A stretch of DNA of 57,544 bases from Verrucomicrobiaceae bacterium (lineage in GTDB: Bacteria > Verrucomicrobiota > Verrucomicrobiia > Verrucomicrobiales > Verrucomicrobiaceae), in the NCBI GenBank assembly GCA_027486585.1, contig JAIXOU010000112.1:1-57544 (forward strand), in the 5' to 3' direction. The translations under genes were made by a program, and so were the position numbers. Each line of letters opens with the position of its first letter. The stretch's first letter is position 1. Positions 1 through 57,544 of the stretch are shown in pieces. The notes beneath the pieces are model-generated. The model ran no database searches and had not been told where the DNA came from. It worked only from the letters and a program-made list of their open reading frames with translations.

Positions 1-129
1 CACACGGGGATCAGGCAGCGTGGCGAAGAGTTCTTTGAGCCGAAGGACCTCTTGCAGGTCGGCTCTGACTTGAGGGTCGAGGGATTCAGTGGTGATAAGG
101 GTGGCTTCCATCCATACCCAGTTATTCAT
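1..129 (-). CDS. N-terminus of a truncated protein, possibly ISAs1-type transposase
   Basis: The minus strand reads open from an ATG at 129 to the window edge, giving 43 residues that begin MNNWVWMEATLITT and end ELFATLPDPRV. A second in-frame ATG lies at 111. The final LPDPRV after a helical stretch resembles the start of ISAs1-family transposases, where a phrase like FAxLPDPR precedes the HP..DIL segment. This is a resemblance only, since the catalytic part is outside the window. The gene diverges from the Ter operon, with about 200 bases between them that contain no other gene. If it is a transposase, it would mark a mobile boundary next to the Ter locus. Confidence 0.45.
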   Translation of the reverse strand, partial: MNNWVWMEATLITTESLDPQVRADLQEVLRLKELFATLPDPRV

Positions 130-330
130 TTCATGCGTTTGCCCTGACCTCTAACTTAAACTTTCTTAAAGTGTATGAGATCTGCTGCGCTAGCGACACC
201 ATCTGCGTGGCTTGAATAGAGTGGGAGCCATAATCCAGACACTCAAGCTTGCTAATACTTTCGATTGATTGGAATAACTTCTTGCAGTGTCCGCAAAAAT
301 CCTTAAAACGAGAACTGTTCTTAGACTCCC

Positions 331-1209
331 ATGAATGCCCTCCCCTACAACCTAATCGCCGCCTTTGCATTCCCAACGTCTCCAGAGTTGGTAGAGGCAA
401 TCCCAATCATCATCTCGCTAATCGTTATCGAGGGGCTTCTTAGTGTGGACAACGCGCTCGCCATTGCGGCCATGGCGAATCATTTGCCAGGAAAACAGAA
501 GTATCAGGCGCTCAAATGGGGTATCTTCGGAGCCTATTTGTTTCGCGGTGTATGTCTCGCCTTCGCAGCATGGATCATTGAAAATCCGTGGCTAAAAATC
601 TGCGGCGCGGCCTACCTAGTTTATTTAATGAGTGAGCATTTCACGGGGGGCGGTGATGAGGACAATGACGGAAAGGCCGACTCTCCCAATCAGCGCGGAT
701 TTTGGGCTACTATCATCGCCATCGAGGTAATGGATCTGAGCCTCAGCGTGGACAATGTCGTTGCTGCTGTCGCCATGAGTCCAAAGCTCTGGGTGGTGTG
801 TCTTGGTGTGTTCATTGGCATTTTAGCATTGCGGTTTGTAGCTGGCGCATGCATCAAGCTAATCGAAAAATTTCCCATTCTAGAAGACACTGCGTTTCTG
901 TTGATTGGGTATGTCGGTTTCATCTTATGCTATGAACTGCTGAGTGATCCAAACAGCGGTTTCCAGCTTCTTCCTGGGCCTGTGCATGTGAGTGCAGGTC
1001 AGAAATTCATCGGCATCATCATTATCATAGCTGTTTCAATTTTTTACTCAAAATCCGAAGTCATACAGAATGCTTTGAAGCCGCTATTCAAACTAAGTTA
1101 TGGCCCAATGAAGCTCGTCGCTACCCTCGTCGGTCTTGTGCTGAAGATTATCCTACTACCTTTCAAGGTGATCATTGGCCTATTTAAAAGCAAGCCTTCA
1201 GCTGCTTAA
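331..1209 (+). CDS. terC: TerC-family integral membrane protein
   Basis: This 292-residue polytopic membrane protein belongs to the TerC/Alx/YkoY family, linked to tellurite resistance and to manganese or other metal export. Two copies of the hallmark SVDN motif are visible, at residues 38-41 (EGLLSVDNALA) and 139-142 (LSLSVDNVVAA), each in a hydrophobic helix and consistent with the family's internal duplication. An acidic, glycine-rich loop at about 105-120 (GGGDEDNDGKAD) separates the halves. About seven hydrophobic segments are present and the C-terminus is basic. The ATG start has no Shine-Dalgarno sequence. It is the first gene of the Ter operon, 32 bases before the first TerD, so it is probably the membrane partner of the TerD proteins. 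The transported substrate cannot be read from sequence. Confidence 0.93.
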   Translation: MNALPYNLIAAFAFPTSPELVEAIPIIISLIVIEGLLSVDNALAIAAMANHLPGKQKYQALKWGIFGAYLFRGVCLAFAAWIIENPWLKICGAAYLVYLMSEHFTGGGDEDNDGKADSPNQRGFWATIIAIEVMDLSLSVDNVVAAVAMSPKLWVVCLGVFIGILALRFVAGACIKLIEKFPILEDTAFLLIGYVGFILCYELLSDPNSGFQLLPGPVHVSAGQKFIGIIIIIAVSIFYSKSEVIQNALKPLFKLSYGPMKLVATLVGLVLKIILLPFKVIIGLFKSKPSAA

Positions 1210-1241
1210 AGATCATTCATTCACTTCTAACTTATTAACTT

Positions 1242-1907
1242 ATGGCAATCAATCTAACAAAAGGACAACGAATCGACTTGCGTAAATCGAGCGGTGCGGA
1301 ACTCACTGATTTTTGTGTCGGTGTGAATTGGGGCGGCATCGAATCTAGGGGCTTCATGGGGCTGACAAAGAAGGTCGAAAATGTAGATCTCGACCTTAGC
1401 GCTGCGTTGCTTGACACCCAGGGAGCCCTTTGTGATCACATTTACTCACCACTCTACAAACCAGAACTCCTCAAACAGTTTGGGCTGCCACCTGGAAAGC
1501 TGATTGCCGCCAATGGTGCCCTGAAACATACAGGAGATGATCAGTCAGGTGATTCTGGAGGTGATGACGGTTTGGACAATGAAATCATCACAGTGAATCT
1601 CGGCCTAGTGCCAGCAAATATTGGCCAGATTTTCTTTTTCCTGAACAACTGTGGTAAAGAGGATTTCTCCCAAATTCCATACGCAAAGATTCGGATGTTC
1701 GAAGGAACTCCAACCAAGGTTAAGGAGGTCTTCGCCTCTTACAACGTGGCCGCTGAAGCTCAATACAAAGGCAAGCGTGCGCTGATTCTTGGGAGGCTCT
1801 ATAGGAAGGGCAGCGAGTGGAAGTTCGCTGCCATCGGAGATCCCACCGAGGACGCTTTCGTAGCGCAGACGGTCGCTCGAATCACTCAGGAATACAATAA
1901 ACTCTAA
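1242..1907 (+). CDS. terD: TerD-family protein 1, divergent with an insertion
   Basis: This 221-residue cytoplasmic protein starts with the family signature MAINLTKGQ. The family folds as a beta-sandwich and binds calcium through clustered acidic residues. Here VDLDLSAALLD (48-58) replaces the usual DLDASAFML, and the acidic loop HTGDDQSGDSGGDDG lies at 96-110. Between them is an insertion of about 25 residues (DHIYSPLYKPELL) not found in the two following paralogues, so this copy is nearer the TerX/TerZ type. The end retains the LGRLYRKGSEWKFAAIGD motif. It lies 32 bases after terC and 13 bases before the next terD. No Shine-Dalgarno sequence precedes the start; the leader ends TTAACTT. The TerD assignment is secure, but the individual role is unknown. 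Confidence 0.93.
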   Translation: MAINLTKGQRIDLRKSSGAELTDFCVGVNWGGIESRGFMGLTKKVENVDLDLSAALLDTQGALCDHIYSPLYKPELLKQFGLPPGKLIAANGALKHTGDDQSGDSGGDDGLDNEIITVNLGLVPANIGQIFFFLNNCGKEDFSQIPYAKIRMFEGTPTKVKEVFASYNVAAEAQYKGKRALILGRLYRKGSEWKFAAIGDPTEDAFVAQTVARITQEYNKL

Positions 1908-1920
1908 CGCGTATTTAACT

Positions 1921-2475
1921 ATGGCCATCAATCTCACAAAGGGGCAGCGCATAGATGTTGGACTTCAGCAGGCCGGAATAGGCCTGGGCTGGAGTCCGAG
2001 CAACGGGTCGTCTTCTGAGCCTTACGATCTGGATGCTAGCGCTTTTATGTTAGGAGAAAACAACAAACTAGTCGCTAGTGATTTTTTTGTGTTTTACAAC
2101 CAGCCAACATCACCTGACGGCGCAGTTAGAAGCAGCGGCGATAACAAAGATGGAGAGGGGGAGGGAGATGACGAAACTCTTTTTGCCAATCTTGCTAACG
2201 TAGATTCGAGGGTAACAGAGATCATTTTTGTGGTGACGATTCATGACGCGAAAGAACGCAAACAAAACTTCGGACAAGTGCGCAATGCCTTCATCCGAAT
2301 CTATGACCAAACCAACGCGCAGGAAATCTGCAAATACGAGTTGGATGAGGACTTTTCTACCGAGTCTGCCGTGGAGTTTGGCCGGCTTTATCGCCGTGGC
2401 GCAGCATGGAAGTTTGAGGCAATCGGACGCGGACATCAAGGTGGCTTGGAAGCGTTACTGGCCCTTTATTCATGA
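1921..2475 (+). CDS. terD: TerD-family protein 2
   Basis: This 184-residue TerD protein starts MAINLTKGQRIDVGLQ. It carries GLGW (21-24), YDLDASAFML (35-44), the acidic metal-binding loop SSGDNKDGEGEGDDE (71-85) and the conserved C-terminal block FGQVRNAFIRIYD, then CKYELDEDFSTESAVEFGRLYRR and WKFEAIG. Every canonical family motif is present, so calcium binding is expected. It sits in a tandem TerD array and is closest to the following copy, with which it shares the CKYELDEDFS...EFGRLYRR block. This points to local duplication. Its start context (TTTAACTATGGC) resembles those of its neighbours and has no Shine-Dalgarno sequence. Confidence 0.95.
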   Translation: MAINLTKGQRIDVGLQQAGIGLGWSPSNGSSSEPYDLDASAFMLGENNKLVASDFFVFYNQPTSPDGAVRSSGDNKDGEGEGDDETLFANLANVDSRVTEIIFVVTIHDAKERKQNFGQVRNAFIRIYDQTNAQEICKYELDEDFSTESAVEFGRLYRRGAAWKFEAIGRGHQGGLEALLALYS

Positions 2476-2501
2476 GTTTCAAAACCCACTGACACATAAC
2501 T

Positions 2502-3044
2502 ATGGCAATTAACCTATCGAAAGGACAACGCGTTGATATCAGCCTCCAAAATCTGGCGGTCGGTCTTGGCTGGACGGGTGATTCGGACTTGGATGCCTCG
2601 GCATTCATGGTGGCCGGAAACGGCCAAGTTCCCGCCGAAGAATTCTTCGTATTCTACGGTAATCTGGAATCGAAAGACCTAGCAGTGAAGCACTCAGGTG
2701 ACGAAAAAGCAGGCGGCTCGAGTGATGTCGAAACAATCAAAGTGGACATCCGCAAGCTAGATCCTCGAATTGAGCAAATCATCTTCACGGTGACGATTTA
2801 CGATTCTGAAACGACCGGTGAAAACTTCGGTCAGGTGCGAAACTCGTTCATCCGCATCTACAATGCGGACACCAACGAAGAACTGTGCAAATACGAATTG
2901 GATGAGGATTTCTCCATCGAAACGGCCATTGAGTTTGGGCGCCTATATAGACGTAACGATTCCTGGCGATTTGAGGCGATTGGTACGGCCGGCACTGGTG
3001 GCTTGGGATCATTCGTGAAGAAGTATGCCCAAGCCTATTCCTAA
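2502..3044 (+). CDS. terD: TerD-family protein 3
   Basis: This 180-residue TerD protein starts MAINLSKGQRVDISLQ. It has GLGWTGDSDLDASAFMV (21-37), the acidic loop HSGDEKAGGSSDVE at about 66-79, FGQVRNSFIRIYNAD, and CKYELDEDFSIETAIEFGRLYRR followed by WRFEAIG. It is the most compact and canonical member of the array, close to the length of classical TerD. The gap to the previous gene is 26 bases and to the following zinc-ribbon gene 21 bases. Cytoplasmic calcium-binding and scaffold roles are known for the family; any specific role in this organism is inference. Confidence 0.95.
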   Translation: MAINLSKGQRVDISLQNLAVGLGWTGDSDLDASAFMVAGNGQVPAEEFFVFYGNLESKDLAVKHSGDEKAGGSSDVETIKVDIRKLDPRIEQIIFTVTIYDSETTGENFGQVRNSFIRIYNADTNEELCKYELDEDFSIETAIEFGRLYRRNDSWRFEAIGTAGTGGLGSFVKKYAQAYS

Positions 3045-3065
3045 ACCTATGACCAATCAAAACAC

Positions 3066-3242
3066 ATGAGCAGCTATTCTGACGACGAAGTGTTTTTCTG
3101 CGGTCATTGCCGGCGCCAGCATGAACCGCGCAAGGGAGCAAAATGCATTCAATGCGGGCGAGAAACGATTATTTGGAACACGCGCAAGGAAAGCGGCTCA
3201 GTGATTCAGGCACGCTGGGATCGGATGCGCGGCAAAAGCTGA
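3066..3242 (+). CDS. Small two-CxxC zinc-ribbon protein in the terD array
   Basis: This is a 58-residue protein, MSSYSDDEVF onward, ending WDRMRGKS. It has CGHC at residues 12-15 and CIQC at 27-30, the spacing of a compact treble-clef or zinc-ribbon fold. The remainder is basic and probably helical. The gene fits exactly between two terD genes, with 21-base and 20-base gaps, on the same strand and at operon spacing, which is the main support for it being real. It overlaps the 5' extension of a longer terD reading frame; the terD start at 3263 resolves that conflict. It may tether TerD proteins to RNA, DNA or another zinc-ribbon partner, but this is inference. I do not recognise a named family. 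Confidence 0.75.
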   Translation: MSSYSDDEVFFCGHCRRQHEPRKGAKCIQCGRETIIWNTRKESGSVIQARWDRMRGKS

Positions 3243-3262
3243 ACTCATCACCCCTTCCACAC

Positions 3263-3901
3263 ATGGCTATCAATCTCACGAAGGGGCAGACCATTGATCT
3301 GCGCAAAGAAACGAATGACCTCGACCAGATCACAATCGGTCTTGGGTGGAGGGTGCGTGAGAAGAAGAAAGGCTTTTTGGGTGGTATCTTCGGTAGCAAG
3401 GATGAAGCGGAGTTCGATCTCGACGCCGTAGCTTTCATGCTGGACGAGAACGACAAAGTGCAGGACCGCGGAGCCGAAAAACTTGTTGGCGGCGATATTG
3501 TTTTCTTTAACAGCCGCCAGCACCCCAGCGGCACGGTAATTCACAGCGGTGACAACCGCACTGGTGGCACGGGAGCAAATGATGACGAGCAGATCATCGT
3601 GAAGCTGAACTCAGTACCCGCGAAATATCACCGCATCCTCTTCCTCGTCTGTATTTATCAGGGTATCAAGCAGGGCCAACACTTCGGTCAAGTGGAGTCA
3701 GCCTATATCCGTGCCGTGGATGGCAAAGGCAAAGAAATGGCACGCTACTCCCTCAGCTCCGAATCCGCCTACGACGGTAAATGCACTATGGTCTTCGGCG
3801 AAGTGTACCGCCGCAGCGACGGATGGAAATTCCGTGCCATCGGTGATGCCCACCCGTACGACAGCTTTGTTCATCTACTCAAAGAGCACCTGCCCCAATA
3901 A
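3263..3901 (+). CDS. terD: TerD-family protein 4 (TerX/TerZ-like)
   Basis: This is a 212-residue TerD protein. An upstream in-frame start at 3143 exists, but the start at 3263 gives the invariant family N-terminus MAINLTKGQTIDLRK and clears the zinc-ribbon gene that ends at 3242. Motifs are IGLGWR (25-30), a basic and glycine-rich insertion KKKGFLGGIFGSKDEAEFDLDAVAF (positions 34-58), and the acidic loop HSGDNRTGGTGANDDE (94-109), followed by FGQVESAYIRAVD and VFGEVYRRSDGWKFRAIGD. The GFLGGIFGS insertion is typical of larger TerX/TerZ-like paralogues. It lies 18 bases before the first VWA gene, linking the TerD block to the signalling block. Confidence 0.93.
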   Translation: MAINLTKGQTIDLRKETNDLDQITIGLGWRVREKKKGFLGGIFGSKDEAEFDLDAVAFMLDENDKVQDRGAEKLVGGDIVFFNSRQHPSGTVIHSGDNRTGGTGANDDEQIIVKLNSVPAKYHRILFLVCIYQGIKQGQHFGQVESAYIRAVDGKGKEMARYSLSSESAYDGKCTMVFGEVYRRSDGWKFRAIGDAHPYDSFVHLLKEHLPQ

Positions 3902-3919
3902 CCAACCCACATCTATATC

Positions 3920-4555
3920 ATGCGCCGTCTCCCCGTTTATCTCGTCCTCGACACCTCCGGTTCCATGTCCGGCGAACCCATTCAGCAAGTCAATAATGGC
4001 GTGCAGATGCTTGTCTCCGCCTTGCGCCAAGACCCGCAGGCGCTTGAGACGGCCTTCCTCAGTGTCATCACGTTTGATTCCACGGCCAAAGAGGCCGTGC
4101 CATTGACCGATTTGCCTTCCTTTCAGGCACCGACTGTTGCCGCTACTGGCACGACCGCGCTGGGGGAGGCGCTTTCACTCGTAGCTGACTGCGCAAAACG
4201 TGACGTGAAGACGGCCTCAGCGACTCAAAAAGCTGACTGGCGTCCGATGGTTTTCATCATGACTGACGGCAGCCCCACCGATGATTTTCAAAAAGGGCTT
4301 GCCCGATTCAAGAAGGAAAAATGGGGTGCTGTGGTAGCCTGCGGTGTGGATAGCGCAGATGTTAGCCTGCTCCAGCAGATCGCGGGTGAGGCAGTAGTCA
4401 CTCTTTCCACGGCGGATGCCAAGGCACTAGAGGCCTTCTTCAAATGGGTCACTGCGTCCATCAGCACCTCCAGCAAGAGCGTCCAGACAGGCAAAGAAGT
4501 CGAAGGACTGAACCAACTGCCGCCTCCACCCCCAGAAATCCAGGTCGTCGTTTAA
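3920..4555 (+). CDS. terY: TerY-like VWA-domain protein 1
   Basis: This 211-residue protein is essentially one von Willebrand A domain. The metal-ion adhesion site reads D11-T-S13-G-S15, with the threonine in GTTALGEAL and the aspartate in FIMTDGSPTDD, so the MIDAS is intact. It starts MRRLPVYLVLDTSGSM, the classic TerY opening, and ends in a proline tail (LPPPPPEIQVVV). No signal peptide is seen, so it is cytoplasmic. TerY proteins are the VWA arm of the TerY, PP2C and kinase triad described in Ter loci, and probably act as metal-dependent adaptors that recruit the phosphatase and kinase. The second VWA gene ends in a very similar PPPPAEIQIVV tail. Confidence 0.93.
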   Translation: MRRLPVYLVLDTSGSMSGEPIQQVNNGVQMLVSALRQDPQALETAFLSVITFDSTAKEAVPLTDLPSFQAPTVAATGTTALGEALSLVADCAKRDVKTASATQKADWRPMVFIMTDGSPTDDFQKGLARFKKEKWGAVVACGVDSADVSLLQQIAGEAVVTLSTADAKALEAFFKWVTASISTSSKSVQTGKEVEGLNQLPPPPPEIQVVV

Positions 4556-4572
4556 GTTGCTACACCAGTGAT

Positions 4573-4875
4573 ATGCAGGAGCTACCATCCATCCTGGCCG
4601 CACTGGCTATATTCGGATTACTGATCTTCATTCGCGTGAAAGTGATGCAGTTCCGATGCGGCGCGACAGGCAGGGCATTCCATTTTGGAAACAGCCTCCA
4701 GCTTATGCTCCGCGTGCTCAGCAGTCTCGCCGTGCCGGGACTTGGGCAAGCGATGTTTGGTCGTATCGGATTAGGATTGCTGCACCTCAGCGTTTTTGCC
4801 GTTGCCTTTTGCTACCTGGGAGATCTGGCTTTTTTAATCAATCTTGCCTCCGCCATGGAGCATGTCTTCCCCTGA
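4573..4875 (+). CDS. Small integral membrane protein between two VWA genes
   Basis: This 100-residue protein begins MQELPSILAALAIFGLLIFI. Three hydrophobic segments are visible, near residues 4-20, 47-66 and 70-93, with a short basic loop (RVKVMQFRCGATGR) after the first. An upstream in-frame ATG at 4444 would overlap the VWA gene and was rejected. The gene lies 17 bases after one VWA gene and 6 bases before the next, so it is certainly part of the operon. Its likely role is to present or anchor VWA partners at the membrane, by context only. I recognise no named family. Confidence 0.75.
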   Translation: MQELPSILAALAIFGLLIFIRVKVMQFRCGATGRAFHFGNSLQLMLRVLSSLAVPGLGQAMFGRIGLGLLHLSVFAVAFCYLGDLAFLINLASAMEHVFP

Positions 4876-4881
4876 TCCCCC

Positions 4882-5523
4882 ATGTCTGCCCGCCGCCTAC
4901 CTGTCTATCTCGTGCTCGATACCTCCGGCTCCATGCGTGGAGAGCCGATCCAGGCGCTTAAAGTAGGAGTGCAGGCGCTGATCTCCACGTTAAGGCAGGA
5001 TCCCCATGCACTGGAGTCCGTGCATATCTGCATCATTACCTTCGACGCAAAAGCGCGCGTACTCAGCCCACTGCAGAGCCTTGAGGACTTCCAGATGCCT
5101 CTTATCGAGTGCCCGCAGTCAGGTCCCACGATGACAGGTGCAGCTTTGGAAATGCTCTGCCAGTGCGTGGATAGGGATGTGCAGCGGACTACCGCTGATC
5201 ATAAGGGCGACTGGCGGCCAATCGCTTTTCTGATGACTGATGGTGGGCCGAACGATACCGCTCTGTATGCGCAAATGATCCCAGAAGTTCAGAAACGCCC
5301 CTTCGCTTCCATCATCGCTTGCGCCGCTGGGGCCAGAGCCAAAGTGGAACCACTGCGAAAGCTCACTGCAAACGTTTTCAACCTCGAAACGATGGACGGT
5401 CACTCTTTCGCTGGGCTTTTCCAGTGGGTGTCTTCTACCGTCTCGTCGGGGAATCGCAGCATGGGTGCGACCAGCAGCATCACGCTACCACCCCCACCGG
5501 CAGAAATTCAAATCGTCGTCTAA
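4882..5523 (+). CDS. terY: TerY-like VWA-domain protein 2
   Basis: This 213-residue VWA protein is a paralogue of the one at 3920. It opens MSARRLPVYLVLDTSGSMRGEPIQ, with the MIDAS at D13-T-S15-G-S17, the MIDAS threonine region TMTGAALEML and the aspartate in FLMTDGGPND. It ends with a proline tail (LPPPPAEIQIVV) nearly the same as that of the first copy. This suggests both tails bind the same partner. No export signal is present. It lies 6 bases after the small membrane gene and 13 bases before the PP2C phosphatase gene. Confidence 0.92.
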   Translation: MSARRLPVYLVLDTSGSMRGEPIQALKVGVQALISTLRQDPHALESVHICIITFDAKARVLSPLQSLEDFQMPLIECPQSGPTMTGAALEMLCQCVDRDVQRTTADHKGDWRPIAFLMTDGGPNDTALYAQMIPEVQKRPFASIIACAAGARAKVEPLRKLTANVFNLETMDGHSFAGLFQWVSSTVSSGNRSMGATSSITLPPPPAEIQIVV

Positions 5524-5536
5524 TCCTATTATCCAC

Positions 5537-7273
5537 ATGCAGCTCACGCCTCAGCGTCCAAATATTCAGGACATCCCAGCCTTTCTTCGCGCAATGGCCG
5601 AGGCTTTGGAAAAAATGCACGTTGAGCAGCGGGCACACGGTGGAATCGTCGAAGGAGCGCTCAAGGATTGGCTCACTACCACGGAAGACTCACTGGATGA
5701 AGAGCGCTTCAGAGCTGCTGCAAAACCTGCTGATCAACTGCCAGACGACCCGCTTCAGGCGGATGTACTTTGCTTCGCCACCTACTGCATCGGCGTCATC
5801 GCTGGCACTTCGGCAGCAAATGCCCAGCCATTCATGGCGACGCATCATCAAGGCAAAGAATGGCCAACCGAGTTCCTTCAGCTACTCGAAACACTCGCCA
5901 AACAAGACGCTACTCCTCGTGTCAGCATTTCTGATCTGAGCAGAGCCTTGAGTACACCCATTGCTCTTGAATCCGTTTTAGAACCTGAACCCGCCGGCAA
6001 TTCAGGCACTCCTTTAGTCAAACCTGCTCACCAGATGCCAGCCGTCCGCATCGCCCTCCGCAATGCAACTGTAGGCAAGCCTTACAGCTACGAACCGGGT
6101 GTGATCGCCAGTAAGATAGCCGAAACGCTCGGTCATGATCCCACCAGTGCGCGCATCTCCCATCTGCAACTACCCGAAGACTGCGGACTTGCGTTTGATC
6201 AACTTACTGGAGCCATCAGCGGTGTTCCCACTCGCGCCTTCGATAAAGAACTCAGCTTGGACTATGTGCCCAGTCTGAGCGCCAGCAGCATTACTGCGAA
6301 AGTCACGCTTCTCATCAATCCCGATCCCCTCTCGCTCTGGAAGGATCTGCCACCACCAGCCGACGCGCCGTATCAGAAGCCAGTGCTTGCTCATAGTGAA
6401 GAGCGGCTCGGACCGTATCGCATCGTCGCCGCCAGCCGTCGTGGGCGTTCCCATGCAAACAAGAGTGAGTTCCGCGATGATGACTATGCCATCGGCTACG
6501 CTGAGGAGACTGGCTGGCTCGTCATCGTCGTCGCGGACGGAGCTGGGTCGGCCATCTATTCTCGGCGTGGCTCGCAGATCGCCTGTGATGTGGCAAAGAC
6601 CAGGCTGCTCACCGTGCTCAACAGCGCCCAGCACAATCAGGCAGAGGCGCTTTACCTCCAGCATCGTGACTGGCAGCACCCAGAGGTGAAGAAGGCCCTG
6701 CGCCAATGTCTCTACGAGGCCGCTTTGCTAGCCCACCACAAGCTGCGCGCAGAGGTCGCACAGCCTACCGAGACACTGGCGCCACCTCCGACGCTCAGAA
6801 ATTACGACACCACACTCATCCTGCTCGTCATGAAAAAAACCGGTGAGGGCTGCATCGCCGCCACCTTTTCCATCGGTGATGGTGGCGCAGGCATACTGCC
6901 GCACGTAGGCGAGGGCATCCCCCTCACCAAAGCAGACTCAGGCGAGCATGCCGGGCAGACGATCTTCCTCACCTTTGACTCCACTGTGGCAAACTCCGAG
7001 GCTAACCTAGAAAGCCGCTTCCACTCAGCGCATACCCAAGAGTTCGCCGGAGCGCTCGCCATGACGGACGGCATCACTGATCCTAAATTCCCCAGCGATG
7101 CCGCATTTGCCGATCCTGCTCAGTGGGCAGCACTATGGACCGAGCTCCAGCCCGCTTTGACTAGTTCTCAGGCATTGCTCGACTGGATGAATTTCTTTTC
7201 CCCTGGCAATCACGATGACCGCACCCTCGTTGCCGTCCTGCCATCTCTACCCGCCGCCCCTGACACGCAATGA
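5537..7273 (+). CDS. PP2C-family protein phosphatase with an Ig-like segment
   Basis: This is a 578-residue protein; the ATG at 5537 was chosen because the upstream frame overlaps the VWA gene. Residues 1-150 are helical and unassigned. Residues about 168-262 read as a putative Ig/cadherin-like module (VGKPYSYEP ... GLAFDQLTGAISGVPT), a pattern common in secreted proteins but placed here in a cytoplasmic one. Residues about 290-575 form a PPM/PP2C catalytic domain, with DGAGS at 334-338, FSIGDGGAG, MTDG (D511) and NHDDRT (D560, D561), the expected metal ligands. It is the phosphatase arm of the VWA-phosphatase-kinase triad and overlaps the kinase gene by 4 bases, so the two are translationally coupled. 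It probably reverses that kinase's phosphorylation of Ter components. Confidence 0.9.
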   Translation: MQLTPQRPNIQDIPAFLRAMAEALEKMHVEQRAHGGIVEGALKDWLTTTEDSLDEERFRAAAKPADQLPDDPLQADVLCFATYCIGVIAGTSAANAQPFMATHHQGKEWPTEFLQLLETLAKQDATPRVSISDLSRALSTPIALESVLEPEPAGNSGTPLVKPAHQMPAVRIALRNATVGKPYSYEPGVIASKIAETLGHDPTSARISHLQLPEDCGLAFDQLTGAISGVPTRAFDKELSLDYVPSLSASSITAKVTLLINPDPLSLWKDLPPPADAPYQKPVLAHSEERLGPYRIVAASRRGRSHANKSEFRDDDYAIGYAEETGWLVIVVADGAGSAIYSRRGSQIACDVAKTRLLTVLNSAQHNQAEALYLQHRDWQHPEVKKALRQCLYEAALLAHHKLRAEVAQPTETLAPPPTLRNYDTTLILLVMKKTGEGCIAATFSIGDGGAGILPHVGEGIPLTKADSGEHAGQTIFLTFDSTVANSEANLESRFHSAHTQEFAGALAMTDGITDPKFPSDAAFADPAQWAALWTELQPALTSSQALLDWMNFFSPGNHDDRTLVAVLPSLPAAPDTQ

Positions 7274-8781
7274 GCCTCGTCAAAGTCAAATCCATCACCA
7301 CCGGCAAGGAGTATCAATTTGATCAAAACAAGCACGCTGGCAGCGGCGCGATGAAGGAGGTCTATTTTGCCCCAGATCGCAGCTATGTAGTGCAGATTTT
7401 CAAAGAAAAGCAGGACGCGAACTCGATGGAGCGCCTGAAAAATATCGTTGGCAAGTTTCGCGAAAATATCTTCAACCAAGTCGGCGGCGAGTATTGGGAA
7501 ACTGTCTATTGTTGGCCGACGGACATCGTCACTGTGCCCACCACCGGACAGATCGCCTTGATTGCGCCTGTCTATCGGAAGGAATTTTTCTTCCAGTTCG
7601 GCTCCACGAACAACGACATGCTCGGCATCAAAGGTCGGGACAAAGAAGGCAAGTGGTTCGCCACTGCCCACCACCAGCAGCGCTTTCTGGATGAACGCGA
7701 GCGTGGGAACTGGCGGAACTACCTCGGCCTCTGCATCCGCATTGCCCGAGCTGTAAGACGGATGCACGCGGCCGGTTTGGCTCACTCAGATTTGTCCTAT
7801 CGCAACGTGCTGATAGATCCCCTCACTGGTGGAGCCTCCGTCATCGACATCGACGGTCTCGTTGTTCCCCAGAGATTTCCGCCTGATGTAATTGGCACAC
7901 CTGATTTCATCGCGCCCGAGGTGCTGCGGACTCTCTCCCTGCCCATTACGGACAAAAATCGTTCGCTGCCATGCATCGCGACAGACTGCCACGCCTTAGC
8001 AGTGCTCATTTACATGTATCTGCTCTACCGCCACCCGCTGCGCGGCGGGAAGATTCACGATCCTGATCCAGGCCGGGATGAGGAACTTCACATGGGCGAG
8101 AGGGCGCTGTTCGTCGAGCATCCATCCGACAAGACTAACCGGCCCAATCTCAGTGGGTTACGTCCCACGGACCTGCCCTTTGCCGATATTGGGAAAATTC
8201 CAGCGAAGATAACCGGCCCCTATCTTCACGAACTTTTCCAAAAAGCTTTCGTAGATGGCCTTCACGCCCCTCACCTGCGTCCTAGCGCTGGCGAATGGGA
8301 AACGGCCCTCGTGAAAACCGTGGACCTCATCCAGCCCTGCGCGAACCCGAAGTGTGCTCAGAAGTGGTATGTTTTCGATAACAGCACCGCACCAGCATGC
8401 CCATTCTGCGGCACCGCCTACAAGGGACTTCTGCCTGTGCTGAATCTCTATTCCCGCCGCCGCGCAGCCGACAATTACAGGCCTGACAATCACCGCCTCA
8501 TGGTCTATACTGACCAGTATCTCTACCCTTGGCATGTGAACCGCCTTATCGCCCCAAATGAGAAGCTCACGCCGGAGCAAAAGAAGCCAGTCGGCTATTT
8601 CGTCCTCCATCAAGGCACTTGGTGGTTTATTAACCAAACCCTCCCAGCGCTCAAAGACATTACGAATAAATCTGATGTGCCGCCTGGCTCCAAAGTCGAG
8701 CTAAGAGACGGACTCCAACTCCAACTCAGTCCCGAGGATAACTGCCGTCTAGTGCAGGTACAAATGGTGCGCGGTGCATGA
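7270..8781 (+). CDS. Protein kinase of the TerY-phosphatase-kinase triad, with zinc ribbon
   Basis: This 503-residue Ser/Thr-type kinase has a glycine loop at GSGAMKEV (24-31), a candidate ATP-contacting lysine K45 (VVQIFK), the catalytic loop AHSDLSYRN (D174, N179), DID in place of DFG (193-195) and APE at 216-218. The essential lysine, catalytic aspartate and asparagine are all present, so it should be active. A region of about 60 residues lies between the N- and C-lobes. After the kinase core is a zinc ribbon (C357, C362, C377, C380), then a beta-rich C-terminus (about 405-500) with a YFVLHQGTWWFINQ stretch that vaguely recalls FHA-like modules. It overlaps the phosphatase gene by 4 bases. 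Its substrates are presumably the VWA or TerD proteins, by inference. Confidence 0.92.
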   Translation: MSLVKVKSITTGKEYQFDQNKHAGSGAMKEVYFAPDRSYVVQIFKEKQDANSMERLKNIVGKFRENIFNQVGGEYWETVYCWPTDIVTVPTTGQIALIAPVYRKEFFFQFGSTNNDMLGIKGRDKEGKWFATAHHQQRFLDERERGNWRNYLGLCIRIARAVRRMHAAGLAHSDLSYRNVLIDPLTGGASVIDIDGLVVPQRFPPDVIGTPDFIAPEVLRTLSLPITDKNRSLPCIATDCHALAVLIYMYLLYRHPLRGGKIHDPDPGRDEELHMGERALFVEHPSDKTNRPNLSGLRPTDLPFADIGKIPAKITGPYLHELFQKAFVDGLHAPHLRPSAGEWETALVKTVDLIQPCANPKCAQKWYVFDNSTAPACPFCGTAYKGLLPVLNLYSRRRAADNYRPDNHRLMVYTDQYLYPWHVNRLIAPNEKLTPEQKKPVGYFVLHQGTWWFINQTLPALKDITNKSDVPPGSKVELRDGLQLQLSPEDNCRLVQVQMVRGA

Positions 8782-8793
8782 ATCGTTTAGTCT

Positions 8794-9039
8794 ATGAAAT
8801 TTGGCCTGCGCATCCCCTCGCTCAAAAAACGTATCGCAGCACGCACCTCGGTAGCGCGGGTCGTCCGCCATTGTTTAGGACTGAAAGCACCACGCGGATG
8901 GGGCTGGCTCACCGATCCAAAACGCGCACTCTACAACCGAGTTTACAACCGCACCACACGAGGTTGCCTTGTTGTATTGTTGGGCCTCTGCGGAGCCATC
9001 CTTTGTCTCCTGCTACTATTCACCATCTCGCTTCAATAA
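8794..9039 (+). CDS. Short basic protein with one membrane helix
   Basis: This 81-residue protein starts MKFGLRIPSLKKRIAART. Residues 1-57 are very basic and contain VRHCLGLKAPRGWGWLTDPK and the phrase YNRVYNRTT. Residues 58-78 form one transmembrane helix (CLVVLLGLCGAILCLLLLF). I recall similar GWGWLT-P-K/YNR-YNRT proteins as uncharacterised neighbours of signalling genes, but give no family name. The alternative frame 8778-9050 overlaps the kinase stop but has an unnatural composition rich in His, Pro, Ser and Thr. This frame fits better and lies 12 bases after the kinase and 7 bases before the third VWA gene. It may be a membrane anchor for the triad. Confidence 0.72.
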   Translation: MKFGLRIPSLKKRIAARTSVARVVRHCLGLKAPRGWGWLTDPKRALYNRVYNRTTRGCLVVLLGLCGAILCLLLLFTISLQ

Positions 9040-9046
9040 TAATGTC

Positions 9047-10081
9047 ATGAACCGTCGTCTCCCCGTTTATCTACTCATAGACTGCTCTGAATCCATGATC
9101 GGCGGCGGCATCGAAGCTGTACGAGCTGGAATCACTACAATGATCAGCCAGTTGCGGCGTGATCCACACGCGCTGGACACCGTGTATCTCAGTGTCATTA
9201 CCTTTGATGCTGAAGCACGGGTGGTCGTGCCGATGACACCGCTTCTCGATTTTCAAGAGCCTCCGCTCACGATCAAGCCAGGCACCTCTCTCGGTGGAGC
9301 TCTCAAACTACTCGCCGACCGAATCCAAAACGAGGTGCACAAGACCTCCCACAACGCTAAAGGTGACTACCGCCCGCTCGTGCTCCTGCTCACTGACGGC
9401 CAGCCTGGCGACGACTGGCAAACACCGCTCTCCCGCATCGGTGCCCAAGTCAAACCACGCCCCGCTAACATCTACGCCATTGGCTGTGGCACTGATGTCG
9501 ATTACTCCGTGCTTCAAAGCATCACCGATGTCGTCCTGCGCATGGATGACATGGGGCCGGAGTCTTTCGGAAAGCTATTTGTTTGGCTTACCGCCTCCGT
9601 CTCAAGCGCCAGCCAGGGAGTCAGCGAAACTAACGACGGTAAAATCAAACTCGAAAAGCTGCCCAACAATGTCGAAGCAGTCACAGCAAAGGCGGAACCA
9701 CTGCCAGACGGACCACCTCGTCAGGCATTCCTCCGCGCACGCTGTTCCACGAAAAAGTTTCCCTATCTGATACGCTACAAGTTTGACTCCATGGTCGGCT
9801 GTTACCAGCCCGTCAAAGCCCACCGCCTTAGCGAAGAGGATGCCAAAACTGCCAGCCAGGGTAAATTGCCGGACATCCCCAGCCAGCTCCTTAACGGTGC
9901 CACAGCCTGCCCTTGGTGCGAAAGGACTGGTGCCGGTTCTTGTGGAAACTGCGGCACCATTTTCTGTTCTGATATGAACGACAGGACTGACACGACCTGT
10001 CCCGGCTGCGGCAATATTTTGAAAAGAGATCCACGGGGGGGAGACGGGAAGGGTTTCAATGTGCGGCAAAGCGGCGGCTAA
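9047..10081 (+). CDS. TerY-like VWA protein 3 with C-terminal zinc ribbons
   Basis: This is a 344-residue protein. Its N-terminal VWA domain (about 1-200) opens MNRRLPVYLLIDCSESM, with the MIDAS at D12-C-S14-E-S16, the threonine in GTSLGGAL and LLLTDGQPGDD. The DxSxS motif is intact, although the usual Gly is Glu. A linker follows, then a segment with SMVGCYQPVKAHR, and at about 292-330 a cysteine-rich double zinc ribbon (CPWC, CGNC, CPGC plus FCSD). The zinc ribbons match the kinase's own ribbon in style and suggest shared protein-protein contacts. The start at 9047 was chosen because it reproduces the RRLPVYL opening of the other VWA copies. It lies 7 bases after the basic membrane gene. 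Confidence 0.9.
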   Translation: MNRRLPVYLLIDCSESMIGGGIEAVRAGITTMISQLRRDPHALDTVYLSVITFDAEARVVVPMTPLLDFQEPPLTIKPGTSLGGALKLLADRIQNEVHKTSHNAKGDYRPLVLLLTDGQPGDDWQTPLSRIGAQVKPRPANIYAIGCGTDVDYSVLQSITDVVLRMDDMGPESFGKLFVWLTASVSSASQGVSETNDGKIKLEKLPNNVEAVTAKAEPLPDGPPRQAFLRARCSTKKFPYLIRYKFDSMVGCYQPVKAHRLSEEDAKTASQGKLPDIPSQLLNGATACPWCERTGAGSCGNCGTIFCSDMNDRTDTTCPGCGNILKRDPRGGDGKGFNVRQSGG

Positions 10082-10088
10082 ACTACAC

Positions 10089-10463
10089 ATGTCTTCCTAC
10101 GTCCATCAAGTCCTCACACCAAATGAGCACGTCGCCCACGAGGCACGTCTGCACTGGATCATATTCCTGTCTCCGACCAATTTGTTCAGCTTTTGGATAC
10201 AGCCCTTCATCCGCAGAGCCACCAGCGAGTTCGCCATCACAAATAAGCGTATTATCATCAAGATTGGCCTCATATCCCGCCGCACGCTGGAAATGAATCT
10301 TTCGAAGATCGAGTCTGTAAACGTGAATCAAAGCATTCTCGCCCGTCTCCTTGGCTATGGCACTATAGTCGTAATCGGCACTGGGGGGACTCGTGAGGTG
10401 TTTTACGACATCGCAAAGCCACTCATGTTCCGCCGCAAGTTTCAGGAGCTTAGCAATTCCTGA
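10089..10463 (+). CDS. Bacterial PH-domain (bPH2/DUF304-type) protein
   Basis: This 124-residue protein opens MSSYVHQVLTPNEHV. The pattern FAITNKRIIIKIGLISRR, then LSKIESVNVNQSILARLLGYGTI and VVIGTGGTRE, is the standard YdbS/bPH2 signature. A hydrophobic stretch (WIIFLSPTNLFSFWI) precedes the PH core, as in membrane-associated family members. The start at 10089 lies 7 bases after the VWA stop; an earlier in-frame ATG at 10059 would overlap that gene and was rejected. The family is thought to bind membranes or proteins; a role in placing the triad at the membrane is inferred from the neighbours. Confidence 0.87.
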   Translation: MSSYVHQVLTPNEHVAHEARLHWIIFLSPTNLFSFWIQPFIRRATSEFAITNKRIIIKIGLISRRTLEMNLSKIESVNVNQSILARLLGYGTIVVIGTGGTREVFYDIAKPLMFRRKFQELSNS

Positions 10464-10486
10464 GGATCATCATCAAACCTTTCCCC

Positions 10487-10927
10487 ATGTTTCTCGGCAG
10501 CAAAATCAACCTCACAAAGCTATTTCCACCCCCTCTTTCGTCTGGAGGCCCTGACCCTGTGCCAAAAAGTAACGATGAGCGCCTGTTAGGGGCTATGGTT
10601 CATCTACTGCCGATTGTGGGCCCGCTGGTGCCACCGCATCTTTGGCTCTTCGCCATCCTGCCACCGCTGGTCTTTTGGAAGATCAAGCGTGGTCAAAGCG
10701 TGTTCCTGAGTGCTGTTGGCTTAGAGGTGCTGAATTTTCAGATCTGTGTGGCTGGTGTCCTTACACTGGCATCCATCCTTTGCTACATCCCGCTGATCGG
10801 CATCGTCTTTGCCCTCGCTATGCCACTGGCAATCATCGCGGCTCTCGTGCTGATGCTCGTGGCTGCACTGGAGTGCAAACAAGGCAGGTTCATCCGTTAC
10901 CCTTGGATTCAACGCTGGGTTAATTGA
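10487..10927 (+). CDS. DUF4870-like small membrane protein
   Basis: This 146-residue protein has a proline-rich N-terminus followed by SNDERLLGAMVHLLPIVGPLVPP and FWKIKRGQSVFLSAVGLEVLNFQI. That is the DUF4870 pattern: a helix ending in HL, a K/R-rich turn, then paired membrane helices. Three to four transmembrane segments are visible (about 40-60, 80-105 and 108-132). The gene is 23 bases downstream of the PH-domain gene and 1 base before the ATP-grasp gene, so it bridges the signalling and biosynthetic halves of the operon. The family has no known biochemical function. Confidence 0.75.
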   Translation: MFLGSKINLTKLFPPPLSSGGPDPVPKSNDERLLGAMVHLLPIVGPLVPPHLWLFAILPPLVFWKIKRGQSVFLSAVGLEVLNFQICVAGVLTLASILCYIPLIGIVFALAMPLAIIAALVLMLVAALECKQGRFIRYPWIQRWVN

Positions 10928-10928
10928 C

Positions 10929-13211
10929 ATGCCACCAGAAGCACCTGCAAACCCGATCTCATCTGCCTCAGCCGGAGCTTCAATAGCGAGGTCCCAGGAG
11001 ACACGAGTCTGGTTCAACAAAAGCTCGTCAAGCATCCATGGCGTGCTCAGGCAGCTTCGTTTGGACTGGGGAAGCGGGCTGGTGCTCATCGGCAGCCACA
11101 CACGCGCCGACTTTGGTCCTTTGTCAGAATGTAGTATCGTAGAGCTAGAACCGGACGGACTTTCCTCGACTGCGTATGTCAGTTGGTGTCTGGATTTCTG
11201 TCGCCTACAGCGGGTACAGGTCTTCGTGCCAGGACGTATGAAAATGGACATTGCAGACCACCGAGCGGCTTTTGAAGCGCTTGGCACGCGGCTCATCGTC
11301 GCCGGAGATGGTGCAACGATGCAGCTGCTGGAAGATAAAGGACGTTTTTTGGAGCAGGTGCCCGCCGGAGTACGTTTGCATCGCTTCTCTCGTGTGCGCA
11401 GTTGGGCGGAATTTGCAGTCGCCTGTGCCGACTTGGAGCGCGATGGCCTAACAGTATGTTTTAAGCCAGCCACTGGCATTTTTGGGCTTGGATTCCATGT
11501 GCTGGATGAGGGTATGACTTCGCTAAAACGGTTGCTCCACAGCGAAGCTCATCGCATTTCCAAAAGTGAGCTACGAGCCGTCCTGGAACCGGCTGCGATA
11601 TTCCCCGAGCTGCTGGTCATGGAATATCTGGGCGGTGCGGAATTCAGCGTGGATGTGTTGGCTGAGGCAGGAGAAGTGAAGGCGATGGTTTGCCGCCGAA
11701 AGCCGCTGAATGGGAGAATCCGTATCGATGGCACCTCACGCACGGAGCTTGTGGCCGAGGGCACATCGCAATTAATGGCTCGTGAGCCTGAGGTGGAGGC
11801 GATGGTGCGCTTGTTGGTGGCACATTTCCAACTCGGAGGTCTTATCAATGTACAGTTTCGCTGCCGCGCGCAGCGTCCCGAGCAGCCGTGCCTTTTGGAG
11901 ATAAACGGGCGCATGTCTGGTGGTTTGCCTTATGTGGGCCTATCCGGTCTGAATCTTCCCTTGCTGGCAGTCAAGGCTGCTCTGCGTGGCGCGGGCGATC
12001 CTTGGCCAGAGATGCCTGAGCCTCGGCTGCCACTGCGGGTGCAGGAGCGGTCGGAGATGTTTGTGATGCCTGACCTCAGCACGCCGCCAGCCAGCCACTG
12101 GCTTGCCTGCGCTGACCACCATTTCGAGGCACGCTTGCCAGGCGGATGTTTCCAATTTGCGATGAGCAAACAGGAACTGCCTCTGCGTGTGCTTTGTGAT
12201 GTAGCGCTACGGCATAATTCACGGCGCAGGTTTCTCTTTGTCAGCAAAGTGCTGGGCCGCCACTGTCCGGTGCGTCCAGCAGCCCTTCTCGAGGTGGCGC
12301 GAAAGCTTGCGGAAAAGCTTATCTTGAAACTCAAGAGTGAACCCGTGATCTTCATCGGCATGGCAGAGACGGCAACCACGCTCGGCCAGGCGGTGTTCCG
12401 TGAATGGCTGGCGCTCGGTGGAAGCGGCCTCTACATCGAAACTACGCGCAGACGTACTGGTGGGCCTTTAGCCTTTGAATTTGCCGAAGTGCACTCGCAC
12501 GCGACGGCCCATGCCGTGCATTTGCCAAGCGCACAGGAAGATCCGCACGGTTGGTTTCAAACCGCAGCACAAGCAATCATCGTGGATGATGAGGCTACGA
12601 CGGCCCTCACCGCTGCGGCGCTTGCGGAGCAGTTCCGACTCTGGCGTGGAGGTGATGGATCGCCTGCTGTGACTCTGGCTGTGCTGCTTTCCTGGCATCG
12701 TCAGTCAGTAACAAAGCCACACGGACTAGCCGGGATCGAGAGTCTGGCGGAAGGTGCCTTCGAGTTTCACACGCAGGCCGAACTTTCTACGCCGCCTGTC
12801 GTGCAACAAGCTTTGGACATGCAAGTGACCGCGCGGCGCGGAGTGCGGCACGGCACTATCTGCCAGGAGACGCTACCAGAACATTGGAAAGTGACCGCAC
12901 GACATGGTGAGCGCGTGCTGGTCATCGGCCAAGGCGAATATGGCTTTCAGCCTCTACTGCTGGCTGAGTGGCTAGAGCAGCAGGGAGTCTCCGCCTGGGT
13001 ACAGGCGACTACACGCTCACCCATCCTGCTCGGTGGGGCCATCCAGCATTTGCGCCGCTTCCCTGCGCTGTCGAGCGAAGGGCATGATGAGCATCTCTAT
13101 AACGTGCCGCCTCATCATGGCTATGATCGTGTGCTGCTGTGTCTGGAAGACGCGCCGCCAGCGCTGGATCACCCGATATGGCAGGTGCCTGGATTGGAGG
13201 TGCTAGTATGA
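10929..13211 (+). CDS. ATP-grasp / phosphoribosyltransferase / TRSP fusion enzyme
   Basis: This 760-residue protein joins three modules of the Ter-linked biosynthetic pathway. Residues about 40-340 are an ATP-grasp ligase (VCFKPATGIFGLGFHVLDEG; LLVMEYLGGAEFSVDVLAEAG; metal-binding LEINGRMSGGLPY). Residues about 470-640 are an orotate-PRTase-like domain (PVIFIGMAETATTLGQAVF; TRR; FAEVHSHATAHAVHLP; PRPP-site-like IIVDDEATTA). Residues about 655-760 are a TRSP domain, with its namesake TRSP in VQATTRSPI. In the families I know, the ATP-grasp and the PRTase-TRSP are usually separate proteins. The product is probably a ribosylated amide- or peptide-linked small molecule, which is inference. It begins 1 base after the DUF4870-like gene and overlaps the HAD gene by 4 bases. 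Confidence 0.87.
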   Translation: MPPEAPANPISSASAGASIARSQETRVWFNKSSSSIHGVLRQLRLDWGSGLVLIGSHTRADFGPLSECSIVELEPDGLSSTAYVSWCLDFCRLQRVQVFVPGRMKMDIADHRAAFEALGTRLIVAGDGATMQLLEDKGRFLEQVPAGVRLHRFSRVRSWAEFAVACADLERDGLTVCFKPATGIFGLGFHVLDEGMTSLKRLLHSEAHRISKSELRAVLEPAAIFPELLVMEYLGGAEFSVDVLAEAGEVKAMVCRRKPLNGRIRIDGTSRTELVAEGTSQLMAREPEVEAMVRLLVAHFQLGGLINVQFRCRAQRPEQPCLLEINGRMSGGLPYVGLSGLNLPLLAVKAALRGAGDPWPEMPEPRLPLRVQERSEMFVMPDLSTPPASHWLACADHHFEARLPGGCFQFAMSKQELPLRVLCDVALRHNSRRRFLFVSKVLGRHCPVRPAALLEVARKLAEKLILKLKSEPVIFIGMAETATTLGQAVFREWLALGGSGLYIETTRRRTGGPLAFEFAEVHSHATAHAVHLPSAQEDPHGWFQTAAQAIIVDDEATTALTAAALAEQFRLWRGGDGSPAVTLAVLLSWHRQSVTKPHGLAGIESLAEGAFEFHTQAELSTPPVVQQALDMQVTARRGVRHGTICQETLPEHWKVTARHGERVLVIGQGEYGFQPLLLAEWLEQQGVSAWVQATTRSPILLGGAIQHLRRFPALSSEGHDEHLYNVPPHHGYDRVLLCLEDAPPALDHPIWQVPGLEVLV

Positions 13212-13978
13212 ACGTGAACATACAGACCGAAAATCACGACTGGGTAGCCACAGACTTAGATGGCACGCTTTTCTCTCGTCAATGGGCTGGAGTGGGCGCT
13301 GTGCCTGGCACTTGGCGGGAAATCGGTAGAGGCAGCCCGAAGCGTGAACCCTCTAGTTGGGTGCCGCCTGAGACACACCGCCTGCTGCTGGCACTTTCGA
13401 TCTCCGCCTGCATCGTGCCAGTGACGGCTCGTGATGAGGCATCGTTTTCGCGAGTGTCTGTGTCTGGGCTGCGTCTCAGCGGCCCAGCCATTTTGGCGAA
13501 TGGAGCCATCGTGCTCGACCCAGACGGTGGGGCTGATCAGCAATGGGTGACGCAGGTTTCCCGAGTGCTCGCCCCATGGCAGCAACGCCTTGAGCGGTTG
13601 TGCGAGGTGTTCATCAAGCGCAGTGGTCACATCGCCCGTCCTCGTTTGGTGGCTGGCCCGGCGGCGATGTCCGCCTACCTCGTGGCAAAGGCTCCTGAAG
13701 GCTGGTGGCATTGCGCGGAAGGAACCACGTTACTCACTAATATGGCCACTGAGGATACAGCGGAGTGCTGCGTAGCAGTGCTCGGCAATGAGCTGCAAAT
13801 CCTGCCGCCAGGACTGGGCAAAGCTACAGCCATGCAGTTCGTTCAGCAGCGATACTTTGGTGGGCAGGCTCCACTACTCTGCCTCGGAGATCAGCTACCT
13901 GATCTAGCCTTCATGAGATTAGGCGGGCTACTCGCCACCCCGGCCGGATCACCCTTGACAGAACTTTGGAACTCATGA
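13208..13978 (+). CDS. HAD-superfamily phosphatase of the Ter biosynthetic module
   Basis: This 256-residue protein starts within an ATGA overlap, which fixes the start at 13208. Motif I is VATDLDGTLF, with nucleophile D16 and D18; motif II is VPVTARD; the late acidic motif is LCLGDQLPDLAFM. The layout is that of a Cof-type HAD with a cap inserted between motifs II and III (about 85-200). It probably removes a phosphate from the ribosylated intermediate made by the neighbouring PRTases. It also overlaps the next gene by an ATGA. An upstream start at 13139 lies inside the previous gene and was rejected. Confidence 0.9.
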   Translation: MNVNIQTENHDWVATDLDGTLFSRQWAGVGAVPGTWREIGRGSPKREPSSWVPPETHRLLLALSISACIVPVTARDEASFSRVSVSGLRLSGPAILANGAIVLDPDGGADQQWVTQVSRVLAPWQQRLERLCEVFIKRSGHIARPRLVAGPAAMSAYLVAKAPEGWWHCAEGTTLLTNMATEDTAECCVAVLGNELQILPPGLGKATAMQFVQQRYFGGQAPLLCLGDQLPDLAFMRLGGLLATPAGSPLTELWNS

Positions 13979-15096
13979 ACATCCCTCTGGATTCTGCGCC
14001 CTTCTCCGGCAGCTACGCACCAGATGAAGTGACCTTTCTCCTTCGTCGCCTGCATCTGGAGACGACCCCGCTGGAGCAGAGGGAGCAGCAGATTCAAAGC
14101 GGCCACAGCCATTACAGCGAGATGATCGGCCCCGAGGACGCACCCACTCGCGAGCGGTTGCGCCTATTCCGCGAGTGCTTGGTGACGAATGGAATGCGTA
14201 TGGCCAGAGACATCGCCATCCTCGCGGATGCGCTGGCCGCCTCCGCAGTGGGCTGCGAGCTCACCGTCGTCTCCATCGCCCGCGCTGGTACACCAGTCGG
14301 CGTCTTGCTGCTGCATCGTCTTCGGCAAACGGCACCCCATCTGCGTCTGGCACATTACTCCATCTCAGTGATCCGGGATCGCGGTGCTGACCTTGTAGCC
14401 CTGAGCTGGATCATGGCACGTCATGCACCTAACAGTCTGCGCTTTGTCGATGGATGGACAGGGAAAGGCACCATCGCGCGCGAGCTGCAACGCTCCCTCG
14501 GCTCGTGGCCAAAAGCACCCGCAGAATTGCACCCCGGCCTGTGGGTGCCGCTGGACGTGTGTGGCGTCGCCACCTTTGCCGCAAGCAGCCGAGATTATCT
14601 GATCCCCTCGACGCTCCTCGGCGGCACCATCTCCGGCTTAGTCTCACGCAGCGTGCTACCGCGCGGTGAGGATGAACATCTCCACGGCTTTGTCTCACTA
14701 GATCATCTCCGTCGGCATGATCTGAGCCGCTGGTTTATCCGCACGCTGACCGCGATGATGGCGGACATCCCGCAAAGTACCACACCACCTCTGAATGCAA
14801 GCGGTGGTCCTGCTCGCCATGCTGAGGCCGTTAAATGCTTGGCTGAAACCCTGGCCCAATATGGCATCGCAGACGCAAATCGCGTAAAACTCGGTATTGG
14901 CGAGACGGTGCGTGTCTTACTCCGTCGTCTACCGCAAGTCGTCTGCCTGAGCCCAGACACGTATGCGGCAGATGCGCATATGATCCGCCGTCTAGCCACT
15001 TTGCGTGCTGTGCCAGTAGAGACCGTGCCAGGATTGTCCTTCGACGCCCTGGCCGTGATCGCCTCGGCAAGCCCGAAAACTCCCTGCCACGAATGA
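13975..15096 (+). CDS. PRTase/StiP-family protein with C-terminal PELOTA-like domain
   Basis: This 373-residue protein belongs to the family annotated variously as PRTase_1 or cysteine protease StiP. Typical phrases are VSIARAGTPVGVLL, HYSISVIRDRGADLVAL and LRFVDGWTGKGTI, the last being a phosphate-binding-like loop. The C-terminal 90 residues (VKLGIGETVRVLLRR and later RAVPVETVPGLSFDALAVI) match the PELOTA RNA-binding-like domain found in the same Ter clusters. The protease label is doubtful; the sequence favours a phosphoribosyltransferase-like role. The ATG at 13975 overlaps the previous stop, and the gene's own stop overlaps the following start, so it is translationally coupled on both sides. 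A TTG at 13966 is a weaker start. Confidence 0.87.
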   Translation: MNIPLDSAPFSGSYAPDEVTFLLRRLHLETTPLEQREQQIQSGHSHYSEMIGPEDAPTRERLRLFRECLVTNGMRMARDIAILADALAASAVGCELTVVSIARAGTPVGVLLLHRLRQTAPHLRLAHYSISVIRDRGADLVALSWIMARHAPNSLRFVDGWTGKGTIARELQRSLGSWPKAPAELHPGLWVPLDVCGVATFAASSRDYLIPSTLLGGTISGLVSRSVLPRGEDEHLHGFVSLDHLRRHDLSRWFIRTLTAMMADIPQSTTPPLNASGGPARHAEAVKCLAETLAQYGIADANRVKLGIGETVRVLLRRLPQVVCLSPDTYAADAHMIRRLATLRAVPVETVPGLSFDALAVIASASPKTPCHE

Positions 15097-15998
15097 ATCG
15101 CGCCCTTTCCGATCTGCCCATGCTGGCGCCTATGCTATACACACCGGCGGACCGTCCAGACCTCGCCTCAGTGCTCAGCGGTCGGCGTGACCTCGGTGTC
15201 TGCAGCATTGCTGTCTGCCTAGAGGATGCCGTGCATCCCGAGAATCGGCAAACTGCCGCAGAAGCACTATGCCGCACCCTGAGCTCTCTCGAAGCGGTCC
15301 CTCGCTCCATCTTTATCCGCCCAGCCGATGTAGCAGCCCTGGAGTGGCTCATCGAACATCTACCGCTAGAGCACATCAGCGGTTTCATCTTACCGAAGGC
15401 TACCGTGGCAAAAATCCACCTTTGGGTGGAGCGCTCCGCCGGTCTCCACACCCTCCTGCCCATCCTGGAAAGCCGCGAAGCACTCGACCCTGTCGGCAGA
15501 CGAGAACTAGCCCAAGCCTGCGCCGCACACCCGCCTCTCATCACCGGAGCACGCATCGGCGCGAATGATCTCTTCTCGCTGCTTGGTGGTTTGCGCCGGC
15601 CTGCCGGACGCACTATCTATGAAACTCCTGTTGGTCGTGTCATTGATGAACTGCTAGAGGCATTCAGCGCACATTCCATCCGACTTTGCGGCCCAGTCTT
15701 TGATCGTATCCAAGATCTGGAAACACTATCTCGCGAAGTTTCCGAAGACGTACATCGCGGACTCCATGCCAAGACCGCCGTCACCCCACGCCAAGTTCAA
15801 ATCATCTGGGAAAGCTACCTTCCGAGCGAACACGAACTCGAGGAAGCCAGCTGCATCCTCGATCCTGATGGCCCCGCCGTTCTTGGCCTGCACGGTGCCA
15901 TGTTAGAGCGCGCCTGCCACACAGCTTGGGCACACCGCATATTAAGCACTGGAAAACTGCATCGAGCCGCGAGTTCCATCGAAATACAACCTCACTAG
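15093..15998 (+). CDS. HpcH/HpaI-type C-C bond lyase of the Ter module
   Basis: This 301-residue protein has the citrate-lyase-beta/HpcH TIM-barrel pattern: LGVCSIAVCLEDAVHPENRQTA near residue 30-51 (with the acidic ED metal site), FIRPADVAALEWLI, SGFILPKATVAK, LLPILESREALDP (catalytic-site glutamate) and ITGARIGANDLFSLLGGLRRP. It belongs to the C-C-lyase branch found with Ter genes. It probably makes or breaks a carbon bond in the unknown metabolite. It is the last gene of the 19-gene operon and is coupled to the PRTase gene by an ATGA overlap. No canonical terminator follows; the next clear plus-strand gene begins at 16350. Confidence 0.88.
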   Translation: MNRALSDLPMLAPMLYTPADRPDLASVLSGRRDLGVCSIAVCLEDAVHPENRQTAAEALCRTLSSLEAVPRSIFIRPADVAALEWLIEHLPLEHISGFILPKATVAKIHLWVERSAGLHTLLPILESREALDPVGRRELAQACAAHPPLITGARIGANDLFSLLGGLRRPAGRTIYETPVGRVIDELLEAFSAHSIRLCGPVFDRIQDLETLSREVSEDVHRGLHAKTAVTPRQVQIIWESYLPSEHELEEASCILDPDGPAVLGLHGAMLERACHTAWAHRILSTGKLHRAASSIEIQPH

Positions 15999-16349
15999 TG
16001 TTACACTTTGAGCAACAAGTTGCACTCAGTAAATTGTTCCATTCGCCGTAAACTTTCGTGATCTCGAAACCACACTTGGCCATTTCCTCATCTCTGACTT
16101 TGGTTCCTGCTCCATAAGGAGAGGTCAGTTTCGGCAGAAACTTACAGATACTAGAGAGTGCAACGAGTTGCGTGAGGACTTCATGGGTATTTAGCAGTTT
16201 TCCATGCCAGTTCGGTCCGATGAATAAAAAGAGCCACTGAAGAAGCTGCCCAGCAGCCACCGCCAGGACAATAACCGCCCCTAATTGCGCAGGTGAGGCG
16301 CATTCCTCTGAGTTGCCCAAGCATCAGGGTATCTCAGACTTGTCTCATC
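15999..16349. other. Intergenic region after the Ter operon, with uncertain antisense frame
   Basis: This 351-base stretch has no convincing gene. A minus-strand frame starts at 16320 and runs to 15802, crossing about 200 bases of the lyase gene's 3' end. Its first third has one hydrophobic segment (AVIVLAVAAGQLLQWLFLFI) and later a pair of cysteine pairs (CCSKC and CLIC), but the overlapping part looks like a shadow of the lyase gene. I do not call it a gene. No T-run terminator is visible just after the lyase stop, although a short dyad (TGAGCAAC, GTTG, CTCA) lies near 16007-16026. Confidence 0.4.
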
Positions 16350-16805
16350 ATGCGCTTTCTCTTTCTTTTAACAGTGACAGTCCTCTCTGCATGTACTTCT
16401 AGTGAATCAGAGAGCGAGACACGACCCACGGGCCGAAACGTCCTCGACGACACGACTTTAAAGTCAGCCGCTTCGGGGAAAATAAGCTTTACCGAGCATG
16501 TGAAGCCCATTCTTGAGGCCAAGTGCGCCATGTGTCACAACCAAAACGGGCTTCCTGGTCGCCTCAGTTTCGCCAACCAAGAAGCAGCCGTCAAAACAGG
16601 CACTCTAGGTGTCTTCATCGTCCCTGGACATCCTGAAAGAAGCAGGTTCATCACGCATCTAACCAGCGCTCATTCTTCTTTGAAAGCCATGCCACCAGTC
16701 GGTGAAACACTGACTTCAGAAGAAACAGCTCTTTTGAGTCGCTGGATCAGCCAAGGTGCTGTTTGGCCGACTGGGGAGGCTGGCAAACTGATCACAGAAC
16801 GCTGA
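16350..16805 (+). CDS. Lipoprotein with a single haem-c motif
   Basis: This 151-residue protein begins MRFLFLLTVTVLSAC; the LSAC lipobox marks C15 as the lipidated residue. The mature part has CAMCH (CxxCH) within ISFTEHVKPILEAKCAMCHN, the opening of the planctomycete/verrucomicrobial cytochrome-c-like domain, and the downstream MPPVGETLTSEETALLSRWISQGAVWP segment with a likely axial methionine (AMPPVG). It should be an envelope-anchored electron carrier or sensor. The start at 16350 was preferred over 16293 because it creates a proper lipoprotein signal. It stands alone, with about 170 bases of non-coding DNA before the next gene. Confidence 0.85.
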   Translation: MRFLFLLTVTVLSACTSSESESETRPTGRNVLDDTTLKSAASGKISFTEHVKPILEAKCAMCHNQNGLPGRLSFANQEAAVKTGTLGVFIVPGHPERSRFITHLTSAHSSLKAMPPVGETLTSEETALLSRWISQGAVWPTGEAGKLITER

Positions 16806-16979
16806 TTATCGGGGCGAAGCAGACGTTATTGGATCGTGGAGATCTCACTCAAGAGGCACTACTGTATCATAATGGTCGCAGTGATTTAACGCCGCACTCA
16901 CCACCCTAGACCCAAGCCATCGAAACTTCTTGAAATAGAGACCTATTGCGCACTCTTTGTCCAGCACACGCGCTTGGTC

Positions 16980-18122
16980 ATGAAACTTATTCAAAAATCC
17001 CGCACTCTCATCCGCGCCGAGCTTGAAGCGGCACCAGCACTCAAGCAATTTGGCACAGGATGGATCAGTGGCGTTTTAGGACTGACCCTAAGCCTCGCCT
17101 GTTTGGGATTAGTATTAGCGTTGCGTTTCCCAGGTGTTTTCAGTGCCGCGGAATTGACGGCCTTTCAGGGAAAACCTTGGTTCAGAATGATACTCATGGG
17201 TCTCCTGTTCATGGCGTTTCTCAGCTCGCTACTCAGCCTCATTTTGCGTGAAACAAAGACACTGGGGACAACTGGGATCACTCTAACGATGCTAGCATCT
17301 GTGCTGGGTGGCTGGATGGCCACTCCTGTCATGAGTGACTACACCCCCATGTATCTTGGGCTGGATTTCTTTGTGTTGAATGTGCTATTCACGGGGCTGC
17401 TTTTCATTCCGTTAGAAACTCTTTTCCCAAAGAACCCAGATCAGTCGCTCTTCCGCACGGAATGGCGAGAGGACATCTTCTATTATTTGGTGAGCAGTAT
17501 GTTCGTGCAGATCATCACTTGGCTGAGTTTCGGTCCTGCCCGTTTCATGTTCGCCGCAACAGACTGGGCACAACTACGTGGGTGGGTTTCATCCTTACCA
17601 CTCGTCATTCAAATCATCGCGATCATGTTTTTCACTGATCTTGTTCAGTACTGGGTTCACCGTGCATTTCATCGCCTCCCGATACTCTGGCGTTTCCATG
17701 CCGTGCATCATTCTGCCCAGTCGATGGACTGGATGGCCGGCGCACGAATGCACTTTTTGGAAATCCTCGCGCTACGCGGTGCCACCGTGTTCCCCATGAT
17801 GCTGCTGGGCTTTCATCAGACCGCCGTCGGCATCTATATTTTTCTCGTTTATCTTTGGTCCACCTTCATTCATGCAAACATCGGTTGGCGCCTGAAATGG
17901 ATGGAAAAGCTCCTGGTCACACCGCGCTTCCATCACTGGCATCATGGCATCGAAAAGGAAGCCATCGATGTGAATTTCTCGATTCACTTTCCACTGCTAG
18001 ACAAAATCTTTGGCACTTATCACATGCCAGAAGAACGCTGGCCTGAAGGTTACGGTATCGGTGGCCATCCTGTTCCCAAAGGGTACCTTCAGCAATTGCT
18101 GCATCCGTTTCGGAAAAAGTGA
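16980..18122 (+). CDS. Sterol desaturase/fatty-acid-hydroxylase family membrane protein
   Basis: This 380-residue membrane protein has the three histidine boxes of the family: HRAFH, FHAVHHS and FHHWHHG, with a late H in FGTYH. These bind the di-iron centre that oxidises lipids. Five to six hydrophobic segments lie in the first 180 residues (LGLTLSLACLGLVLAL and others), more than the minimal family core. Known members hydroxylate or desaturate sterols, fatty acids, carotenoids or alkylglycerols; the substrate here cannot be told. The ATG at 16980 is used; an in-frame TTG lies 6 bases earlier. The stop overlaps the GTG of the next frame by 4 bases, which may be chance because that downstream start is itself uncertain. 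Confidence 0.87.
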   Translation: MKLIQKSRTLIRAELEAAPALKQFGTGWISGVLGLTLSLACLGLVLALRFPGVFSAAELTAFQGKPWFRMILMGLLFMAFLSSLLSLILRETKTLGTTGITLTMLASVLGGWMATPVMSDYTPMYLGLDFFVLNVLFTGLLFIPLETLFPKNPDQSLFRTEWREDIFYYLVSSMFVQIITWLSFGPARFMFAATDWAQLRGWVSSLPLVIQIIAIMFFTDLVQYWVHRAFHRLPILWRFHAVHHSAQSMDWMAGARMHFLEILALRGATVFPMMLLGFHQTAVGIYIFLVYLWSTFIHANIGWRLKWMEKLLVTPRFHHWHHGIEKEAIDVNFSIHFPLLDKIFGTYHMPEERWPEGYGIGGHPVPKGYLQQLLHPFRKK

Positions 18123-19795
18123 AGGCTATGCCAACGGAGAACGCAGAATCTCCGTGCTCGAAGTTGCCATCTCATCAGAGACAGCGAGAGTCCGGCGACT
18201 CACTATTCTTCTCTGTGTCTGCTCTCCTTCGCGTTCCTGCATCCATCCTTTGTGCCATCAGTCTAGCTGCCTGTGCACCGGAAAAACCGCGTGCGGATCT
18301 GATCTTTATCCAGAGTGCGGAACCTGAGACCATTGACCCCGCACTCGCCTCAGACCAGGTTTCCATGCGCATTGCGACTTCCCTTTTTGAAGGGCTCTGC
18401 CGTGTGACGGCTGAAGGCAAGCCTGAGCCAGGCATGGCAGAGCGCTGGGACATTTCAGCGGATAAGAAAACGTATACCTTTCATCTCCGCGCAGGCACTG
18501 CCTGGACAGATGGCAGGCCTGTTTCTGCTCAGGATTTCGTGGAATCTTGGCAGCGAGTCTTGACCCCTGAGACTGGCGCTGATTACGCCAACCTCATGTT
18601 CATCATCCGCGGTGCCCGCGCATTCTCTGAAGGACAGGAGAAGGACTTTTCTAAAGTCGGCGTCACAGCTCTTGATGAAAAAACGCTACGGGTGGAACTC
18701 GAAAATCCAACACCTTACTTCATCGACCTGTGTTCGTTTGTGACTCTATCACCCGTTTCTTTAAAAAGCATTCGGCAACATGACACAGCCTGGATCAAGC
18801 CGCAGAACATCGTCACCAATGGCGCTTATCTTTTGGAAGATTGGAAGTTAGACGATCACATTCGTTTGAAGAAAAACCCGCTTTACTGGGATGCCGCCAA
18901 TGTAAAAATGAAGACCGTCGAGGTGAAGCCTGTGCAGGACGCCAATACAGCGCTGAGCTACTTTCACACCGGCCAATGCGATCTCATGATGGACAAGGGC
19001 ATGGTGCCGCCATCCCTGACTCAAAAGCTCAAACAACAGCCTTGGTTTCATACCGGACCTTTTCTTGGCACTTGGTTCATCCGCATCAATGTCACACGTC
19101 CGCCGTTTAATGATCCGCGAGTCAGGCAGGCCTTTGCTTTGGCTGTCGATAAGCGGCGTATCGTCGATAAAATCACCCAACTCGGCGAACCCGTGGCCAA
19201 TAGCATGACGCCCCCTGGCGCTGGTCAAAATTACCAGCCACCCGCTGGGCTAACTTACGATATTAAAAAAGCGCATGAGCTACTTAGCGAAGCAGGCTTT
19301 CCAGGCGGCAAAGGCTTTCCCCGAATCGAGTATCTCTACATTCCACTACCAATCGAGCGCAGCATCGCCATCGAGCTACAAAGCATGTGGCAGGAGACGC
19401 TCGGTGTGACCGTGAACCTCACTAAGCAAGAGCAAAAAGTCTGGCTGAAATCCATGCGCGAGCTGGACTACCATCTCTGCCGTAGCAGTTGGGTAGGCGA
19501 CTACAATGATCCAAGCACTTTCCTGGATCTCTTCACTCAGGGCAATGGTCAAAACCGCACCGGCTACGCCAGCAGCGCCTATGATGACTTCACTGCCGCC
19601 GCTGCCTCAGAAGCTGACACTCAGCGCCGGAACAGTCTTTTTCAGCAGGCAGAAACACTACTGACCACGACGGACGCAGCCGTCATCCCCGTGTATTTCT
19701 ATGTCGGTGTACAGTTCTATCACAGCGACCGCCTCAGCGGTGTACAGGGCAATCTCATCGATGACCACCCCTTCCGCTGCATGAGCTGGAAGTAA
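18119..19795 (+). CDS. oppA: Oligopeptide ABC transporter substrate-binding lipoprotein
   Basis: This 558-residue protein is of the SBP_bac_5 (OppA/DppA) family: IFIQSAEPETIDPALASDQVSMRI, LFEGLCRVTAEGKPEPGMAERWDIS, FHLRAGTAWTDGRPVSAQDFVESWQR and, late, FNDPRVRQAFALAVDKRRIVDKI. The lipobox LAAC is at residues 49-52, far from the annotated start. The first 33 codons come from a repeat-like stretch (18130-18235), so a GTG at 18215 (MSALLRVPASILCAISLAAC) may be the true start and would give a standard lipoprotein signal. No permease or ATPase genes accompany it here. It binds peptides at the outer or inner membrane surface. Confidence 0.9.
   Translation: MKAMPTENAESPCSKLPSHQRQRESGDSLFFSVSALLRVPASILCAISLAACAPEKPRADLIFIQSAEPETIDPALASDQVSMRIATSLFEGLCRVTAEGKPEPGMAERWDISADKKTYTFHLRAGTAWTDGRPVSAQDFVESWQRVLTPETGADYANLMFIIRGARAFSEGQEKDFSKVGVTALDEKTLRVELENPTPYFIDLCSFVTLSPVSLKSIRQHDTAWIKPQNIVTNGAYLLEDWKLDDHIRLKKNPLYWDAANVKMKTVEVKPVQDANTALSYFHTGQCDLMMDKGMVPPSLTQKLKQQPWFHTGPFLGTWFIRINVTRPPFNDPRVRQAFALAVDKRRIVDKITQLGEPVANSMTPPGAGQNYQPPAGLTYDIKKAHELLSEAGFPGGKGFPRIEYLYIPLPIERSIAIELQSMWQETLGVTVNLTKQEQKVWLKSMRELDYHLCRSSWVGDYNDPSTFLDLFTQGNGQNRTGYASSAYDDFTAAAASEADTQRRNSLFQQAETLLTTTDAAVIPVYFYVGVQFYHSDRLSGVQGNLIDDHPFRCMSWK
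18134..18155. repeat. Short inverted repeat inside the oppA 5' end
   Basis: ACGGAGA at 18134-18140 is the reverse complement of TCTCCGT at 18149-18155, with an 8-base loop. The neighbouring wording (GGAGAACGCAGA, then TTCTCTGTGTCTGC near 18208-18222) resembles the low-complexity GAGA/TCTC filler repeats seen in intergenic DNA of verrucomicrobial and planctomycete genomes. Its position in the first codons of oppA suggests that the annotated N-terminus includes non-ancestral sequence. Confidence 0.45.
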
Positions 19796-19844
19796 GAAGT
19801 TTGGCCGCTTTGACATTGCCTCATCCAACGCCACTCTGAAAGGC

Positions 19845-20954
19845 ATGTCCGACTCAACTCTTCTCCGCACTCCCTTGTATGAAAGCCATGTCGCAATAGG
19901 CGGCAAAGTCATTCCTTTTGCTGGTTGGGAGATGCCGGTTCAGTACACTGGCATCGTTCAGGAACATCAGGCCGTGCGGAATGCTGTGGGTGTGTTCGAC
20001 ATCTCTCACATGGGGCAATTCATCGTCAGTGGCAGTGGTGCATTGGCTTTCCTGAATCGTGCCCTGACTAATGATGTATCGAAGCTCGAAATCGGGCAGG
20101 GACAATACACGCTCTTGCTGAATGAAATGGGTGGCGTGATCGACGATCTCATCCTTTACCGCAGCAGCGAGGTGGAGTTCTTCCTCGTCGTCAATGCCAG
20201 TAAAATCAGCGAAGACTGGGCACAGTTTCAAAACCTGCTCACGGAAGCCGATGAAGTGCAAATGGAGAACCTGAGTGACACGACAGCAGGCCTTGCGATC
20301 CAGGGCCCCAAAAGCCGCGCTGTCTTTGATCGCATCTTCGGCACTTCGGCAATCTTTCCACCGCATAACAGCCTTTTCATTACCTCTAATGATGCTGGAT
20401 TGATGTGGCTCTGCGGCACGGGTTACACGGGCGAAGAAGGCTTTGAGTTCTTCATGCCTGCGGCCACGGCCAAATCTTGGTGGGGTAAAATCGTAGCTGC
20501 TGTCCGTGAAGAAGGTGGCCAACCCTGTGGCCTCGGTGCACGCGATACTTTGCGTCTAGAAATGGGTTATCCACTCAATGGTAACGACCTCTTCCCTGAT
20601 AAAACTCCACTTCAGGCCGGACTGGGTTTCTTCGCGGCCATGGACAAAGGTGACTTCGTTGGCAAAGCAGCGCTTGAGGCACAAAAAGCAGCCGGTCTGC
20701 CCAGCAAGCTGGCTGCCTTTAAAATGATCGGCAGTGCGCCGCCACCACGTCCGCATTACCCTGTGGTTTTTCAGGATCAGATCGTTGGCGAAGTGGCAAG
20801 TGGAACGCAGTCTCCGAGCCTCAGCACTGGGATTGGCATGGCTTATCTACCACTAGAAGCAATCAAAGTAGGCACCCAGATCGAGATCGAAATTCGCGGG
20901 CGCAAGTTCCCTGCCGAAGTGGTGAAGAAGCCCTTCTATCGGAAATCAGTCTAA
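19845..20954 (+). CDS. gcvT: Aminomethyltransferase, glycine cleavage T protein
   Basis: This 369-residue protein is the T protein of the glycine cleavage system, which moves the aminomethyl group from H protein to tetrahydrofolate and releases ammonia. Signature phrases are LRTPLYESHVAIGGKVIPF, GWEMPVQYTGIVQEHQAVR, GVFDISHMGQF, GYTGEEGFEFF, CGLGARDTLRLEMGYPLNG and GEVASGTQSPSL. The length is normal for the family. No gcvH or gcvP lies nearby, so it is unlinked from its partners. A consensus -35 (TTGACA, 19810-19815) lies just upstream but without a clear -10. The next gene, a VWA membrane protein, starts only 6 bases after the stop, so the two are probably cotranscribed. Confidence 0.96.
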   Translation: MSDSTLLRTPLYESHVAIGGKVIPFAGWEMPVQYTGIVQEHQAVRNAVGVFDISHMGQFIVSGSGALAFLNRALTNDVSKLEIGQGQYTLLLNEMGGVIDDLILYRSSEVEFFLVVNASKISEDWAQFQNLLTEADEVQMENLSDTTAGLAIQGPKSRAVFDRIFGTSAIFPPHNSLFITSNDAGLMWLCGTGYTGEEGFEFFMPAATAKSWWGKIVAAVREEGGQPCGLGARDTLRLEMGYPLNGNDLFPDKTPLQAGLGFFAAMDKGDFVGKAALEAQKAAGLPSKLAAFKMIGSAPPPRPHYPVVFQDQIVGEVASGTQSPSLSTGIGMAYLPLEAIKVGTQIEIEIRGRKFPAEVVKKPFYRKSV

Positions 20955-20960
20955 CTTTCT

Positions 20961-23666
20961 ATGATCTTGCGGCATCCAGAGTGGCTAGCGCTGTTACCCA
21001 TCCTGCTACTTGCGGGCTGGCTATGGCCACGTCTTAATCTTTGGCGGCCCTTACGCCTGCTCTTGCTGGCACTCATCACACTCATCCTAGCTCAGCCACA
21101 GTGGCGGAGATTGGCTGATGGGATCGATCTCTGGGTTCTCTTAGACAGCTCCATCTCCGCCGAAAAACCCATGGCCAAAGGTCTGCCCGAGTGGGAAAAG
21201 CTGCTGGTTCAGAGCAAAGGACGCGACGACCGCATCCATTACCTGAACTACGCCACAGAGGTCATGCGACGCGGAGCGGAAGGCGCAGAGCTCTATGAAA
21301 GAAACCGCCAATCCACCCAGACCGGATTGGCCATCGAGCAGGCGCTGACTTTTGCCCAACGTGAAACCAAAAACCGCCCAGCGCGTTTGCTAGTCCTCAG
21401 CGATGGCTACTCGACGGAACCCCTCACTGGCATTGCTGAAAAACTGACACGCCAAGGTGTGGAACTGGATTACCGAATCGTGCGAGATCCAGAGCCAACA
21501 GACTATCGCATTTCAGCTCTGAACGTTCCGACCCGATCCCAACTCGGCGAGCCTTTCCTTATCGAAATCGAAGTGCGAGGCACACGAGACGGCACCTTTC
21601 CGCTGACCGTGCTGCGTGATGGCCGTGAGCTCAAAACCACCGACGTGGAAGTTTATCTCGGCAAAGGACTCGTGCGCTTTACAGATCGATTAGGAACCGC
21701 AGGAGTTACCCATTACAAAGCCATCATCCAACCCAAGGTGGACGCACATCCAGGCAACAATCTCCACGAAGCCATGATCGAGATCGCAGGTGGTCCGAGG
21801 GTTCTTCTTTTGACCTCCTACTTGAATGACCCCGTCGCCCAGACTCTGCAAAGACAGGGCTTCACAGTCGAGACAGTGACCGATCTACGAGGCCTGCGTC
21901 CAGGTCAGATGGCAGGGGCAAAATGCGTCATTTTAAACAACGTGCCGGCCTTTGAATTACCCGCAGACTTCCTTCGCGCTCTCGACTTCTATGTCCGTGA
22001 GCAGGGTGGCAGTCTGCTTATGGCTGGTGGTAAGAAAAGCTTTGCGGCTGGTGGTTACTTCGAGTCCGCGATTGATCCGCTGCTGCCAGTCTCCATGGAA
22101 CTAAAGCAAGAACACCGTAAACTCATGGTCGCCATGGCCATCGTCATGGACCGCAGTGGATCCATGGGCATGACGGTGAAAAATGGATTTACCAAAATGT
22201 CCTTGGCTGATGAGGGCGCCGCCAATGCATTCCGATTCCTTTCTCCACAGGATCTTCTGACCGTGTTTGCCGTGGACAGCAGCGCTCATGAAATGGTTCC
22301 GCTCCAAGAAGTGGGTCCGAATCGAGACAAAATGGAAAGTGCTGTGCGACGCATCGAAAGCACTGGAGGCGGCATCTTTGTCTATGAGGGCTTAAAAGCC
22401 GCTTGGGATAAACTCAAAACAGCGCCGGCAGGTCAGCGCCACATCATCCTCTTTTCAGATGCTGCCGATTCAGAAGAACCCGGCGACTACGTCCGCCTCA
22501 TCGACGAGATTGTGGCCAACAGCGGCACCATCAGCGTCATCGCTCTGGGCGAACGCAGTGATACGGATGCGTGGCTACTAGAAGACATCGCGAAGCGTGG
22601 TAAGGGCCGTCTGTTTTTCACCGATAAAGCCGAAGAGCTGCCCAGCATCTTCAGTCAAGAAACCGTCGCTGTAGCACGCAGCGCTTTCATCGTTGATCCG
22701 GTGAATACGCAAAGCTCAGGCGGTTGGTTCGAGATCAGCGGTCAGAAGCTCGACTGGTTAGCTGAGGCAGATGGCTACAATCTCAGCTACCTGCGTGATT
22801 GGGCCAGTCAGGCGATCCTAACGAATGATGAGTACAAAGCGCCGCTCGTTTCCTTTGGCCAACGCGGCATTGGGCGCACTGCCGCCGTCTGCTTTCCACT
22901 CGGCGGCGAACATTCAGACAAGGTGCGCGCTTGGCCAAAGTATGGGGACTTTCTCCAAACCCTCGTTCGCTGGCTTATGGGCGAGCAACTCCCACCTGGC
23001 ATCGGATTAAATCATCGCATCGACGGAGACACCCTGACGCTGAATCTGATGCACGACGCCGAGTGGGAACCCAAGCTACAAGCCAAGCCCCCACGCATTT
23101 TAGTCGCCCACGGCACCCGTGCTGAAAGCAGCGAAGAGCTAGCCTGGGAGCGCCTCGCGCCAGGTCATTATCAGACTAGCGTCCGCATGAAGGAAGGCGA
23201 GATGCTTCGAGGTGCCGTGCAGCTTGGTGGCGCAGCGCTGAACTTCGGACCGACCCTGCTCGGCAGCAGCACAGAATGGGCCTTTGATGAATCACGGGCC
23301 GAAGATCTCCGCCAAGTTTCCAAAAGCAGTGGAGGCCGCGAACTTCTCGACATGAGTCAGGCTTGGCGCAGCCCACAGACACCGCGATTCACCGACATGC
23401 AAAACGGGCTCTTGCTCGCCACTCTGATCCTGATGATCCTAGACGCTCTCATCACCCGCACTGGTTGGCAGTTTCCCGTCTTGGCCTTTACTGGCTGGAA
23501 ACCCAAGTCCAAAAGCCAGGTCAACCAAGCTACAATCAAGCACCAAGAACGCCTGATTAAGCCAGAGCCAGGAATCCTGCCAGCACCCTCAATCGCCTCA
23601 ACTCCTGCTGTAGATTTACTGCCTGAAGACCGGCAAAGGAGGTTTGATCGGGCCAAAAGGCGGTGA
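20961..23666 (+). CDS. Large double-VWA membrane protein with GATase1-like middle
   Basis: This 901-residue protein starts MILRHPEWLALLPILLLAG, with two N-terminal membrane helices (about 8-23 and 33-46) as in BatA-type proteins. A first VWA-like domain follows (IDLWVLLDSSIS), then a beta-rich module (YRISALNVPTRSQLGEPFLIEIEVRG), a GATase1/ThuA-like segment (PRVLLLTSYLNDPVAQTLQRQGF; FYVREQGGSLLMAGG), and a second VWA with an intact MIDAS (AIVMDRSGSMG). A C-terminal helix (LLLATLILMILDALI) and a basic tail (residues 890-901) end it. The mix of VWA and glutamine-amidotransferase-like fold is known in uncharacterised verrucomicrobial and planctomycete membrane proteins. It lies 6 bases after gcvT. 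Its function is unknown; the VWA domains would face the periplasm. Confidence 0.82.
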   Translation: MILRHPEWLALLPILLLAGWLWPRLNLWRPLRLLLLALITLILAQPQWRRLADGIDLWVLLDSSISAEKPMAKGLPEWEKLLVQSKGRDDRIHYLNYATEVMRRGAEGAELYERNRQSTQTGLAIEQALTFAQRETKNRPARLLVLSDGYSTEPLTGIAEKLTRQGVELDYRIVRDPEPTDYRISALNVPTRSQLGEPFLIEIEVRGTRDGTFPLTVLRDGRELKTTDVEVYLGKGLVRFTDRLGTAGVTHYKAIIQPKVDAHPGNNLHEAMIEIAGGPRVLLLTSYLNDPVAQTLQRQGFTVETVTDLRGLRPGQMAGAKCVILNNVPAFELPADFLRALDFYVREQGGSLLMAGGKKSFAAGGYFESAIDPLLPVSMELKQEHRKLMVAMAIVMDRSGSMGMTVKNGFTKMSLADEGAANAFRFLSPQDLLTVFAVDSSAHEMVPLQEVGPNRDKMESAVRRIESTGGGIFVYEGLKAAWDKLKTAPAGQRHIILFSDAADSEEPGDYVRLIDEIVANSGTISVIALGERSDTDAWLLEDIAKRGKGRLFFTDKAEELPSIFSQETVAVARSAFIVDPVNTQSSGGWFEISGQKLDWLAEADGYNLSYLRDWASQAILTNDEYKAPLVSFGQRGIGRTAAVCFPLGGEHSDKVRAWPKYGDFLQTLVRWLMGEQLPPGIGLNHRIDGDTLTLNLMHDAEWEPKLQAKPPRILVAHGTRAESSEELAWERLAPGHYQTSVRMKEGEMLRGAVQLGGAALNFGPTLLGSSTEWAFDESRAEDLRQVSKSSGGRELLDMSQAWRSPQTPRFTDMQNGLLLATLILMILDALITRTGWQFPVLAFTGWKPKSKSQVNQATIKHQERLIKPEPGILPAPSIASTPAVDLLPEDRQRRFDRAKRR

Positions 23667-23672
23667 TTTCAA

Positions 23673-23701
23673 TTTGCACGAATAAGGTAATAAGTTATAA
23701 T
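23673..23701 (+). promoter_or_regulatory. Candidate sigma-70 promoter giving a leaderless transcript
   Basis: A perfect -10 hexamer TATAAT occupies 23696-23701. TTTGCA at 23673-23678 sits 17 bases upstream as a partial -35 (4 of 6). The start codon of the next gene is at 23709, only 7 bases past the -10, so transcription would begin at or beside the A of ATG. No Shine-Dalgarno sequence is present, which fits a leaderless message. Confidence 0.5.
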
Positions 23702-23708
23702 TACCATA

Positions 23709-25178
23709 ATGCGTTCTTTGCTACTACTCATGTTGAGTTACTTAGCGACTGCTCTTTGCACCTCCCCTGTGCTAGGGCAGAAGAACCTGCATTCAGCAGA
23801 TCATCAGACTCAAGAAACTCAGCGCGAATCCCTTTCCGTCGATCAACGGCAAGAGCACGACGATCACCAAGCTGCGGCCCGCTACTGGTATGAAAGCCGC
23901 AATCCAAAGAATCTACCAGCCATGGATGAGGCTTTGGCAAAGGTCATGCCAACGGCCCTGCGCCAGTCAGATTGGATAACTGAGCCGCCCAGCTGGGCAC
24001 AAGCTCACCATACTCAGGCCTACCATGATGCCGGGGCCATCCTTTTGGCCAAGTGCTACACCCTTCTTTATTATGGTAATGTCAAGCAAGCCCAGGAAAG
24101 CCTACGGCTAGTGCATGAAAAGTTTCCACATTCGCTCATGCTGTACCCTAGCAGGATGGTCGTCCTTGTCCGCAAAAACATCCGCTACCACCTTCATGCC
24201 TGCATGCTTTATCATGCCATCTCGACACGCAAGATGGATCAGTTTGAATTCCCTCCAGAACTTGATGAATACGACGGCTGGGCGCAGCCACGAGCCGCTG
24301 AGGACATGGCCATGCTCAGGCTAAGAGAGGGTGATTTTGAATCGCTCGACCACTTGGCCGCGCAGGCCCGCAAAAGACAATTAAAGACCGTCAGCGGCCA
24401 ATGGGTCTCAGACTATGTGTACAGCGGCATGCATCCGCCCGAAAACGAACGCTGGGCAGCCACCGCTTGGGATGAAATGGGTGAACGCATCCAACAATGG
24501 CGGAAAAAGAAACCCGACTCAGTGGATGCACGCATCGGCGAGCTCATCTATACCCTTTACCGTATGAGAGGCATGGTGGACGAGCCTGAAAAACTCAAAC
24601 TAGCCAAATTCAGCGTGGAACAGATGATCCAGGAGATCGGCCCAATCTGTCCACAAGTCTCTTTCATCAAGCTTCTCGTGAACATTCATGAGGAGAAAAG
24701 CTTTAAATCAACGGCCAACATTTTTCATGAGGCCAACAAAAGATATCCAGACTACCCCAACCTCTCCTTCTTCATGCTCGTGCGTCTTGCCGATGAAAAA
24801 GATGGGCTAGTCCTCTGCGGAGCTACGCTGAATTTCATCGGTGAATCCAAGCATAACGAGCAGTTAGCCTTGAGTCTATTGCCTGTCTCGACTTCATTTA
24901 AAGCGATCAAAGACATCACGCAAAATGTCAAAATAGCCAACCTCAGAAACAGCATTTACCGTGCCTTAGAAATGTACCCGCACAGTTTATCTCTGCGCAA
25001 TCGACTAGGCATGATAGCCCTCTATGCAGGGCAGGATGATGTGGCCATGGACATCATGTCCAAAGTAGGCAGCAAATGGGATAAAGAACTCTGGAAAAAC
25101 CAAGAATCCGAAGCCATCCGCCTCACTGAGAAACGCCATGTTTCCAAGGCTCCGGCGGTCAAAATGTCCAGCATTTAA
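23709..25178 (+). CDS. Secreted helical-repeat (TPR-like) protein of unknown function
   Basis: This 489-residue protein has a signal peptide (MRSLLLLMLSYLATALCTSPVLGQ, cleavage near residue 24; positions given rather than a formal prediction). The rest is alpha-helical, with repeated aromatic/alanine patterns (DAGAILLAKCYTLLYYGNVKQAQESLRLV; LGMIALYAGQDDVAMDIMSKV) like tetratricopeptide repeats. The latter sits near the C-terminus and the former about residue 108-136. It probably works in the periplasm. It is preceded by a candidate promoter and converges with rlmN; their stop codons overlap in a shared TTAA. I recognise no specific family. Confidence 0.75.
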   Translation: MRSLLLLMLSYLATALCTSPVLGQKNLHSADHQTQETQRESLSVDQRQEHDDHQAAARYWYESRNPKNLPAMDEALAKVMPTALRQSDWITEPPSWAQAHHTQAYHDAGAILLAKCYTLLYYGNVKQAQESLRLVHEKFPHSLMLYPSRMVVLVRKNIRYHLHACMLYHAISTRKMDQFEFPPELDEYDGWAQPRAAEDMAMLRLREGDFESLDHLAAQARKRQLKTVSGQWVSDYVYSGMHPPENERWAATAWDEMGERIQQWRKKKPDSVDARIGELIYTLYRMRGMVDEPEKLKLAKFSVEQMIQEIGPICPQVSFIKLLVNIHEEKSFKSTANIFHEANKRYPDYPNLSFFMLVRLADEKDGLVLCGATLNFIGESKHNEQLALSLLPVSTSFKAIKDITQNVKIANLRNSIYRALEMYPHSLSLRNRLGMIALYAGQDDVAMDIMSKVGSKWDKELWKNQESEAIRLTEKRHVSKAPAVKMSSI

Positions 25179-26323
25179 GCAGCACCACCCGCACCAATCG
25201 TGATGCGTTTCTGGGGAATGGGAGATTCGATGATGCCTTCGGCAGTTTCTTGCTTCAGGCGGAGTTGACCGCAGGCAGCGGCGATGTCATGGCCTTTTTC
25301 ACGACGCAGGGTTGCGGTGACGCCAGCGGCGACGAGGACATCACGGAAGGCGTCCTGCTGGGCTTCGCTAGGGCGGGTCCAAGGCAGTCCATCGACGGTG
25401 TTGTATGGGATCAGATTGACTTTAGCATGGACGGCTCGGGCGCGCTTGGCCAGCATCCGGGCCTGATCCAGCATATCGTTGACGCCTTCGATGAGGATGT
25501 ATTCCAAAGTGATGTGCTGCTTACTCTTAGAGCGCCAGTATTGCAGGGCGTCGAAAAGCTCGGCCAAGTTGTGCTTTTCATTCACCGGCATGATCTTACT
25601 CCGAACCTCATCACTGGCTCCGTGTAGAGAGATGGCGAGACGGATTTGCAGCGGGAAATCGGCCAACTTCATGATCTGTGGCGCTAAGCCACTGGTGCTG
25701 ACGGTCATGTGGCGTGCACCAATGCCAATGCCCCACTCGGCATTGAGGATCTCAATGGCTTTGATGAGGTTCGAGTAATTCGCCAAAGGCTCGCCCATGC
25801 CCATGAAGACGAGGTTATCGACACGCTCACCGGCATGAGCTTCGACCTGGACGATCTGCTCCACGATCTCAGCGGCGGTGAGATTGCGAGTGAATCCGGC
25901 TAGGCCACTGGCACAAAATTTGCAATCATAGGCACAGCCGACTTGGCTGGAGACACAGAGCGTGCGGCGGTCAGACTTTCCACCGTACAGCGCTGGATTG
26001 GCAGGAATGAGGACGGTCTCCACGTAGCGTCCATCATGCAGTTTGAGCAGGTATTTCCGTGTCGTATCCGCAGAGCCGGTGACATTGGCGATGACCATGC
26101 TGCGGGCGACGTAGCGTTCCGTCAGGGCCTGGCGCATCGGCTTGGACAGGCTAGACATGGCCTCGATCGAGGTGGCACGCTTGGCGTAGGTCCACTCAAT
26201 GAGTTGCTTGGCTCGGAAACCAGGCTCACCGAGCTGTGTGACGACCTCCGTGAGCTCTTGTGGCGTGGTGCCGAGCAGGGCAGTCAGAGGTTTAGCAGGA
26301 ATCATGACAGGCGGCAGAATCAC
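25175..26323 (-). CDS. rlmN: 23S rRNA (adenine-2503-C2)-methyltransferase, dual-specificity RlmN
   Basis: This 382-residue radical-SAM enzyme methylates A2503 of 23S rRNA, and in some bacteria A37 of certain tRNAs. The radical-SAM cluster motif is C130-AYD-C134-KF-C137, followed by ASGLAGFTRNL. The family methyl-carrier cysteine is C351 in RREKGHDIAAACGQL. The opening ELTEVVTQLGEPGFRAKQLIEWTYAK is also typical of RlmN. Translation can begin at GTG 26323, overlapping the upstream gene by a GTGA, or at ATG 26305 (MIPAKPLTALLG). The upstream small gene is on the same strand and probably cotranscribed. The stop shares a TTAA with the convergent gene. Confidence 0.95.
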   Translation of the reverse strand: MILPPVMIPAKPLTALLGTTPQELTEVVTQLGEPGFRAKQLIEWTYAKRATSIEAMSSLSKPMRQALTERYVARSMVIANVTGSADTTRKYLLKLHDGRYVETVLIPANPALYGGKSDRRTLCVSSQVGCAYDCKFCASGLAGFTRNLTAAEIVEQIVQVEAHAGERVDNLVFMGMGEPLANYSNLIKAIEILNAEWGIGIGARHMTVSTSGLAPQIMKLADFPLQIRLAISLHGASDEVRSKIMPVNEKHNLAELFDALQYWRSKSKQHITLEYILIEGVNDMLDQARMLAKRARAVHAKVNLIPYNTVDGLPWTRPSEAQQDAFRDVLVAAGVTATLRREKGHDIAAACGQLRLKQETAEGIIESPIPQKRITIGAGGAA

Positions 26324-26703
26324 TGGGCATGAAAGGCCTTCACGACCTCTTTCACATGCGGTACGTTTTTAGCATCGCGCTCAAAAATGATCTTCCTCTC
26401 GTGGTAGGACTTGGCACTGCCCTGCGGCAAAGAATAGAGCCACTCGGCATCATTGTTCCGGCGCTCAAAAGGTACGCCGAGATAATCAAAGACCTGCTTC
26501 CCATCCATCCCAGGACGGATGCGTGCGAAATGGTCCGCACTGTATTTCATGGAATAGCGGGTGCTAGACTTGAGGAAGTGGCTCACTGCCTCGACCGCCT
26601 CATTCACTGGATAACCGTAGGCGAGGATATAAAAGCCCAGCAGGAATGCGGGAATTCCAACAATGGCAAGCGGAGTAAAAAGGTACCAGTTCTTTTTGAG
26701 CAT
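26320..26703 (-). CDS. Small single-helix membrane protein upstream of rlmN
   Basis: This 127-residue protein starts MLKKNWYLFTPLAIVG; an upstream in-frame start at 26754 would add an unsuitable polar segment. Residues about 6-28 form one membrane helix (LFTPLAIVGIPAFLLGFYILAYG). The soluble part has RIRPGMDGKQVFDYLGVPFERRNNDAEWLYSLP, which resembles SmpA/BamE-type small beta folds (xxGMxxxxVxxxLGxP...), so an envelope lipoprotein-like fold is possible but not established. Its TGA overlaps the GTG start of rlmN, so the two are coupled. Function unknown. Confidence 0.7.
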   Translation of the reverse strand: MLKKNWYLFTPLAIVGIPAFLLGFYILAYGYPVNEAVEAVSHFLKSSTRYSMKYSADHFARIRPGMDGKQVFDYLGVPFERRNNDAEWLYSLPQGSAKSYHERKIIFERDAKNVPHVKEVVKAFHAQ

Positions 26704-26839
26704 ATGGATGAGAAGGGGGAGATCAGATCCTCGGCAGACTGGGGACTCTGGCAAGGATCAAATGTGACCAACCCTGTGCGGCAACAAAAACACTTCTCAG
26801 TGCGATTCCGAAAAAAACATTGTCAGGAAATGCCCAAAA

Positions 26840-26868
26840 CAATCAAAGAGTGCATGCTGCACTGATTG
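26840..26868. promoter_or_regulatory. Dyad between the rlmN unit and the giant secreted-protein gene
   Basis: CAATC (26840-26844) plus AGTGCA (26849-26854) mirror TGCACT (26858-26863) plus GATTG (26864-26868), giving an 11-base-pair stem interrupted by a four-base bulge and a three-base loop. It lies 40 bases before the ATG at 26908, on the divergent intergenic segment. It could be an operator or an RNA hairpin. Nothing else in these 204 bases is recognisable. Confidence 0.35.
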
Positions 26869-26907
26869 TCCAGCCGCTGACCTGCCTTTTCTAACCTGCC
26901 AACAATC

Positions 26908-29900
26908 ATGAAGCTCTTCAAAATGACACGATGCCGCCTACTCTTGGCCTTGCTGATCTGCCTGGGGGCGGGGCCAAGCTCTGGGCAGACGGCGATCACT
27001 CTGGAAGCAAACCAGAAGATCCTTTTATCAGGTATGCGCCTTGAGTTCGGTAGCATCGACATCGGTGGGTATAAGACGCAGAGTTTCACCGTCACAAACG
27101 CCAGCCTCGCCACGGTCACTGGGCTGACCTGCACGCTAGATGGCGCGGATGCAGCGGACTTTGTGCTGAGCACGCCGACGCTGGCCGATCTTGCCGTGGG
27201 AGCGGCGGTCAGCTTCTCGGTGACTTATGTGCCGGAGCTAGTGGGCAAAGTCTCTGCCTCCGTGCTGCATGTACGCAGTTCTGGAGGCAGCTCTTTTGAG
27301 CTTCCTCTGACGGCCACGGGCGGCAATCTGAACCCAACCGTGCTGGTGGAGGAGATCGGCGGATCTGTGGTGACCAGCCTCAGCCGACCGCTGGATTTCG
27401 GCAGCCCGATGATCGGCCAAAGTACCAGCAAGACCTTCCGCATCACCAACACCGGCACAGCTCCGCTTAGGGCGGTGAGTGCGGCGCGGGATGATCCGTG
27501 GAACTACAGGAACTTCTGGTCTATTGGCTTTTATCCCACTTACACTTACCAATACGAGAGCGGCTTCACCGTCACTGGCGACATCACTAGCGTCATCCCT
27601 CCTGGCGAAAGCCGCAGCATCACCGTCACTTGGAAGCCCTATGAAACGGCGCAGAAGACTCGCAACATCACACTTTCCTGGGCCATACGCTACCCACCGC
27701 CGCCACCGACAAACTATGATTTAACAAGTGCCCCAAATCTTCTTTTCGCAGGTCAGGCCATCACGATCAATCCCATTGGCCTCATCCCTTCCGCGGGCCC
27801 TTACATCCCGCCGGTCCGCTTCAGCATCCCTGTCACAGGCGCAGCGGTGCCGTATGTGGTGACTCCCAAACCGCTGAGTGGTCTGCAGTATCATCTGGGG
27901 AACGAGAACTCCTCTGACCAACTAATTTCGAACCAACCGGGTGTGCCCCCTGATGATCCCAGGCTTGGCCCTGCGACTTACTCCGCTCCTGACGGCTCAG
28001 GCCTGCTTACAGACACGCTGATGCGCTGGAAACCAGCCGCCATGCCTTTCAGCAGCCTCACCTACTACAATAGTAACCTTGATTGGCGTAACTTCGCGCA
28101 GATGCAGCTTAGGCTAATCCCGATCACCGTGCCGGATATTGAAGCCACTCAAAAGCTAGGAGTGACTGTCGTAAAAAGCCCCAGGTCCGTCTTGATCACG
28201 GGCACTGGCAGTGCAGCGGAGGCGCTGGGCAGCCGTGTGGCAGTTGCCTTTACCAGTGGCACTCGGCTCAGCCATTCGGACATGCGGCTGCCTGCTGGAG
28301 ACAATGTAGGCATGGAGCTATGGTTCAAGCCTAAAAGCCTCACTGGCACTCAGTGCGTAGCCTTCATGGGAGCAACAGCGGACGCTGGCTTTGGCCTATG
28401 GCTGACTGATGGCGTGCTGCAAGGGCGTGCTGGCAGCAGCTTCATCTTGGCTAGCACACAGGCGCTGGCGGTGGAGGAGTGGCATCACGTCGCCTTGATC
28501 CTGCAAGGTGGTAGCACCAAGCTCTACGTCGATGGTGTGCAGGCAGGCAGTGCCGCGAACGTGACATTGCCACAAACGGTGAAGGCGCTCTCCATAGGTG
28601 CGATGCACGATGGCAGCAGCGGCTACGAAGGGCAGATCGATGAGCTGCGTTTGTTTGAAGTTCCCGCCAGTGGCTTCGATGTTACCCGCCACCTGCTGGC
28701 CAATGCGCTGCCATCGGCTTCACTGGATCAGACGGCACTCGACTATGGCCATGTGCCGCCAGCAGCCATTACACAGCGCACCGCTACATTGGCAAATACA
28801 GGCCCAGGCTGGTTGCGGCTGCTTTCCATGGAGCTCACGGGCGATGGAGCTAGCGACTACAGCGTGTCAGCTCTAGGGCCATACAACAGCTCCACACCCA
28901 TCCAGCCGAATGCCACACCAGCTCCTGTTTATCCGACGTATAACTGGGGCTTCACGACTGTAGGTATGCTTGTGTTCGATACCAATAGCCTATCCGCCTA
29001 TCAAGGCGTCGGCACCAACATCGCTTACCGAGTGGCTGTGGCACCGCAGACAAAGCTGGAGGCGGTGATCACCCATACGGCGAGCACGATTGGTCCACGA
29101 CCAGCTACGCTACGCATCACCACGAACGACCCTGTGTATCCTGTTTATGAGATCGCTTTGAATGCGAACGTCGCGGCTCCTATGCCACAGTCGAAGATCG
29201 AAGTCAGTTCTGATGATGCTTGGGATTGGGGCAGCCTACTAACGAATGGTCAGAGCAATCGCAGCTACACCGTACGCACGGTGGGTTCTTTGCCGATGGC
29301 TAGTTTCGGCTTGGAAATCATTGGCCCAAACGCAGAAGACATCACGCTCGACCCGCAAAACAACCCGATCAACAACGGGCAAGTGAGCTTTTCCGACAAC
29401 GGCTCGGCCTCTATCAGAATCGATGTCCGCCCTCGCTCTGCCGGTGCCCGCTACGCGGCGCTGCGGATCACCAGTGACGACCCTGTGCGGCCAGAAATCA
29501 TCATCCCGCTCTATGGCCGTAGCGTGCAGGCCGTGCCAGAGATCGCGGTAACGGTACATCACAGTGGCGACATTCGTAGGACTCCGGTGGCAGATGGCGG
29601 CAGCGCTGTGTTTAAAGCTACGCTCTCAGGCGGTCATCACTCCTCCATGAACTGCATCGTGCACAGCATCGGCACGGGGACGCTAGAAGGTGTAAGCGCC
29701 AACATCGACGGGGCAGACGCTGCCGATTTCGCCATCGTGGGCGAGTTACCTTCCACCCTTTCGAGTCCTTCTATCTGGCACTTCGATAATAGAAACTGGA
29801 TCAATCTACGGTTCACTCCTAGCCGTGTCGGCACACACACCGCCACACTGCACATCCTCACCAACGATGCCGACGAGAGCCCGTATGACATCACGCTCAC

Positions 29901-32900
29901 AGGTGAAGGACTGACACCCGCCCCGATCATGCAGGTAATTGACCGAGACACAGTCATCGAGTCCGGCACTGGCTTCACTCGCATGGGAAATGCCGTCATT
30001 GGCGCGGCACCCGTCACCCAGACACTGCGCCTGCGAAATGGCGGCACCGCGCCGCTGACGGGCATCACGGCCAGCTTCAGTGGACCGAATGCCAGCGAAT
30101 TCAGCGCCACGCTGCCCAGCCCCATCGCCGCTGGAACTACGGGAGATGTCATCATCGCTTTTACCCCGGAGGACATCGGCCCGCGCAGTGCTGTGCTAAC
30201 GCTCACTAGCAATGCCCCAAACAACCGCACCTACCGCATGAGCCTGGGTGGCACGGGGGCTTATGGGGTGAGATCAAATCTCTCACCGCCTGCCATCCCA
30301 GGCTGGGTCGGCACAGCGATGGCCGAGCTGCCAGATGGCAGCATCGTCATGGCTGGCTACGTGGCAGCTGGCGCAGGTGAGACTGCACCAGCAGTGCCGA
30401 CGAGCAGACTGCGCATCATTGGCAAGGATGGCAGCGAACGCAGGCAGGCACGACTCCAACACATGACGATTTCAGGCATCGTCAAAAGTATTTGCGTTCA
30501 GGCTGATGGCAGCCTGCTGCTGGCAGGCGATTTTACGCGACTCTGGGGTTCTCTAAGGCCTTCAAATGTTACGACTGGTTGGATGCCACCTCCAGGTTAC
30601 GATCCGAGACCCTTCATTGACTGCCAGGGAGTGGCTTTGATACTCTCGGATACTGCATGGATGCCCGCTCAAATAGGTGACGCTCTTTTAACAATAAGCT
30701 TTAGCGGCCAAAGCCAAGCCTACCCCTTGGCATGGAGCACCAGCTTCACTCCACCCACGGGAACCTTCAGTGGCCGCTCTGTCGTTGCTTTACCTGATGG
30801 CAAAGTGCTCGTCGGCGGCAGTGGTAGCCTGGGTGGCAGGGCCAACCTCATCCGCCTCAATGCCAATGGCACGATCGATCCCACTTTCACCCTGCCTGAG
30901 CCAAACGGCCCCGTGAATGCGCTGGCCATGCAAGATGATGGCAAAGTGATTGTCGGGGGAGAGTTCACCAATCTTGGTCATGACAAACTCCCCAACGAAA
31001 CGACAGCCAGCACGACCATTCCTTCCACCACAACCCCACGCAGTGGTTTATGCCGGCTCAATGCCGATGGCAGCGATGATGCCAACTTTGCCAATCGCGG
31101 ATTTCGCCAAGTCATGTCCCTCGCTGTGCGTGGGGATAGCATCGCTGTCGGTGGAATGGGACCGCAATATACAGCCATGATCGCCGGCCCTACGACTCAC
31201 TCCATCACGCCCCCACCTAGCTATGTTGAGATCGATCAAGCCGTGGCGAGACTACTTGGTCGTAATGGTGCGATCCTAGCGACTCAAACCGTTATAGAAC
31301 CCCCGCAAGCTGTGGCCCTGCAGCCAGGCAATCGAATGCTCTTCTCCTCACGCTTCCTGAGCTTCAACGACACCATCACGTATCCTGATATCGCCATGCT
31401 CCAGCCAGACTCAGCGCCGAAGGAATGGTTTGGCATCAAAATCACTGCTGACGTGATGCCTACCAGCAGCGTGGAGCCCTTTCTGATCAAATACCAGCAA
31501 CTTGTCGGCGCGAGCGGAGTGCCTCTCGCGATCAACGCCCTGATTGCACAAGCCGATGGCAAAGTGCTCACGGCGGGTAATTTCACCAGGGCCAAAGTAG
31601 GACTCGATCGGCGTGGGTACCGTTCTGAGGGTGATCAGCGCCTGCCCCAGCCCACTCCCTTGCTGCCAGTGCTGGACAATTCCTCGCTACCAGCCGAGAC
31701 GCCGCTGGCAGGCTTCGCGCAGCTGGATGTGGATGGGTTTTATCATGCAAGTCCGCGAGTCACCTTCCCTGGACAAACATCGGTCCGATCAGGCTGGTAC
31801 ACCCACTACCTAACAACAGATGGCTTGGCTAAAATCGACGTCCGACCTGCCACTCTGATTTCGCCAACAGATATCCTGACTTCAATCCTGACCTCACCCT
31901 GGACAACCATCTTCGGTGTCCCCGAATACGAAGTCGGCATGAGCATTTTCATCGATGGTCCCGACGCTGCGGCGTTTGGCCGTGGACCTGTCGTCGATCC
32001 ATACTTAACCACACAATCAGCCGTCTTTGACCTCCATAGACTAGCTTCGATGTGGCTGAGTTTCACCCCCACTCACCAGGGCAAGCACCGCGCTGTGCTG
32101 AATGTGCATCAAGACGGGATCGACAACGACTTCGAGATAGCGCTAGAAGGCCGGGGGCCGGACTCTATGCCTGACCAAGTACGCCTTGTGGACGCCAATA
32201 ACACCCTCTTACAAAGCTCAGATCAACGCGAGCTAGGAAACGTGCCTCTCGGAAGCTCGTCCAAACTGGGGCTACGGCTTTTCAACGACGCCGACATGGC
32301 CAACAGCACGCCGTTTGAGCTCAGCCTCACGGGGCCAAATGCCAGCGAATTCACGGTTTCACCAGCTGCGATCGACAGCATCCCAGGCTCAACGCGGAAT
32401 GGTGCAGGCTTAGCACCCATCGACATCACCTTTAAGCCCACCAGTATCGGACCACGCTGGGCGACACTAAATCTAGTGACGGTCACTCGTGGTCGATCAG
32501 GGGAAACACGCAGCCTGCCCTTTACGATCACTCTCAGGGGGACCGGTGCCGCTGCACCACTCGCGTTCACGGAGCAGCCGCAAGACGTTCTGGTGATGCA
32601 GGGAGCGCCATTCAGCCTGCGTGTTGGATTCAATTTCAACAATGCGACAGACGTAAACTGGTATCACCAACAGGACAGCAGAGATCGCATCGCAAAAACA
32701 GTCACTTTCATCTCCCGTGCCTATCCCAGTCTCGGCAGTGACAGCTTGGATTTCCCGTCTGCCGATAGCGCATCCGCTGGCCTCTACAGGGTGGAAATCA
32801 GCGACACCATTGACCAGGCTAACTCGCTGACAGCCCGCGTCGGTATCGTCTCCTTGCTTAACCGCCAAGTCGATTTGGCGCTGGGACAAACAGCAAACCT

Positions 32901-34146
32901 CGGCGTTTCGTTCGTAGGTCCACCCACCATGCCTGGCAGCAGCGCAGCGGCTTACCAATGGTTCTTCAACGGCGCGCCACTCACCAGTGCCTCTGGGGCC
33001 AATCTCGTGCTGGCCAATGTGAGCGCACTTCAAACCGGCAACTACACCTGTCAGATTTCCCTCGGCACAGCCAGCCTAGTCACGCCTCCGATCAGCCTAA
33101 GTCTCGTTGAAGCGCCACAAATTACTGGCATAACAAACACTGCGTGGAGCGTTGCCCAGGCCGTCAGCAGTTCCGTCGTCGTCAGCCAAAGGACCCAGCA
33201 ATTCTCAGCCCAGGGATTACCACCAGGCGTGAGATTAAATACCAGTACTGGTCAGTTGAATGGCAGGCCAACGAAAGCCGGCACCTACAACCTACGAATC
33301 ACTGCGCGTAATGCTGCAGGTATCAGCCGTCCCTTCGCAAGCCGCGTCGTCGTCCTACCTTTACCTGAAGACGTCTTCGGCAGCTTTTTTGGCAACATTT
33401 ATCGGAATCCCGAATTCAATGACGGCCTGGGCGGCACGTGGAGTTTGACCGTCACAACGACGGGTGCCTACTCGGCCAAACTGAATCTGGCTACCAGCGA
33501 ACTGAGCAGGAAGAAGAAAGGGAAAATGAAGACTCTCACGCTCTCTGGGATCATCTTGCCAAAGGGAGACTTGGCTGAGACGATGCCGGTCTCGCTGCCG
33601 CATCCCACAGGCGGTGCGGCGCTGCAGGTGAGCTTCCGGCTCACGGCTAAGACGGTCGTCAATGGCGAAGATCAGCACACGGCGGCCATTCTTTTTCTGA
33701 AAGAGAATCATCGCGATCAATCGAATGGGGCAGCTTTCGGTCGTGAAAAAACACCCAGAGCAGCCGTCGGCCGGTTCAGCAGTGGTTCTGATCAGAAATT
33801 GGATCTTTGGGTTTCCCCCAGTGGCGCTAGCATTTGGACAGCCAAGATTCAGACAGATTCAGGCCCACACACCGTGACCGGATCGGCACCCTTTATCACT
33901 TGGGGCCCGTCCTTATTTCTGCATCAAATCCTACCTCACCCGACACAGCCTTCATCCATCGTCGGTTTAGTGCAGTGGTTTGGCATTGATACTTGGTCAG
34001 GCGAAACCGATCTGCGCAGGCCAGAGGCGGTCACGACTGAAGAAACGAATGGGATTCTGATCCCCAGGGATTCAATTCAGGCCAAGCGTGTCAAGCCGCC
34101 AGCCCCTGCCCTGCCCACTCTAGGACCTGCCCCAAAACGATTTTAG
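26908..34146 (+). CDS. Giant secreted modular protein with choice-of-anchor-D, LamG and delta-60 repeats
   Basis: This 2412-residue protein starts with a signal peptide (MKLFKMTRCRLLLALLICLG). Several choice-of-anchor-D/ASH-like beta domains recur (LEFGSIDIGGYKTQSFTVTN at about 46; LDFGSPMIGQSTSKTFRITN at about 163; LDYGHVPPA at about 612; MGNAVIGAAPVTQTLRLRN at about 1030). A LamG/concanavalin-like domain lies at about 445-595 (MELWFKPKS; EEWHHVALI; LYVDGVQAG; QIDELRLF). Delta-60 repeats occupy about 1130-1580 (LPDGKVLVGGSGS; NALAMQDDGKVIVGGEFTNL; ADGKVLTAGNFT). Ig-like domains and a putative-Ig module (GLPPGVRLNTSTGQLNGRPTKAGTY) follow. No PEP-CTERM or sortase anchor ends the protein. It is probably a surface or released adhesion protein; the exact target is unknown. 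It ends 4 bases before the convergent TSUP gene. Confidence 0.88.
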   Translation: MKLFKMTRCRLLLALLICLGAGPSSGQTAITLEANQKILLSGMRLEFGSIDIGGYKTQSFTVTNASLATVTGLTCTLDGADAADFVLSTPTLADLAVGAAVSFSVTYVPELVGKVSASVLHVRSSGGSSFELPLTATGGNLNPTVLVEEIGGSVVTSLSRPLDFGSPMIGQSTSKTFRITNTGTAPLRAVSAARDDPWNYRNFWSIGFYPTYTYQYESGFTVTGDITSVIPPGESRSITVTWKPYETAQKTRNITLSWAIRYPPPPPTNYDLTSAPNLLFAGQAITINPIGLIPSAGPYIPPVRFSIPVTGAAVPYVVTPKPLSGLQYHLGNENSSDQLISNQPGVPPDDPRLGPATYSAPDGSGLLTDTLMRWKPAAMPFSSLTYYNSNLDWRNFAQMQLRLIPITVPDIEATQKLGVTVVKSPRSVLITGTGSAAEALGSRVAVAFTSGTRLSHSDMRLPAGDNVGMELWFKPKSLTGTQCVAFMGATADAGFGLWLTDGVLQGRAGSSFILASTQALAVEEWHHVALILQGGSTKLYVDGVQAGSAANVTLPQTVKALSIGAMHDGSSGYEGQIDELRLFEVPASGFDVTRHLLANALPSASLDQTALDYGHVPPAAITQRTATLANTGPGWLRLLSMELTGDGASDYSVSALGPYNSSTPIQPNATPAPVYPTYNWGFTTVGMLVFDTNSLSAYQGVGTNIAYRVAVAPQTKLEAVITHTASTIGPRPATLRITTNDPVYPVYEIALNANVAAPMPQSKIEVSSDDAWDWGSLLTNGQSNRSYTVRTVGSLPMASFGLEIIGPNAEDITLDPQNNPINNGQVSFSDNGSASIRIDVRPRSAGARYAALRITSDDPVRPEIIIPLYGRSVQAVPEIAVTVHHSGDIRRTPVADGGSAVFKATLSGGHHSSMNCIVHSIGTGTLEGVSANIDGADAADFAIVGELPSTLSSPSIWHFDNRNWINLRFTPSRVGTHTATLHILTNDADESPYDITLTGEGLTPAPIMQVIDRDTVIESGTGFTRMGNAVIGAAPVTQTLRLRNGGTAPLTGITASFSGPNASEFSATLPSPIAAGTTGDVIIAFTPEDIGPRSAVLTLTSNAPNNRTYRMSLGGTGAYGVRSNLSPPAIPGWVGTAMAELPDGSIVMAGYVAAGAGETAPAVPTSRLRIIGKDGSERRQARLQHMTISGIVKSICVQADGSLLLAGDFTRLWGSLRPSNVTTGWMPPPGYDPRPFIDCQGVALILSDTAWMPAQIGDALLTISFSGQSQAYPLAWSTSFTPPTGTFSGRSVVALPDGKVLVGGSGSLGGRANLIRLNANGTIDPTFTLPEPNGPVNALAMQDDGKVIVGGEFTNLGHDKLPNETTASTTIPSTTTPRSGLCRLNADGSDDANFANRGFRQVMSLAVRGDSIAVGGMGPQYTAMIAGPTTHSITPPPSYVEIDQAVARLLGRNGAILATQTVIEPPQAVALQPGNRMLFSSRFLSFNDTITYPDIAMLQPDSAPKEWFGIKITADVMPTSSVEPFLIKYQQLVGASGVPLAINALIAQADGKVLTAGNFTRAKVGLDRRGYRSEGDQRLPQPTPLLPVLDNSSLPAETPLAGFAQLDVDGFYHASPRVTFPGQTSVRSGWYTHYLTTDGLAKIDVRPATLISPTDILTSILTSPWTTIFGVPEYEVGMSIFIDGPDAAAFGRGPVVDPYLTTQSAVFDLHRLASMWLSFTPTHQGKHRAVLNVHQDGIDNDFEIALEGRGPDSMPDQVRLVDANNTLLQSSDQRELGNVPLGSSSKLGLRLFNDADMANSTPFELSLTGPNASEFTVSPAAIDSIPGSTRNGAGLAPIDITFKPTSIGPRWATLNLVTVTRGRSGETRSLPFTITLRGTGAAAPLAFTEQPQDVLVMQGAPFSLRVGFNFNNATDVNWYHQQDSRDRIAKTVTFISRAYPSLGSDSLDFPSADSASAGLYRVEISDTIDQANSLTARVGIVSLLNRQVDLALGQTANLGVSFVGPPTMPGSSAAAYQWFFNGAPLTSASGANLVLANVSALQTGNYTCQISLGTASLVTPPISLSLVEAPQITGITNTAWSVAQAVSSSVVVSQRTQQFSAQGLPPGVRLNTSTGQLNGRPTKAGTYNLRITARNAAGISRPFASRVVVLPLPEDVFGSFFGNIYRNPEFNDGLGGTWSLTVTTTGAYSAKLNLATSELSRKKKGKMKTLTLSGIILPKGDLAETMPVSLPHPTGGAALQVSFRLTAKTVVNGEDQHTAAILFLKENHRDQSNGAAFGREKTPRAAVGRFSSGSDQKLDLWVSPSGASIWTAKIQTDSGPHTVTGSAPFITWGPSLFLHQILPHPTQPSSIVGLVQWFGIDTWSGETDLRRPEAVTTEETNGILIPRDSIQAKRVKPPAPALPTLGPAPKRF

Positions 34147-34150
34147 ATGA

Positions 34151-34906
34151 TCAGATCCAAGTCGTGTAACCTAACGCCTTCAGCAAGGTGCGCAGGCTCA
34201 GACAGATCACCAGCACACCGACAACAACCATCATGGGGCGCTGTGGGAGCTTTTTCGTCAAATAGGCTCCGAACGGGGCGGCGATGACGCCACCAAGTGC
34301 CAACCCTGCGATGACCTGCCAGTGACCGAGGCCAATACTCAGGAAAAAGGTGATGGAGGCGGAAAGCGTCACAAAGAACTCCACGGCATTCACGCTGCCG
34401 ACGGTCTCGCGAAAGGCATTGCCACGGACGATCAGATTGGTGGCCACGATCGGACCCCATCCGCCACCGCCGACAGCATCCAGAAAGGAGCCGATCAGTG
34501 CTAACGGTGTCAGTTTGGTCGTCACCTCACGTGGGGGAAAAGGCAGAAAGGCCTTGGTGATGATGATCACTCCCATGATCATGAGGTAGCCGGAAATATA
34601 GGGCTTGATGATGTCGCCATTGATAGAGCTGAGGACATAAGCCCCCACCGCTGCACCAATGATCCCAGGGATGAGCAATCGGCGAAAAAGGTCCCGGCTA
34701 ATGTTCCCAAACGCATGATGCGAGATGGCTGAGGCACCCGTCGTAAAACACTCGGCAGCATGAACCGTGCTACTCACCACCGCTGGCGGCACACCCCAGC
34801 CCATGAGCAGGCTGGACGCCGTGACGCCATAGGCCATGCCCAGCGCGCCATCGATGATTTGAGCCAGAAAGCCAGCGATGATGTAAACGAGAAAATTATG
34901 ATCCAT
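34151..34906 (-). CDS. TSUP-family permease (TauE/SafE type)
   Basis: This 251-residue membrane protein starts MDHNFLVYIIAGFLAQIIDG; the frame extends to 34975 but the added residues are polar and cysteine-containing. Family phrases are GALGMAYGVTASSLLMGWG, VSSTVHAAECFTTGASAISH and IGSFLDAVGGGGWGPIVATNLI, which mark the two inverted halves with the GG-G-WGP turn. Seven to eight membrane helices are visible. The family exports or imports sulfur compounds such as sulfite, thiosulfate or sulfoacetate; the substrate is not apparent here. It converges with the giant protein gene and diverges from murC-murB. Confidence 0.9.
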   Translation of the reverse strand: MDHNFLVYIIAGFLAQIIDGALGMAYGVTASSLLMGWGVPPAVVSSTVHAAECFTTGASAISHHAFGNISRDLFRRLLIPGIIGAAVGAYVLSSINGDIIKPYISGYLMIMGVIIITKAFLPFPPREVTTKLTPLALIGSFLDAVGGGGWGPIVATNLIVRGNAFRETVGSVNAVEFFVTLSASITFFLSIGLGHWQVIAGLALGGVIAAPFGAYLTKKLPQRPMMVVVGVLVICLSLRTLLKALGYTTWI

Positions 34907-34983
34907 GAAGAGCCTGAAAGTGATCCGAGAAATCTCGGGAGTGGAACTAATGCATGGACAAAGACCCATGTTCAAGCTAAAAG

Positions 34984-35013
34984 TTGACTATTCCCGTAGG
35001 GTAAGTCTAGAGT
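34984..35013 (+). promoter_or_regulatory. Candidate promoter for murC-murB
   Basis: TTGACT (34984-34989) is a 5-of-6 -35, followed by an 18-base spacer and TAGAGT (35008-35013), a 4-of-6 -10. Transcription would start near 35020, leaving about 70 bases before the murC ATG. No riboswitch-like structure is apparent in that leader. Confidence 0.4.
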
Positions 35014-35090
35014 GATCTATTTTACCCCTTTTCTCCCTCAATGCCCCTGCTTGCCAGCTCGCAATCGCGGCCTAATTTCCCCACTTTCTC

Positions 35091-37424
35091 ATGACCCACG
35101 CCGTTCTAAGCCTCCTCAAAGAAAACCGCCACCCCATCCGCATCGATCTCATCGGAGTTGCGGGCTCGGGAATGAGTGGGTTAGCCCTGCTGCTTCTGGC
35201 GCTCGGTCACAAGGTCAGCGGATCCGATAAGGCCACGACAGTAGAGACGGAGCGCCTGCAAAAGCTGGGACTGCAATTTTTCCACGGGCACACAGAGCGT
35301 GAGGTCGAAGACTGTGACATGGTCATTTACTCCAGCGCCATCAAACCAGGCAATGTGGCCTATGAATCGGCTTATAAACAAGGCATCCCGCTGGTGCGCC
35401 GTGCCGAGGCTCTGGCTGCGGTGATGGCAAATAAAAAAGGCGTGGTCGTCGGTGGAACCCATGGAAAAACAACGACCTCAGCACTCACCGCCCACGTTTT
35501 AAGGCAAGGCGGCATGAAACCGAGTCACTATGTGGGCGCGGAGATTCCGATTCTGGGCTCAAACGCGCACTGGGATACCGAAGGCGAGCTGTTTGTGGCC
35601 GAGGGAGATGAGAGCGACGGCACGCTTGTAAACTTCCACCCGCAGCACTCGATCATTCTCAACATTGAGCCCGAGCACCTGGATTTCTATGATGGGATCG
35701 AGGCGATAAAGGTCGTCTTCCGCCAGTTGCTCAGCCAGACGCCAGGTTACTGGGTGTATTGCGCCGAAGATCCCGTCGCACATGAAGTCTGCGGCGGCAC
35801 GGAGCATTCCGTGAGTTATGGCTGGAGCCGCGACCATGATTTTTCAGCTACCATTTTAGAGATGAAGCCGGACCACTCTGACTTTGAGGTGTATCACAAA
35901 GACCAGCTTCTCGGCGTGGCCACGCTTGGCATTCCGGGCAAGCACAACGTCTCGAATGCTCTCGCTGCGATTGCTCTAGCCACGAAGGTCGGGGTCACGT
36001 TTGAGAGTATCCAACACGCGCTCAAGACCTTTCGCGGAGCCAAGCGCCGCTTTGAAATCCGGCACAGTGGCGAGCGCTTTACCGTGGTGGACGATTATGG
36101 CCATCACCCGAGTGAAATCGCAGCAACACTGGCCACGGCCAAGGGGCTCCAGCCCAAGCGGATCGTCTGCGTTTTCCAGCCTCATCGCTACAGCCGCACG
36201 CAACTTTTGAAAAAGGAGTTCGGCGCTTCCTTTGATGACGTGGATGAGCTTTTTGTCACCGACATCTACGCAGCCAGTGAAAAGCCTCTGCCTGGAGTCA
36301 CTGGAAACACCATCGTGGAAGAAGTCCGTGAGCATGACCAAGCACGCGGTGTGATCCGCCCGGCTGCCAGCTTTCAATTCACGCCTACGATGCTCATTTC
36401 TCGAGACAAAGTCGGCAATGCCCTGCGTCCAGGAGATCTACTGATCACCCTTGGAGCCGGCAACGTCCATGAAGTAGGCCGCTGCATCTCCCGTGATCTG
36501 CCTGTGCTGGAAAAGCTCTGGGAACTCCTCGAAGCCAACGGCGGCGGCAGCGCCAAGCTGTATGAACCCATGAACCGCCACACGACCTTCCTCATCGGTG
36601 GGCCAGCGCAGTATTGGATCGAACCGCGCAGCGTTTCTGGCTTTGCGGAGATCGTGCGCTACCTGCGCTCAGCCAGCGTGCCAATCCGAGTCATCGGTCG
36701 CGGTTCCAATCTACTCGTCAAAGATGGCGGCATTCGCGGTGCGGTGATTCATCCTAGCAAAGGCGACTTTGAAGAAGTGCGGCACGAAAACGGCCAGCTA
36801 ATTTGCGGAGTTGGTGCCCGCTTAAAAAAGATCGCCAGTGCCGCACGCAATGCCGGCATCGGCGGCATGGAGTGGATGGAAGGCGTGCCCGGCAACCTCG
36901 GCGGAGCGATCCGCATGAACGCCGGAGCCATGGGCGTCGAAATGGCGGATAACTTAGTCAGCGTGCGCTTCATCGCCGCCGATGGCAGCATTCAGGAGAA
37001 GCCGCTGAGTGAGATCCAACATCAGTATCGCAGCATCGCCGAGTTTGAAGATCACTACATCGTCAGCGCCGTGCTGAAAGGCCATCCAGCGCCCATCGCT
37101 GACATTGATGCAGGCCTGGAAGCCAGCCGAATCAAACGCCGCACCAGCCAGCCCATCGGCGCCAGTGCAGGCTGCATGTTTAAAAATCCTGAACTCTGTG
37201 GCGCAGGCAAGCTCGTGGACGATCTAGGGCTGAAAGGCAAACGAGTCGGTCAAGTGATCGTCTCGCAAGTGCATGGAAATTTCTTCGTCAATGAAGGCGG
37301 AGCCACTGCACGGGAGGTGCTGGATCTCGTCACCGAAATCAAAGAAGTGGCTCAGCGCGAGCGCGGAGTTCAACTTGAAATGGAAGTCAAAGTGATTGGT
37401 GAAGATCAACCTCTGGTGCTGTGA
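35091..37424 (+). CDS. murC-murB: Fused UDP-MurNAc-L-alanine ligase and UDP-GlcNAc-enolpyruvate reductase (MurC-MurB)
   Basis: This 777-residue bifunctional enzyme catalyses two successive steps of peptidoglycan precursor synthesis. The MurC part (1 to about 480) has the UDP-binding opening LIGVAGSGMSGLALLL, the ATP loop GGTHGKTTTS (about 121-130), EGDESDGTLV, and late HHPSEIAATL and FQPHRYSRT. The MurB part (about 490-777) has the FAD-binding IGRGSNLLVKDGG, WMEGVPGNLGGAIRMNAGA and GASAGCMFKNP, where a cysteine near residue 694 holds the place of the usual catalytic serine. MurB acts before MurC in the pathway although its domain follows it. MurC-MurB fusions are known from Verrucomicrobiota. 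It lies near murJ, another peptidoglycan gene. Confidence 0.97.
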   Translation: MTHAVLSLLKENRHPIRIDLIGVAGSGMSGLALLLLALGHKVSGSDKATTVETERLQKLGLQFFHGHTEREVEDCDMVIYSSAIKPGNVAYESAYKQGIPLVRRAEALAAVMANKKGVVVGGTHGKTTTSALTAHVLRQGGMKPSHYVGAEIPILGSNAHWDTEGELFVAEGDESDGTLVNFHPQHSIILNIEPEHLDFYDGIEAIKVVFRQLLSQTPGYWVYCAEDPVAHEVCGGTEHSVSYGWSRDHDFSATILEMKPDHSDFEVYHKDQLLGVATLGIPGKHNVSNALAAIALATKVGVTFESIQHALKTFRGAKRRFEIRHSGERFTVVDDYGHHPSEIAATLATAKGLQPKRIVCVFQPHRYSRTQLLKKEFGASFDDVDELFVTDIYAASEKPLPGVTGNTIVEEVREHDQARGVIRPAASFQFTPTMLISRDKVGNALRPGDLLITLGAGNVHEVGRCISRDLPVLEKLWELLEANGGGSAKLYEPMNRHTTFLIGGPAQYWIEPRSVSGFAEIVRYLRSASVPIRVIGRGSNLLVKDGGIRGAVIHPSKGDFEEVRHENGQLICGVGARLKKIASAARNAGIGGMEWMEGVPGNLGGAIRMNAGAMGVEMADNLVSVRFIAADGSIQEKPLSEIQHQYRSIAEFEDHYIVSAVLKGHPAPIADIDAGLEASRIKRRTSQPIGASAGCMFKNPELCGAGKLVDDLGLKGKRVGQVIVSQVHGNFFVNEGGATAREVLDLVTEIKEVAQRERGVQLEMEVKVIGEDQPLVL

Positions 37425-37559
37425 GCTGCAAAAGCGGCGTCCTGACCATGAAAATCATAAGAACTCGATAAAAAGATCCAAAAAAGAATCATTAGATCAC
37501 AAAAAAGAAGATTCGTTCTTGCCAGACTGGGGTCTAATTGGCTAAAACTATAAATCCGC

Positions 37560-37979
37560 ATGAAAAATCGTATCGTCCTTTCCATCCTCGCCCTCTGCGC
37601 TCTATGCACAGCAGCAGTGGCAGACATCCAGTCGCCTCCTGGCCACCACTTCAACTGGAGCCGCAAGCTCAGCCGTGGTCTCGGAAACATCATGTACGGC
37701 TTCACAGAGCCCTTCAGTGTCTGGCAGCGCACCAACCGCAGTGACGGTGCCAATGCTGCCGCTGCCGATTTCTTTGTTGAAGGCATCAAGCGCACCATCG
37801 TCCGTGCTGGCTACGGCGTTTATGAAATCGCCACCTTCCCGCAACCGACTTGGAAGAACACTTATCGCCCACCTTACTACCGCAAAGAAAAAATCGATCC
37901 ATGGTGGGGTTACACCGAGTTCGCTCCAGATCTCGGAGCAGGTGCCCATGCTGATTACAGCCGAAGTGTTAGCTGGTAA
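37560..37979 (+). CDS. Exosortase-system-associated TIGR04073-type protein
   Basis: This 139-residue exported protein has a signal peptide (MKNRIVLSILALCALCTAAVA) and a mature part typical of the TIGR04073 group: KLSRGLGNIMYGFTEPFSVW, VEGIKRTIVRAGYGVYEIATFP and YRPPYYRKEKID. The family co-occurs with exosortase and PEP-CTERM sorting in Verrucomicrobiota and related phyla, but its function is not known. A strong hairpin terminator follows 19 bases after the stop, so the gene is a single unit. A -10-like TATAAA at 37549-37554 lies 5 bases before the ATG, which hints at a leaderless start. Confidence 0.85.
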   Translation: MKNRIVLSILALCALCTAAVADIQSPPGHHFNWSRKLSRGLGNIMYGFTEPFSVWQRTNRSDGANAAAADFFVEGIKRTIVRAGYGVYEIATFPQPTWKNTYRPPYYRKEKIDPWWGYTEFAPDLGAGAHADYSRSVSW

Positions 37980-37998
37980 TTCAATTTGATTAAATCAG

Positions 37999-38029
37999 GG
38001 CGCAGGTCGAAAGACCTGCGCCTTTTTTT
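37999..38029 (+). terminator. Intrinsic terminator
   Basis: A perfect 10-base-pair stem (37999-38008 with 38013-38022; core GGCGCAGGTC/GACCTGCGCC) closes a GAAA tetraloop and is followed directly by seven T residues (38023-38029). This is a textbook Rho-independent terminator for the TIGR04073-type gene. Confidence 0.93.
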
Positions 38030-38107
38030 GTTTTAGCTCATCAATCCGGTCCACCTGACTGCTTGACGAATCCTGCCAGATGCTGAATATTTGTATATAT
38101 TATAAAT

Positions 38108-38683
38108 GTGATAAAATCAAAGCGCGACTATTTGGCCTATCTTGAAGCCGATCGTCAAGCCCTCGGCCGCCAAGGCAGAGGGCCGCTTTTTCTTATTCAG
38201 GACCCCATTTGGTATTTTCAGCGTCTGCTTAGAAAGTTAGAGTTCTACCACAACTGCCGTTCTTCCACCTTCTGGTGGCCACTGCGGATGTGGGTAAAGT
38301 ACCGCTACAAAAGCGCCCGTTTACTTCTGGGGATTAATATTCCGCCCAATGTGATCGGACCTGGTCTGCTCCTAGCTCATGAAGGTCCAATCCTCATCCA
38401 TGACGATGCGCGGATCGGTAGCCACTTTGCCACAAATATTGGCGTGGTCATCGGCATCGGCAGAGAAGAAAAAGACGTGCCTGTCATCGGTAATCATGTC
38501 CTCGTCGAACCGGGTGCCAAAATCTTTGGGGGCATCACCATCGCCGACTGGACCCACATCGGAGCCAATGCCGTGGTAAATAAATCAGTCACTGAGGTGG
38601 GGATGATCGTCGCAGGTGTGCCAGCGCGGATAATCAAGCCCAGCCCGCTTTACCTGGAGGCAAAGGCATCAGGCTTGGCTTAA
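38108..38683 (+). CDS. Hexapeptide-repeat acetyltransferase (serine/sugar O-acetyltransferase type)
   Basis: This 191-residue protein starts at GTG 38108 and begins MIKSKRDYLAYLEADRQALG, a known opening of serine-acetyltransferase-like polysaccharide enzymes. The left-handed beta-helix region is visible from about 78 (NVIGPGLLLAHEGPILIHDDARIGSHF) to about 180 (GNHVLVEPGAKIFGGITIADWTHIGANAVV), with the acetyl-CoA-site ending GVPARIIKP. It probably acetylates a sugar in a surface polysaccharide, as inferred from family use. The upstream DNA is AT-rich with TATTAT (38098-38103) only 4 bases before the GTG. It converges with murJ, with 15 bases of overlap. Confidence 0.87.
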   Translation: MIKSKRDYLAYLEADRQALGRQGRGPLFLIQDPIWYFQRLLRKLEFYHNCRSSTFWWPLRMWVKYRYKSARLLLGINIPPNVIGPGLLLAHEGPILIHDDARIGSHFATNIGVVIGIGREEKDVPVIGNHVLVEPGAKIFGGITIADWTHIGANAVVNKSVTEVGMIVAGVPARIIKPSPLYLEAKASGLA

Positions 38684-39994
38684 ATCAGCCATGATTTTCC
38701 CTTGAATCTGCCGCAGAACATAGAGGCAGGCCATTCCTGCTGAAAGCATCTGCACCAGCACACTCGAAAGCGCGATCCCGGCAGCCCCCATGTTCTGCAT
38801 CAAAATCCAATTTAGCGACGCATTCGCGATCAAGCCAATCGCCGAAAGAACCAAGATAAATCGAGTGGCTTGCAGAGCCACCACGACACGGGAAGCTAGG
38901 CCACCCAAAATGTAAAAGGGGATCTGAAGCGCCGCAAAACGGAGCACATGCGCCACGCGTTCCGTATCCGATGCTGAGAATGTCCCACGCTCGAAAAGCA
39001 GCTGAATCACTACTGGTGCTAACCAACAGAGAAGCAAAGCCGCCGGCAGCGCAAAGCTCAGGATGATCCCTGCACTACTGAAAAGCTGGCGCCTAATCCC
39101 GTGCCAATCTCGGCGCGCCACCTTATCGGCAAAGTAAGGAAACAGCACATCGCAGGCAGGAGAGGCAGTGAGTGCGAGAATGATGCCACAAACCTTATCC
39201 GTATAACCAAGCACAGCCACACTGCCCGGCTCCAGCCAGGCGGCCATCGTCTGATCCACGACGACGACGCTGGTAAAAATGGCTCCCGCAAAAACAAAAG
39301 GAACCGCATTTTTCATCACGTGCTGCATTTCCGGCTCCCATCGGAAGAGGCAATGCCATAAAAAACTCAAGCTTGGCTTAAACGCACGCCAGAGCACCAG
39401 CGTGAGCGTAAGCATGTGCAAGAGCGTGCCCAACAGGCTTCCATATAGTAGAGTCTGCAAATTGGATTCTGCGCCATCTTTGAAAAAGAAAATCAAGATG
39501 ACCAAAGGGACAAGGACTGGTGCGGCTGTGGCAATAGTGAAAAATTTGTCCGCTCGTAACCAGGCGCTCAGCTGAAAGCTCATCCCATAGCACATCATCA
39601 ACGGCATGAGCTGGCGCATCATTTCCACTGCCAGCTGCTTCTTTCCAGCCGTAAACCCAGTGGCGATCCAGCCAACATAAAAGGGGGACGCAAAATAAAG
39701 AACACTGCCGATAAAAATCAGTACAAGCGCATGAACCATGCAACTCTGAACTGCCAGACGATACGCCCGTCCCTCACTCTGCTGATAACGCATCTCGGCA
39801 TACATTGGTAAGAACGACTCAGGGATGCCACCCCCCACAAGGGCCGCCAGAAAGGCCAGAAAGCCGAATGAAAACATGAAAGCATCCAGCGAATCACTGG
39901 TACCAAACTGACGCGCGACCACCGCATCCTTCACGAACGACAAGGCTTTTGACCCCAAAGTCAGCAATGCCACCAACACAAATCCCGACGCCAT
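38669..39994 (-). CDS. murJ: Lipid II flippase MurJ
   Basis: This 441-residue polytopic protein flips lipid-linked peptidoglycan precursors across the inner membrane. It begins MASGFVLVALLTLGSKALSF; the frame continues upstream to 40153, but those residues are charged and unlike the family. It retains the family line VKDAVVARQFGTSDSLDAFMFSFGF, GGIPESFLPMYAE, WLEPGSVAVLGYTDKV, SPACDVLFPYFA, FERGTFSASDTERVAHVLR and GAAGIALSSVL. About 12-14 helices are present. It sits 187 bases from the divergent RG-rich gene and converges with the acetyltransferase. murC-murB is nearby, so this region is rich in cell-wall functions. Confidence 0.9.
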   Translation of the reverse strand: MASGFVLVALLTLGSKALSFVKDAVVARQFGTSDSLDAFMFSFGFLAFLAALVGGGIPESFLPMYAEMRYQQSEGRAYRLAVQSCMVHALVLIFIGSVLYFASPFYVGWIATGFTAGKKQLAVEMMRQLMPLMMCYGMSFQLSAWLRADKFFTIATAAPVLVPLVILIFFFKDGAESNLQTLLYGSLLGTLLHMLTLTLVLWRAFKPSLSFLWHCLFRWEPEMQHVMKNAVPFVFAGAIFTSVVVVDQTMAAWLEPGSVAVLGYTDKVCGIILALTASPACDVLFPYFADKVARRDWHGIRRQLFSSAGIILSFALPAALLLCWLAPVVIQLLFERGTFSASDTERVAHVLRFAALQIPFYILGGLASRVVVALQATRFILVLSAIGLIANASLNWILMQNMGAAGIALSSVLVQMLSAGMACLYVLRQIQGKIMADLSQA

Positions 39995-40180
39995 GCGGGA
40001 GTCTAAACCACGCTGGAATAGACTTTTGAAAGAGGTGGTTAACTTCTGAATGAGGTGCGTCAAGTGTCCAAATACTATAAAGCCTCTCCCCGTGGCGGCA
40101 AATACTGTCACGACGAAGGTCGAACAAAGTTGGAGACAAGCCCGCAGATGCATCCCATACTAGCCGCCCCTATTCTGGCC

Positions 40181-41938
40181 ATGAGCGATAACGAAGTGAC
40201 TTCTGCTGATACACCCGCACCGAAACCGTCGGTCGCGGTGGACCTTTCCGATTTTAAAATGATGCCCGGCTGGGTTTCCGGCATCGGCAGCGCACCAGCG
40301 AACCTAAGCCGCTTTGAAGAGCGTGAAGATCGTGGACCACGCCGTGATGGCGATCGCCGTGGCGGACCTCCTGGCCGTGGTGCCGGAGGAGGCCAAGGCC
40401 GTGACCGCGGAGACTCGCGTCCACCACGCCGTGATGGACCTCCAGGTCAAGGCGGCGGCCCGCGCCGTGATGGGCCCCCAGGACAAAGTGGCGGACCGCG
40501 CCGTGATGGCGGTGATCGCAATGGTCCACGCAGATTCAGTGATCGTGACGGCCCACGTCAGCCGCAGCGTGACTGGGTGGAAATCCCACGCGACGTCCAA
40601 GTCGTCATCGAGCCGGAAGACAAATCCGCCGAAGCTCTGGCCAATCACATTCGCAACAGCGGCCACGCTTTCAGCATGTTTGATGCGGCACGTCTCGTCC
40701 TCGCAGAGGGAGATCGCTTCCAGGCACGCTACACCTGTGCCTCAGAGCGCACCTCGGGCTTGTTCGTGACGCCAGCTGATGGCGGTCTCTTTTTAACTCG
40801 TGATGAGGCCACCCAGCACGTGCTGCGTAGCGCTGCATTGGAAACCTACTACCGTACGGAAGAGATCGAACTCGAAGAACCCAAGGGTGACTTCAAAAGT
40901 GTCGGAGTCTGCGGCATGAGCGGAGAACTCATCGCCCCACCGAGCCATCACAGCTTCCAGACAGCCATCATCCGCCTGCACCGTGAGCGCTTTTCCAACA
41001 TGCCGCTGGAGGATTACAAGCGCCGCGTGCGTGTTGAGTCTGATCCAGAACTCGTCACCAAATGGAAAGAGCAGCAGAAAAAAGGCATGCGCTGGATCTG
41101 GCTCAAAGATCAGCCTGCGGAAGGTGCCGAGCCTACCAAATTAAGCACGCGGGCAGAAATGGAGTCCCACTTCCGCCGTATGCATGGTGAAGATGCCGTC
41201 CGCGAAGTGCGTGAGGCCATTGTTCATGGCAATGTCGATAAACAAAAGCTTTCTCACGTCCTCTTCATCCTCCTCCGCGGAGCCGTGGACACAGCGCGGA
41301 AGCACCTCTTCGAGATGTCCCAAAAACTCGGCGGAGGTTTCGAGCGCCGCAGCCTGAAGCTGTTCAAGCGCCGCGCAGGAAAGCTTTTCGTCTGCCGAGT
41401 CAAACCCAAAGCCATCGACCCAGGCGTCGTCTTTTCGACTCGTGTATCAAACATTGTGGAAGTACTTAAAGGCAAGTCTGGCATCATGCTGCATGACTTG
41501 GTCGAAGCCATCTGCCCATCTAATGTCGTAGCCGAACCTGTCGAAGGCGAAGCCCAAGCTTCCAAAGTCCCCGCAGCCCCAACTGAAGAACAAATCTCCG
41601 TGATCAAAGACATTCGTTGGCTCGCCAATGAAGGTTATGTCATCGAATACAGTGACGGCATGGTCTTCCTCGGTGTCCAAGGTGAAGTACAGCCAGCCAA
41701 AGCTCCTAAAGCAGCCTCAAAAGCTGAGTCCCTCGAAACTTTAGAAGTCAAGGCTGAGGAAACGAATACTCCTACTGACCCAGAGGAAACGATTGAGACT
41801 CCTGAATCTTCAGGAACAGAAAATTCAAGCCAAGAAGTAGAGCCTGATCCTTCTCTAATAGCTGAGGTTGATGCTATGGCTGAATCCGGTCAAAAAGCCG
41901 AAGACCCAGCAGATATCGCCGAGACAAAGGAAGATTAG
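40181..41938 (+). CDS. RG-rich disordered protein of unknown function
   Basis: This 585-residue protein starts MSDNEVTSADTPAPKPS; earlier in-frame ATGs at 40055 and 40148 overlap the murJ 5' region and add less natural sequence. Residues about 45-130 are a disordered Arg/Gly/Pro stretch built from RRDG and GPPGQ units, typical of nucleic-acid-binding RGG-type tails. The middle (about 130-470) is alpha/beta with the phrases DKSAEALANHIRNSGHAFSMFDAARLVL, HHSFQTAIIRLHRERFSNMPLE and MRWIWLKDQP. It includes VFSTRVSNIVEVLKGKSG, which shows no clear family. The C-terminus is acidic. I recall similar conserved hypothetical proteins in Verrucomicrobiota only. An RNA-binding role is inferred. Confidence 0.8.
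   Translation: MSDNEVTSADTPAPKPSVAVDLSDFKMMPGWVSGIGSAPANLSRFEEREDRGPRRDGDRRGGPPGRGAGGGQGRDRGDSRPPRRDGPPGQGGGPRRDGPPGQSGGPRRDGGDRNGPRRFSDRDGPRQPQRDWVEIPRDVQVVIEPEDKSAEALANHIRNSGHAFSMFDAARLVLAEGDRFQARYTCASERTSGLFVTPADGGLFLTRDEATQHVLRSAALETYYRTEEIELEEPKGDFKSVGVCGMSGELIAPPSHHSFQTAIIRLHRERFSNMPLEDYKRRVRVESDPELVTKWKEQQKKGMRWIWLKDQPAEGAEPTKLSTRAEMESHFRRMHGEDAVREVREAIVHGNVDKQKLSHVLFILLRGAVDTARKHLFEMSQKLGGGFERRSLKLFKRRAGKLFVCRVKPKAIDPGVVFSTRVSNIVEVLKGKSGIMLHDLVEAICPSNVVAEPVEGEAQASKVPAAPTEEQISVIKDIRWLANEGYVIEYSDGMVFLGVQGEVQPAKAPKAASKAESLETLEVKAEETNTPTDPEETIETPESSGTENSSQEVEPDPSLIAEVDAMAESGQKAEDPADIAETKED
40427..40498. repeat. 36-base tandem repeat within the RG-rich gene
   Basis: Two successive 36-base units, each beginning CGCCGTGATGG (40427-40462 and 40463-40498), plus a partial third, encode the twelve-residue RRDGPPGQ-type unit (RRDG-PPGQ-GGGP). 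The copies differ at a few bases, so the array has diverged since duplication. Confidence 0.75.
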
Positions 41939-42397
41939 TCAGAATCAAGATTCTACATTCTGGGCAAAGGCAATTCCACAACCGACGATGGGAGTCACTC
42001 GATCGTAGATTGAGCATGCTTGGCGAGGGAAAATCATGCATGCATGAAAACATCATCCCCAGCCTTCCCTGACTTTCTTTGAAGGCACACACACCACCTA
42101 GCCTCCGACACCATACTCCAGGCACGGATCTCGGCCATTGGGATAGGGAGCGTCTTCCTCCCGTTTCTCTGCCGCTCAGCCTACCCACACTGCTGGTAAG
42201 TACGTCATTCCAGAGGTCCCACTTCTGATTCCTTCATAGAGCTAGAGAACGCTAGGTTTATCCCGAGTCAGAGTCTTACGAGCCAACGCTCTCAAAATCA
42301 TGCCATTATGGCGCATTTACAGGATACTAGAAAAATACCAATTTACATAAATATTATATAAACCATATTATTTAACATTCCCCTTCACGAGGCAAGG
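41939..42397. other. Intergenic region before the methyltransferase gene
   Basis: These 459 bases have no gene that I can support: frames are short and compositionally odd. The last 100 bases are AT-rich and hold a promoter (42342-42371). No terminator with a T-run is visible after the RG-rich gene. I see no recognisable remnant of a mobile element. Confidence 0.6.
42342..42371 (+). promoter_or_regulatory. Candidate sigma-70 promoter for the methyltransferase gene
   Basis: TTTACA (42342-42347) and TATTAT (42366-42371) are 5-of-6 matches to -35 and -10, spaced by 18 bases in a very AT-rich stretch. The expected start site near 42378 leaves a 20-base leader before the ATG at 42398, which contains an AGGCAAGG purine run that could act as a weak ribosome site. 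Confidence 0.5.
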
Positions 42398-43228
42398 ATG
42401 TCTCTTTATATCACACCGACTACTTCTGTTATGAATTCTAGCTCCACTCTTGTCGAACGCGTCGAACGCGAGCGCTACTCTCATACCGTGAAAGATGTGA
42501 TGGCAGAACACAACAAGCTCAAAGGCCGCTTCCCGCACAATGACACTTATCCGTCCACCGTCAGGCTGAGTGATCTTTATCAGGACTACATGCGAAATCT
42601 CGACGGCCTGACAATTCTAGATTATGGCTGCGGACGTGGTGATATGGCTCTGCAATATCTGAATAACGGAGCAACCAAGATCCATGGGATCGACATTTCG
42701 GATGTCTATGTAGCCCACGCAGACGAGCAGGCACGGAAGCACGGCTTTTCTCCAGATCGCTTTGACTTTCAAGTCATGGATGCCCATAAACTGAGCTTCC
42801 CTGACAATAGTTTTGATATCGTAGCAGGATGGAGCATTTTACATCACCTCGATGCGGAAACGGCCATGAATGAAGTTTACCGTGTGCTTAAACCCGGTGG
42901 ACGCGTGCTGTTCTGGGAGCCTCTGGCAGACCATCCAATGCTGAAAGTTTTCCGCTGGTTGACTCCCCAAGCGCGCACTGTGGATGAGGCCCCATTCACT
43001 GGCACAGCCTTGAAACGTATCGTGGAGCAAAACAACTGGCGTTCTGAATTGGCCTACTGTGGTCTCATTGAAGGACCTGTGGCTATGCTGACATCCGTGC
43101 TAATTCCAAATCATCCAGATAATTTCCTTCTTCGAATCGCTGATAAAATCGAACGCTGGACGCATGAGAAAAAAATCCTCACTTCGTGGAATCAACGAGT
43201 GCTTTTCAACTTGGTCAAGCAAGTCTGA
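42398..43228 (+). CDS. Class I SAM-dependent methyltransferase
   Basis: This 276-residue Methyltransf_11-type protein has motif I LDYGCGRGD at residues 74-82, the acidic motif II IHGIDISDVYV, DAHKLSFPDNSFDIVAGWSILHHLD and the post-motif RVLKPGGRVLFWEP. The C-terminal extension (LLRIADKIERW and later NQRVLFNLVKQV) is helical. The substrate cannot be inferred; small-molecule, quinone or lipid acceptors are possible. The gene has its own AT-rich promoter and stands alone. A second in-frame ATG at 42431 is possible but the first is nearer the promoter. Confidence 0.9.
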   Translation: MSLYITPTTSVMNSSSTLVERVERERYSHTVKDVMAEHNKLKGRFPHNDTYPSTVRLSDLYQDYMRNLDGLTILDYGCGRGDMALQYLNNGATKIHGIDISDVYVAHADEQARKHGFSPDRFDFQVMDAHKLSFPDNSFDIVAGWSILHHLDAETAMNEVYRVLKPGGRVLFWEPLADHPMLKVFRWLTPQARTVDEAPFTGTALKRIVEQNNWRSELAYCGLIEGPVAMLTSVLIPNHPDNFLLRIADKIERWTHEKKILTSWNQRVLFNLVKQV

Positions 43229-43581
43229 TCAAACAGAAAACACGAAACCTGGCATCTTTTTTGCCGCGTTTCTAACCTACTTCCCGACTTGAGCAAAATC
43301 TGCCTCAGGCACGAGCATCCGCCATCTATAGATGCATGAGTTGCTCACGGACAGTGGTTTGCGAGGTGCTAAGCACAAGTGACTTCATCAGGCACTTCAA
43401 GGGGCCGTTTTCCCAACCGCAGAGCCAACGCAAGTTCGTTTCGGATTTCAGGCGGTCAATAATCGAGCAGCAGTTTCATCGTTGAGTCGTCGGTCGCAAT
43501 TCAATGAAGGTTAATGGATGCAAGCAAGGTCTGAAGAAAGAATAAGTATATACAGTGCCCCATCGAAGCTACCCATTCATC
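43229..43581. other. Intergenic region before the cystatin-sialidase gene
   Basis: This 353-base stretch contains no supported gene. Just after the methyltransferase stop, GAAAC..GGCA (43244-43254) can pair with TGCC..GTTTC (43262-43272), a 9-base-pair stem with an internal loop whose T-run is in the loop, so it is not a standard terminator. A weak -10-like TATATA (43547-43552) precedes the next gene. The rest shows no pattern that I recognise. Confidence 0.5.
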
Positions 43582-44901
43582 ATGAAGCCAACCCTTCTCC
43601 TCACCCTCCTTACGCTCGCCATCGTTCCTATCTCGCATGGTCAGCAACCGCCGCTCGTTGGCGGATTCAGCCAAACGGCGACCACCGATGCCGAAGTGCT
43701 CAAGGCAGCGCAATTTGCCGTCAAAGCCCACGATGTGAAACTCACGCTGCAAAGCGTCAATGCCGCCGAGCAGCAGGTCGTCGCAGGCATCAACTACAAG
43801 CTCCGGCTGACCACTTCCGACGGTCGCAAGGCCGATGCCGTCGTCTGGCGCAAGCTTGATGGCAGCCACAAACTCACCTCCTGGCAATCGATCTCTGTCG
43901 ATCCCGCGATCCTCAAAACCGAATACATCTACAACACTGGCCCTTACCCACAGATCCACGCCACCACGATCGTCGAAACGCCCACGGGGCTTGTTTCTGC
44001 TTGGTTTGGCGGCACCGCCGAAAGGAATCCTGATGTGTGCATCTGGGTGTCGCGTCAGCTTCCCGATGGCAAATGGACCGAGGGCGTCGAAACGGCCAAT
44101 GGTGTGCAAGCAGATGGCTCGCGGCATCCCACATGGAATCCTGTGCTGTTTCAGCCAAAAGATTCGCCGCTGATGCTCTTCTACAAGGTCGGCCCATCGC
44201 CAAGCACCTGGTGGGGTGAACTCAAAACCTCGACCAATGGGGGCAAAACATGGTCAGCAGCTCAAAAGCTGCCAAAAGGCATCTTTGGCCCCATCAAGAA
44301 CAAGCCCGTGCAACTCGCGAATGGCGATATCCTTTGCCCGACAAGCAACGAGACCGACACCAAGCCAAGCGCCTGGGCCATCTACTTCGAGCGCACCGCC
44401 GATCTCGGCAAAACCTGGACGCGCACGGAGCTGTTGCACGATGGTTTGAAAATCGGAGCCATCCAGCCTAGTATTCTTTTTCTCGGTGGCGATAAACTCC
44501 AAGCCGTGGGCCGCACGAAACAGGGTAAAGTCTTCCACATCACCTCCGACGATGCCGGCAAGACCTGGGGCGAGATTTCACTCACCGAACTGCCAAACCC
44601 GAACTCCGGCACCGACGCCGTCACGCTTGCCGATGGTCGTCATCTGCTCATCTACAACCACACCGCCAAAGGTCGCAGCCCGCTGAACCTCGCCGTGAGC
44701 AAGGATGGCAAGACCTGGGAAGCTGCCTTGATGCTTGAGGACGCGCCAAAAAAAGAATTTAGCTATCCCGCTATCATTCAAACCAAGGACGGCCTCATAC
44801 ACATCACCTACACTTGGCAGCGCCAGAAGGTGAAACATGTCGTGCTTGATCCTGCGAAACTTATGACAAAGCCCATTCTCGGTAGTCAGTGGCCGCAGTA
44901 G
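43582..44901 (+). CDS. Secreted sialidase-like protein with N-terminal cystatin-like domain
   Basis: This 439-residue protein has a signal peptide (MKPTLLLTLLTLAIVPISHG). Residues about 21-103 carry the three cystatin landmarks in order: LVGG (25-28), QVVAG (65-69) and a late KLTSW (97-101). Residues about 110-439 form a six-bladed beta-propeller of the sialidase superfamily with four Asp-box motifs (near 217, 273, 322 and 373: STNGGKTW, ADLGKTW, SDDAGKTW, SKDGKTW). HATTIVETPTGLVSAWFGGTAE and SRHPTWNPVLF are typical of the exo-sialidase/BNR group. It is expected to cleave or bind glycans outside the cell. The start at 43582 gives a clean signal; a GTG at 43555 is weaker. Confidence 0.88.
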   Translation: MKPTLLLTLLTLAIVPISHGQQPPLVGGFSQTATTDAEVLKAAQFAVKAHDVKLTLQSVNAAEQQVVAGINYKLRLTTSDGRKADAVVWRKLDGSHKLTSWQSISVDPAILKTEYIYNTGPYPQIHATTIVETPTGLVSAWFGGTAERNPDVCIWVSRQLPDGKWTEGVETANGVQADGSRHPTWNPVLFQPKDSPLMLFYKVGPSPSTWWGELKTSTNGGKTWSAAQKLPKGIFGPIKNKPVQLANGDILCPTSNETDTKPSAWAIYFERTADLGKTWTRTELLHDGLKIGAIQPSILFLGGDKLQAVGRTKQGKVFHITSDDAGKTWGEISLTELPNPNSGTDAVTLADGRHLLIYNHTAKGRSPLNLAVSKDGKTWEAALMLEDAPKKEFSYPAIIQTKDGLIHITYTWQRQKVKHVVLDPAKLMTKPILGSQWPQ

Positions 44902-44915
44902 CGTCGATTGAAGTG

Positions 44916-44958
44916 GCGATTGAATTCGAATCACCCAAACTGATTCGATTTCAATCGC
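44916..44958. repeat. Strong inverted repeat after the sialidase gene
   Basis: The 18-base arms at 44916-44933 and 44941-44958 are complementary at 17 of 18 positions, with a 7-base loop (CCCAAAC). No T-run follows, so a factor-independent terminator is not certain. It may stabilise the upstream message 3' end or be a dispersed repeat. It sits exactly between the sialidase stop (44901) and the broken hydrolase gene. Confidence 0.75.
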
Positions 44959-44964
44959 ATCTAC

Positions 44965-45587
44965 GACTCAAGAATACGCTCTCCATCCTTCTCCTGCTAG
45001 CATGTCTCACTTTGCAATTGCACGCTCAAGAAATGCCCGCAGAGACCTTTGAGGTCGCCGGACACTCCGCCTACGTGCGCGGCTCGCCAGCCAGCACGGC
45101 GAAGTTCACGCTGTTTTAAAACGAGATGATCAAGCGTGGCTATTCCCCGAAGCCGATCCTGCTCGGCCAAAGTCGAGGCGGCATGATGACTCTGGCGTGG
45201 GCATTTCGAAATCCCGATAAGGTGAAGGTCTGGGTTGGAATCTACCCCGTCTGCAATCTCGCGAGTTGGCCGCTCCAGCCCGCCGAGGCCTCGACACTAG
45301 CCGACTACGGCATGAAGAAGGAGGAACTCGTCGCCAAACTCAGTGAGTTCAATCCTATCGACAATCTCGCCGGACTCGCGGCAAACAAGGTTCCCATATT
45401 CGCCGTCCATGGCGATAGCGATGTGGTGGTGCCGTATGATTTGAACACGCAGACCCTCAAGGAGCGCTATCAGGCTGCAGGAGGCTCTTTCAACGTGAAG
45501 ATGGTCCACTCTGAAGGTCATAAGGTTGGCCCTTCATTCTTCAAATGCCGAGAGCTGGTCGATTTTGTCCTGAAACACGCTAAATAA
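44965..45587 (+). pseudogene. Broken alpha/beta hydrolase with premature stop and internal loss
   Basis: One reading frame runs from a signal-peptide-like segment (LKNTLSILLLLACLTLQLHAQ, about 44967-45029) through TFEVAGHSAYVRGSPASTAKFTLF to a TAA at 45117-45119. It then resumes in the same frame with NEM, followed by IKRGYSPKPILLGQSRGGMMTLAW to 45587. In relatives I know, TLFY continues into xEM, so TAC to TAA is the likely change. The normal N-terminal part of about 50-60 residues between FEVAGH and RGSPAS appears missing. The nucleophile elbow GQSRGG, a late acidic residue (HGDSDVVVP) and a histidine (HSEGHK) survive. No clear ATG starts the signal segment. A shortened protein from ATG 45126 is possible but lacks the core strands. 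Confidence 0.75.
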
Positions 45588-45596
45588 CATAGCCCC

Positions 45597-46040
45597 ATGA
45601 AAACACTGCTCGCCACCCTCTCACTTCTTTTCGCTTTCCAAGTACACGCTGAGGATCATCCGAGTCTCGCAGCAGTCCAAGCGGCTGATAAAGCCCGCAT
45701 CGCAGCAATGCAATCCGGCGACCGAGAAAAGCTCGACGCGATCTTCTCCGTCGATCTTCGCTACGCGCACTCGAACGGCATCGTGGACACGAAAACGTCA
45801 TTTATTGATATTCTTAGCGCCGGGAAGACGAAGTATGTCGGCTATGACTACGAGGAGCAAAACTTCACCTTCCCCGCGCCAGGCATCGCGCTGATGACGG
45901 GGCATGCGCATATCAAAGCGGAGGCGGACGGTAAGGTGATGGATGCGGTGCTGAGCTTCCTAGCTGTGTGGCGCGAGGAAAAAGGCCAGTGGCGCTTTTT
46001 GGCGTGGCAGTCGTGCAAACTACCGCCGGCGACGAAGTAG
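45597..46040 (+). CDS. Secreted NTF2-like (DUF4440/SnoaL) protein
   Basis: This 147-residue protein has a signal peptide (MKTLLATLSLLFAFQVHA, cleavage near residue 18). The mature part is one NTF2-like domain (VQAADKARIAAMQSGDREKLDAIFSVDLRYAHSNG ... WREEKGQWRFLAWQSCKL). The pattern of an N-terminal helix, a cone of strands and the final tryptophan-rich strand fits DUF4440. Members bind or process small molecules, and many are inactive binding folds. It begins 9 bases after the broken hydrolase frame. A similar but distinct protein lies at 55950. Confidence 0.87.
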   Translation: MKTLLATLSLLFAFQVHAEDHPSLAAVQAADKARIAAMQSGDREKLDAIFSVDLRYAHSNGIVDTKTSFIDILSAGKTKYVGYDYEEQNFTFPAPGIALMTGHAHIKAEADGKVMDAVLSFLAVWREEKGQWRFLAWQSCKLPPATK

Positions 46041-46055
46041 CTTCAACCTAAAACC

Positions 46056-46196
46056 AATTTCATGTTTCAAGTTCACGGTTTTCAAGCCCTGAAACCCAAA
46101 GCCTTGCGACCGAAGTGTTCCACATTTTTTTGAGGGTCATGCCTGGTAACAGCCTGATTCAGAAAACTTTGAACGTGAATCCTGAAACTTGAATTT
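46056..46196. repeat. Imperfect long-range inverted repeat upstream of the VWA operon
   Basis: AATTTCATGTTTCAAGTTCA and GGTTTTC (46056-46083) are roughly complementary to GAAAACTTTGAACGTGAATCC and TGAAACTTGAATTT (46162-46196), the latter two segments being contiguous. Several short indels interrupt the pairing. The arms belong to the GAAAC/GTTTC-type intergenic filler found in related genomes. It lies in the 275-base gap before the VWA gene at 46316, which contains no other feature that I can name. Confidence 0.45.
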
Positions 46197-46315
46197 AGCT
46201 TAAAGTGTCACTCGAAGACGAACGCCCGAGCACCCTCGATTACTGATCGAAACCGCAGGTAAATCAGAGGCTAGAAAACCAGCGCCGAAGCCGTTTACAT
46301 GGGTCCAGATAACGA

Positions 46316-47317
46316 ATGATTTCCCTGATTGTCGGCCTTTTTGTCCTTTTACTTGTCTCGCTTGCCGAGTGGATGCATGGGCGGCGCATTCGTGTGACGG
46401 CGCGGCTGGCGTTTGGGCCGCAAGGCGTGAAGGCGTGGACGAAGGTGGTGCCTTGTCTACGAGTCGCGAGTCTGACGGCGTTTGCCTGGGGCGTGACGAC
46501 CTTATGGATGCTGAAGCTCGAAGCGCCGGATGATGCATCGGCGAAGGAGCGCCATGACGCGGAGGCGACGCGTTTGGTGTTCGTCGCTGATTTGTCGCCG
46601 AGCATGTTTTTGGCAGATGCAGGGCCGGATGGCACGCTATCACGTCATGCGCGGATGCGGGAGGTGGTGGAGGGCATTCTTCAGCGAGTGAGTGGGAATC
46701 TGCGTTTTGGCGTGATCGGGTTTTATACGGATTCCTTGCCGGTGGTGATGGAGGCGCGTGATCCTGAACTCGTGCGCAATGTGTTCAATGGCTTGCCGCT
46801 CACCTATGCGATGCCGGTCGGCCAAACCGATCTCGGCACGGCGATCAATCGCACCTTGGAAATCGTGGAGGGCTTTCCGAAGAGCAGCACGCGCATGATC
46901 ATCCTTACGGACGGCGATTCCATTCCGCTCGCGCCAATCAATCCTCGTCCGGCCTCCGTGCGCGAGGTGCTCGTGCTCGGTGTCGGCAATCCGAAGAAGG
47001 GCAGCTTCATCGACGGTCATCAATCGCGGCAGGAAGCGGACACGCTGCAACGCGTGGCCATATCTTTGCTCAGCGCGTATCACAATGTGAACGAGAAGCA
47101 TCTCGACACCGCCGCGCTCGGCGATCTGGTGGTGCCGCTCGCGCTGCCGCACACCGGGCTCACACTCGCGCAGTGGGCGGTGCTCGCGATGGTGCTCGGC
47201 GCGATCATCAATGCGCTGATTCCCGTCGCGCTCGAATACTTTGGCACCGATTGGAAGGTTCGCACGGCGGCAGTAAAACCCGTGACTTTGAAGAAAAAGG
47301 AGGCGCTGGCACGATGA
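46316..47317 (+). CDS. VWA-domain membrane protein (BatA/BatB-like), first gene of the MoxR locus
   Basis: This 333-residue protein has N-terminal hydrophobic segments (about 2-18 and 51-66), a VWA domain with an intact MIDAS (VADLSPS; D92, S94, S96), the MIDAS threonine in QTDLGTAI and an acidic loop in IILTDGD, and a C-terminal membrane helix (about 282-305). This topology is like BatA/BatB, with the VWA facing the periplasm. It overlaps the next gene by an ATGA. It differs from the other Bat-like VWA (at 54810) in lacking the RQGDAFGLTIF segment, suggesting separate partners. Confidence 0.85.
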   Translation: MISLIVGLFVLLLVSLAEWMHGRRIRVTARLAFGPQGVKAWTKVVPCLRVASLTAFAWGVTTLWMLKLEAPDDASAKERHDAEATRLVFVADLSPSMFLADAGPDGTLSRHARMREVVEGILQRVSGNLRFGVIGFYTDSLPVVMEARDPELVRNVFNGLPLTYAMPVGQTDLGTAINRTLEIVEGFPKSSTRMIILTDGDSIPLAPINPRPASVREVLVLGVGNPKKGSFIDGHQSRQEADTLQRVAISLLSAYHNVNEKHLDTAALGDLVVPLALPHTGLTLAQWAVLAMVLGAIINALIPVALEYFGTDWKVRTAAVKPVTLKKKEALAR

Positions 47318-47868
47318 GGAAGTTCTTCACCTTGCTCTGGCTGCTGTGTCCCGTGGCGGCGGTGTATTATCACTTCAACGAGGGCCAAAACGAACTGGCT
47401 CGCATCCAGGCGCGCAAGCACGTCGAGCAGATCCGCGAACTCGAGCATGCCAAGGAGCCGGACTGGGCAACGATCATCGAGGAGTATGACAAACTCAGCG
47501 CCGAACTGCCAAAGACCGAAGCGCCGCTCGTGCGTCATCAGATTCGATTGGCGAAATCGAAGGCACAGTTGGAGCTGCTGGATGTTGCGGGCAGCATCGA
47601 AGAACTGACCGATCTATTGCGTGAGGCGGCACAAACGCATGGCGAGGACGCGAAGATCACCCGCGCCACGCGTGAGATGCTCGGCAAGGCGCACTACTAC
47701 GCGACCTATCTCTTGAAGACGAACGGTGCCGCCGAAGAAGAATGGCGGCCCTTTGCCGAGCGCACGCGTCAGATCTTCCGTTTCCTCGCTGAGCATCAGG
47801 AGGCCGGCGCGCTGGAGAAGTATGAAGAGCGCGTCGCAACGGAGTTTGCAAAGACGACCAACCAATGA
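47314..47868 (+). CDS. Membrane-anchored helical protein of the Bat-like locus
   Basis: This 184-residue protein starts in an ATGA overlap (MRKFFTLLWLLCPVAAVYYHF), preceded by an AAGGAGG Shine-Dalgarno sequence at about 47299, unusual for this window. One N-terminal membrane anchor (3-19) is followed by long charged helices (RKHVEQIRELEHAKEPDW ... IEELTDLLREAAQTHG), like the TPR-style BatC/BatE partners but without clear repeats. It overlaps the following proline-rich gene by an ATGA. Function unknown. Confidence 0.78.
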   Translation: MRKFFTLLWLLCPVAAVYYHFNEGQNELARIQARKHVEQIRELEHAKEPDWATIIEEYDKLSAELPKTEAPLVRHQIRLAKSKAQLELLDVAGSIEELTDLLREAAQTHGEDAKITRATREMLGKAHYYATYLLKTNGAAEEEWRPFAERTRQIFRFLAEHQEAGALEKYEERVATEFAKTTNQ

Positions 47869-48473
47869 AGACGCCCACCCTCATCATCCTTTCATTACTT
47901 ATCACACGCCACGTGCATGCCCAGCAGCAACCATCTGCTGATGCCATCAACGGTGTCAAAGGCGTGAAGCAGGAAGCCGTGCAGAGCATTAAAAAGATCG
48001 CGCCGCCAACGGTCGTGCCCGTGACACCACCGCCACCCACGGGTGTCACCCAGCCTGTTCCGCCGCCTCCGCCAGCTGCGCAAGCCATGAACAAGGTCGA
48101 AGGCGTGAAGCCGCCTCCACCTCCTCCGCCACCACAAGCCGTGAACAAGGTCGATGGCATTCAAGCAACGCCACCGAACACCGTCAAAGGCGTGCCACCT
48201 CCGCCCGCAGCCGCCATCAGCACCATCCGCGCAGTGCAAGGTGTGCAGGGAATCATCGCACCGAAGCAGCTCAATCTCGAAGCCGCGCTCGTCCTCAAAG
48301 AAGATGCCAAAGGCACTCCCGCCACGCCCGGAGCCGAAGGTGGCAAAGGCAAAGCGGCGGCGGCTGCATTGCTGAACGGCCCCAAGGGACTCGTGCCTGC
48401 GCCACCGGTTCCAAATGGTGATGGTCGCGGCGCTCTCCAGGAGTTCGAGAAACTCGACAAGCCAGGATCATAG
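47865..48473 (+). CDS. Secreted proline-rich repeat protein
   Basis: This 202-residue protein has a short signal peptide (MKTPTLIILSLLITRHVHAQ). It then repeats a motif of the form A-x-N-K-V-[DE]-G-[VI], seen as DAINGVKGVK, AMNKVEGVK, AVNKVDGIQ and NTVKGV, separated by runs of proline (PPPPP, PPPPPPPP, PPPP). The last third is less repetitive, with APKQLNLEAALVLKED. Such a protein could span the periplasm or bind partners by its proline runs. It lies in the middle of the MoxR/VWA locus and overlaps the preceding gene by 4 bases. I know of no family. Confidence 0.75.
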   Translation: MKTPTLIILSLLITRHVHAQQQPSADAINGVKGVKQEAVQSIKKIAPPTVVPVTPPPPTGVTQPVPPPPPAAQAMNKVEGVKPPPPPPPPQAVNKVDGIQATPPNTVKGVPPPPAAAISTIRAVQGVQGIIAPKQLNLEAALVLKEDAKGTPATPGAEGGKGKAAAAALLNGPKGLVPAPPVPNGDGRGALQEFEKLDKPGS

Positions 48474-48479
48474 CAAGAT

Positions 48480-48503
48480 GTAGCATAGCCTTTCTAGGCT
48501 GTG
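48480..48503. repeat. REP-like hairpin, copy 1
   Basis: The 24-base element contains AGCCT-TTCT-AGGCT, a 5-base-pair stem with a four-base loop, flanked by GTAGCAT on the left and GTG on the right. It begins 6 bases after the stop of the proline-rich gene. Its inverted partner is at 48559-48582, with 22 of 24 positions matching. Confidence 0.75.
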
Positions 48504-48539
48504 TCTGAACGCCATTAAACTAACTTCATCATTTCGATC

Positions 48540-51500
48540 ATGCACAGACCCCTTCGATCACAGGCTAGAAAGCCTATGCTACTCTGCGCCGCGCTCGCGC
48601 TTGTCATCCTCACGACCGCGCAAGCTCAACAACCGGCTATTACCGTCCCCACTCAACTACCCGTACCTGATCCAAAGCTCGTCAAGGAATACGAGTCGAT
48701 CCTGAAACAAAAGTTCACCCGTGACCCCAGCGAGCTGTTGCGTCATCTCGAACGCGTCGGCACCGCTGATCCAGCGACCTTGCCTGCGAATGACCGCTTT
48801 CTCATGCGCTTCGTCACGGGAGATTGGGCCAGGGTGGGTCAGGAACTGAAGCTGATGCCGCCAGACCTCGCGGTGCAGATTTATAACAAGATGCTCTCTG
48901 ATCTCACTGAGAATCGGAAGCCCGCAGTGCGTCTCGACGACATCATCGGACTCTCCGAAGCCGCGCCCGCCGAACTCAACAACGACAACATCCGCCGACT
49001 CGGCCAACTCCTCGGTGTCGCCGTTCCGATGACTGAGATCTTCTGGCTAACCGACCGTTTTCAAAAAGGCACCGGCCAGTTTGGCGGCACCGATCCGGCA
49101 AAACGATTGCTCGCCGCGCGTGTTCTCATGGCGGGCAATTTCCGCGACCTAGCTCGCGATTACCTGCCTGGGAACGATGAGATCGCAGAGATCGCCGATG
49201 AAGGCGTGCGCAACGAAATCATGGCCTTCGTCGCCACCCAGGAGCAGCGAGAGAGCACCCAGAGAAGCGAGGTGCAACGCATCTGGGATGAGAACATCCG
49301 CGAACTGCTTGCACCAGCGACTGGAAAAAACAGAAACTCGGAACATCAGAGAGCCATCAGCAACCTTTCGAAGGTTATCACCCAAGTACCGCCGGGCACG
49401 CTGGCCCCGGTCTTCACCGAACTTGTCAAAGGCCATCCCGAGACCGCGATGAAGCTTCTCACCGCGCTCGCCCGCAAGATACAGAATGATCGCAATGGCG
49501 AGGTTCTGACCCGCACAACTAACATCACCGTGCAGGCGAATGTCGCGGCCTTGCTCTGCGATCTCGTGAAGCCAGGCGAGCAGCCGTGGACGCAAGTCAT
49601 CGAGCTGATGGCCGATGTTTGGGCCAGCGAAGCTGAGAATACCTTCACTCAAAAATCCGCCACCAGTAATCAGCAGAAGTTTATCCTACCCGAAGACCTC
49701 ATGCCGCACGCGCCGACAGGCAAATGGGCCGCTGCTCTCACTGCCAGTTCGCGTGATCGTATGGATGTCGCCATGTCGCGGCTCATCCTTACGGGCGCAA
49801 ACTTTGATCAAGCTGCGGAGCGCATCGTCGAGATCGGCAAACGCAGTGCGCGTGCCGGAGCTGCACTGGCGGAGGATTTCCTCGGCGTGTGGGCGACGAC
49901 GCACAATCCGCAGATCCCTGAGCAACTGCGCCGCAAGTTCAACTTGCCCGATGACGCGCGCATTCCGGTCACGCCGATCATGATGGAGAAGAACATCGAG
50001 AGCCTCTCGCGCATGATGGCGCTGTTTCGTCAGGCCGGCATCGCACCGGCTGACTACAGCAAAGTCGTCGAGGCCTTCGATCTCGCTTACAGCAATGCGG
50101 AGACATATCGCACCACTCACATTGAGAAAGTCTTCGGCCCGATGGATAAGATGGATGAGCCGTTGTTCTTCCTCATCCTCTCACGCATGAGCAAGAACCT
50201 CGGCGAACGCTGGCGCAAGATGGACGTGCAAACCGCCGGCATGACACAGCGCGACGAACAGCAGACGCTTGATCTCGTCCGTGAAGGCTACGGCACCGCA
50301 ATGAAGCTCATCGACGGCTGGATCGCCGGCCACGGCGACAGCTCGCGCGCGCTCACGCTCGCAGGCACACTGCTCGTCGAGTGGGGTGACTTCGAATACT
50401 TCCAGGAACTTGTCGCGAGTGAAAACAAGATGCGCATGGCCGGCTACAAGGAGAAAAATCTGCAAGCGCAGGACTATTTCAACCGCGGAGCCGTCGCGTA
50501 TGGCAAACAGGTCGCCAAACTCGCGCCTGATAACTTCAACGTCGATGCCTACCTTGGTTGGTTCAATGGCCTGCTCGGCATCAGCTCGAACGGCCAGATC
50601 AATCTCAGCAAAGCCATGAACCGCGCCGCTTTGACACGCATCCGCGAGCATCTCGTCGCGCTTCCAGGCAATGCATCAAAGGCGCACATCAGCCTGTTTG
50701 CCAAGATCGTGAACGACCGACTCGCGGATGAAAAAGACCCTCTGCATGAGGATTTGAAATACCGCTACCTCGCCAGCTCGCTCGTCATCACCAAGGATGA
50801 CCCCTTCACGCTCGGCGCGCAAAAACAGGTCGCCTATCTCGATGAATTGCTCAATGAAGTGCGGCTGCAAACCCGTGTCGATGGACCGAACACCGTTGGT
50901 CGCGACCAAGACTTCGGCATCATCGTCAGCATCGTCCACACCGAGGCCATGGGCCGCGCCGCGCACTTCGGCCAATACCTCACCAACGACGCCAACGCCG
51001 GACTCGTAAAGCAGCAAAAGAAGCCATCCGCGCTCGTGAAGAAGATGCGCGCTGCGCAAGGCCCGCGCGACGAACTCGAACTGAACATCACCGAAGCTCT
51101 CGCGCCCTTCTTTGACATCAAGAGCATCACCTTCGCCACGCCCGACATCAAACCGCGCCCCACCGCGCAAGCAGGCTGGGACGAGACTGTGCTCGCCTAC
51201 CTGCATGTGCGCGCAAAGGACGCCAGTGTTGATAAGATACCGCCGGTGCAGCTCGAGCTGAAGTTCGTCGATCTCAGTGGTCCCATCACCATTCCCGCCG
51301 AGTCCGCCGAGACCGTCATCAAGGTCGCCACGGACAAGATCGAACCACGTCCCGCCAGCAACATCGAGATCACGCAAACGCTCGACAACCGCCAGCTCAA
51401 CATCAACGGCGCACTCACGCTCGAAGTGAAAGCCACCGCCAGTGGCCTCGTGCCCGATCTTGAGCAACTGCTCGACATGAAATCCGCGAACGCCATCGCG

Positions 51501-52118
51501 GTGAAGAACGTGAACCCGCACGAAGGCCTGCAAATCACCGAGCTGAACACCTGGGCCGATCAAGTCGCGCCGAAGTCCGAGCGTGTGTGGACGATCTCAT
51601 TGGATGGCGATCAAGTTCGCGCCTCCGAGACGCCAATCACGTTCAGTTTCCCTCAACCCAAGGCCAAGGATGCGAAGGTCGTGAACGAAAGCTATACCGA
51701 CATGAACCTCACTACCTTGAAGGAGCCCGCGGTGCAAGTTGGCCGCACCATGACTGCCAAGGAAGTCGCCATCGTCGCGGTGAAGAGTCCATATCTCTGG
51801 CCATCCATCATCGGCAGCGCGGTTTTGGCCTTGGCATTGATCCTCTGGCTCGCACTACGCGGCAAAGACAAAACCGAGCGCCCGCTGCGTGCACGTGATG
51901 TCTTCACGATGCCCAAGGAAGTCGATGGCTTCGCCGTGGTCGCCCTGCTGCGCCGCTTGTGTTCGAGTCCGCTAGTGAAACTGAAGGACACCCAAAAGAG
52001 CGAACTGCAAACCGACCTCAAGCGCGTGGAAGCCGCCTGCTTCGGCTCCAGCGCAGGCGCGATGTCTGAAACTGATCTGCGCGCCATCGCCTCGAAGTGG
52101 CTCCGCAGCGCCACATAA
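48540..52118 (+). CDS. Large membrane-anchored helical protein of the MoxR/VWA locus
   Basis: This 1192-residue protein has a signal peptide (MHRPLRSQARKPMLLCAALA; the M at residue 13 is an alternative start). Most of the chain (about 30-870) is alpha-helical with leucine/alanine patterns like HEAT or TPR solenoids, and residues about 870-1070 are beta-rich (VQLELKFVDLSGPITIPAES). A single membrane helix lies at about 1084-1106 (YLWPSIIGSAVLALALILWL), and a basic cytoplasmic tail follows. It is the central protein of the locus, 66 bases after the proline-rich gene and 24 bases before MoxR. A periplasmic scaffold that senses substrates for the MoxR/VWA complex is inferred. I recognise no named family. 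Confidence 0.82.
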   Translation: MHRPLRSQARKPMLLCAALALVILTTAQAQQPAITVPTQLPVPDPKLVKEYESILKQKFTRDPSELLRHLERVGTADPATLPANDRFLMRFVTGDWARVGQELKLMPPDLAVQIYNKMLSDLTENRKPAVRLDDIIGLSEAAPAELNNDNIRRLGQLLGVAVPMTEIFWLTDRFQKGTGQFGGTDPAKRLLAARVLMAGNFRDLARDYLPGNDEIAEIADEGVRNEIMAFVATQEQRESTQRSEVQRIWDENIRELLAPATGKNRNSEHQRAISNLSKVITQVPPGTLAPVFTELVKGHPETAMKLLTALARKIQNDRNGEVLTRTTNITVQANVAALLCDLVKPGEQPWTQVIELMADVWASEAENTFTQKSATSNQQKFILPEDLMPHAPTGKWAAALTASSRDRMDVAMSRLILTGANFDQAAERIVEIGKRSARAGAALAEDFLGVWATTHNPQIPEQLRRKFNLPDDARIPVTPIMMEKNIESLSRMMALFRQAGIAPADYSKVVEAFDLAYSNAETYRTTHIEKVFGPMDKMDEPLFFLILSRMSKNLGERWRKMDVQTAGMTQRDEQQTLDLVREGYGTAMKLIDGWIAGHGDSSRALTLAGTLLVEWGDFEYFQELVASENKMRMAGYKEKNLQAQDYFNRGAVAYGKQVAKLAPDNFNVDAYLGWFNGLLGISSNGQINLSKAMNRAALTRIREHLVALPGNASKAHISLFAKIVNDRLADEKDPLHEDLKYRYLASSLVITKDDPFTLGAQKQVAYLDELLNEVRLQTRVDGPNTVGRDQDFGIIVSIVHTEAMGRAAHFGQYLTNDANAGLVKQQKKPSALVKKMRAAQGPRDELELNITEALAPFFDIKSITFATPDIKPRPTAQAGWDETVLAYLHVRAKDASVDKIPPVQLELKFVDLSGPITIPAESAETVIKVATDKIEPRPASNIEITQTLDNRQLNINGALTLEVKATASGLVPDLEQLLDMKSANAIAVKNVNPHEGLQITELNTWADQVAPKSERVWTISLDGDQVRASETPITFSFPQPKAKDAKVVNESYTDMNLTTLKEPAVQVGRTMTAKEVAIVAVKSPYLWPSIIGSAVLALALILWLALRGKDKTERPLRARDVFTMPKEVDGFAVVALLRRLCSSPLVKLKDTQKSELQTDLKRVEAACFGSSAGAMSETDLRAIASKWLRSAT
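48559..48582. repeat. REP-like hairpin, copy 2 in reverse orientation, inside a gene start
   Basis: Read on the minus strand it matches copy 1 except at two bases, where C/G becomes G/C on both sides of the stem, so pairing is retained (AGGCT-TTCT-AGCCT). It encodes part of the signal-peptide n-region of the 1192-residue protein (about residues 7-15). Copies 1 and 2 can also pair with each other across the start codon at 48540. Confidence 0.75.
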
Positions 52119-52142
52119 AATCAACATTTTCCCAACCTCTTC

Positions 52143-53132
52143 ATGTCCACTACCACCACCAATCCTCAGAGTCCACAGCAGTTCGTCGCCGGAGTTCGCG
52201 AGCGTGTCGCGAAGATCGTCGTCGGCCAGGACGTCGTCGTCGAGCGCGTGATGATCGCCTTGCTCACCGGCGGGCATTTGCTGCTGCAAGGTTTGCCAGG
52301 CCTCGCGAAAACGCTTCTCGTCAATACCATCGCCAAGGCCATCAACCTCGACTTCAAGCGCATCCAGTTCACCATCGACATGCTGCCGTCCGACATCATC
52401 GGATCGGAGATCATCGAGCAAAAGAGCGGTGAGTTCCGCATCCATCGCGGGCCGGTGTTCACGAATCTGCTGCTTGCCGATGAAATCAATCGCGCCGCTC
52501 CAAAGGTCCAAGGCGCGATGCTTGAGGCGATGCAAGAGCGCAAGGTCACCATCGGCGGCCAGAACCTTAAACTGCCCACGCCTTTCCTCGTCATCGCCAC
52601 GCAGAACCCCGTGGAGCAATCCGGCACCTTTGACCTCCCTGAGGCGCAACTCGACCGCTTTATGTTGCTGCATCGCCTCGGCTATCCGACGCGCGATGAA
52701 GAGCAGATGATCCTGCAACGCCAGCTCGGCATGGGTCTGCGAAAAGAAGACGGCGGTGCCGTGCCGCGCTCCGCCTTCGACATGATCGAGGACAGCCCAG
52801 GGGCATCCGTCGCTGATCTCGTCACCTCCATGGAAGCGGTGCAGGCCGTGCACGTCAGCGAAGTCTTCGTGAAGCATTGCGTCGAACTCGTGCGCCGCAC
52901 GCGCGACAATCCGCTGCTCGACTTCGGTTGCAGCCCGCGTGCCGGACTCGCGCTCATCAACTCCGCCCGCGCCCGTGCCATCATGCATGATCGCGACTAC
53001 GTCACGCCGGAAGATTTGTTCGATCTCGCCGAAGACGTCATCCTCCACCGTATCCGCGTCAGCTACGAAGCCTCCGCCGCCGGTCACACAGGTAAACAAG
53101 TGCTCGAAGGCATCCTCGCTGGCTTGGGCTGA
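52143..53132 (+). CDS. MoxR-family AAA+ ATPase
   Basis: This 329-residue AAA+ protein has Walker A GLPGLAKT (50-57), Walker B LLADEINRA (D113, E114), TQNPVEQSGTFDLPEAQLDRF (sensor-1 region) and SPRAGLALINSARARA (arginine-finger/sensor-2 area). MoxR proteins are chaperone-like ATPases that act with VWA and DUF58 proteins to assemble or activate metal-dependent and envelope complexes. Here it is followed at once by DUF58 and VWA genes in the usual order. The start at 52143 has no Shine-Dalgarno sequence. The gene is complete and of normal length. Confidence 0.95.
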   Translation: MSTTTTNPQSPQQFVAGVRERVAKIVVGQDVVVERVMIALLTGGHLLLQGLPGLAKTLLVNTIAKAINLDFKRIQFTIDMLPSDIIGSEIIEQKSGEFRIHRGPVFTNLLLADEINRAAPKVQGAMLEAMQERKVTIGGQNLKLPTPFLVIATQNPVEQSGTFDLPEAQLDRFMLLHRLGYPTRDEEQMILQRQLGMGLRKEDGGAVPRSAFDMIEDSPGASVADLVTSMEAVQAVHVSEVFVKHCVELVRRTRDNPLLDFGCSPRAGLALINSARARAIMHDRDYVTPEDLFDLAEDVILHRIRVSYEASAAGHTGKQVLEGILAGLG

Positions 53133-53143
53133 TTCGCATTGTC

Positions 53144-54007
53144 ATGAAAGGCCAATTCCAGCTCAATCCCGATCCTGTCGATGCGCGGCAGTTTGAGGTC
53201 ACGGTCAAGCAATTGGCCAACAGCCTCAACTTCGGACAAGAGGAATCCGTCTTCCACGGCGGGGGCTTGGAGTATGCGCAGTCGCGGCTCTATGTGGCGG
53301 GCGATCCGGTCAAGTTCATCGACTGGAAAGTCTCCGCGCGTGTCGGCAAGCTCTTCATCAAGGAATATCAGGAGCCAAAGCAAATCCCTCTCTACCTCCT
53401 GCTTGATACGTCCGCGTCGATGTGCATCTCGTCGCAAACACTGAGCAAGTATGCTTGGGCCGTGCGCATCGCGGCAGGCATCGCGCTCGCCGCACAGACG
53501 AGCATGACACCCGTGGGCTTGCTCGGTTGCGGTGCGCGTGAGTTGCATGTGCGGCCTACGCTTTCGAGGAATCTCGTGATGGAATGGTCGCACAAATTGC
53601 GGCTGCACGACTTCCTCGAAGAAACTTCCCTCGCCAAACGCGCCCGCGAAGTCGCACCGTCATTGAAGCGCCGCACCACTGTGATCGTGCTCAGTGATTT
53701 ACATGACCCCGATGCCTTCGCGGCGCTGCAAGTGATGTCGCAAGAGCATGATTGCCTCGTGCTGCATCTCCAAGATCCTGCCGAACTGAACATCAAAGGC
53801 GCAGGCATCTTCCGCGGCAGCGAAGCCGAGTCCGGCCGCAGCTTCGTCGGCCACGGACGCCGTGCCTTCATCAAGAGCGAGGAATGGAAGAGCGAACTCA
53901 CACGCTTCGGCATCGACTACCTGCACTTGCGCACCGACCAACCCATCCTCGGCAAGTTGCGTCACTTTTTGAACCGCCGGGGCTTCGGAGGCAGCGCTGG
54001 CCGATGA
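53144..54007 (+). CDS. DUF58 (VWA-like) protein
   Basis: This 287-residue protein has the DUF58 landmark DPVKFIDWKVSARVGKLFIKEYQE (54-77), followed by LLLDTSASM (85-93), a VWA-type MIDAS start, and VIVLSDLHDPDAF later. No membrane segments are seen, so it is cytoplasmic. DUF58 proteins are the classical partners of MoxR ATPases and are encoded next to them. It begins 11 bases after the moxR stop and overlaps the next gene by an ATGA. Confidence 0.93.
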   Translation: MKGQFQLNPDPVDARQFEVTVKQLANSLNFGQEESVFHGGGLEYAQSRLYVAGDPVKFIDWKVSARVGKLFIKEYQEPKQIPLYLLLDTSASMCISSQTLSKYAWAVRIAAGIALAAQTSMTPVGLLGCGARELHVRPTLSRNLVMEWSHKLRLHDFLEETSLAKRAREVAPSLKRRTTVIVLSDLHDPDAFAALQVMSQEHDCLVLHLQDPAELNIKGAGIFRGSEAESGRSFVGHGRRAFIKSEEWKSELTRFGIDYLHLRTDQPILGKLRHFLNRRGFGGSAGR

Positions 54008-54813
54008 AACGCAAGTGCACACTCTGGATTGCGGCCGCCATCGCGCTCGCTGTGATCGTTTACTTCGTCACGCGAAGCGAAGACGACACGTTGCGCGTGC
54101 CTCTCGGCGTCGAGCAAGCCGCCATCGTCACCTACAGCGGGCCGTTGCTCGCGGTTGCGCCTTACAAGTGGGGTGTGGCAGTGAATGTGCGCATCGCAGA
54201 GGTCACGGAGAAGGCGGATCGTCGAGTGTATGATCTGCGCTACATCGTCAATCGAGCAGGCACCTTTGATCTCAAGGACTACCTCGTCGCCGATGACGGC
54301 AGCGCGCTCACGGGATTGCCTAGTTTTAAGTTCGAAGGCGATCCCAAGCTCTCGAAGAACCTCGACACACGCATCCAGGAGACCGAGGAGATCCGCGTCG
54401 ATGTCGGTGGCCGCTACTATGAGTGGATGGCCTTGTTCACGTTGCTGTGGATCGGTTGGTTGCTCCTGCTCATCTTTTGGAAGCGTCCGAAACCTCCCGC
54501 CGAGCCGGATGCCGGGCCACCACCACCCACACTCGCCGAGATGATGCGCAGCTTCCTCGCCCAACTCGAAGCGGGCACGCTCAACGCCGATGCGAAAGCG
54601 AAGATGGAAATGGTCATGCTGCAATGCTGGCGCAACGAACTCGCTCTGGGCAATGAACCGATGGACAGCGCGCTTGCTCACATCGCCAGTAATGGGAAGA
54701 CCAGCGAGGCTTTGAAGAAGCTGCAGCATTGGTTGCATCATCCGAGTTCACCCGTTCCCAGCGCCGACATTGCTGCGGTGATCAAGCCCTACACCGTGGA
54801 GGCTGCGTCATGA
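54004..54813 (+). CDS. Two-helix membrane protein, DUF4381-like member of the Bat locus
   Basis: This 269-residue protein starts MKRKCTLWIAAAIALAVIV, a membrane anchor (6-22). A beta-rich periplasmic part (about 25-138) is followed by a second membrane helix (about 141-160; ALFTLLWIGWLLLLIFW), then a cytoplasmic tail with PPPPTLAEMMRSFLAQLEAG and helices to the C-terminus. This arrangement is like the DUF4381-type proteins between DUF58 and VWA genes in other MoxR loci, though sequence identity is not certain. It overlaps both neighbours by ATGA. It probably links the VWA component to the membrane. Confidence 0.78.
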   Translation: MKRKCTLWIAAAIALAVIVYFVTRSEDDTLRVPLGVEQAAIVTYSGPLLAVAPYKWGVAVNVRIAEVTEKADRRVYDLRYIVNRAGTFDLKDYLVADDGSALTGLPSFKFEGDPKLSKNLDTRIQETEEIRVDVGGRYYEWMALFTLLWIGWLLLLIFWKRPKPPAEPDAGPPPPTLAEMMRSFLAQLEAGTLNADAKAKMEMVMLQCWRNELALGNEPMDSALAHIASNGKTSEALKKLQHWLHHPSSPVPSADIAAVIKPYTVEAAS

Positions 54814-55778
54814 TTTTCCAGCATCCGCAACTGCTCGGCCTGCTCGCGCTGCCCGTCATTCTCGCCTTTTGGGAGTGGACACGGCGCGGACAAACCATCG
54901 CCATGCCCTTCGATCATGGTCAGCAAGGGCGTGGACTTATTTTACAATTCTTGGTGCTCACTGCGAACTGCCTACCAGCGGCGTTGCTCGCCATCGCGAT
55001 CATCTTCCTCGCGCATCCGATGACCTACACGCCGCCGGAAGTGGAGAGAAAGCTCAACAACGTGCAGTTCGTGCTGGATACCTCCGGCAGCATGGCCGAG
55101 GACCACGGTTCACAAGCGAAGGGTCGGCATCGGCGCTTCGATTCGGCGATGAATGCCATCGAACAGTTCATCACCTATCGCCAGGGCGATGCCTTTGGGC
55201 TCACCATCTTCTCGCGCAGCTTCATTCATTGGCTGCCGCTTACGCTCGACACCCAGTCGATCCCACTTTCCAAGCGCTTCATCGAGCCGAACAACCCCAA
55301 GCTTGATCCTCCTTCCATGGGCCGCCATGGATTGCCCGATGAACTTTGGGGTGGCACCTTCATAGGCAAAGCCCTGCACGGCGCTGCCGATTTGCTCGAC
55401 CAACGCCCCGAGGGTGATCGCATGATCATCCTCATGACCGATGGCGAAAGCGATGACATCAAACCGCCCCTTGACGCCGCTGTCATTGAGCACTTGCGGG
55501 CCAAGAAGATCTCAGTTTTCAGCATCATGCTCACGGGCGATCAGATCTCTGAACCTCTCATCAATATTACCCGCGCCACCGGCGGCGAAGTCTTCAATGC
55601 CGTCACGCCTGAGGCGTTGGCGAGTGTTTTCAAAAGCATCGACGAGATGAAAAAAGTCATCGTGCTGGAGAAGCGCCCACACGTCATCGACTTCTACGAT
55701 CCGTTTTTCATCCCTTCGATCAGCTTGCTGGGAGTGAGCGTGCTGGCATTGTTCGGCCTACGGTTCACCCCCTGGTAA
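54810..55778 (+). CDS. BatA-like VWA membrane protein, last gene of the MoxR locus
   Basis: This 322-residue protein starts MIFQHPQLLGLLALPVILAFW in an ATGA overlap, behind a GGAGG Shine-Dalgarno sequence near 54798. Two N-terminal helices (about 8-21 and 48-68) precede the VWA domain with an intact MIDAS (VLDTSGSM; D90, S92, S94), the MIDAS threonine in GGTFIGKAL and LMTDGESDD; a C-terminal helix (about 300-318) follows. The topology places VWA in the periplasm, as in BatA/BatB. It is the final gene of the eight-gene series; the 171 bases after it contain only tiny frames. Confidence 0.92.
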   Translation: MIFQHPQLLGLLALPVILAFWEWTRRGQTIAMPFDHGQQGRGLILQFLVLTANCLPAALLAIAIIFLAHPMTYTPPEVERKLNNVQFVLDTSGSMAEDHGSQAKGRHRRFDSAMNAIEQFITYRQGDAFGLTIFSRSFIHWLPLTLDTQSIPLSKRFIEPNNPKLDPPSMGRHGLPDELWGGTFIGKALHGAADLLDQRPEGDRMIILMTDGESDDIKPPLDAAVIEHLRAKKISVFSIMLTGDQISEPLINITRATGGEVFNAVTPEALASVFKSIDEMKKVIVLEKRPHVIDFYDPFFIPSISLLGVSVLALFGLRFTPW

Positions 55779-55949
55779 AATGGGCATGAGCAACACCAAG
55801 TCCTCAGTGGCTCCGATTTAACGAGGCTGGCGAAGCGGCAAAACGTCAGCATGACGCGTCGACGGAAGTGGTTCATCCTTGGGATGATTCAGAAACGCGG
55901 CTAGATGTCGAGTCTGTGCCGTTCATCTGGATCAACCCAACGCATCTTC

Positions 55950-56390
55950 ATGAAAAATCTGCTTCTGATGTTATATGGCGGCTTATTCGTCGTTACCATG
56001 GCCGCCGCTCAAACCGACATGAATCACACCACCGCCCTCACAGCCTACGTTGAGGCTCTCAACACGCATTCGTGGGAACAGATCGCGCCCTGTGTCACCG
56101 AGGATGCCACGTTCATTTTCACAGAAGACACATTTGTCGGCAAACTAGCGGCGAAGGCGGCTTTCGAGAAGACCTTTAAGCTGATCGAAAACGAGGTTTT
56201 CAGTCTGCACGACATCGTCTGGACGGTCATCTGCGAAGACGTGGCCACCTGCCGCTATGAGTTTCGCTGGAAGGGCCTCATCAGTGGCCAAGAATCCTCC
56301 GGCGGTGGTCGTGGCACCAGCATTCTGCGCAAGGTCGATGACCGCTGGCTCATCGCGCATGAGCATCTCGGGCCTTATCCACGCAAGTGA
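55950..56390 (+). CDS. Secreted NTF2-like (SnoaL/DUF4440) protein
   Basis: This 146-residue protein has a signal peptide starting MKNLLLMLYGGLFVVTMAAAQ; the frame extends to 55905 but the earlier residues are not export-like. The mature domain TTALTAYVEALNTHSWEQIAPCVTEDATFIFTED ... EFRWKGLISG ... LRKVDDRWLIAHEHLGP is an NTF2-like fold with the final histidine-rich strand. It is unlike the other NTF2-like protein (45597) except in fold. No partner gene is clear; it precedes the Tat-exported oxidoreductase by 64 bases. Confidence 0.87.
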   Translation: MKNLLLMLYGGLFVVTMAAAQTDMNHTTALTAYVEALNTHSWEQIAPCVTEDATFIFTEDTFVGKLAAKAAFEKTFKLIENEVFSLHDIVWTVICEDVATCRYEFRWKGLISGQESSGGGRGTSILRKVDDRWLIAHEHLGPYPRK

Positions 56391-56454
56391 TGCCTCTCTA
56401 TTGGCGTTATCACTTCTGGCTCCCAAACCTGATTTTCCACTCGATTCCTGAACC

Positions 56455-57544
56455 ATGAAAAAAACTGAAACATCCCCTCCATCATCCCGCCGCGGATTCG
56501 TCAAACAATCCATCGCCGCAGGATTTGGCTTCACGTTTCTGCCCGCTTATCTGACCAGTGCACGCGCAGCGGACAATCCGAAGCTGCCGCCGAGCCGACG
56601 CATCAATCTAGGCTGCATTGGGATCGGCGGGCGTGCGGGCAGCGTCATTCCTGGGCTCACGGCGGGAGGCATCGCCACGCCAGTGGCCTTTACGGATGTG
56701 GATTTCGTTACAGCCAAGAGCGTGGAGAAGAACCTCAAGGCTTTTCCCGATGTGAGGCGCTTTAACGACTTCCGTGAGATGCTGGACAAGATGGGCAAAG
56801 ACATCGATGCCGTGAGCGTGGTGACTCCCGATCACACGCATTTCACAGCCGCAATCAGCGCAATGGCCCTGGGTAAGCATGTGTATGTGGAGAAGCCTTT
56901 GACGCACACATTTGAAGAAGCGGAAATCCTCATGCGGGCCGAGAAGAAGTTCAAAGTGGTCACGCAAATGGGCAACCAAGGCCACACCTCGGCTGGCGCG
57001 GAGCAGTTCAAGCAAATGCTAGCAGCGGGCATCGTGGATGATATTGTAAAAATCCAAGCATGGAAGTCGCCCTCGCTTTGGTTCATGAACGCTGCCGAAC
57101 GCATCCTAGGCTATCCAGCCGCAGAGCCGATGCCTGAGTCGCTGAAGAGCTGGGATCTCTGGTGTGGACCGCAGGAGGTTAAACCGTTCAGCAAGATGTA
57201 TCACGCCTTCAACTGGCGCGGTTTCCACCTCTACGGCGGCGGCATGTTTGGCGACTGGGGTGCGCACATCATCGACTTTGCACATCACCATCTGAAGCTC
57301 GGTTTGCCCACGCGCATCACGCCTCTGGCGCTGGCAGACTACAATCAGGTAAGCTATCCGCTCAGCTCGGATATTCGTTTCGAGTTCCCAGCCCGTGGCG
57401 AGAAATTGCCTGCTGTGGAGCTTCACTGGAAAGCCGGTGGCGACATCAAGTTCGACATCGAAGAGAAATACGGCGATCCAGGCCCCGATGGCAAAATCGT
57501 GATCCCAAATCCCGGCGGTGCTGGATCACTCCTGCATCGCAAAC
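56455..57544 (+). CDS. Tat-exported Gfo/Idh/MocA-family oxidoreductase, 3' end beyond the window
   Basis: At least 363 residues are visible; the C-terminus is cut off by the window edge. A twin-arginine signal is clear (SRRGFVK at about 11-17, then a hydrophobic stretch to ARA near 38). The Rossmann motif is LGCIGIGGRAGS, followed by AFTDVD, DAVSVVTPDHTH (typical of the family) and GKHVYVEKPLTHTFEEAEIL. The middle has FNWRGFHLYGGGMFGDWGAHIIDFAHH, the conserved His-rich active-site region of this periplasmic verrucomicrobial/planctomycete group. It binds NAD(P) and probably works on sugars; the substrate is not known. The cofactor-bound folded protein is exported by Tat. Confidence 0.93.
   Translation, partial: MKKTETSPPSSRRGFVKQSIAAGFGFTFLPAYLTSARAADNPKLPPSRRINLGCIGIGGRAGSVIPGLTAGGIATPVAFTDVDFVTAKSVEKNLKAFPDVRRFNDFREMLDKMGKDIDAVSVVTPDHTHFTAAISAMALGKHVYVEKPLTHTFEEAEILMRAEKKFKVVTQMGNQGHTSAGAEQFKQMLAAGIVDDIVKIQAWKSPSLWFMNAAERILGYPAAEPMPESLKSWDLWCGPQEVKPFSKMYHAFNWRGFHLYGGGMFGDWGAHIIDFAHHHLKLGLPTRITPLALADYNQVSYPLSSDIRFEFPARGEKLPAVELHWKAGGDIKFDIEEKYGDPGPDGKIVIPNPGGAGSLLHRK

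Follow-up and report, generated by a model that had tools for sequence, protein, structure and literature searches.

A one-strand array of Ter, phosphorylation and synthesis genes

The window, i.e., the whole stretch of 57,544 nucleotides that was analysed, carries at positions 331-15998 nineteen genes, all on the forward strand and separated by intergenic gaps of at most 32 bases, the widest of which lies between the TerC gene and the first TerD gene; four 4-base ATGA overlaps were located at 7270, 13208, 13975 and 15093. This gene placement agrees with the preliminary description, which had reported nineteen same-strand genes with such gaps and several ATGA overlaps. The Pfam domains of the array comprise TerC, four copies of TerD, three VWA (the third with TerY_C), PP2C, kinase, bPH_2 and DUF4870, followed in the last genes by ATPgrasp_Ter, PRTase_2 and TRSP in a single 760-aa open reading frame, StiP with PELOTA_1, and C-C_Bond_Lyase. 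The two halves of the array are split by one base (10927 vs 10929). Terminator-like sites showed no excess within positions 1-18000 (20 against 16.0, sd 4.2, in shuffles), nor did promoter-like sites (5 against 9.3 in shuffles), and neither the Rfam nor the tRNA scan gave a match in the window. Presumably, the array is one operon-like, co-transcribed unit.

The first gene encodes a TerC family membrane protein of 292 aa (331..1209; Pfam TerC, E 1.1e-49), which is 88% identical in the relative G384. It is followed by four genes for TerD domain proteins: a divergent copy of 221 aa (1242..1907; Pfam TerD, E 3.6e-27) and copies of 184 aa (1921..2475; E 2.3e-68), 180 aa (2502..3044; E 9.1e-60) and 212 aa (3263..3901; E 8.2e-56, the scan of this last one using an upstream extension starting at 3143). 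These four are the only TerD genes found in the genome, and the TerC and TerD parts of the terZABCDEF core are present. TerB (PF05099) was searched for in this one genome, which is 97% complete, and was not detected at E 0.001, the same profile matching 4 of 14 control genomes; the sole trace of TerF was a vWA-TerF-like match below cut-off (E 0.041) in VWA protein 1. Because TerB is missing from the genome, the locus, judged by its predicted genes, is not filed here as a classic terZABCDEF operon.

Residue conservation was checked in alignments that held between 7 and 12 rows, depending on the family. In the alignments of ten rows each, five residues were invariant in VWA protein 1 (211 aa, 3920..4555; Pfam VWA, E 1.2e-15; D11, S13, S15, T79, D116, the G340 row being a paralogue), in VWA protein 2 (213 aa, 4882..5523; E 2.3e-10; D13, S15, S17, T83, D120) and in TerY, in which the VWA domain is joined to a TerY_C metal-binding domain (344 aa, 9047..10081; VWA, E 5.4e-13; TerY_C, E 5.4e-09; D12, S14, S16, T80, D117), those of TerY being the putative metal-site residues of the VWA motif given in the excerpted text of PMC11090510. 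The PP2C phosphatase (578 aa, 5537..7273; Pfam PP2C_2, E 1e-28), the N-terminal half of which received no assignment, retains the aspartates D44, D158, D221, D270 and D271 in all ten rows (numbering from residue 291). An alternative upstream GTG start of its gene is possible at 5465. The adjacent protein of 503 aa (7270..8781) matched Pfam Pkinase with E 1.4e-07 and a score of 31.6 bits against the cut-off of 31.7, and the ATP-anchoring lysine was not located in this putative kinase; H172-S-D174, N179 and D193 were invariant in ten rows, as were C357, C362, C377 and C380 of a C-terminal motif located after the kinase domain. We classify it as a predicted Ser/Thr kinase with a putative C-terminal zinc ribbon, and all three constituents of a TerY-P triad, namely a TerY-like VWA protein, a PP2C-type phosphatase and a zinc-ribbon-type kinase, are accordingly predicted here. 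Approximately 120 aa downstream of the four-cysteine motif gave no Pfam match, and no relative of the kinase was found in viral contigs. PADLOC returned generic kinase matches and one weak VWA match for ten window proteins, and generic kinase matches only for a set of three Citrobacter and two window proteins.

The array includes five small accessory genes, three of which were seen in the relative. The 58-aa protein (3066..3242; dN/dS 0.09 vs G384) has two CxxC pairs and looks zinc-ribbon-like by eye; it found matches in none of nine other loci at E 1e-6. The 100-aa protein (4573..4875; dN/dS 0.21 vs G384) was assigned to the membrane by eye. Small members had been announced previously; the frame at 8778-9050, if taken for one of them, is non-coding, showing a dN/dS of 2.0 vs G384 and stops in that genome, and in that case the ATGA overlaps at 8778 and 9047 are spurious. 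Given these values and the dN/dS of 0.09 for the overlapping frame, the predicted gene between the kinase and TerY is the one at 8794..9039, encoding an 81-aa protein in which a single C-terminal hydrophobic segment was noted by eye and which has a 142-bit match in G384. Downstream of TerY lie the genes of a Bacterial PH domain protein (124 aa, 10089..10463; Pfam bPH_2, E 1.1e-17), the start of which, chosen by eye, may be 10089 rather than the upstream ATG at 10059, and of a DUF4870 membrane protein (146 aa, 10487..10927; E 3.3e-18). The small membrane genes flanking TerY vary from locus to locus.

Synthesis genes and the nature of StiP

The second half of the array starts with the 760-aa enzyme (10929..13211), in which ATPgrasp_Ter, PRTase_2 and TRSP were recovered in one reading frame, in agreement with the fused enzyme of the preliminary description. 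The subsequent gene encodes a HAD-type phosphatase of 256 aa (13208..13978; NCBIfam HAD-IIB, E 6.8e-07, below cut-off, as were its Pfam matches) with D16 and D18 invariant in seven rows, and the last one a CitE-like C-C bond lyase of 301 aa (15093..15998; Pfam C-C_Bond_Lyase, E 1.4e-58). With StiP-PELOTA, the Ter-linked biosynthetic set is complete, HAD being counted from matches below cut-off. The ATP-grasp/PRTase junction lies in one frame in L048 too. The triple fusion is common to one close relative, the only one returned by a contig search with a single protein query, and is absent in all four other PRTase_2-bearing members of the class; on plasmids, where relatives of the fused enzyme occur in 2559 of 72,556 records, fusion status was examined in four of the 2559. 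In G370 and G382, PRTase-TRSP is fused to HAD instead, and ATP-grasp is separate in G152, G340 and G382. The two different fusions, ATP-grasp with PRTase-TRSP in the window and PRTase-TRSP with HAD in G370 and G382, hint at which of the enzymes act in succession. The structure predicted for the 760-aa protein had a mean pLDDT of 40.6 and was left unused. Among the matches listed by the literature search, as far as their excerpts go, no work was found that names the metabolite or describes the ATP-grasp/PRTase/TRSP fusion.

StiP (373 aa, 13975..15096) consists of a StiP domain (Pfam, E 1.9e-79) and a PELOTA_1 tail (E 9.7e-18). Pfam and RefSeq currently label it a cysteine protease, in which case the last genes would process a protein and not ribosylate a small molecule. 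We consider this improbable: in the alignment of ten rows no cysteine, and hence no conserved catalytic one, occupied an invariant or nearly invariant column, while RAG(T/V)P and DGWTGKG were conserved, motifs which we take to resemble those of UPRT and the PRPP loop. The best four rows obtained with the StiP model (pLDDT 59) in VIA were phosphoribosyltransferases as well, with Z of 7.5-7.8, although these are tied with unrelated folds at Z 6.8-7.2, less than one Z away. Foldseek gave no match at E <= 0.001, and the StiP profile matched no PDB sequence with its enzyme domain and produced marginal L7Ae matches with its tail (best E 0.012). StiP may be a second phosphoribosyltransferase; if so, the predicted chemistry changes and the RefSeq annotation label is misleading. 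A further-reaching reading, which we regard as a long shot, holds that the locus is a single metabolite factory gated by phosphorylation, in which TerY-P controls the output of the fused enzyme, which would channel an unstable intermediate, and that StiP, as the second phosphoribosyltransferase, would put the product into structured RNA, or exchange it there, via the L7Ae-like tail. Were it true, the ter system would be an RNA-modifying stress response.

Distribution and history of the two halves

G384 is collinear with the window at 82-85% DNA identity over 380-5621, 5825-9678 and 11651-15937, which speaks against a chance arrangement. The first interruption (5622-5824) falls within the PP2C gene, the protein of which aligns over its full length, and the second (9679-11650) corresponds to a contig break in G384. 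The flanks of the array differ between the two; the left flank of G384 had no match in G000, in a search run without positive control. Since the array is collinear in G384 within different flanks, it seems to be transferred as one block. Its proposed horizontal passage is based on a patchy distribution, on sequence identities and on trees with some ten rows each.

ATPgrasp_Ter (PF15632), tried as a distribution marker, gave matches in 178 of 188 genomes of the class and in 13 of 14 controls, and PRTase_2 was used in its place; the excess probably came through carbamoyl-phosphate synthases, most of the listed open frames being of about 1,100 aa. With PRTase_2 and TerY_C as markers, both halves were found in 4 of 384 class genomes and the markers singly in 5 and 6, respectively. 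Thus, four of the seven genomes with either marker hold both, in line with the expectation that the halves co-occur in relatives. The probability of such co-occurrence by chance was 4.3e-6, with the window's own genome left out and kinship ignored. No marker of either half was present in five of five congeners.

The remaining three genomes carry one half each, G129 and G156 having TerY_C without PRTase_2 and G370 the reverse, so the halves can apparently work apart. The two halves give trees that disagree on G152 and G340, and the conflict persists in a tree built from the kinase and TerY only; the synthesis tree was run with the Deinococcus and Citrobacter rows and again without them (long branches). 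Nor is G156 the nearest genome for every gene of the first half: for the third TerD it is G152, and for the fourth it is G382. Because the trees conflict, the array appears to have been assembled from exchangeable modules, its halves having partly separate histories.

The same facts, as well as the stand-alone anti-phage TerY-P systems reported in excerpts of PMC7699616 and PMC11090510, would also suit two independent systems joined only for transfer: a TerC/TerD/TerY-P switch for stress or defence (331-10927) and a metabolite pathway (10929-15998). Such independence seems rather unlikely to us, as the halves share a locus, in varied orientations, in four genomes of the class and, out of four plasmids inspected, on three, and a single base parts them in the window. 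The loci of G152, G340 and G382 resemble that of the window in that both halves adjoin; they are convergent in G152 and G340, and lie on one strand but 3.5 kb apart in G382.

Taken together, the data lead us to favour, with a probability of roughly 0.7, a ter-type locus with all three known modules (the TerC/TerD block, the TerY-P phosphorylation triad and the nucleoside-like-metabolite module) but without TerB, repacked in an operon-like manner, with ATP-grasp and PRTase_2-TRSP fused, and passed horizontally as a unit. In such a locus TerC would handle metal at the membrane. The three VWA proteins, TerY among them, would bind metal and serve as a scaffold, and the kinase and PP2C would set the phosphorylation state upon invasion or under stress from metal or on the envelope. 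Together, the lyase, the fused enzyme, HAD and StiP would yield a ribosylated small molecule, to be bound by the TerD proteins, and small membrane proteins would anchor the complex.

Comparison with known ter systems

The modules of the window recur within about 20 kb on the freshwater Citrobacter freundii plasmid pRHBSTW-00435_2 (IncHI1B) and similarly on Polaromonas pPNAP04 and Aromatoleum EbN1 plasmid 1, which, along with the Pfam domains, bears out the earlier statement that the Ter modules and their core are already known. Shared with these three loci are TerD genes, ATP-grasp, PRTase, a gene in the HAD position, StiP, the CitE-like lyase, two small VWA proteins, TerY, PP2C and the kinase; TerC is annotated in the Citrobacter and Aromatoleum loci, and DUF475 in Polaromonas. 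The plasmid synthesis proteins are 26-44% identical to those of the window. The plasmid loci differ in occupying two strands, in having ATP-grasp and PRTase separate, and in the annotated TerB (Citrobacter, Aromatoleum) and TerW (Citrobacter), TerB not having been found in the window's genome. The compact union of modules, previously considered worth study as novel, must consequently be given up as such, though the plasmids spread it over two strands.

In the excerpted text of PMC11090510, the TerY-P triad is composed of the same three proteins, VWA, PP2C and a zinc-ribbon kinase, and in the window kinase the four cysteines that are invariant follow the catalytic domain. The published triad stands with a restriction system, whereas the one predicted in the window stands with TerC, TerD and the synthesis module. 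The kinase of the stand-alone anti-phage TerY-P ends in an OB fold, and the window kinase in the four-cysteine motif and a tail without Pfam match. According to the excerpts of PMC8115787, the Klebsiella ter locus combines terZABCDEF with a putative biosynthetic cluster of 14 genes and thus resembles the window in pairing a Ter core with genes predicted to make a nucleoside-like metabolite, but it forms two operons on opposite strands; how the cluster works with the TerC complex is called unclear there. Ter systems have also been linked to a nucleoside or nucleotide signal (PMC7824862, in excerpt). A naturally occurring cassette that keeps to one strand and has its early enzymes fused, the window locus is a handy unit for finding the metabolite. 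Particular to it are the single strand, the ATP-grasp::PRTase::TRSP fusion, the five small accessory genes and the lack of TerB; the ter gene set is already known, and what is new is the way the genes are packed, the enzyme fusion and a handful of small accessory genes.

Layout of the array and its small genes

The window spans the full length of contig C124, from a genome of 6.5 Mb assembled into 147 contigs; the nearest named relative is the Verrucomicrobiaceae MAG G384. At 331-15998, nineteen genes, all on the plus strand, form a run in which no gap exceeds 32 bases and four neighbouring pairs overlap by ATGA, which agrees with the compact run claimed in the preliminary description. Its list of genes and domains was likewise matched by Pfam, with two weak spots, namely the kinase, which at 31.6 bits falls just short of the 31.7-bit cut-off, and the HAD protein, assigned on the basis of below-cut-off matches and two invariant aspartates. 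A divergent gene begins within bases 1-110 at the left edge (by eye), and the first plus-strand gene past the array, about 300 bases away, encodes a PSCyt1 (planctomycete-type) cytochrome c (16293-16805). A PF05099 search of the own genome revealed no TerB.

The 265-base interval between the kinase and TerY genes contains a gene for an 81-aa protein (8794-9039), which has a 142-bit match in G384 with dN/dS of 0.09; the overlapping frame 8778-9050 was rejected (dN/dS 2.0, stops present in G384). The same coding test against G384 was passed by the 58-aa CxxC protein (dN/dS 0.09) and by the protein of 100 aa (dN/dS 0.21). None of the three was matched in nine other loci by tblastn at E 1e-6, a strict limit for proteins as short as 58-100 aa, or among the ORFs of six of these nine loci by phmmer at E 0.01. 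The bPH_2 and DUF4870 genes, the region of which coincides with a contig break in G384, were likewise unmatched in the other loci compared. The small genes near TerY vary by locus, those of the window being the 81-aa gene, bPH_2 and DUF4870, and this neighbourhood appears to be a position at which the TerY-P block (TerY, PP2C and kinase) has different small partners. A LemA-like protein and one more protein without a family adjoin TerY in the class genome G156 (L063, 7835-8994), and a LemA-like protein does so in G382 (L047, 4078-4557, minus strand).

Elsewhere on the contig, a 777-aa ORF (35091-37424) has Mur ligase domains together with the FAD-binding and C-terminal domains of MurB among its matches, a fusion of the MurC-MurB type, and a 2412-aa ORF (26908-34146) with matches to Ig-like, Laminin_G_3 and DUF5122 beta-propeller domains probably encodes a surface protein. 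A second VWA block, unrelated to the array (46316-55778), comprises VWA proteins (46316-47317, 54729-55778), a MoxR-type AAA protein (52143-53132) and a DUF58 protein (53144-54007).

Fused enzyme, conserved residues and StiP

ATP-grasp, PRTase_2 and TRSP form a single 760-aa ORF in the window. The fusion is common to G384, where the contig starts inside the gene, yet the junction is read through in frame. ATP-grasp is a separate gene in all four of the remaining class genomes that carry PRTase_2 (G152, G340, G370, G382), with an ATGA overlap at the ATP-grasp/PRTase junction in G340, and in 4/4 plasmid stretches inspected (L064-L067). Whereas the partner of PRTase-TRSP is ATP-grasp in the window, it is HAD in G370 (L044/L045) and G382 (L046/L047), in each of which one ORF matches both; in G382 this was confirmed by sequence read-through. 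Among 72,556 plasmid records, 2559 matched the fused enzyme, 2455 of these covering 80% or more of it and all being below 60% identity; 3 of 50,697 phage records matched as well. A 65-kb contig from a viral collection (L068, 8088-12003) carries relatives of PRTase, HAD, StiP and the lyase; this stretch also has matches to TerD and ATP-grasp.

Across 7 to 11 rows, the putative catalytic or metal-binding residues of VWA, PP2C, kinase (other than its ATP-anchoring lysine), ATP-grasp, PRTase, HAD and lyase were invariant. The last 120 aa of the kinase (7270-8781), past a four-cysteine motif, have no Pfam match and, by eye, may form a domain resembling FHA or OB.

StiP, labelled a cysteine protease, has no conserved cysteine across 10 rows, in which its motifs RAG(T/V)P and DGWTGKG, presumably PRTase-like, are conserved. 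For its structure model (pLDDT 59, pTM 0.61) the best four VIA rows were PRTases (Z 7.5-7.8; we assume this identity for the top two), tied with a ribosomal protein (7.2) and a peptide receptor (7.0); for the tail VIA gave L30e, and Foldseek alone gave no matches at E 0.001. The missing cysteine is thus a firmer point than the putative PRTase fold in doubting the protease label.

Distribution and history of the two halves

Among 384 genomes of the class, the synthesis marker PRTase_2 is present in five and TerY_C in six, both occurring in four: the own genome, G152, G340 and G382. Co-occurrence of the two halves in relatives, a check proposed in the preliminary description, is thus borne out by the latter three; with the own genome left out (3 shared from 4 and 5 among 383), the hypergeometric probability is 4.3e-6, uncorrected for kinship and transfer. 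Neither marker was found in the five congeners. TerY_C occurs without PRTase_2 in G129 and G156, and PRTase_2 without TerY_C in G370 (89% complete). The halves are convergent in G152 and G340, and lie on the same strand about 3.5 kb apart in G382.

G384 is collinear with the window at 380-5621, 5825-9678 and 11651-15937 (82-85% DNA identity). Because both of its contigs end at the intervening break (9679-11650), one continuous array in G384 is likely but was not seen. The left flank in G384 had no match in the own genome in a search without a positive control, its right flank matches contigs of the own genome other than that of the window, the right flank of the window was found on other G384 contigs, and the first 117 bases of the window match yet another one. 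Since the flanks differ, it is likely that the array moves as one piece.

The kinase is 83% identical to that of G156, from another family, vs 61% for G152, from the same family, while the nearest kin of the synthesis genes, which are absent from G156, are G340, G370 and G382. The third TerD has its nearest match in G152 (67%) and the fourth in G382 (71%), which counts against a clean split between the halves. In trees built on about ten rows each, kinase and TerY joined G152 with G340 (support 100/100) and rejected the grouping of G340 with the others without G152 (AU p 2.8e-5); in the synthesis-gene tree G152 falls outside, the G152-G340 pairing being weakly rejected (p 0.0245). As the tested groups were named after the trees had been seen, these p values are indicative only. 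The conflict between the trees of the two halves would be a sign of modular history.

Proposed working and known ter loci

Metal or envelope stress, or invasion, would act on TerC as well as on the metal sites in TerY and the VWA proteins, the kinase and PP2C would fix the phosphorylation state, and the array enzymes would produce a ribosylated small molecule to be bound by the TerD proteins. Such roles have been proposed for the parts of the system (PMC7824862, PMC8115787, PMC11090510), in passages that do not demonstrate the pathway. We consider the description of the locus very likely to be right, and the mechanism close to an even chance; description and mechanism together are given a probability of about 0.7.

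The module set itself is already known from plasmid ter loci. The compact union of the modules, singled out in the preliminary description as worth study, is not new: the Citrobacter plasmid stretch L067 carries all of them, as do those of Polaromonas (L064) and Aromatoleum (L065), which are similar in makeup. One strand of L067 bears a VWA gene, TerD genes, terC, TerB and terZ; the other bears ATP-grasp, PRTase, a gene in the HAD position, StiP and the CitE-like lyase, followed beyond the lyase by terW, VWA, TerD, VWA, TerY, PP2C and kinase. In the Deinococcus stretch L066, which bears the synthesis genes, no annotated TerY, PP2C or kinase occurs within 18 kb. The Klebsiella ter locus is described as a pair of opposite operons, of which one is putatively biosynthetic (PMC8115787). 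What is new here are the two fusions, the corrected small gene, the signs of modular history and the doubt on the StiP label. The location of all genes on one strand is one particular feature of the window array, and the locus is genuine, a neat variant of an already known system.
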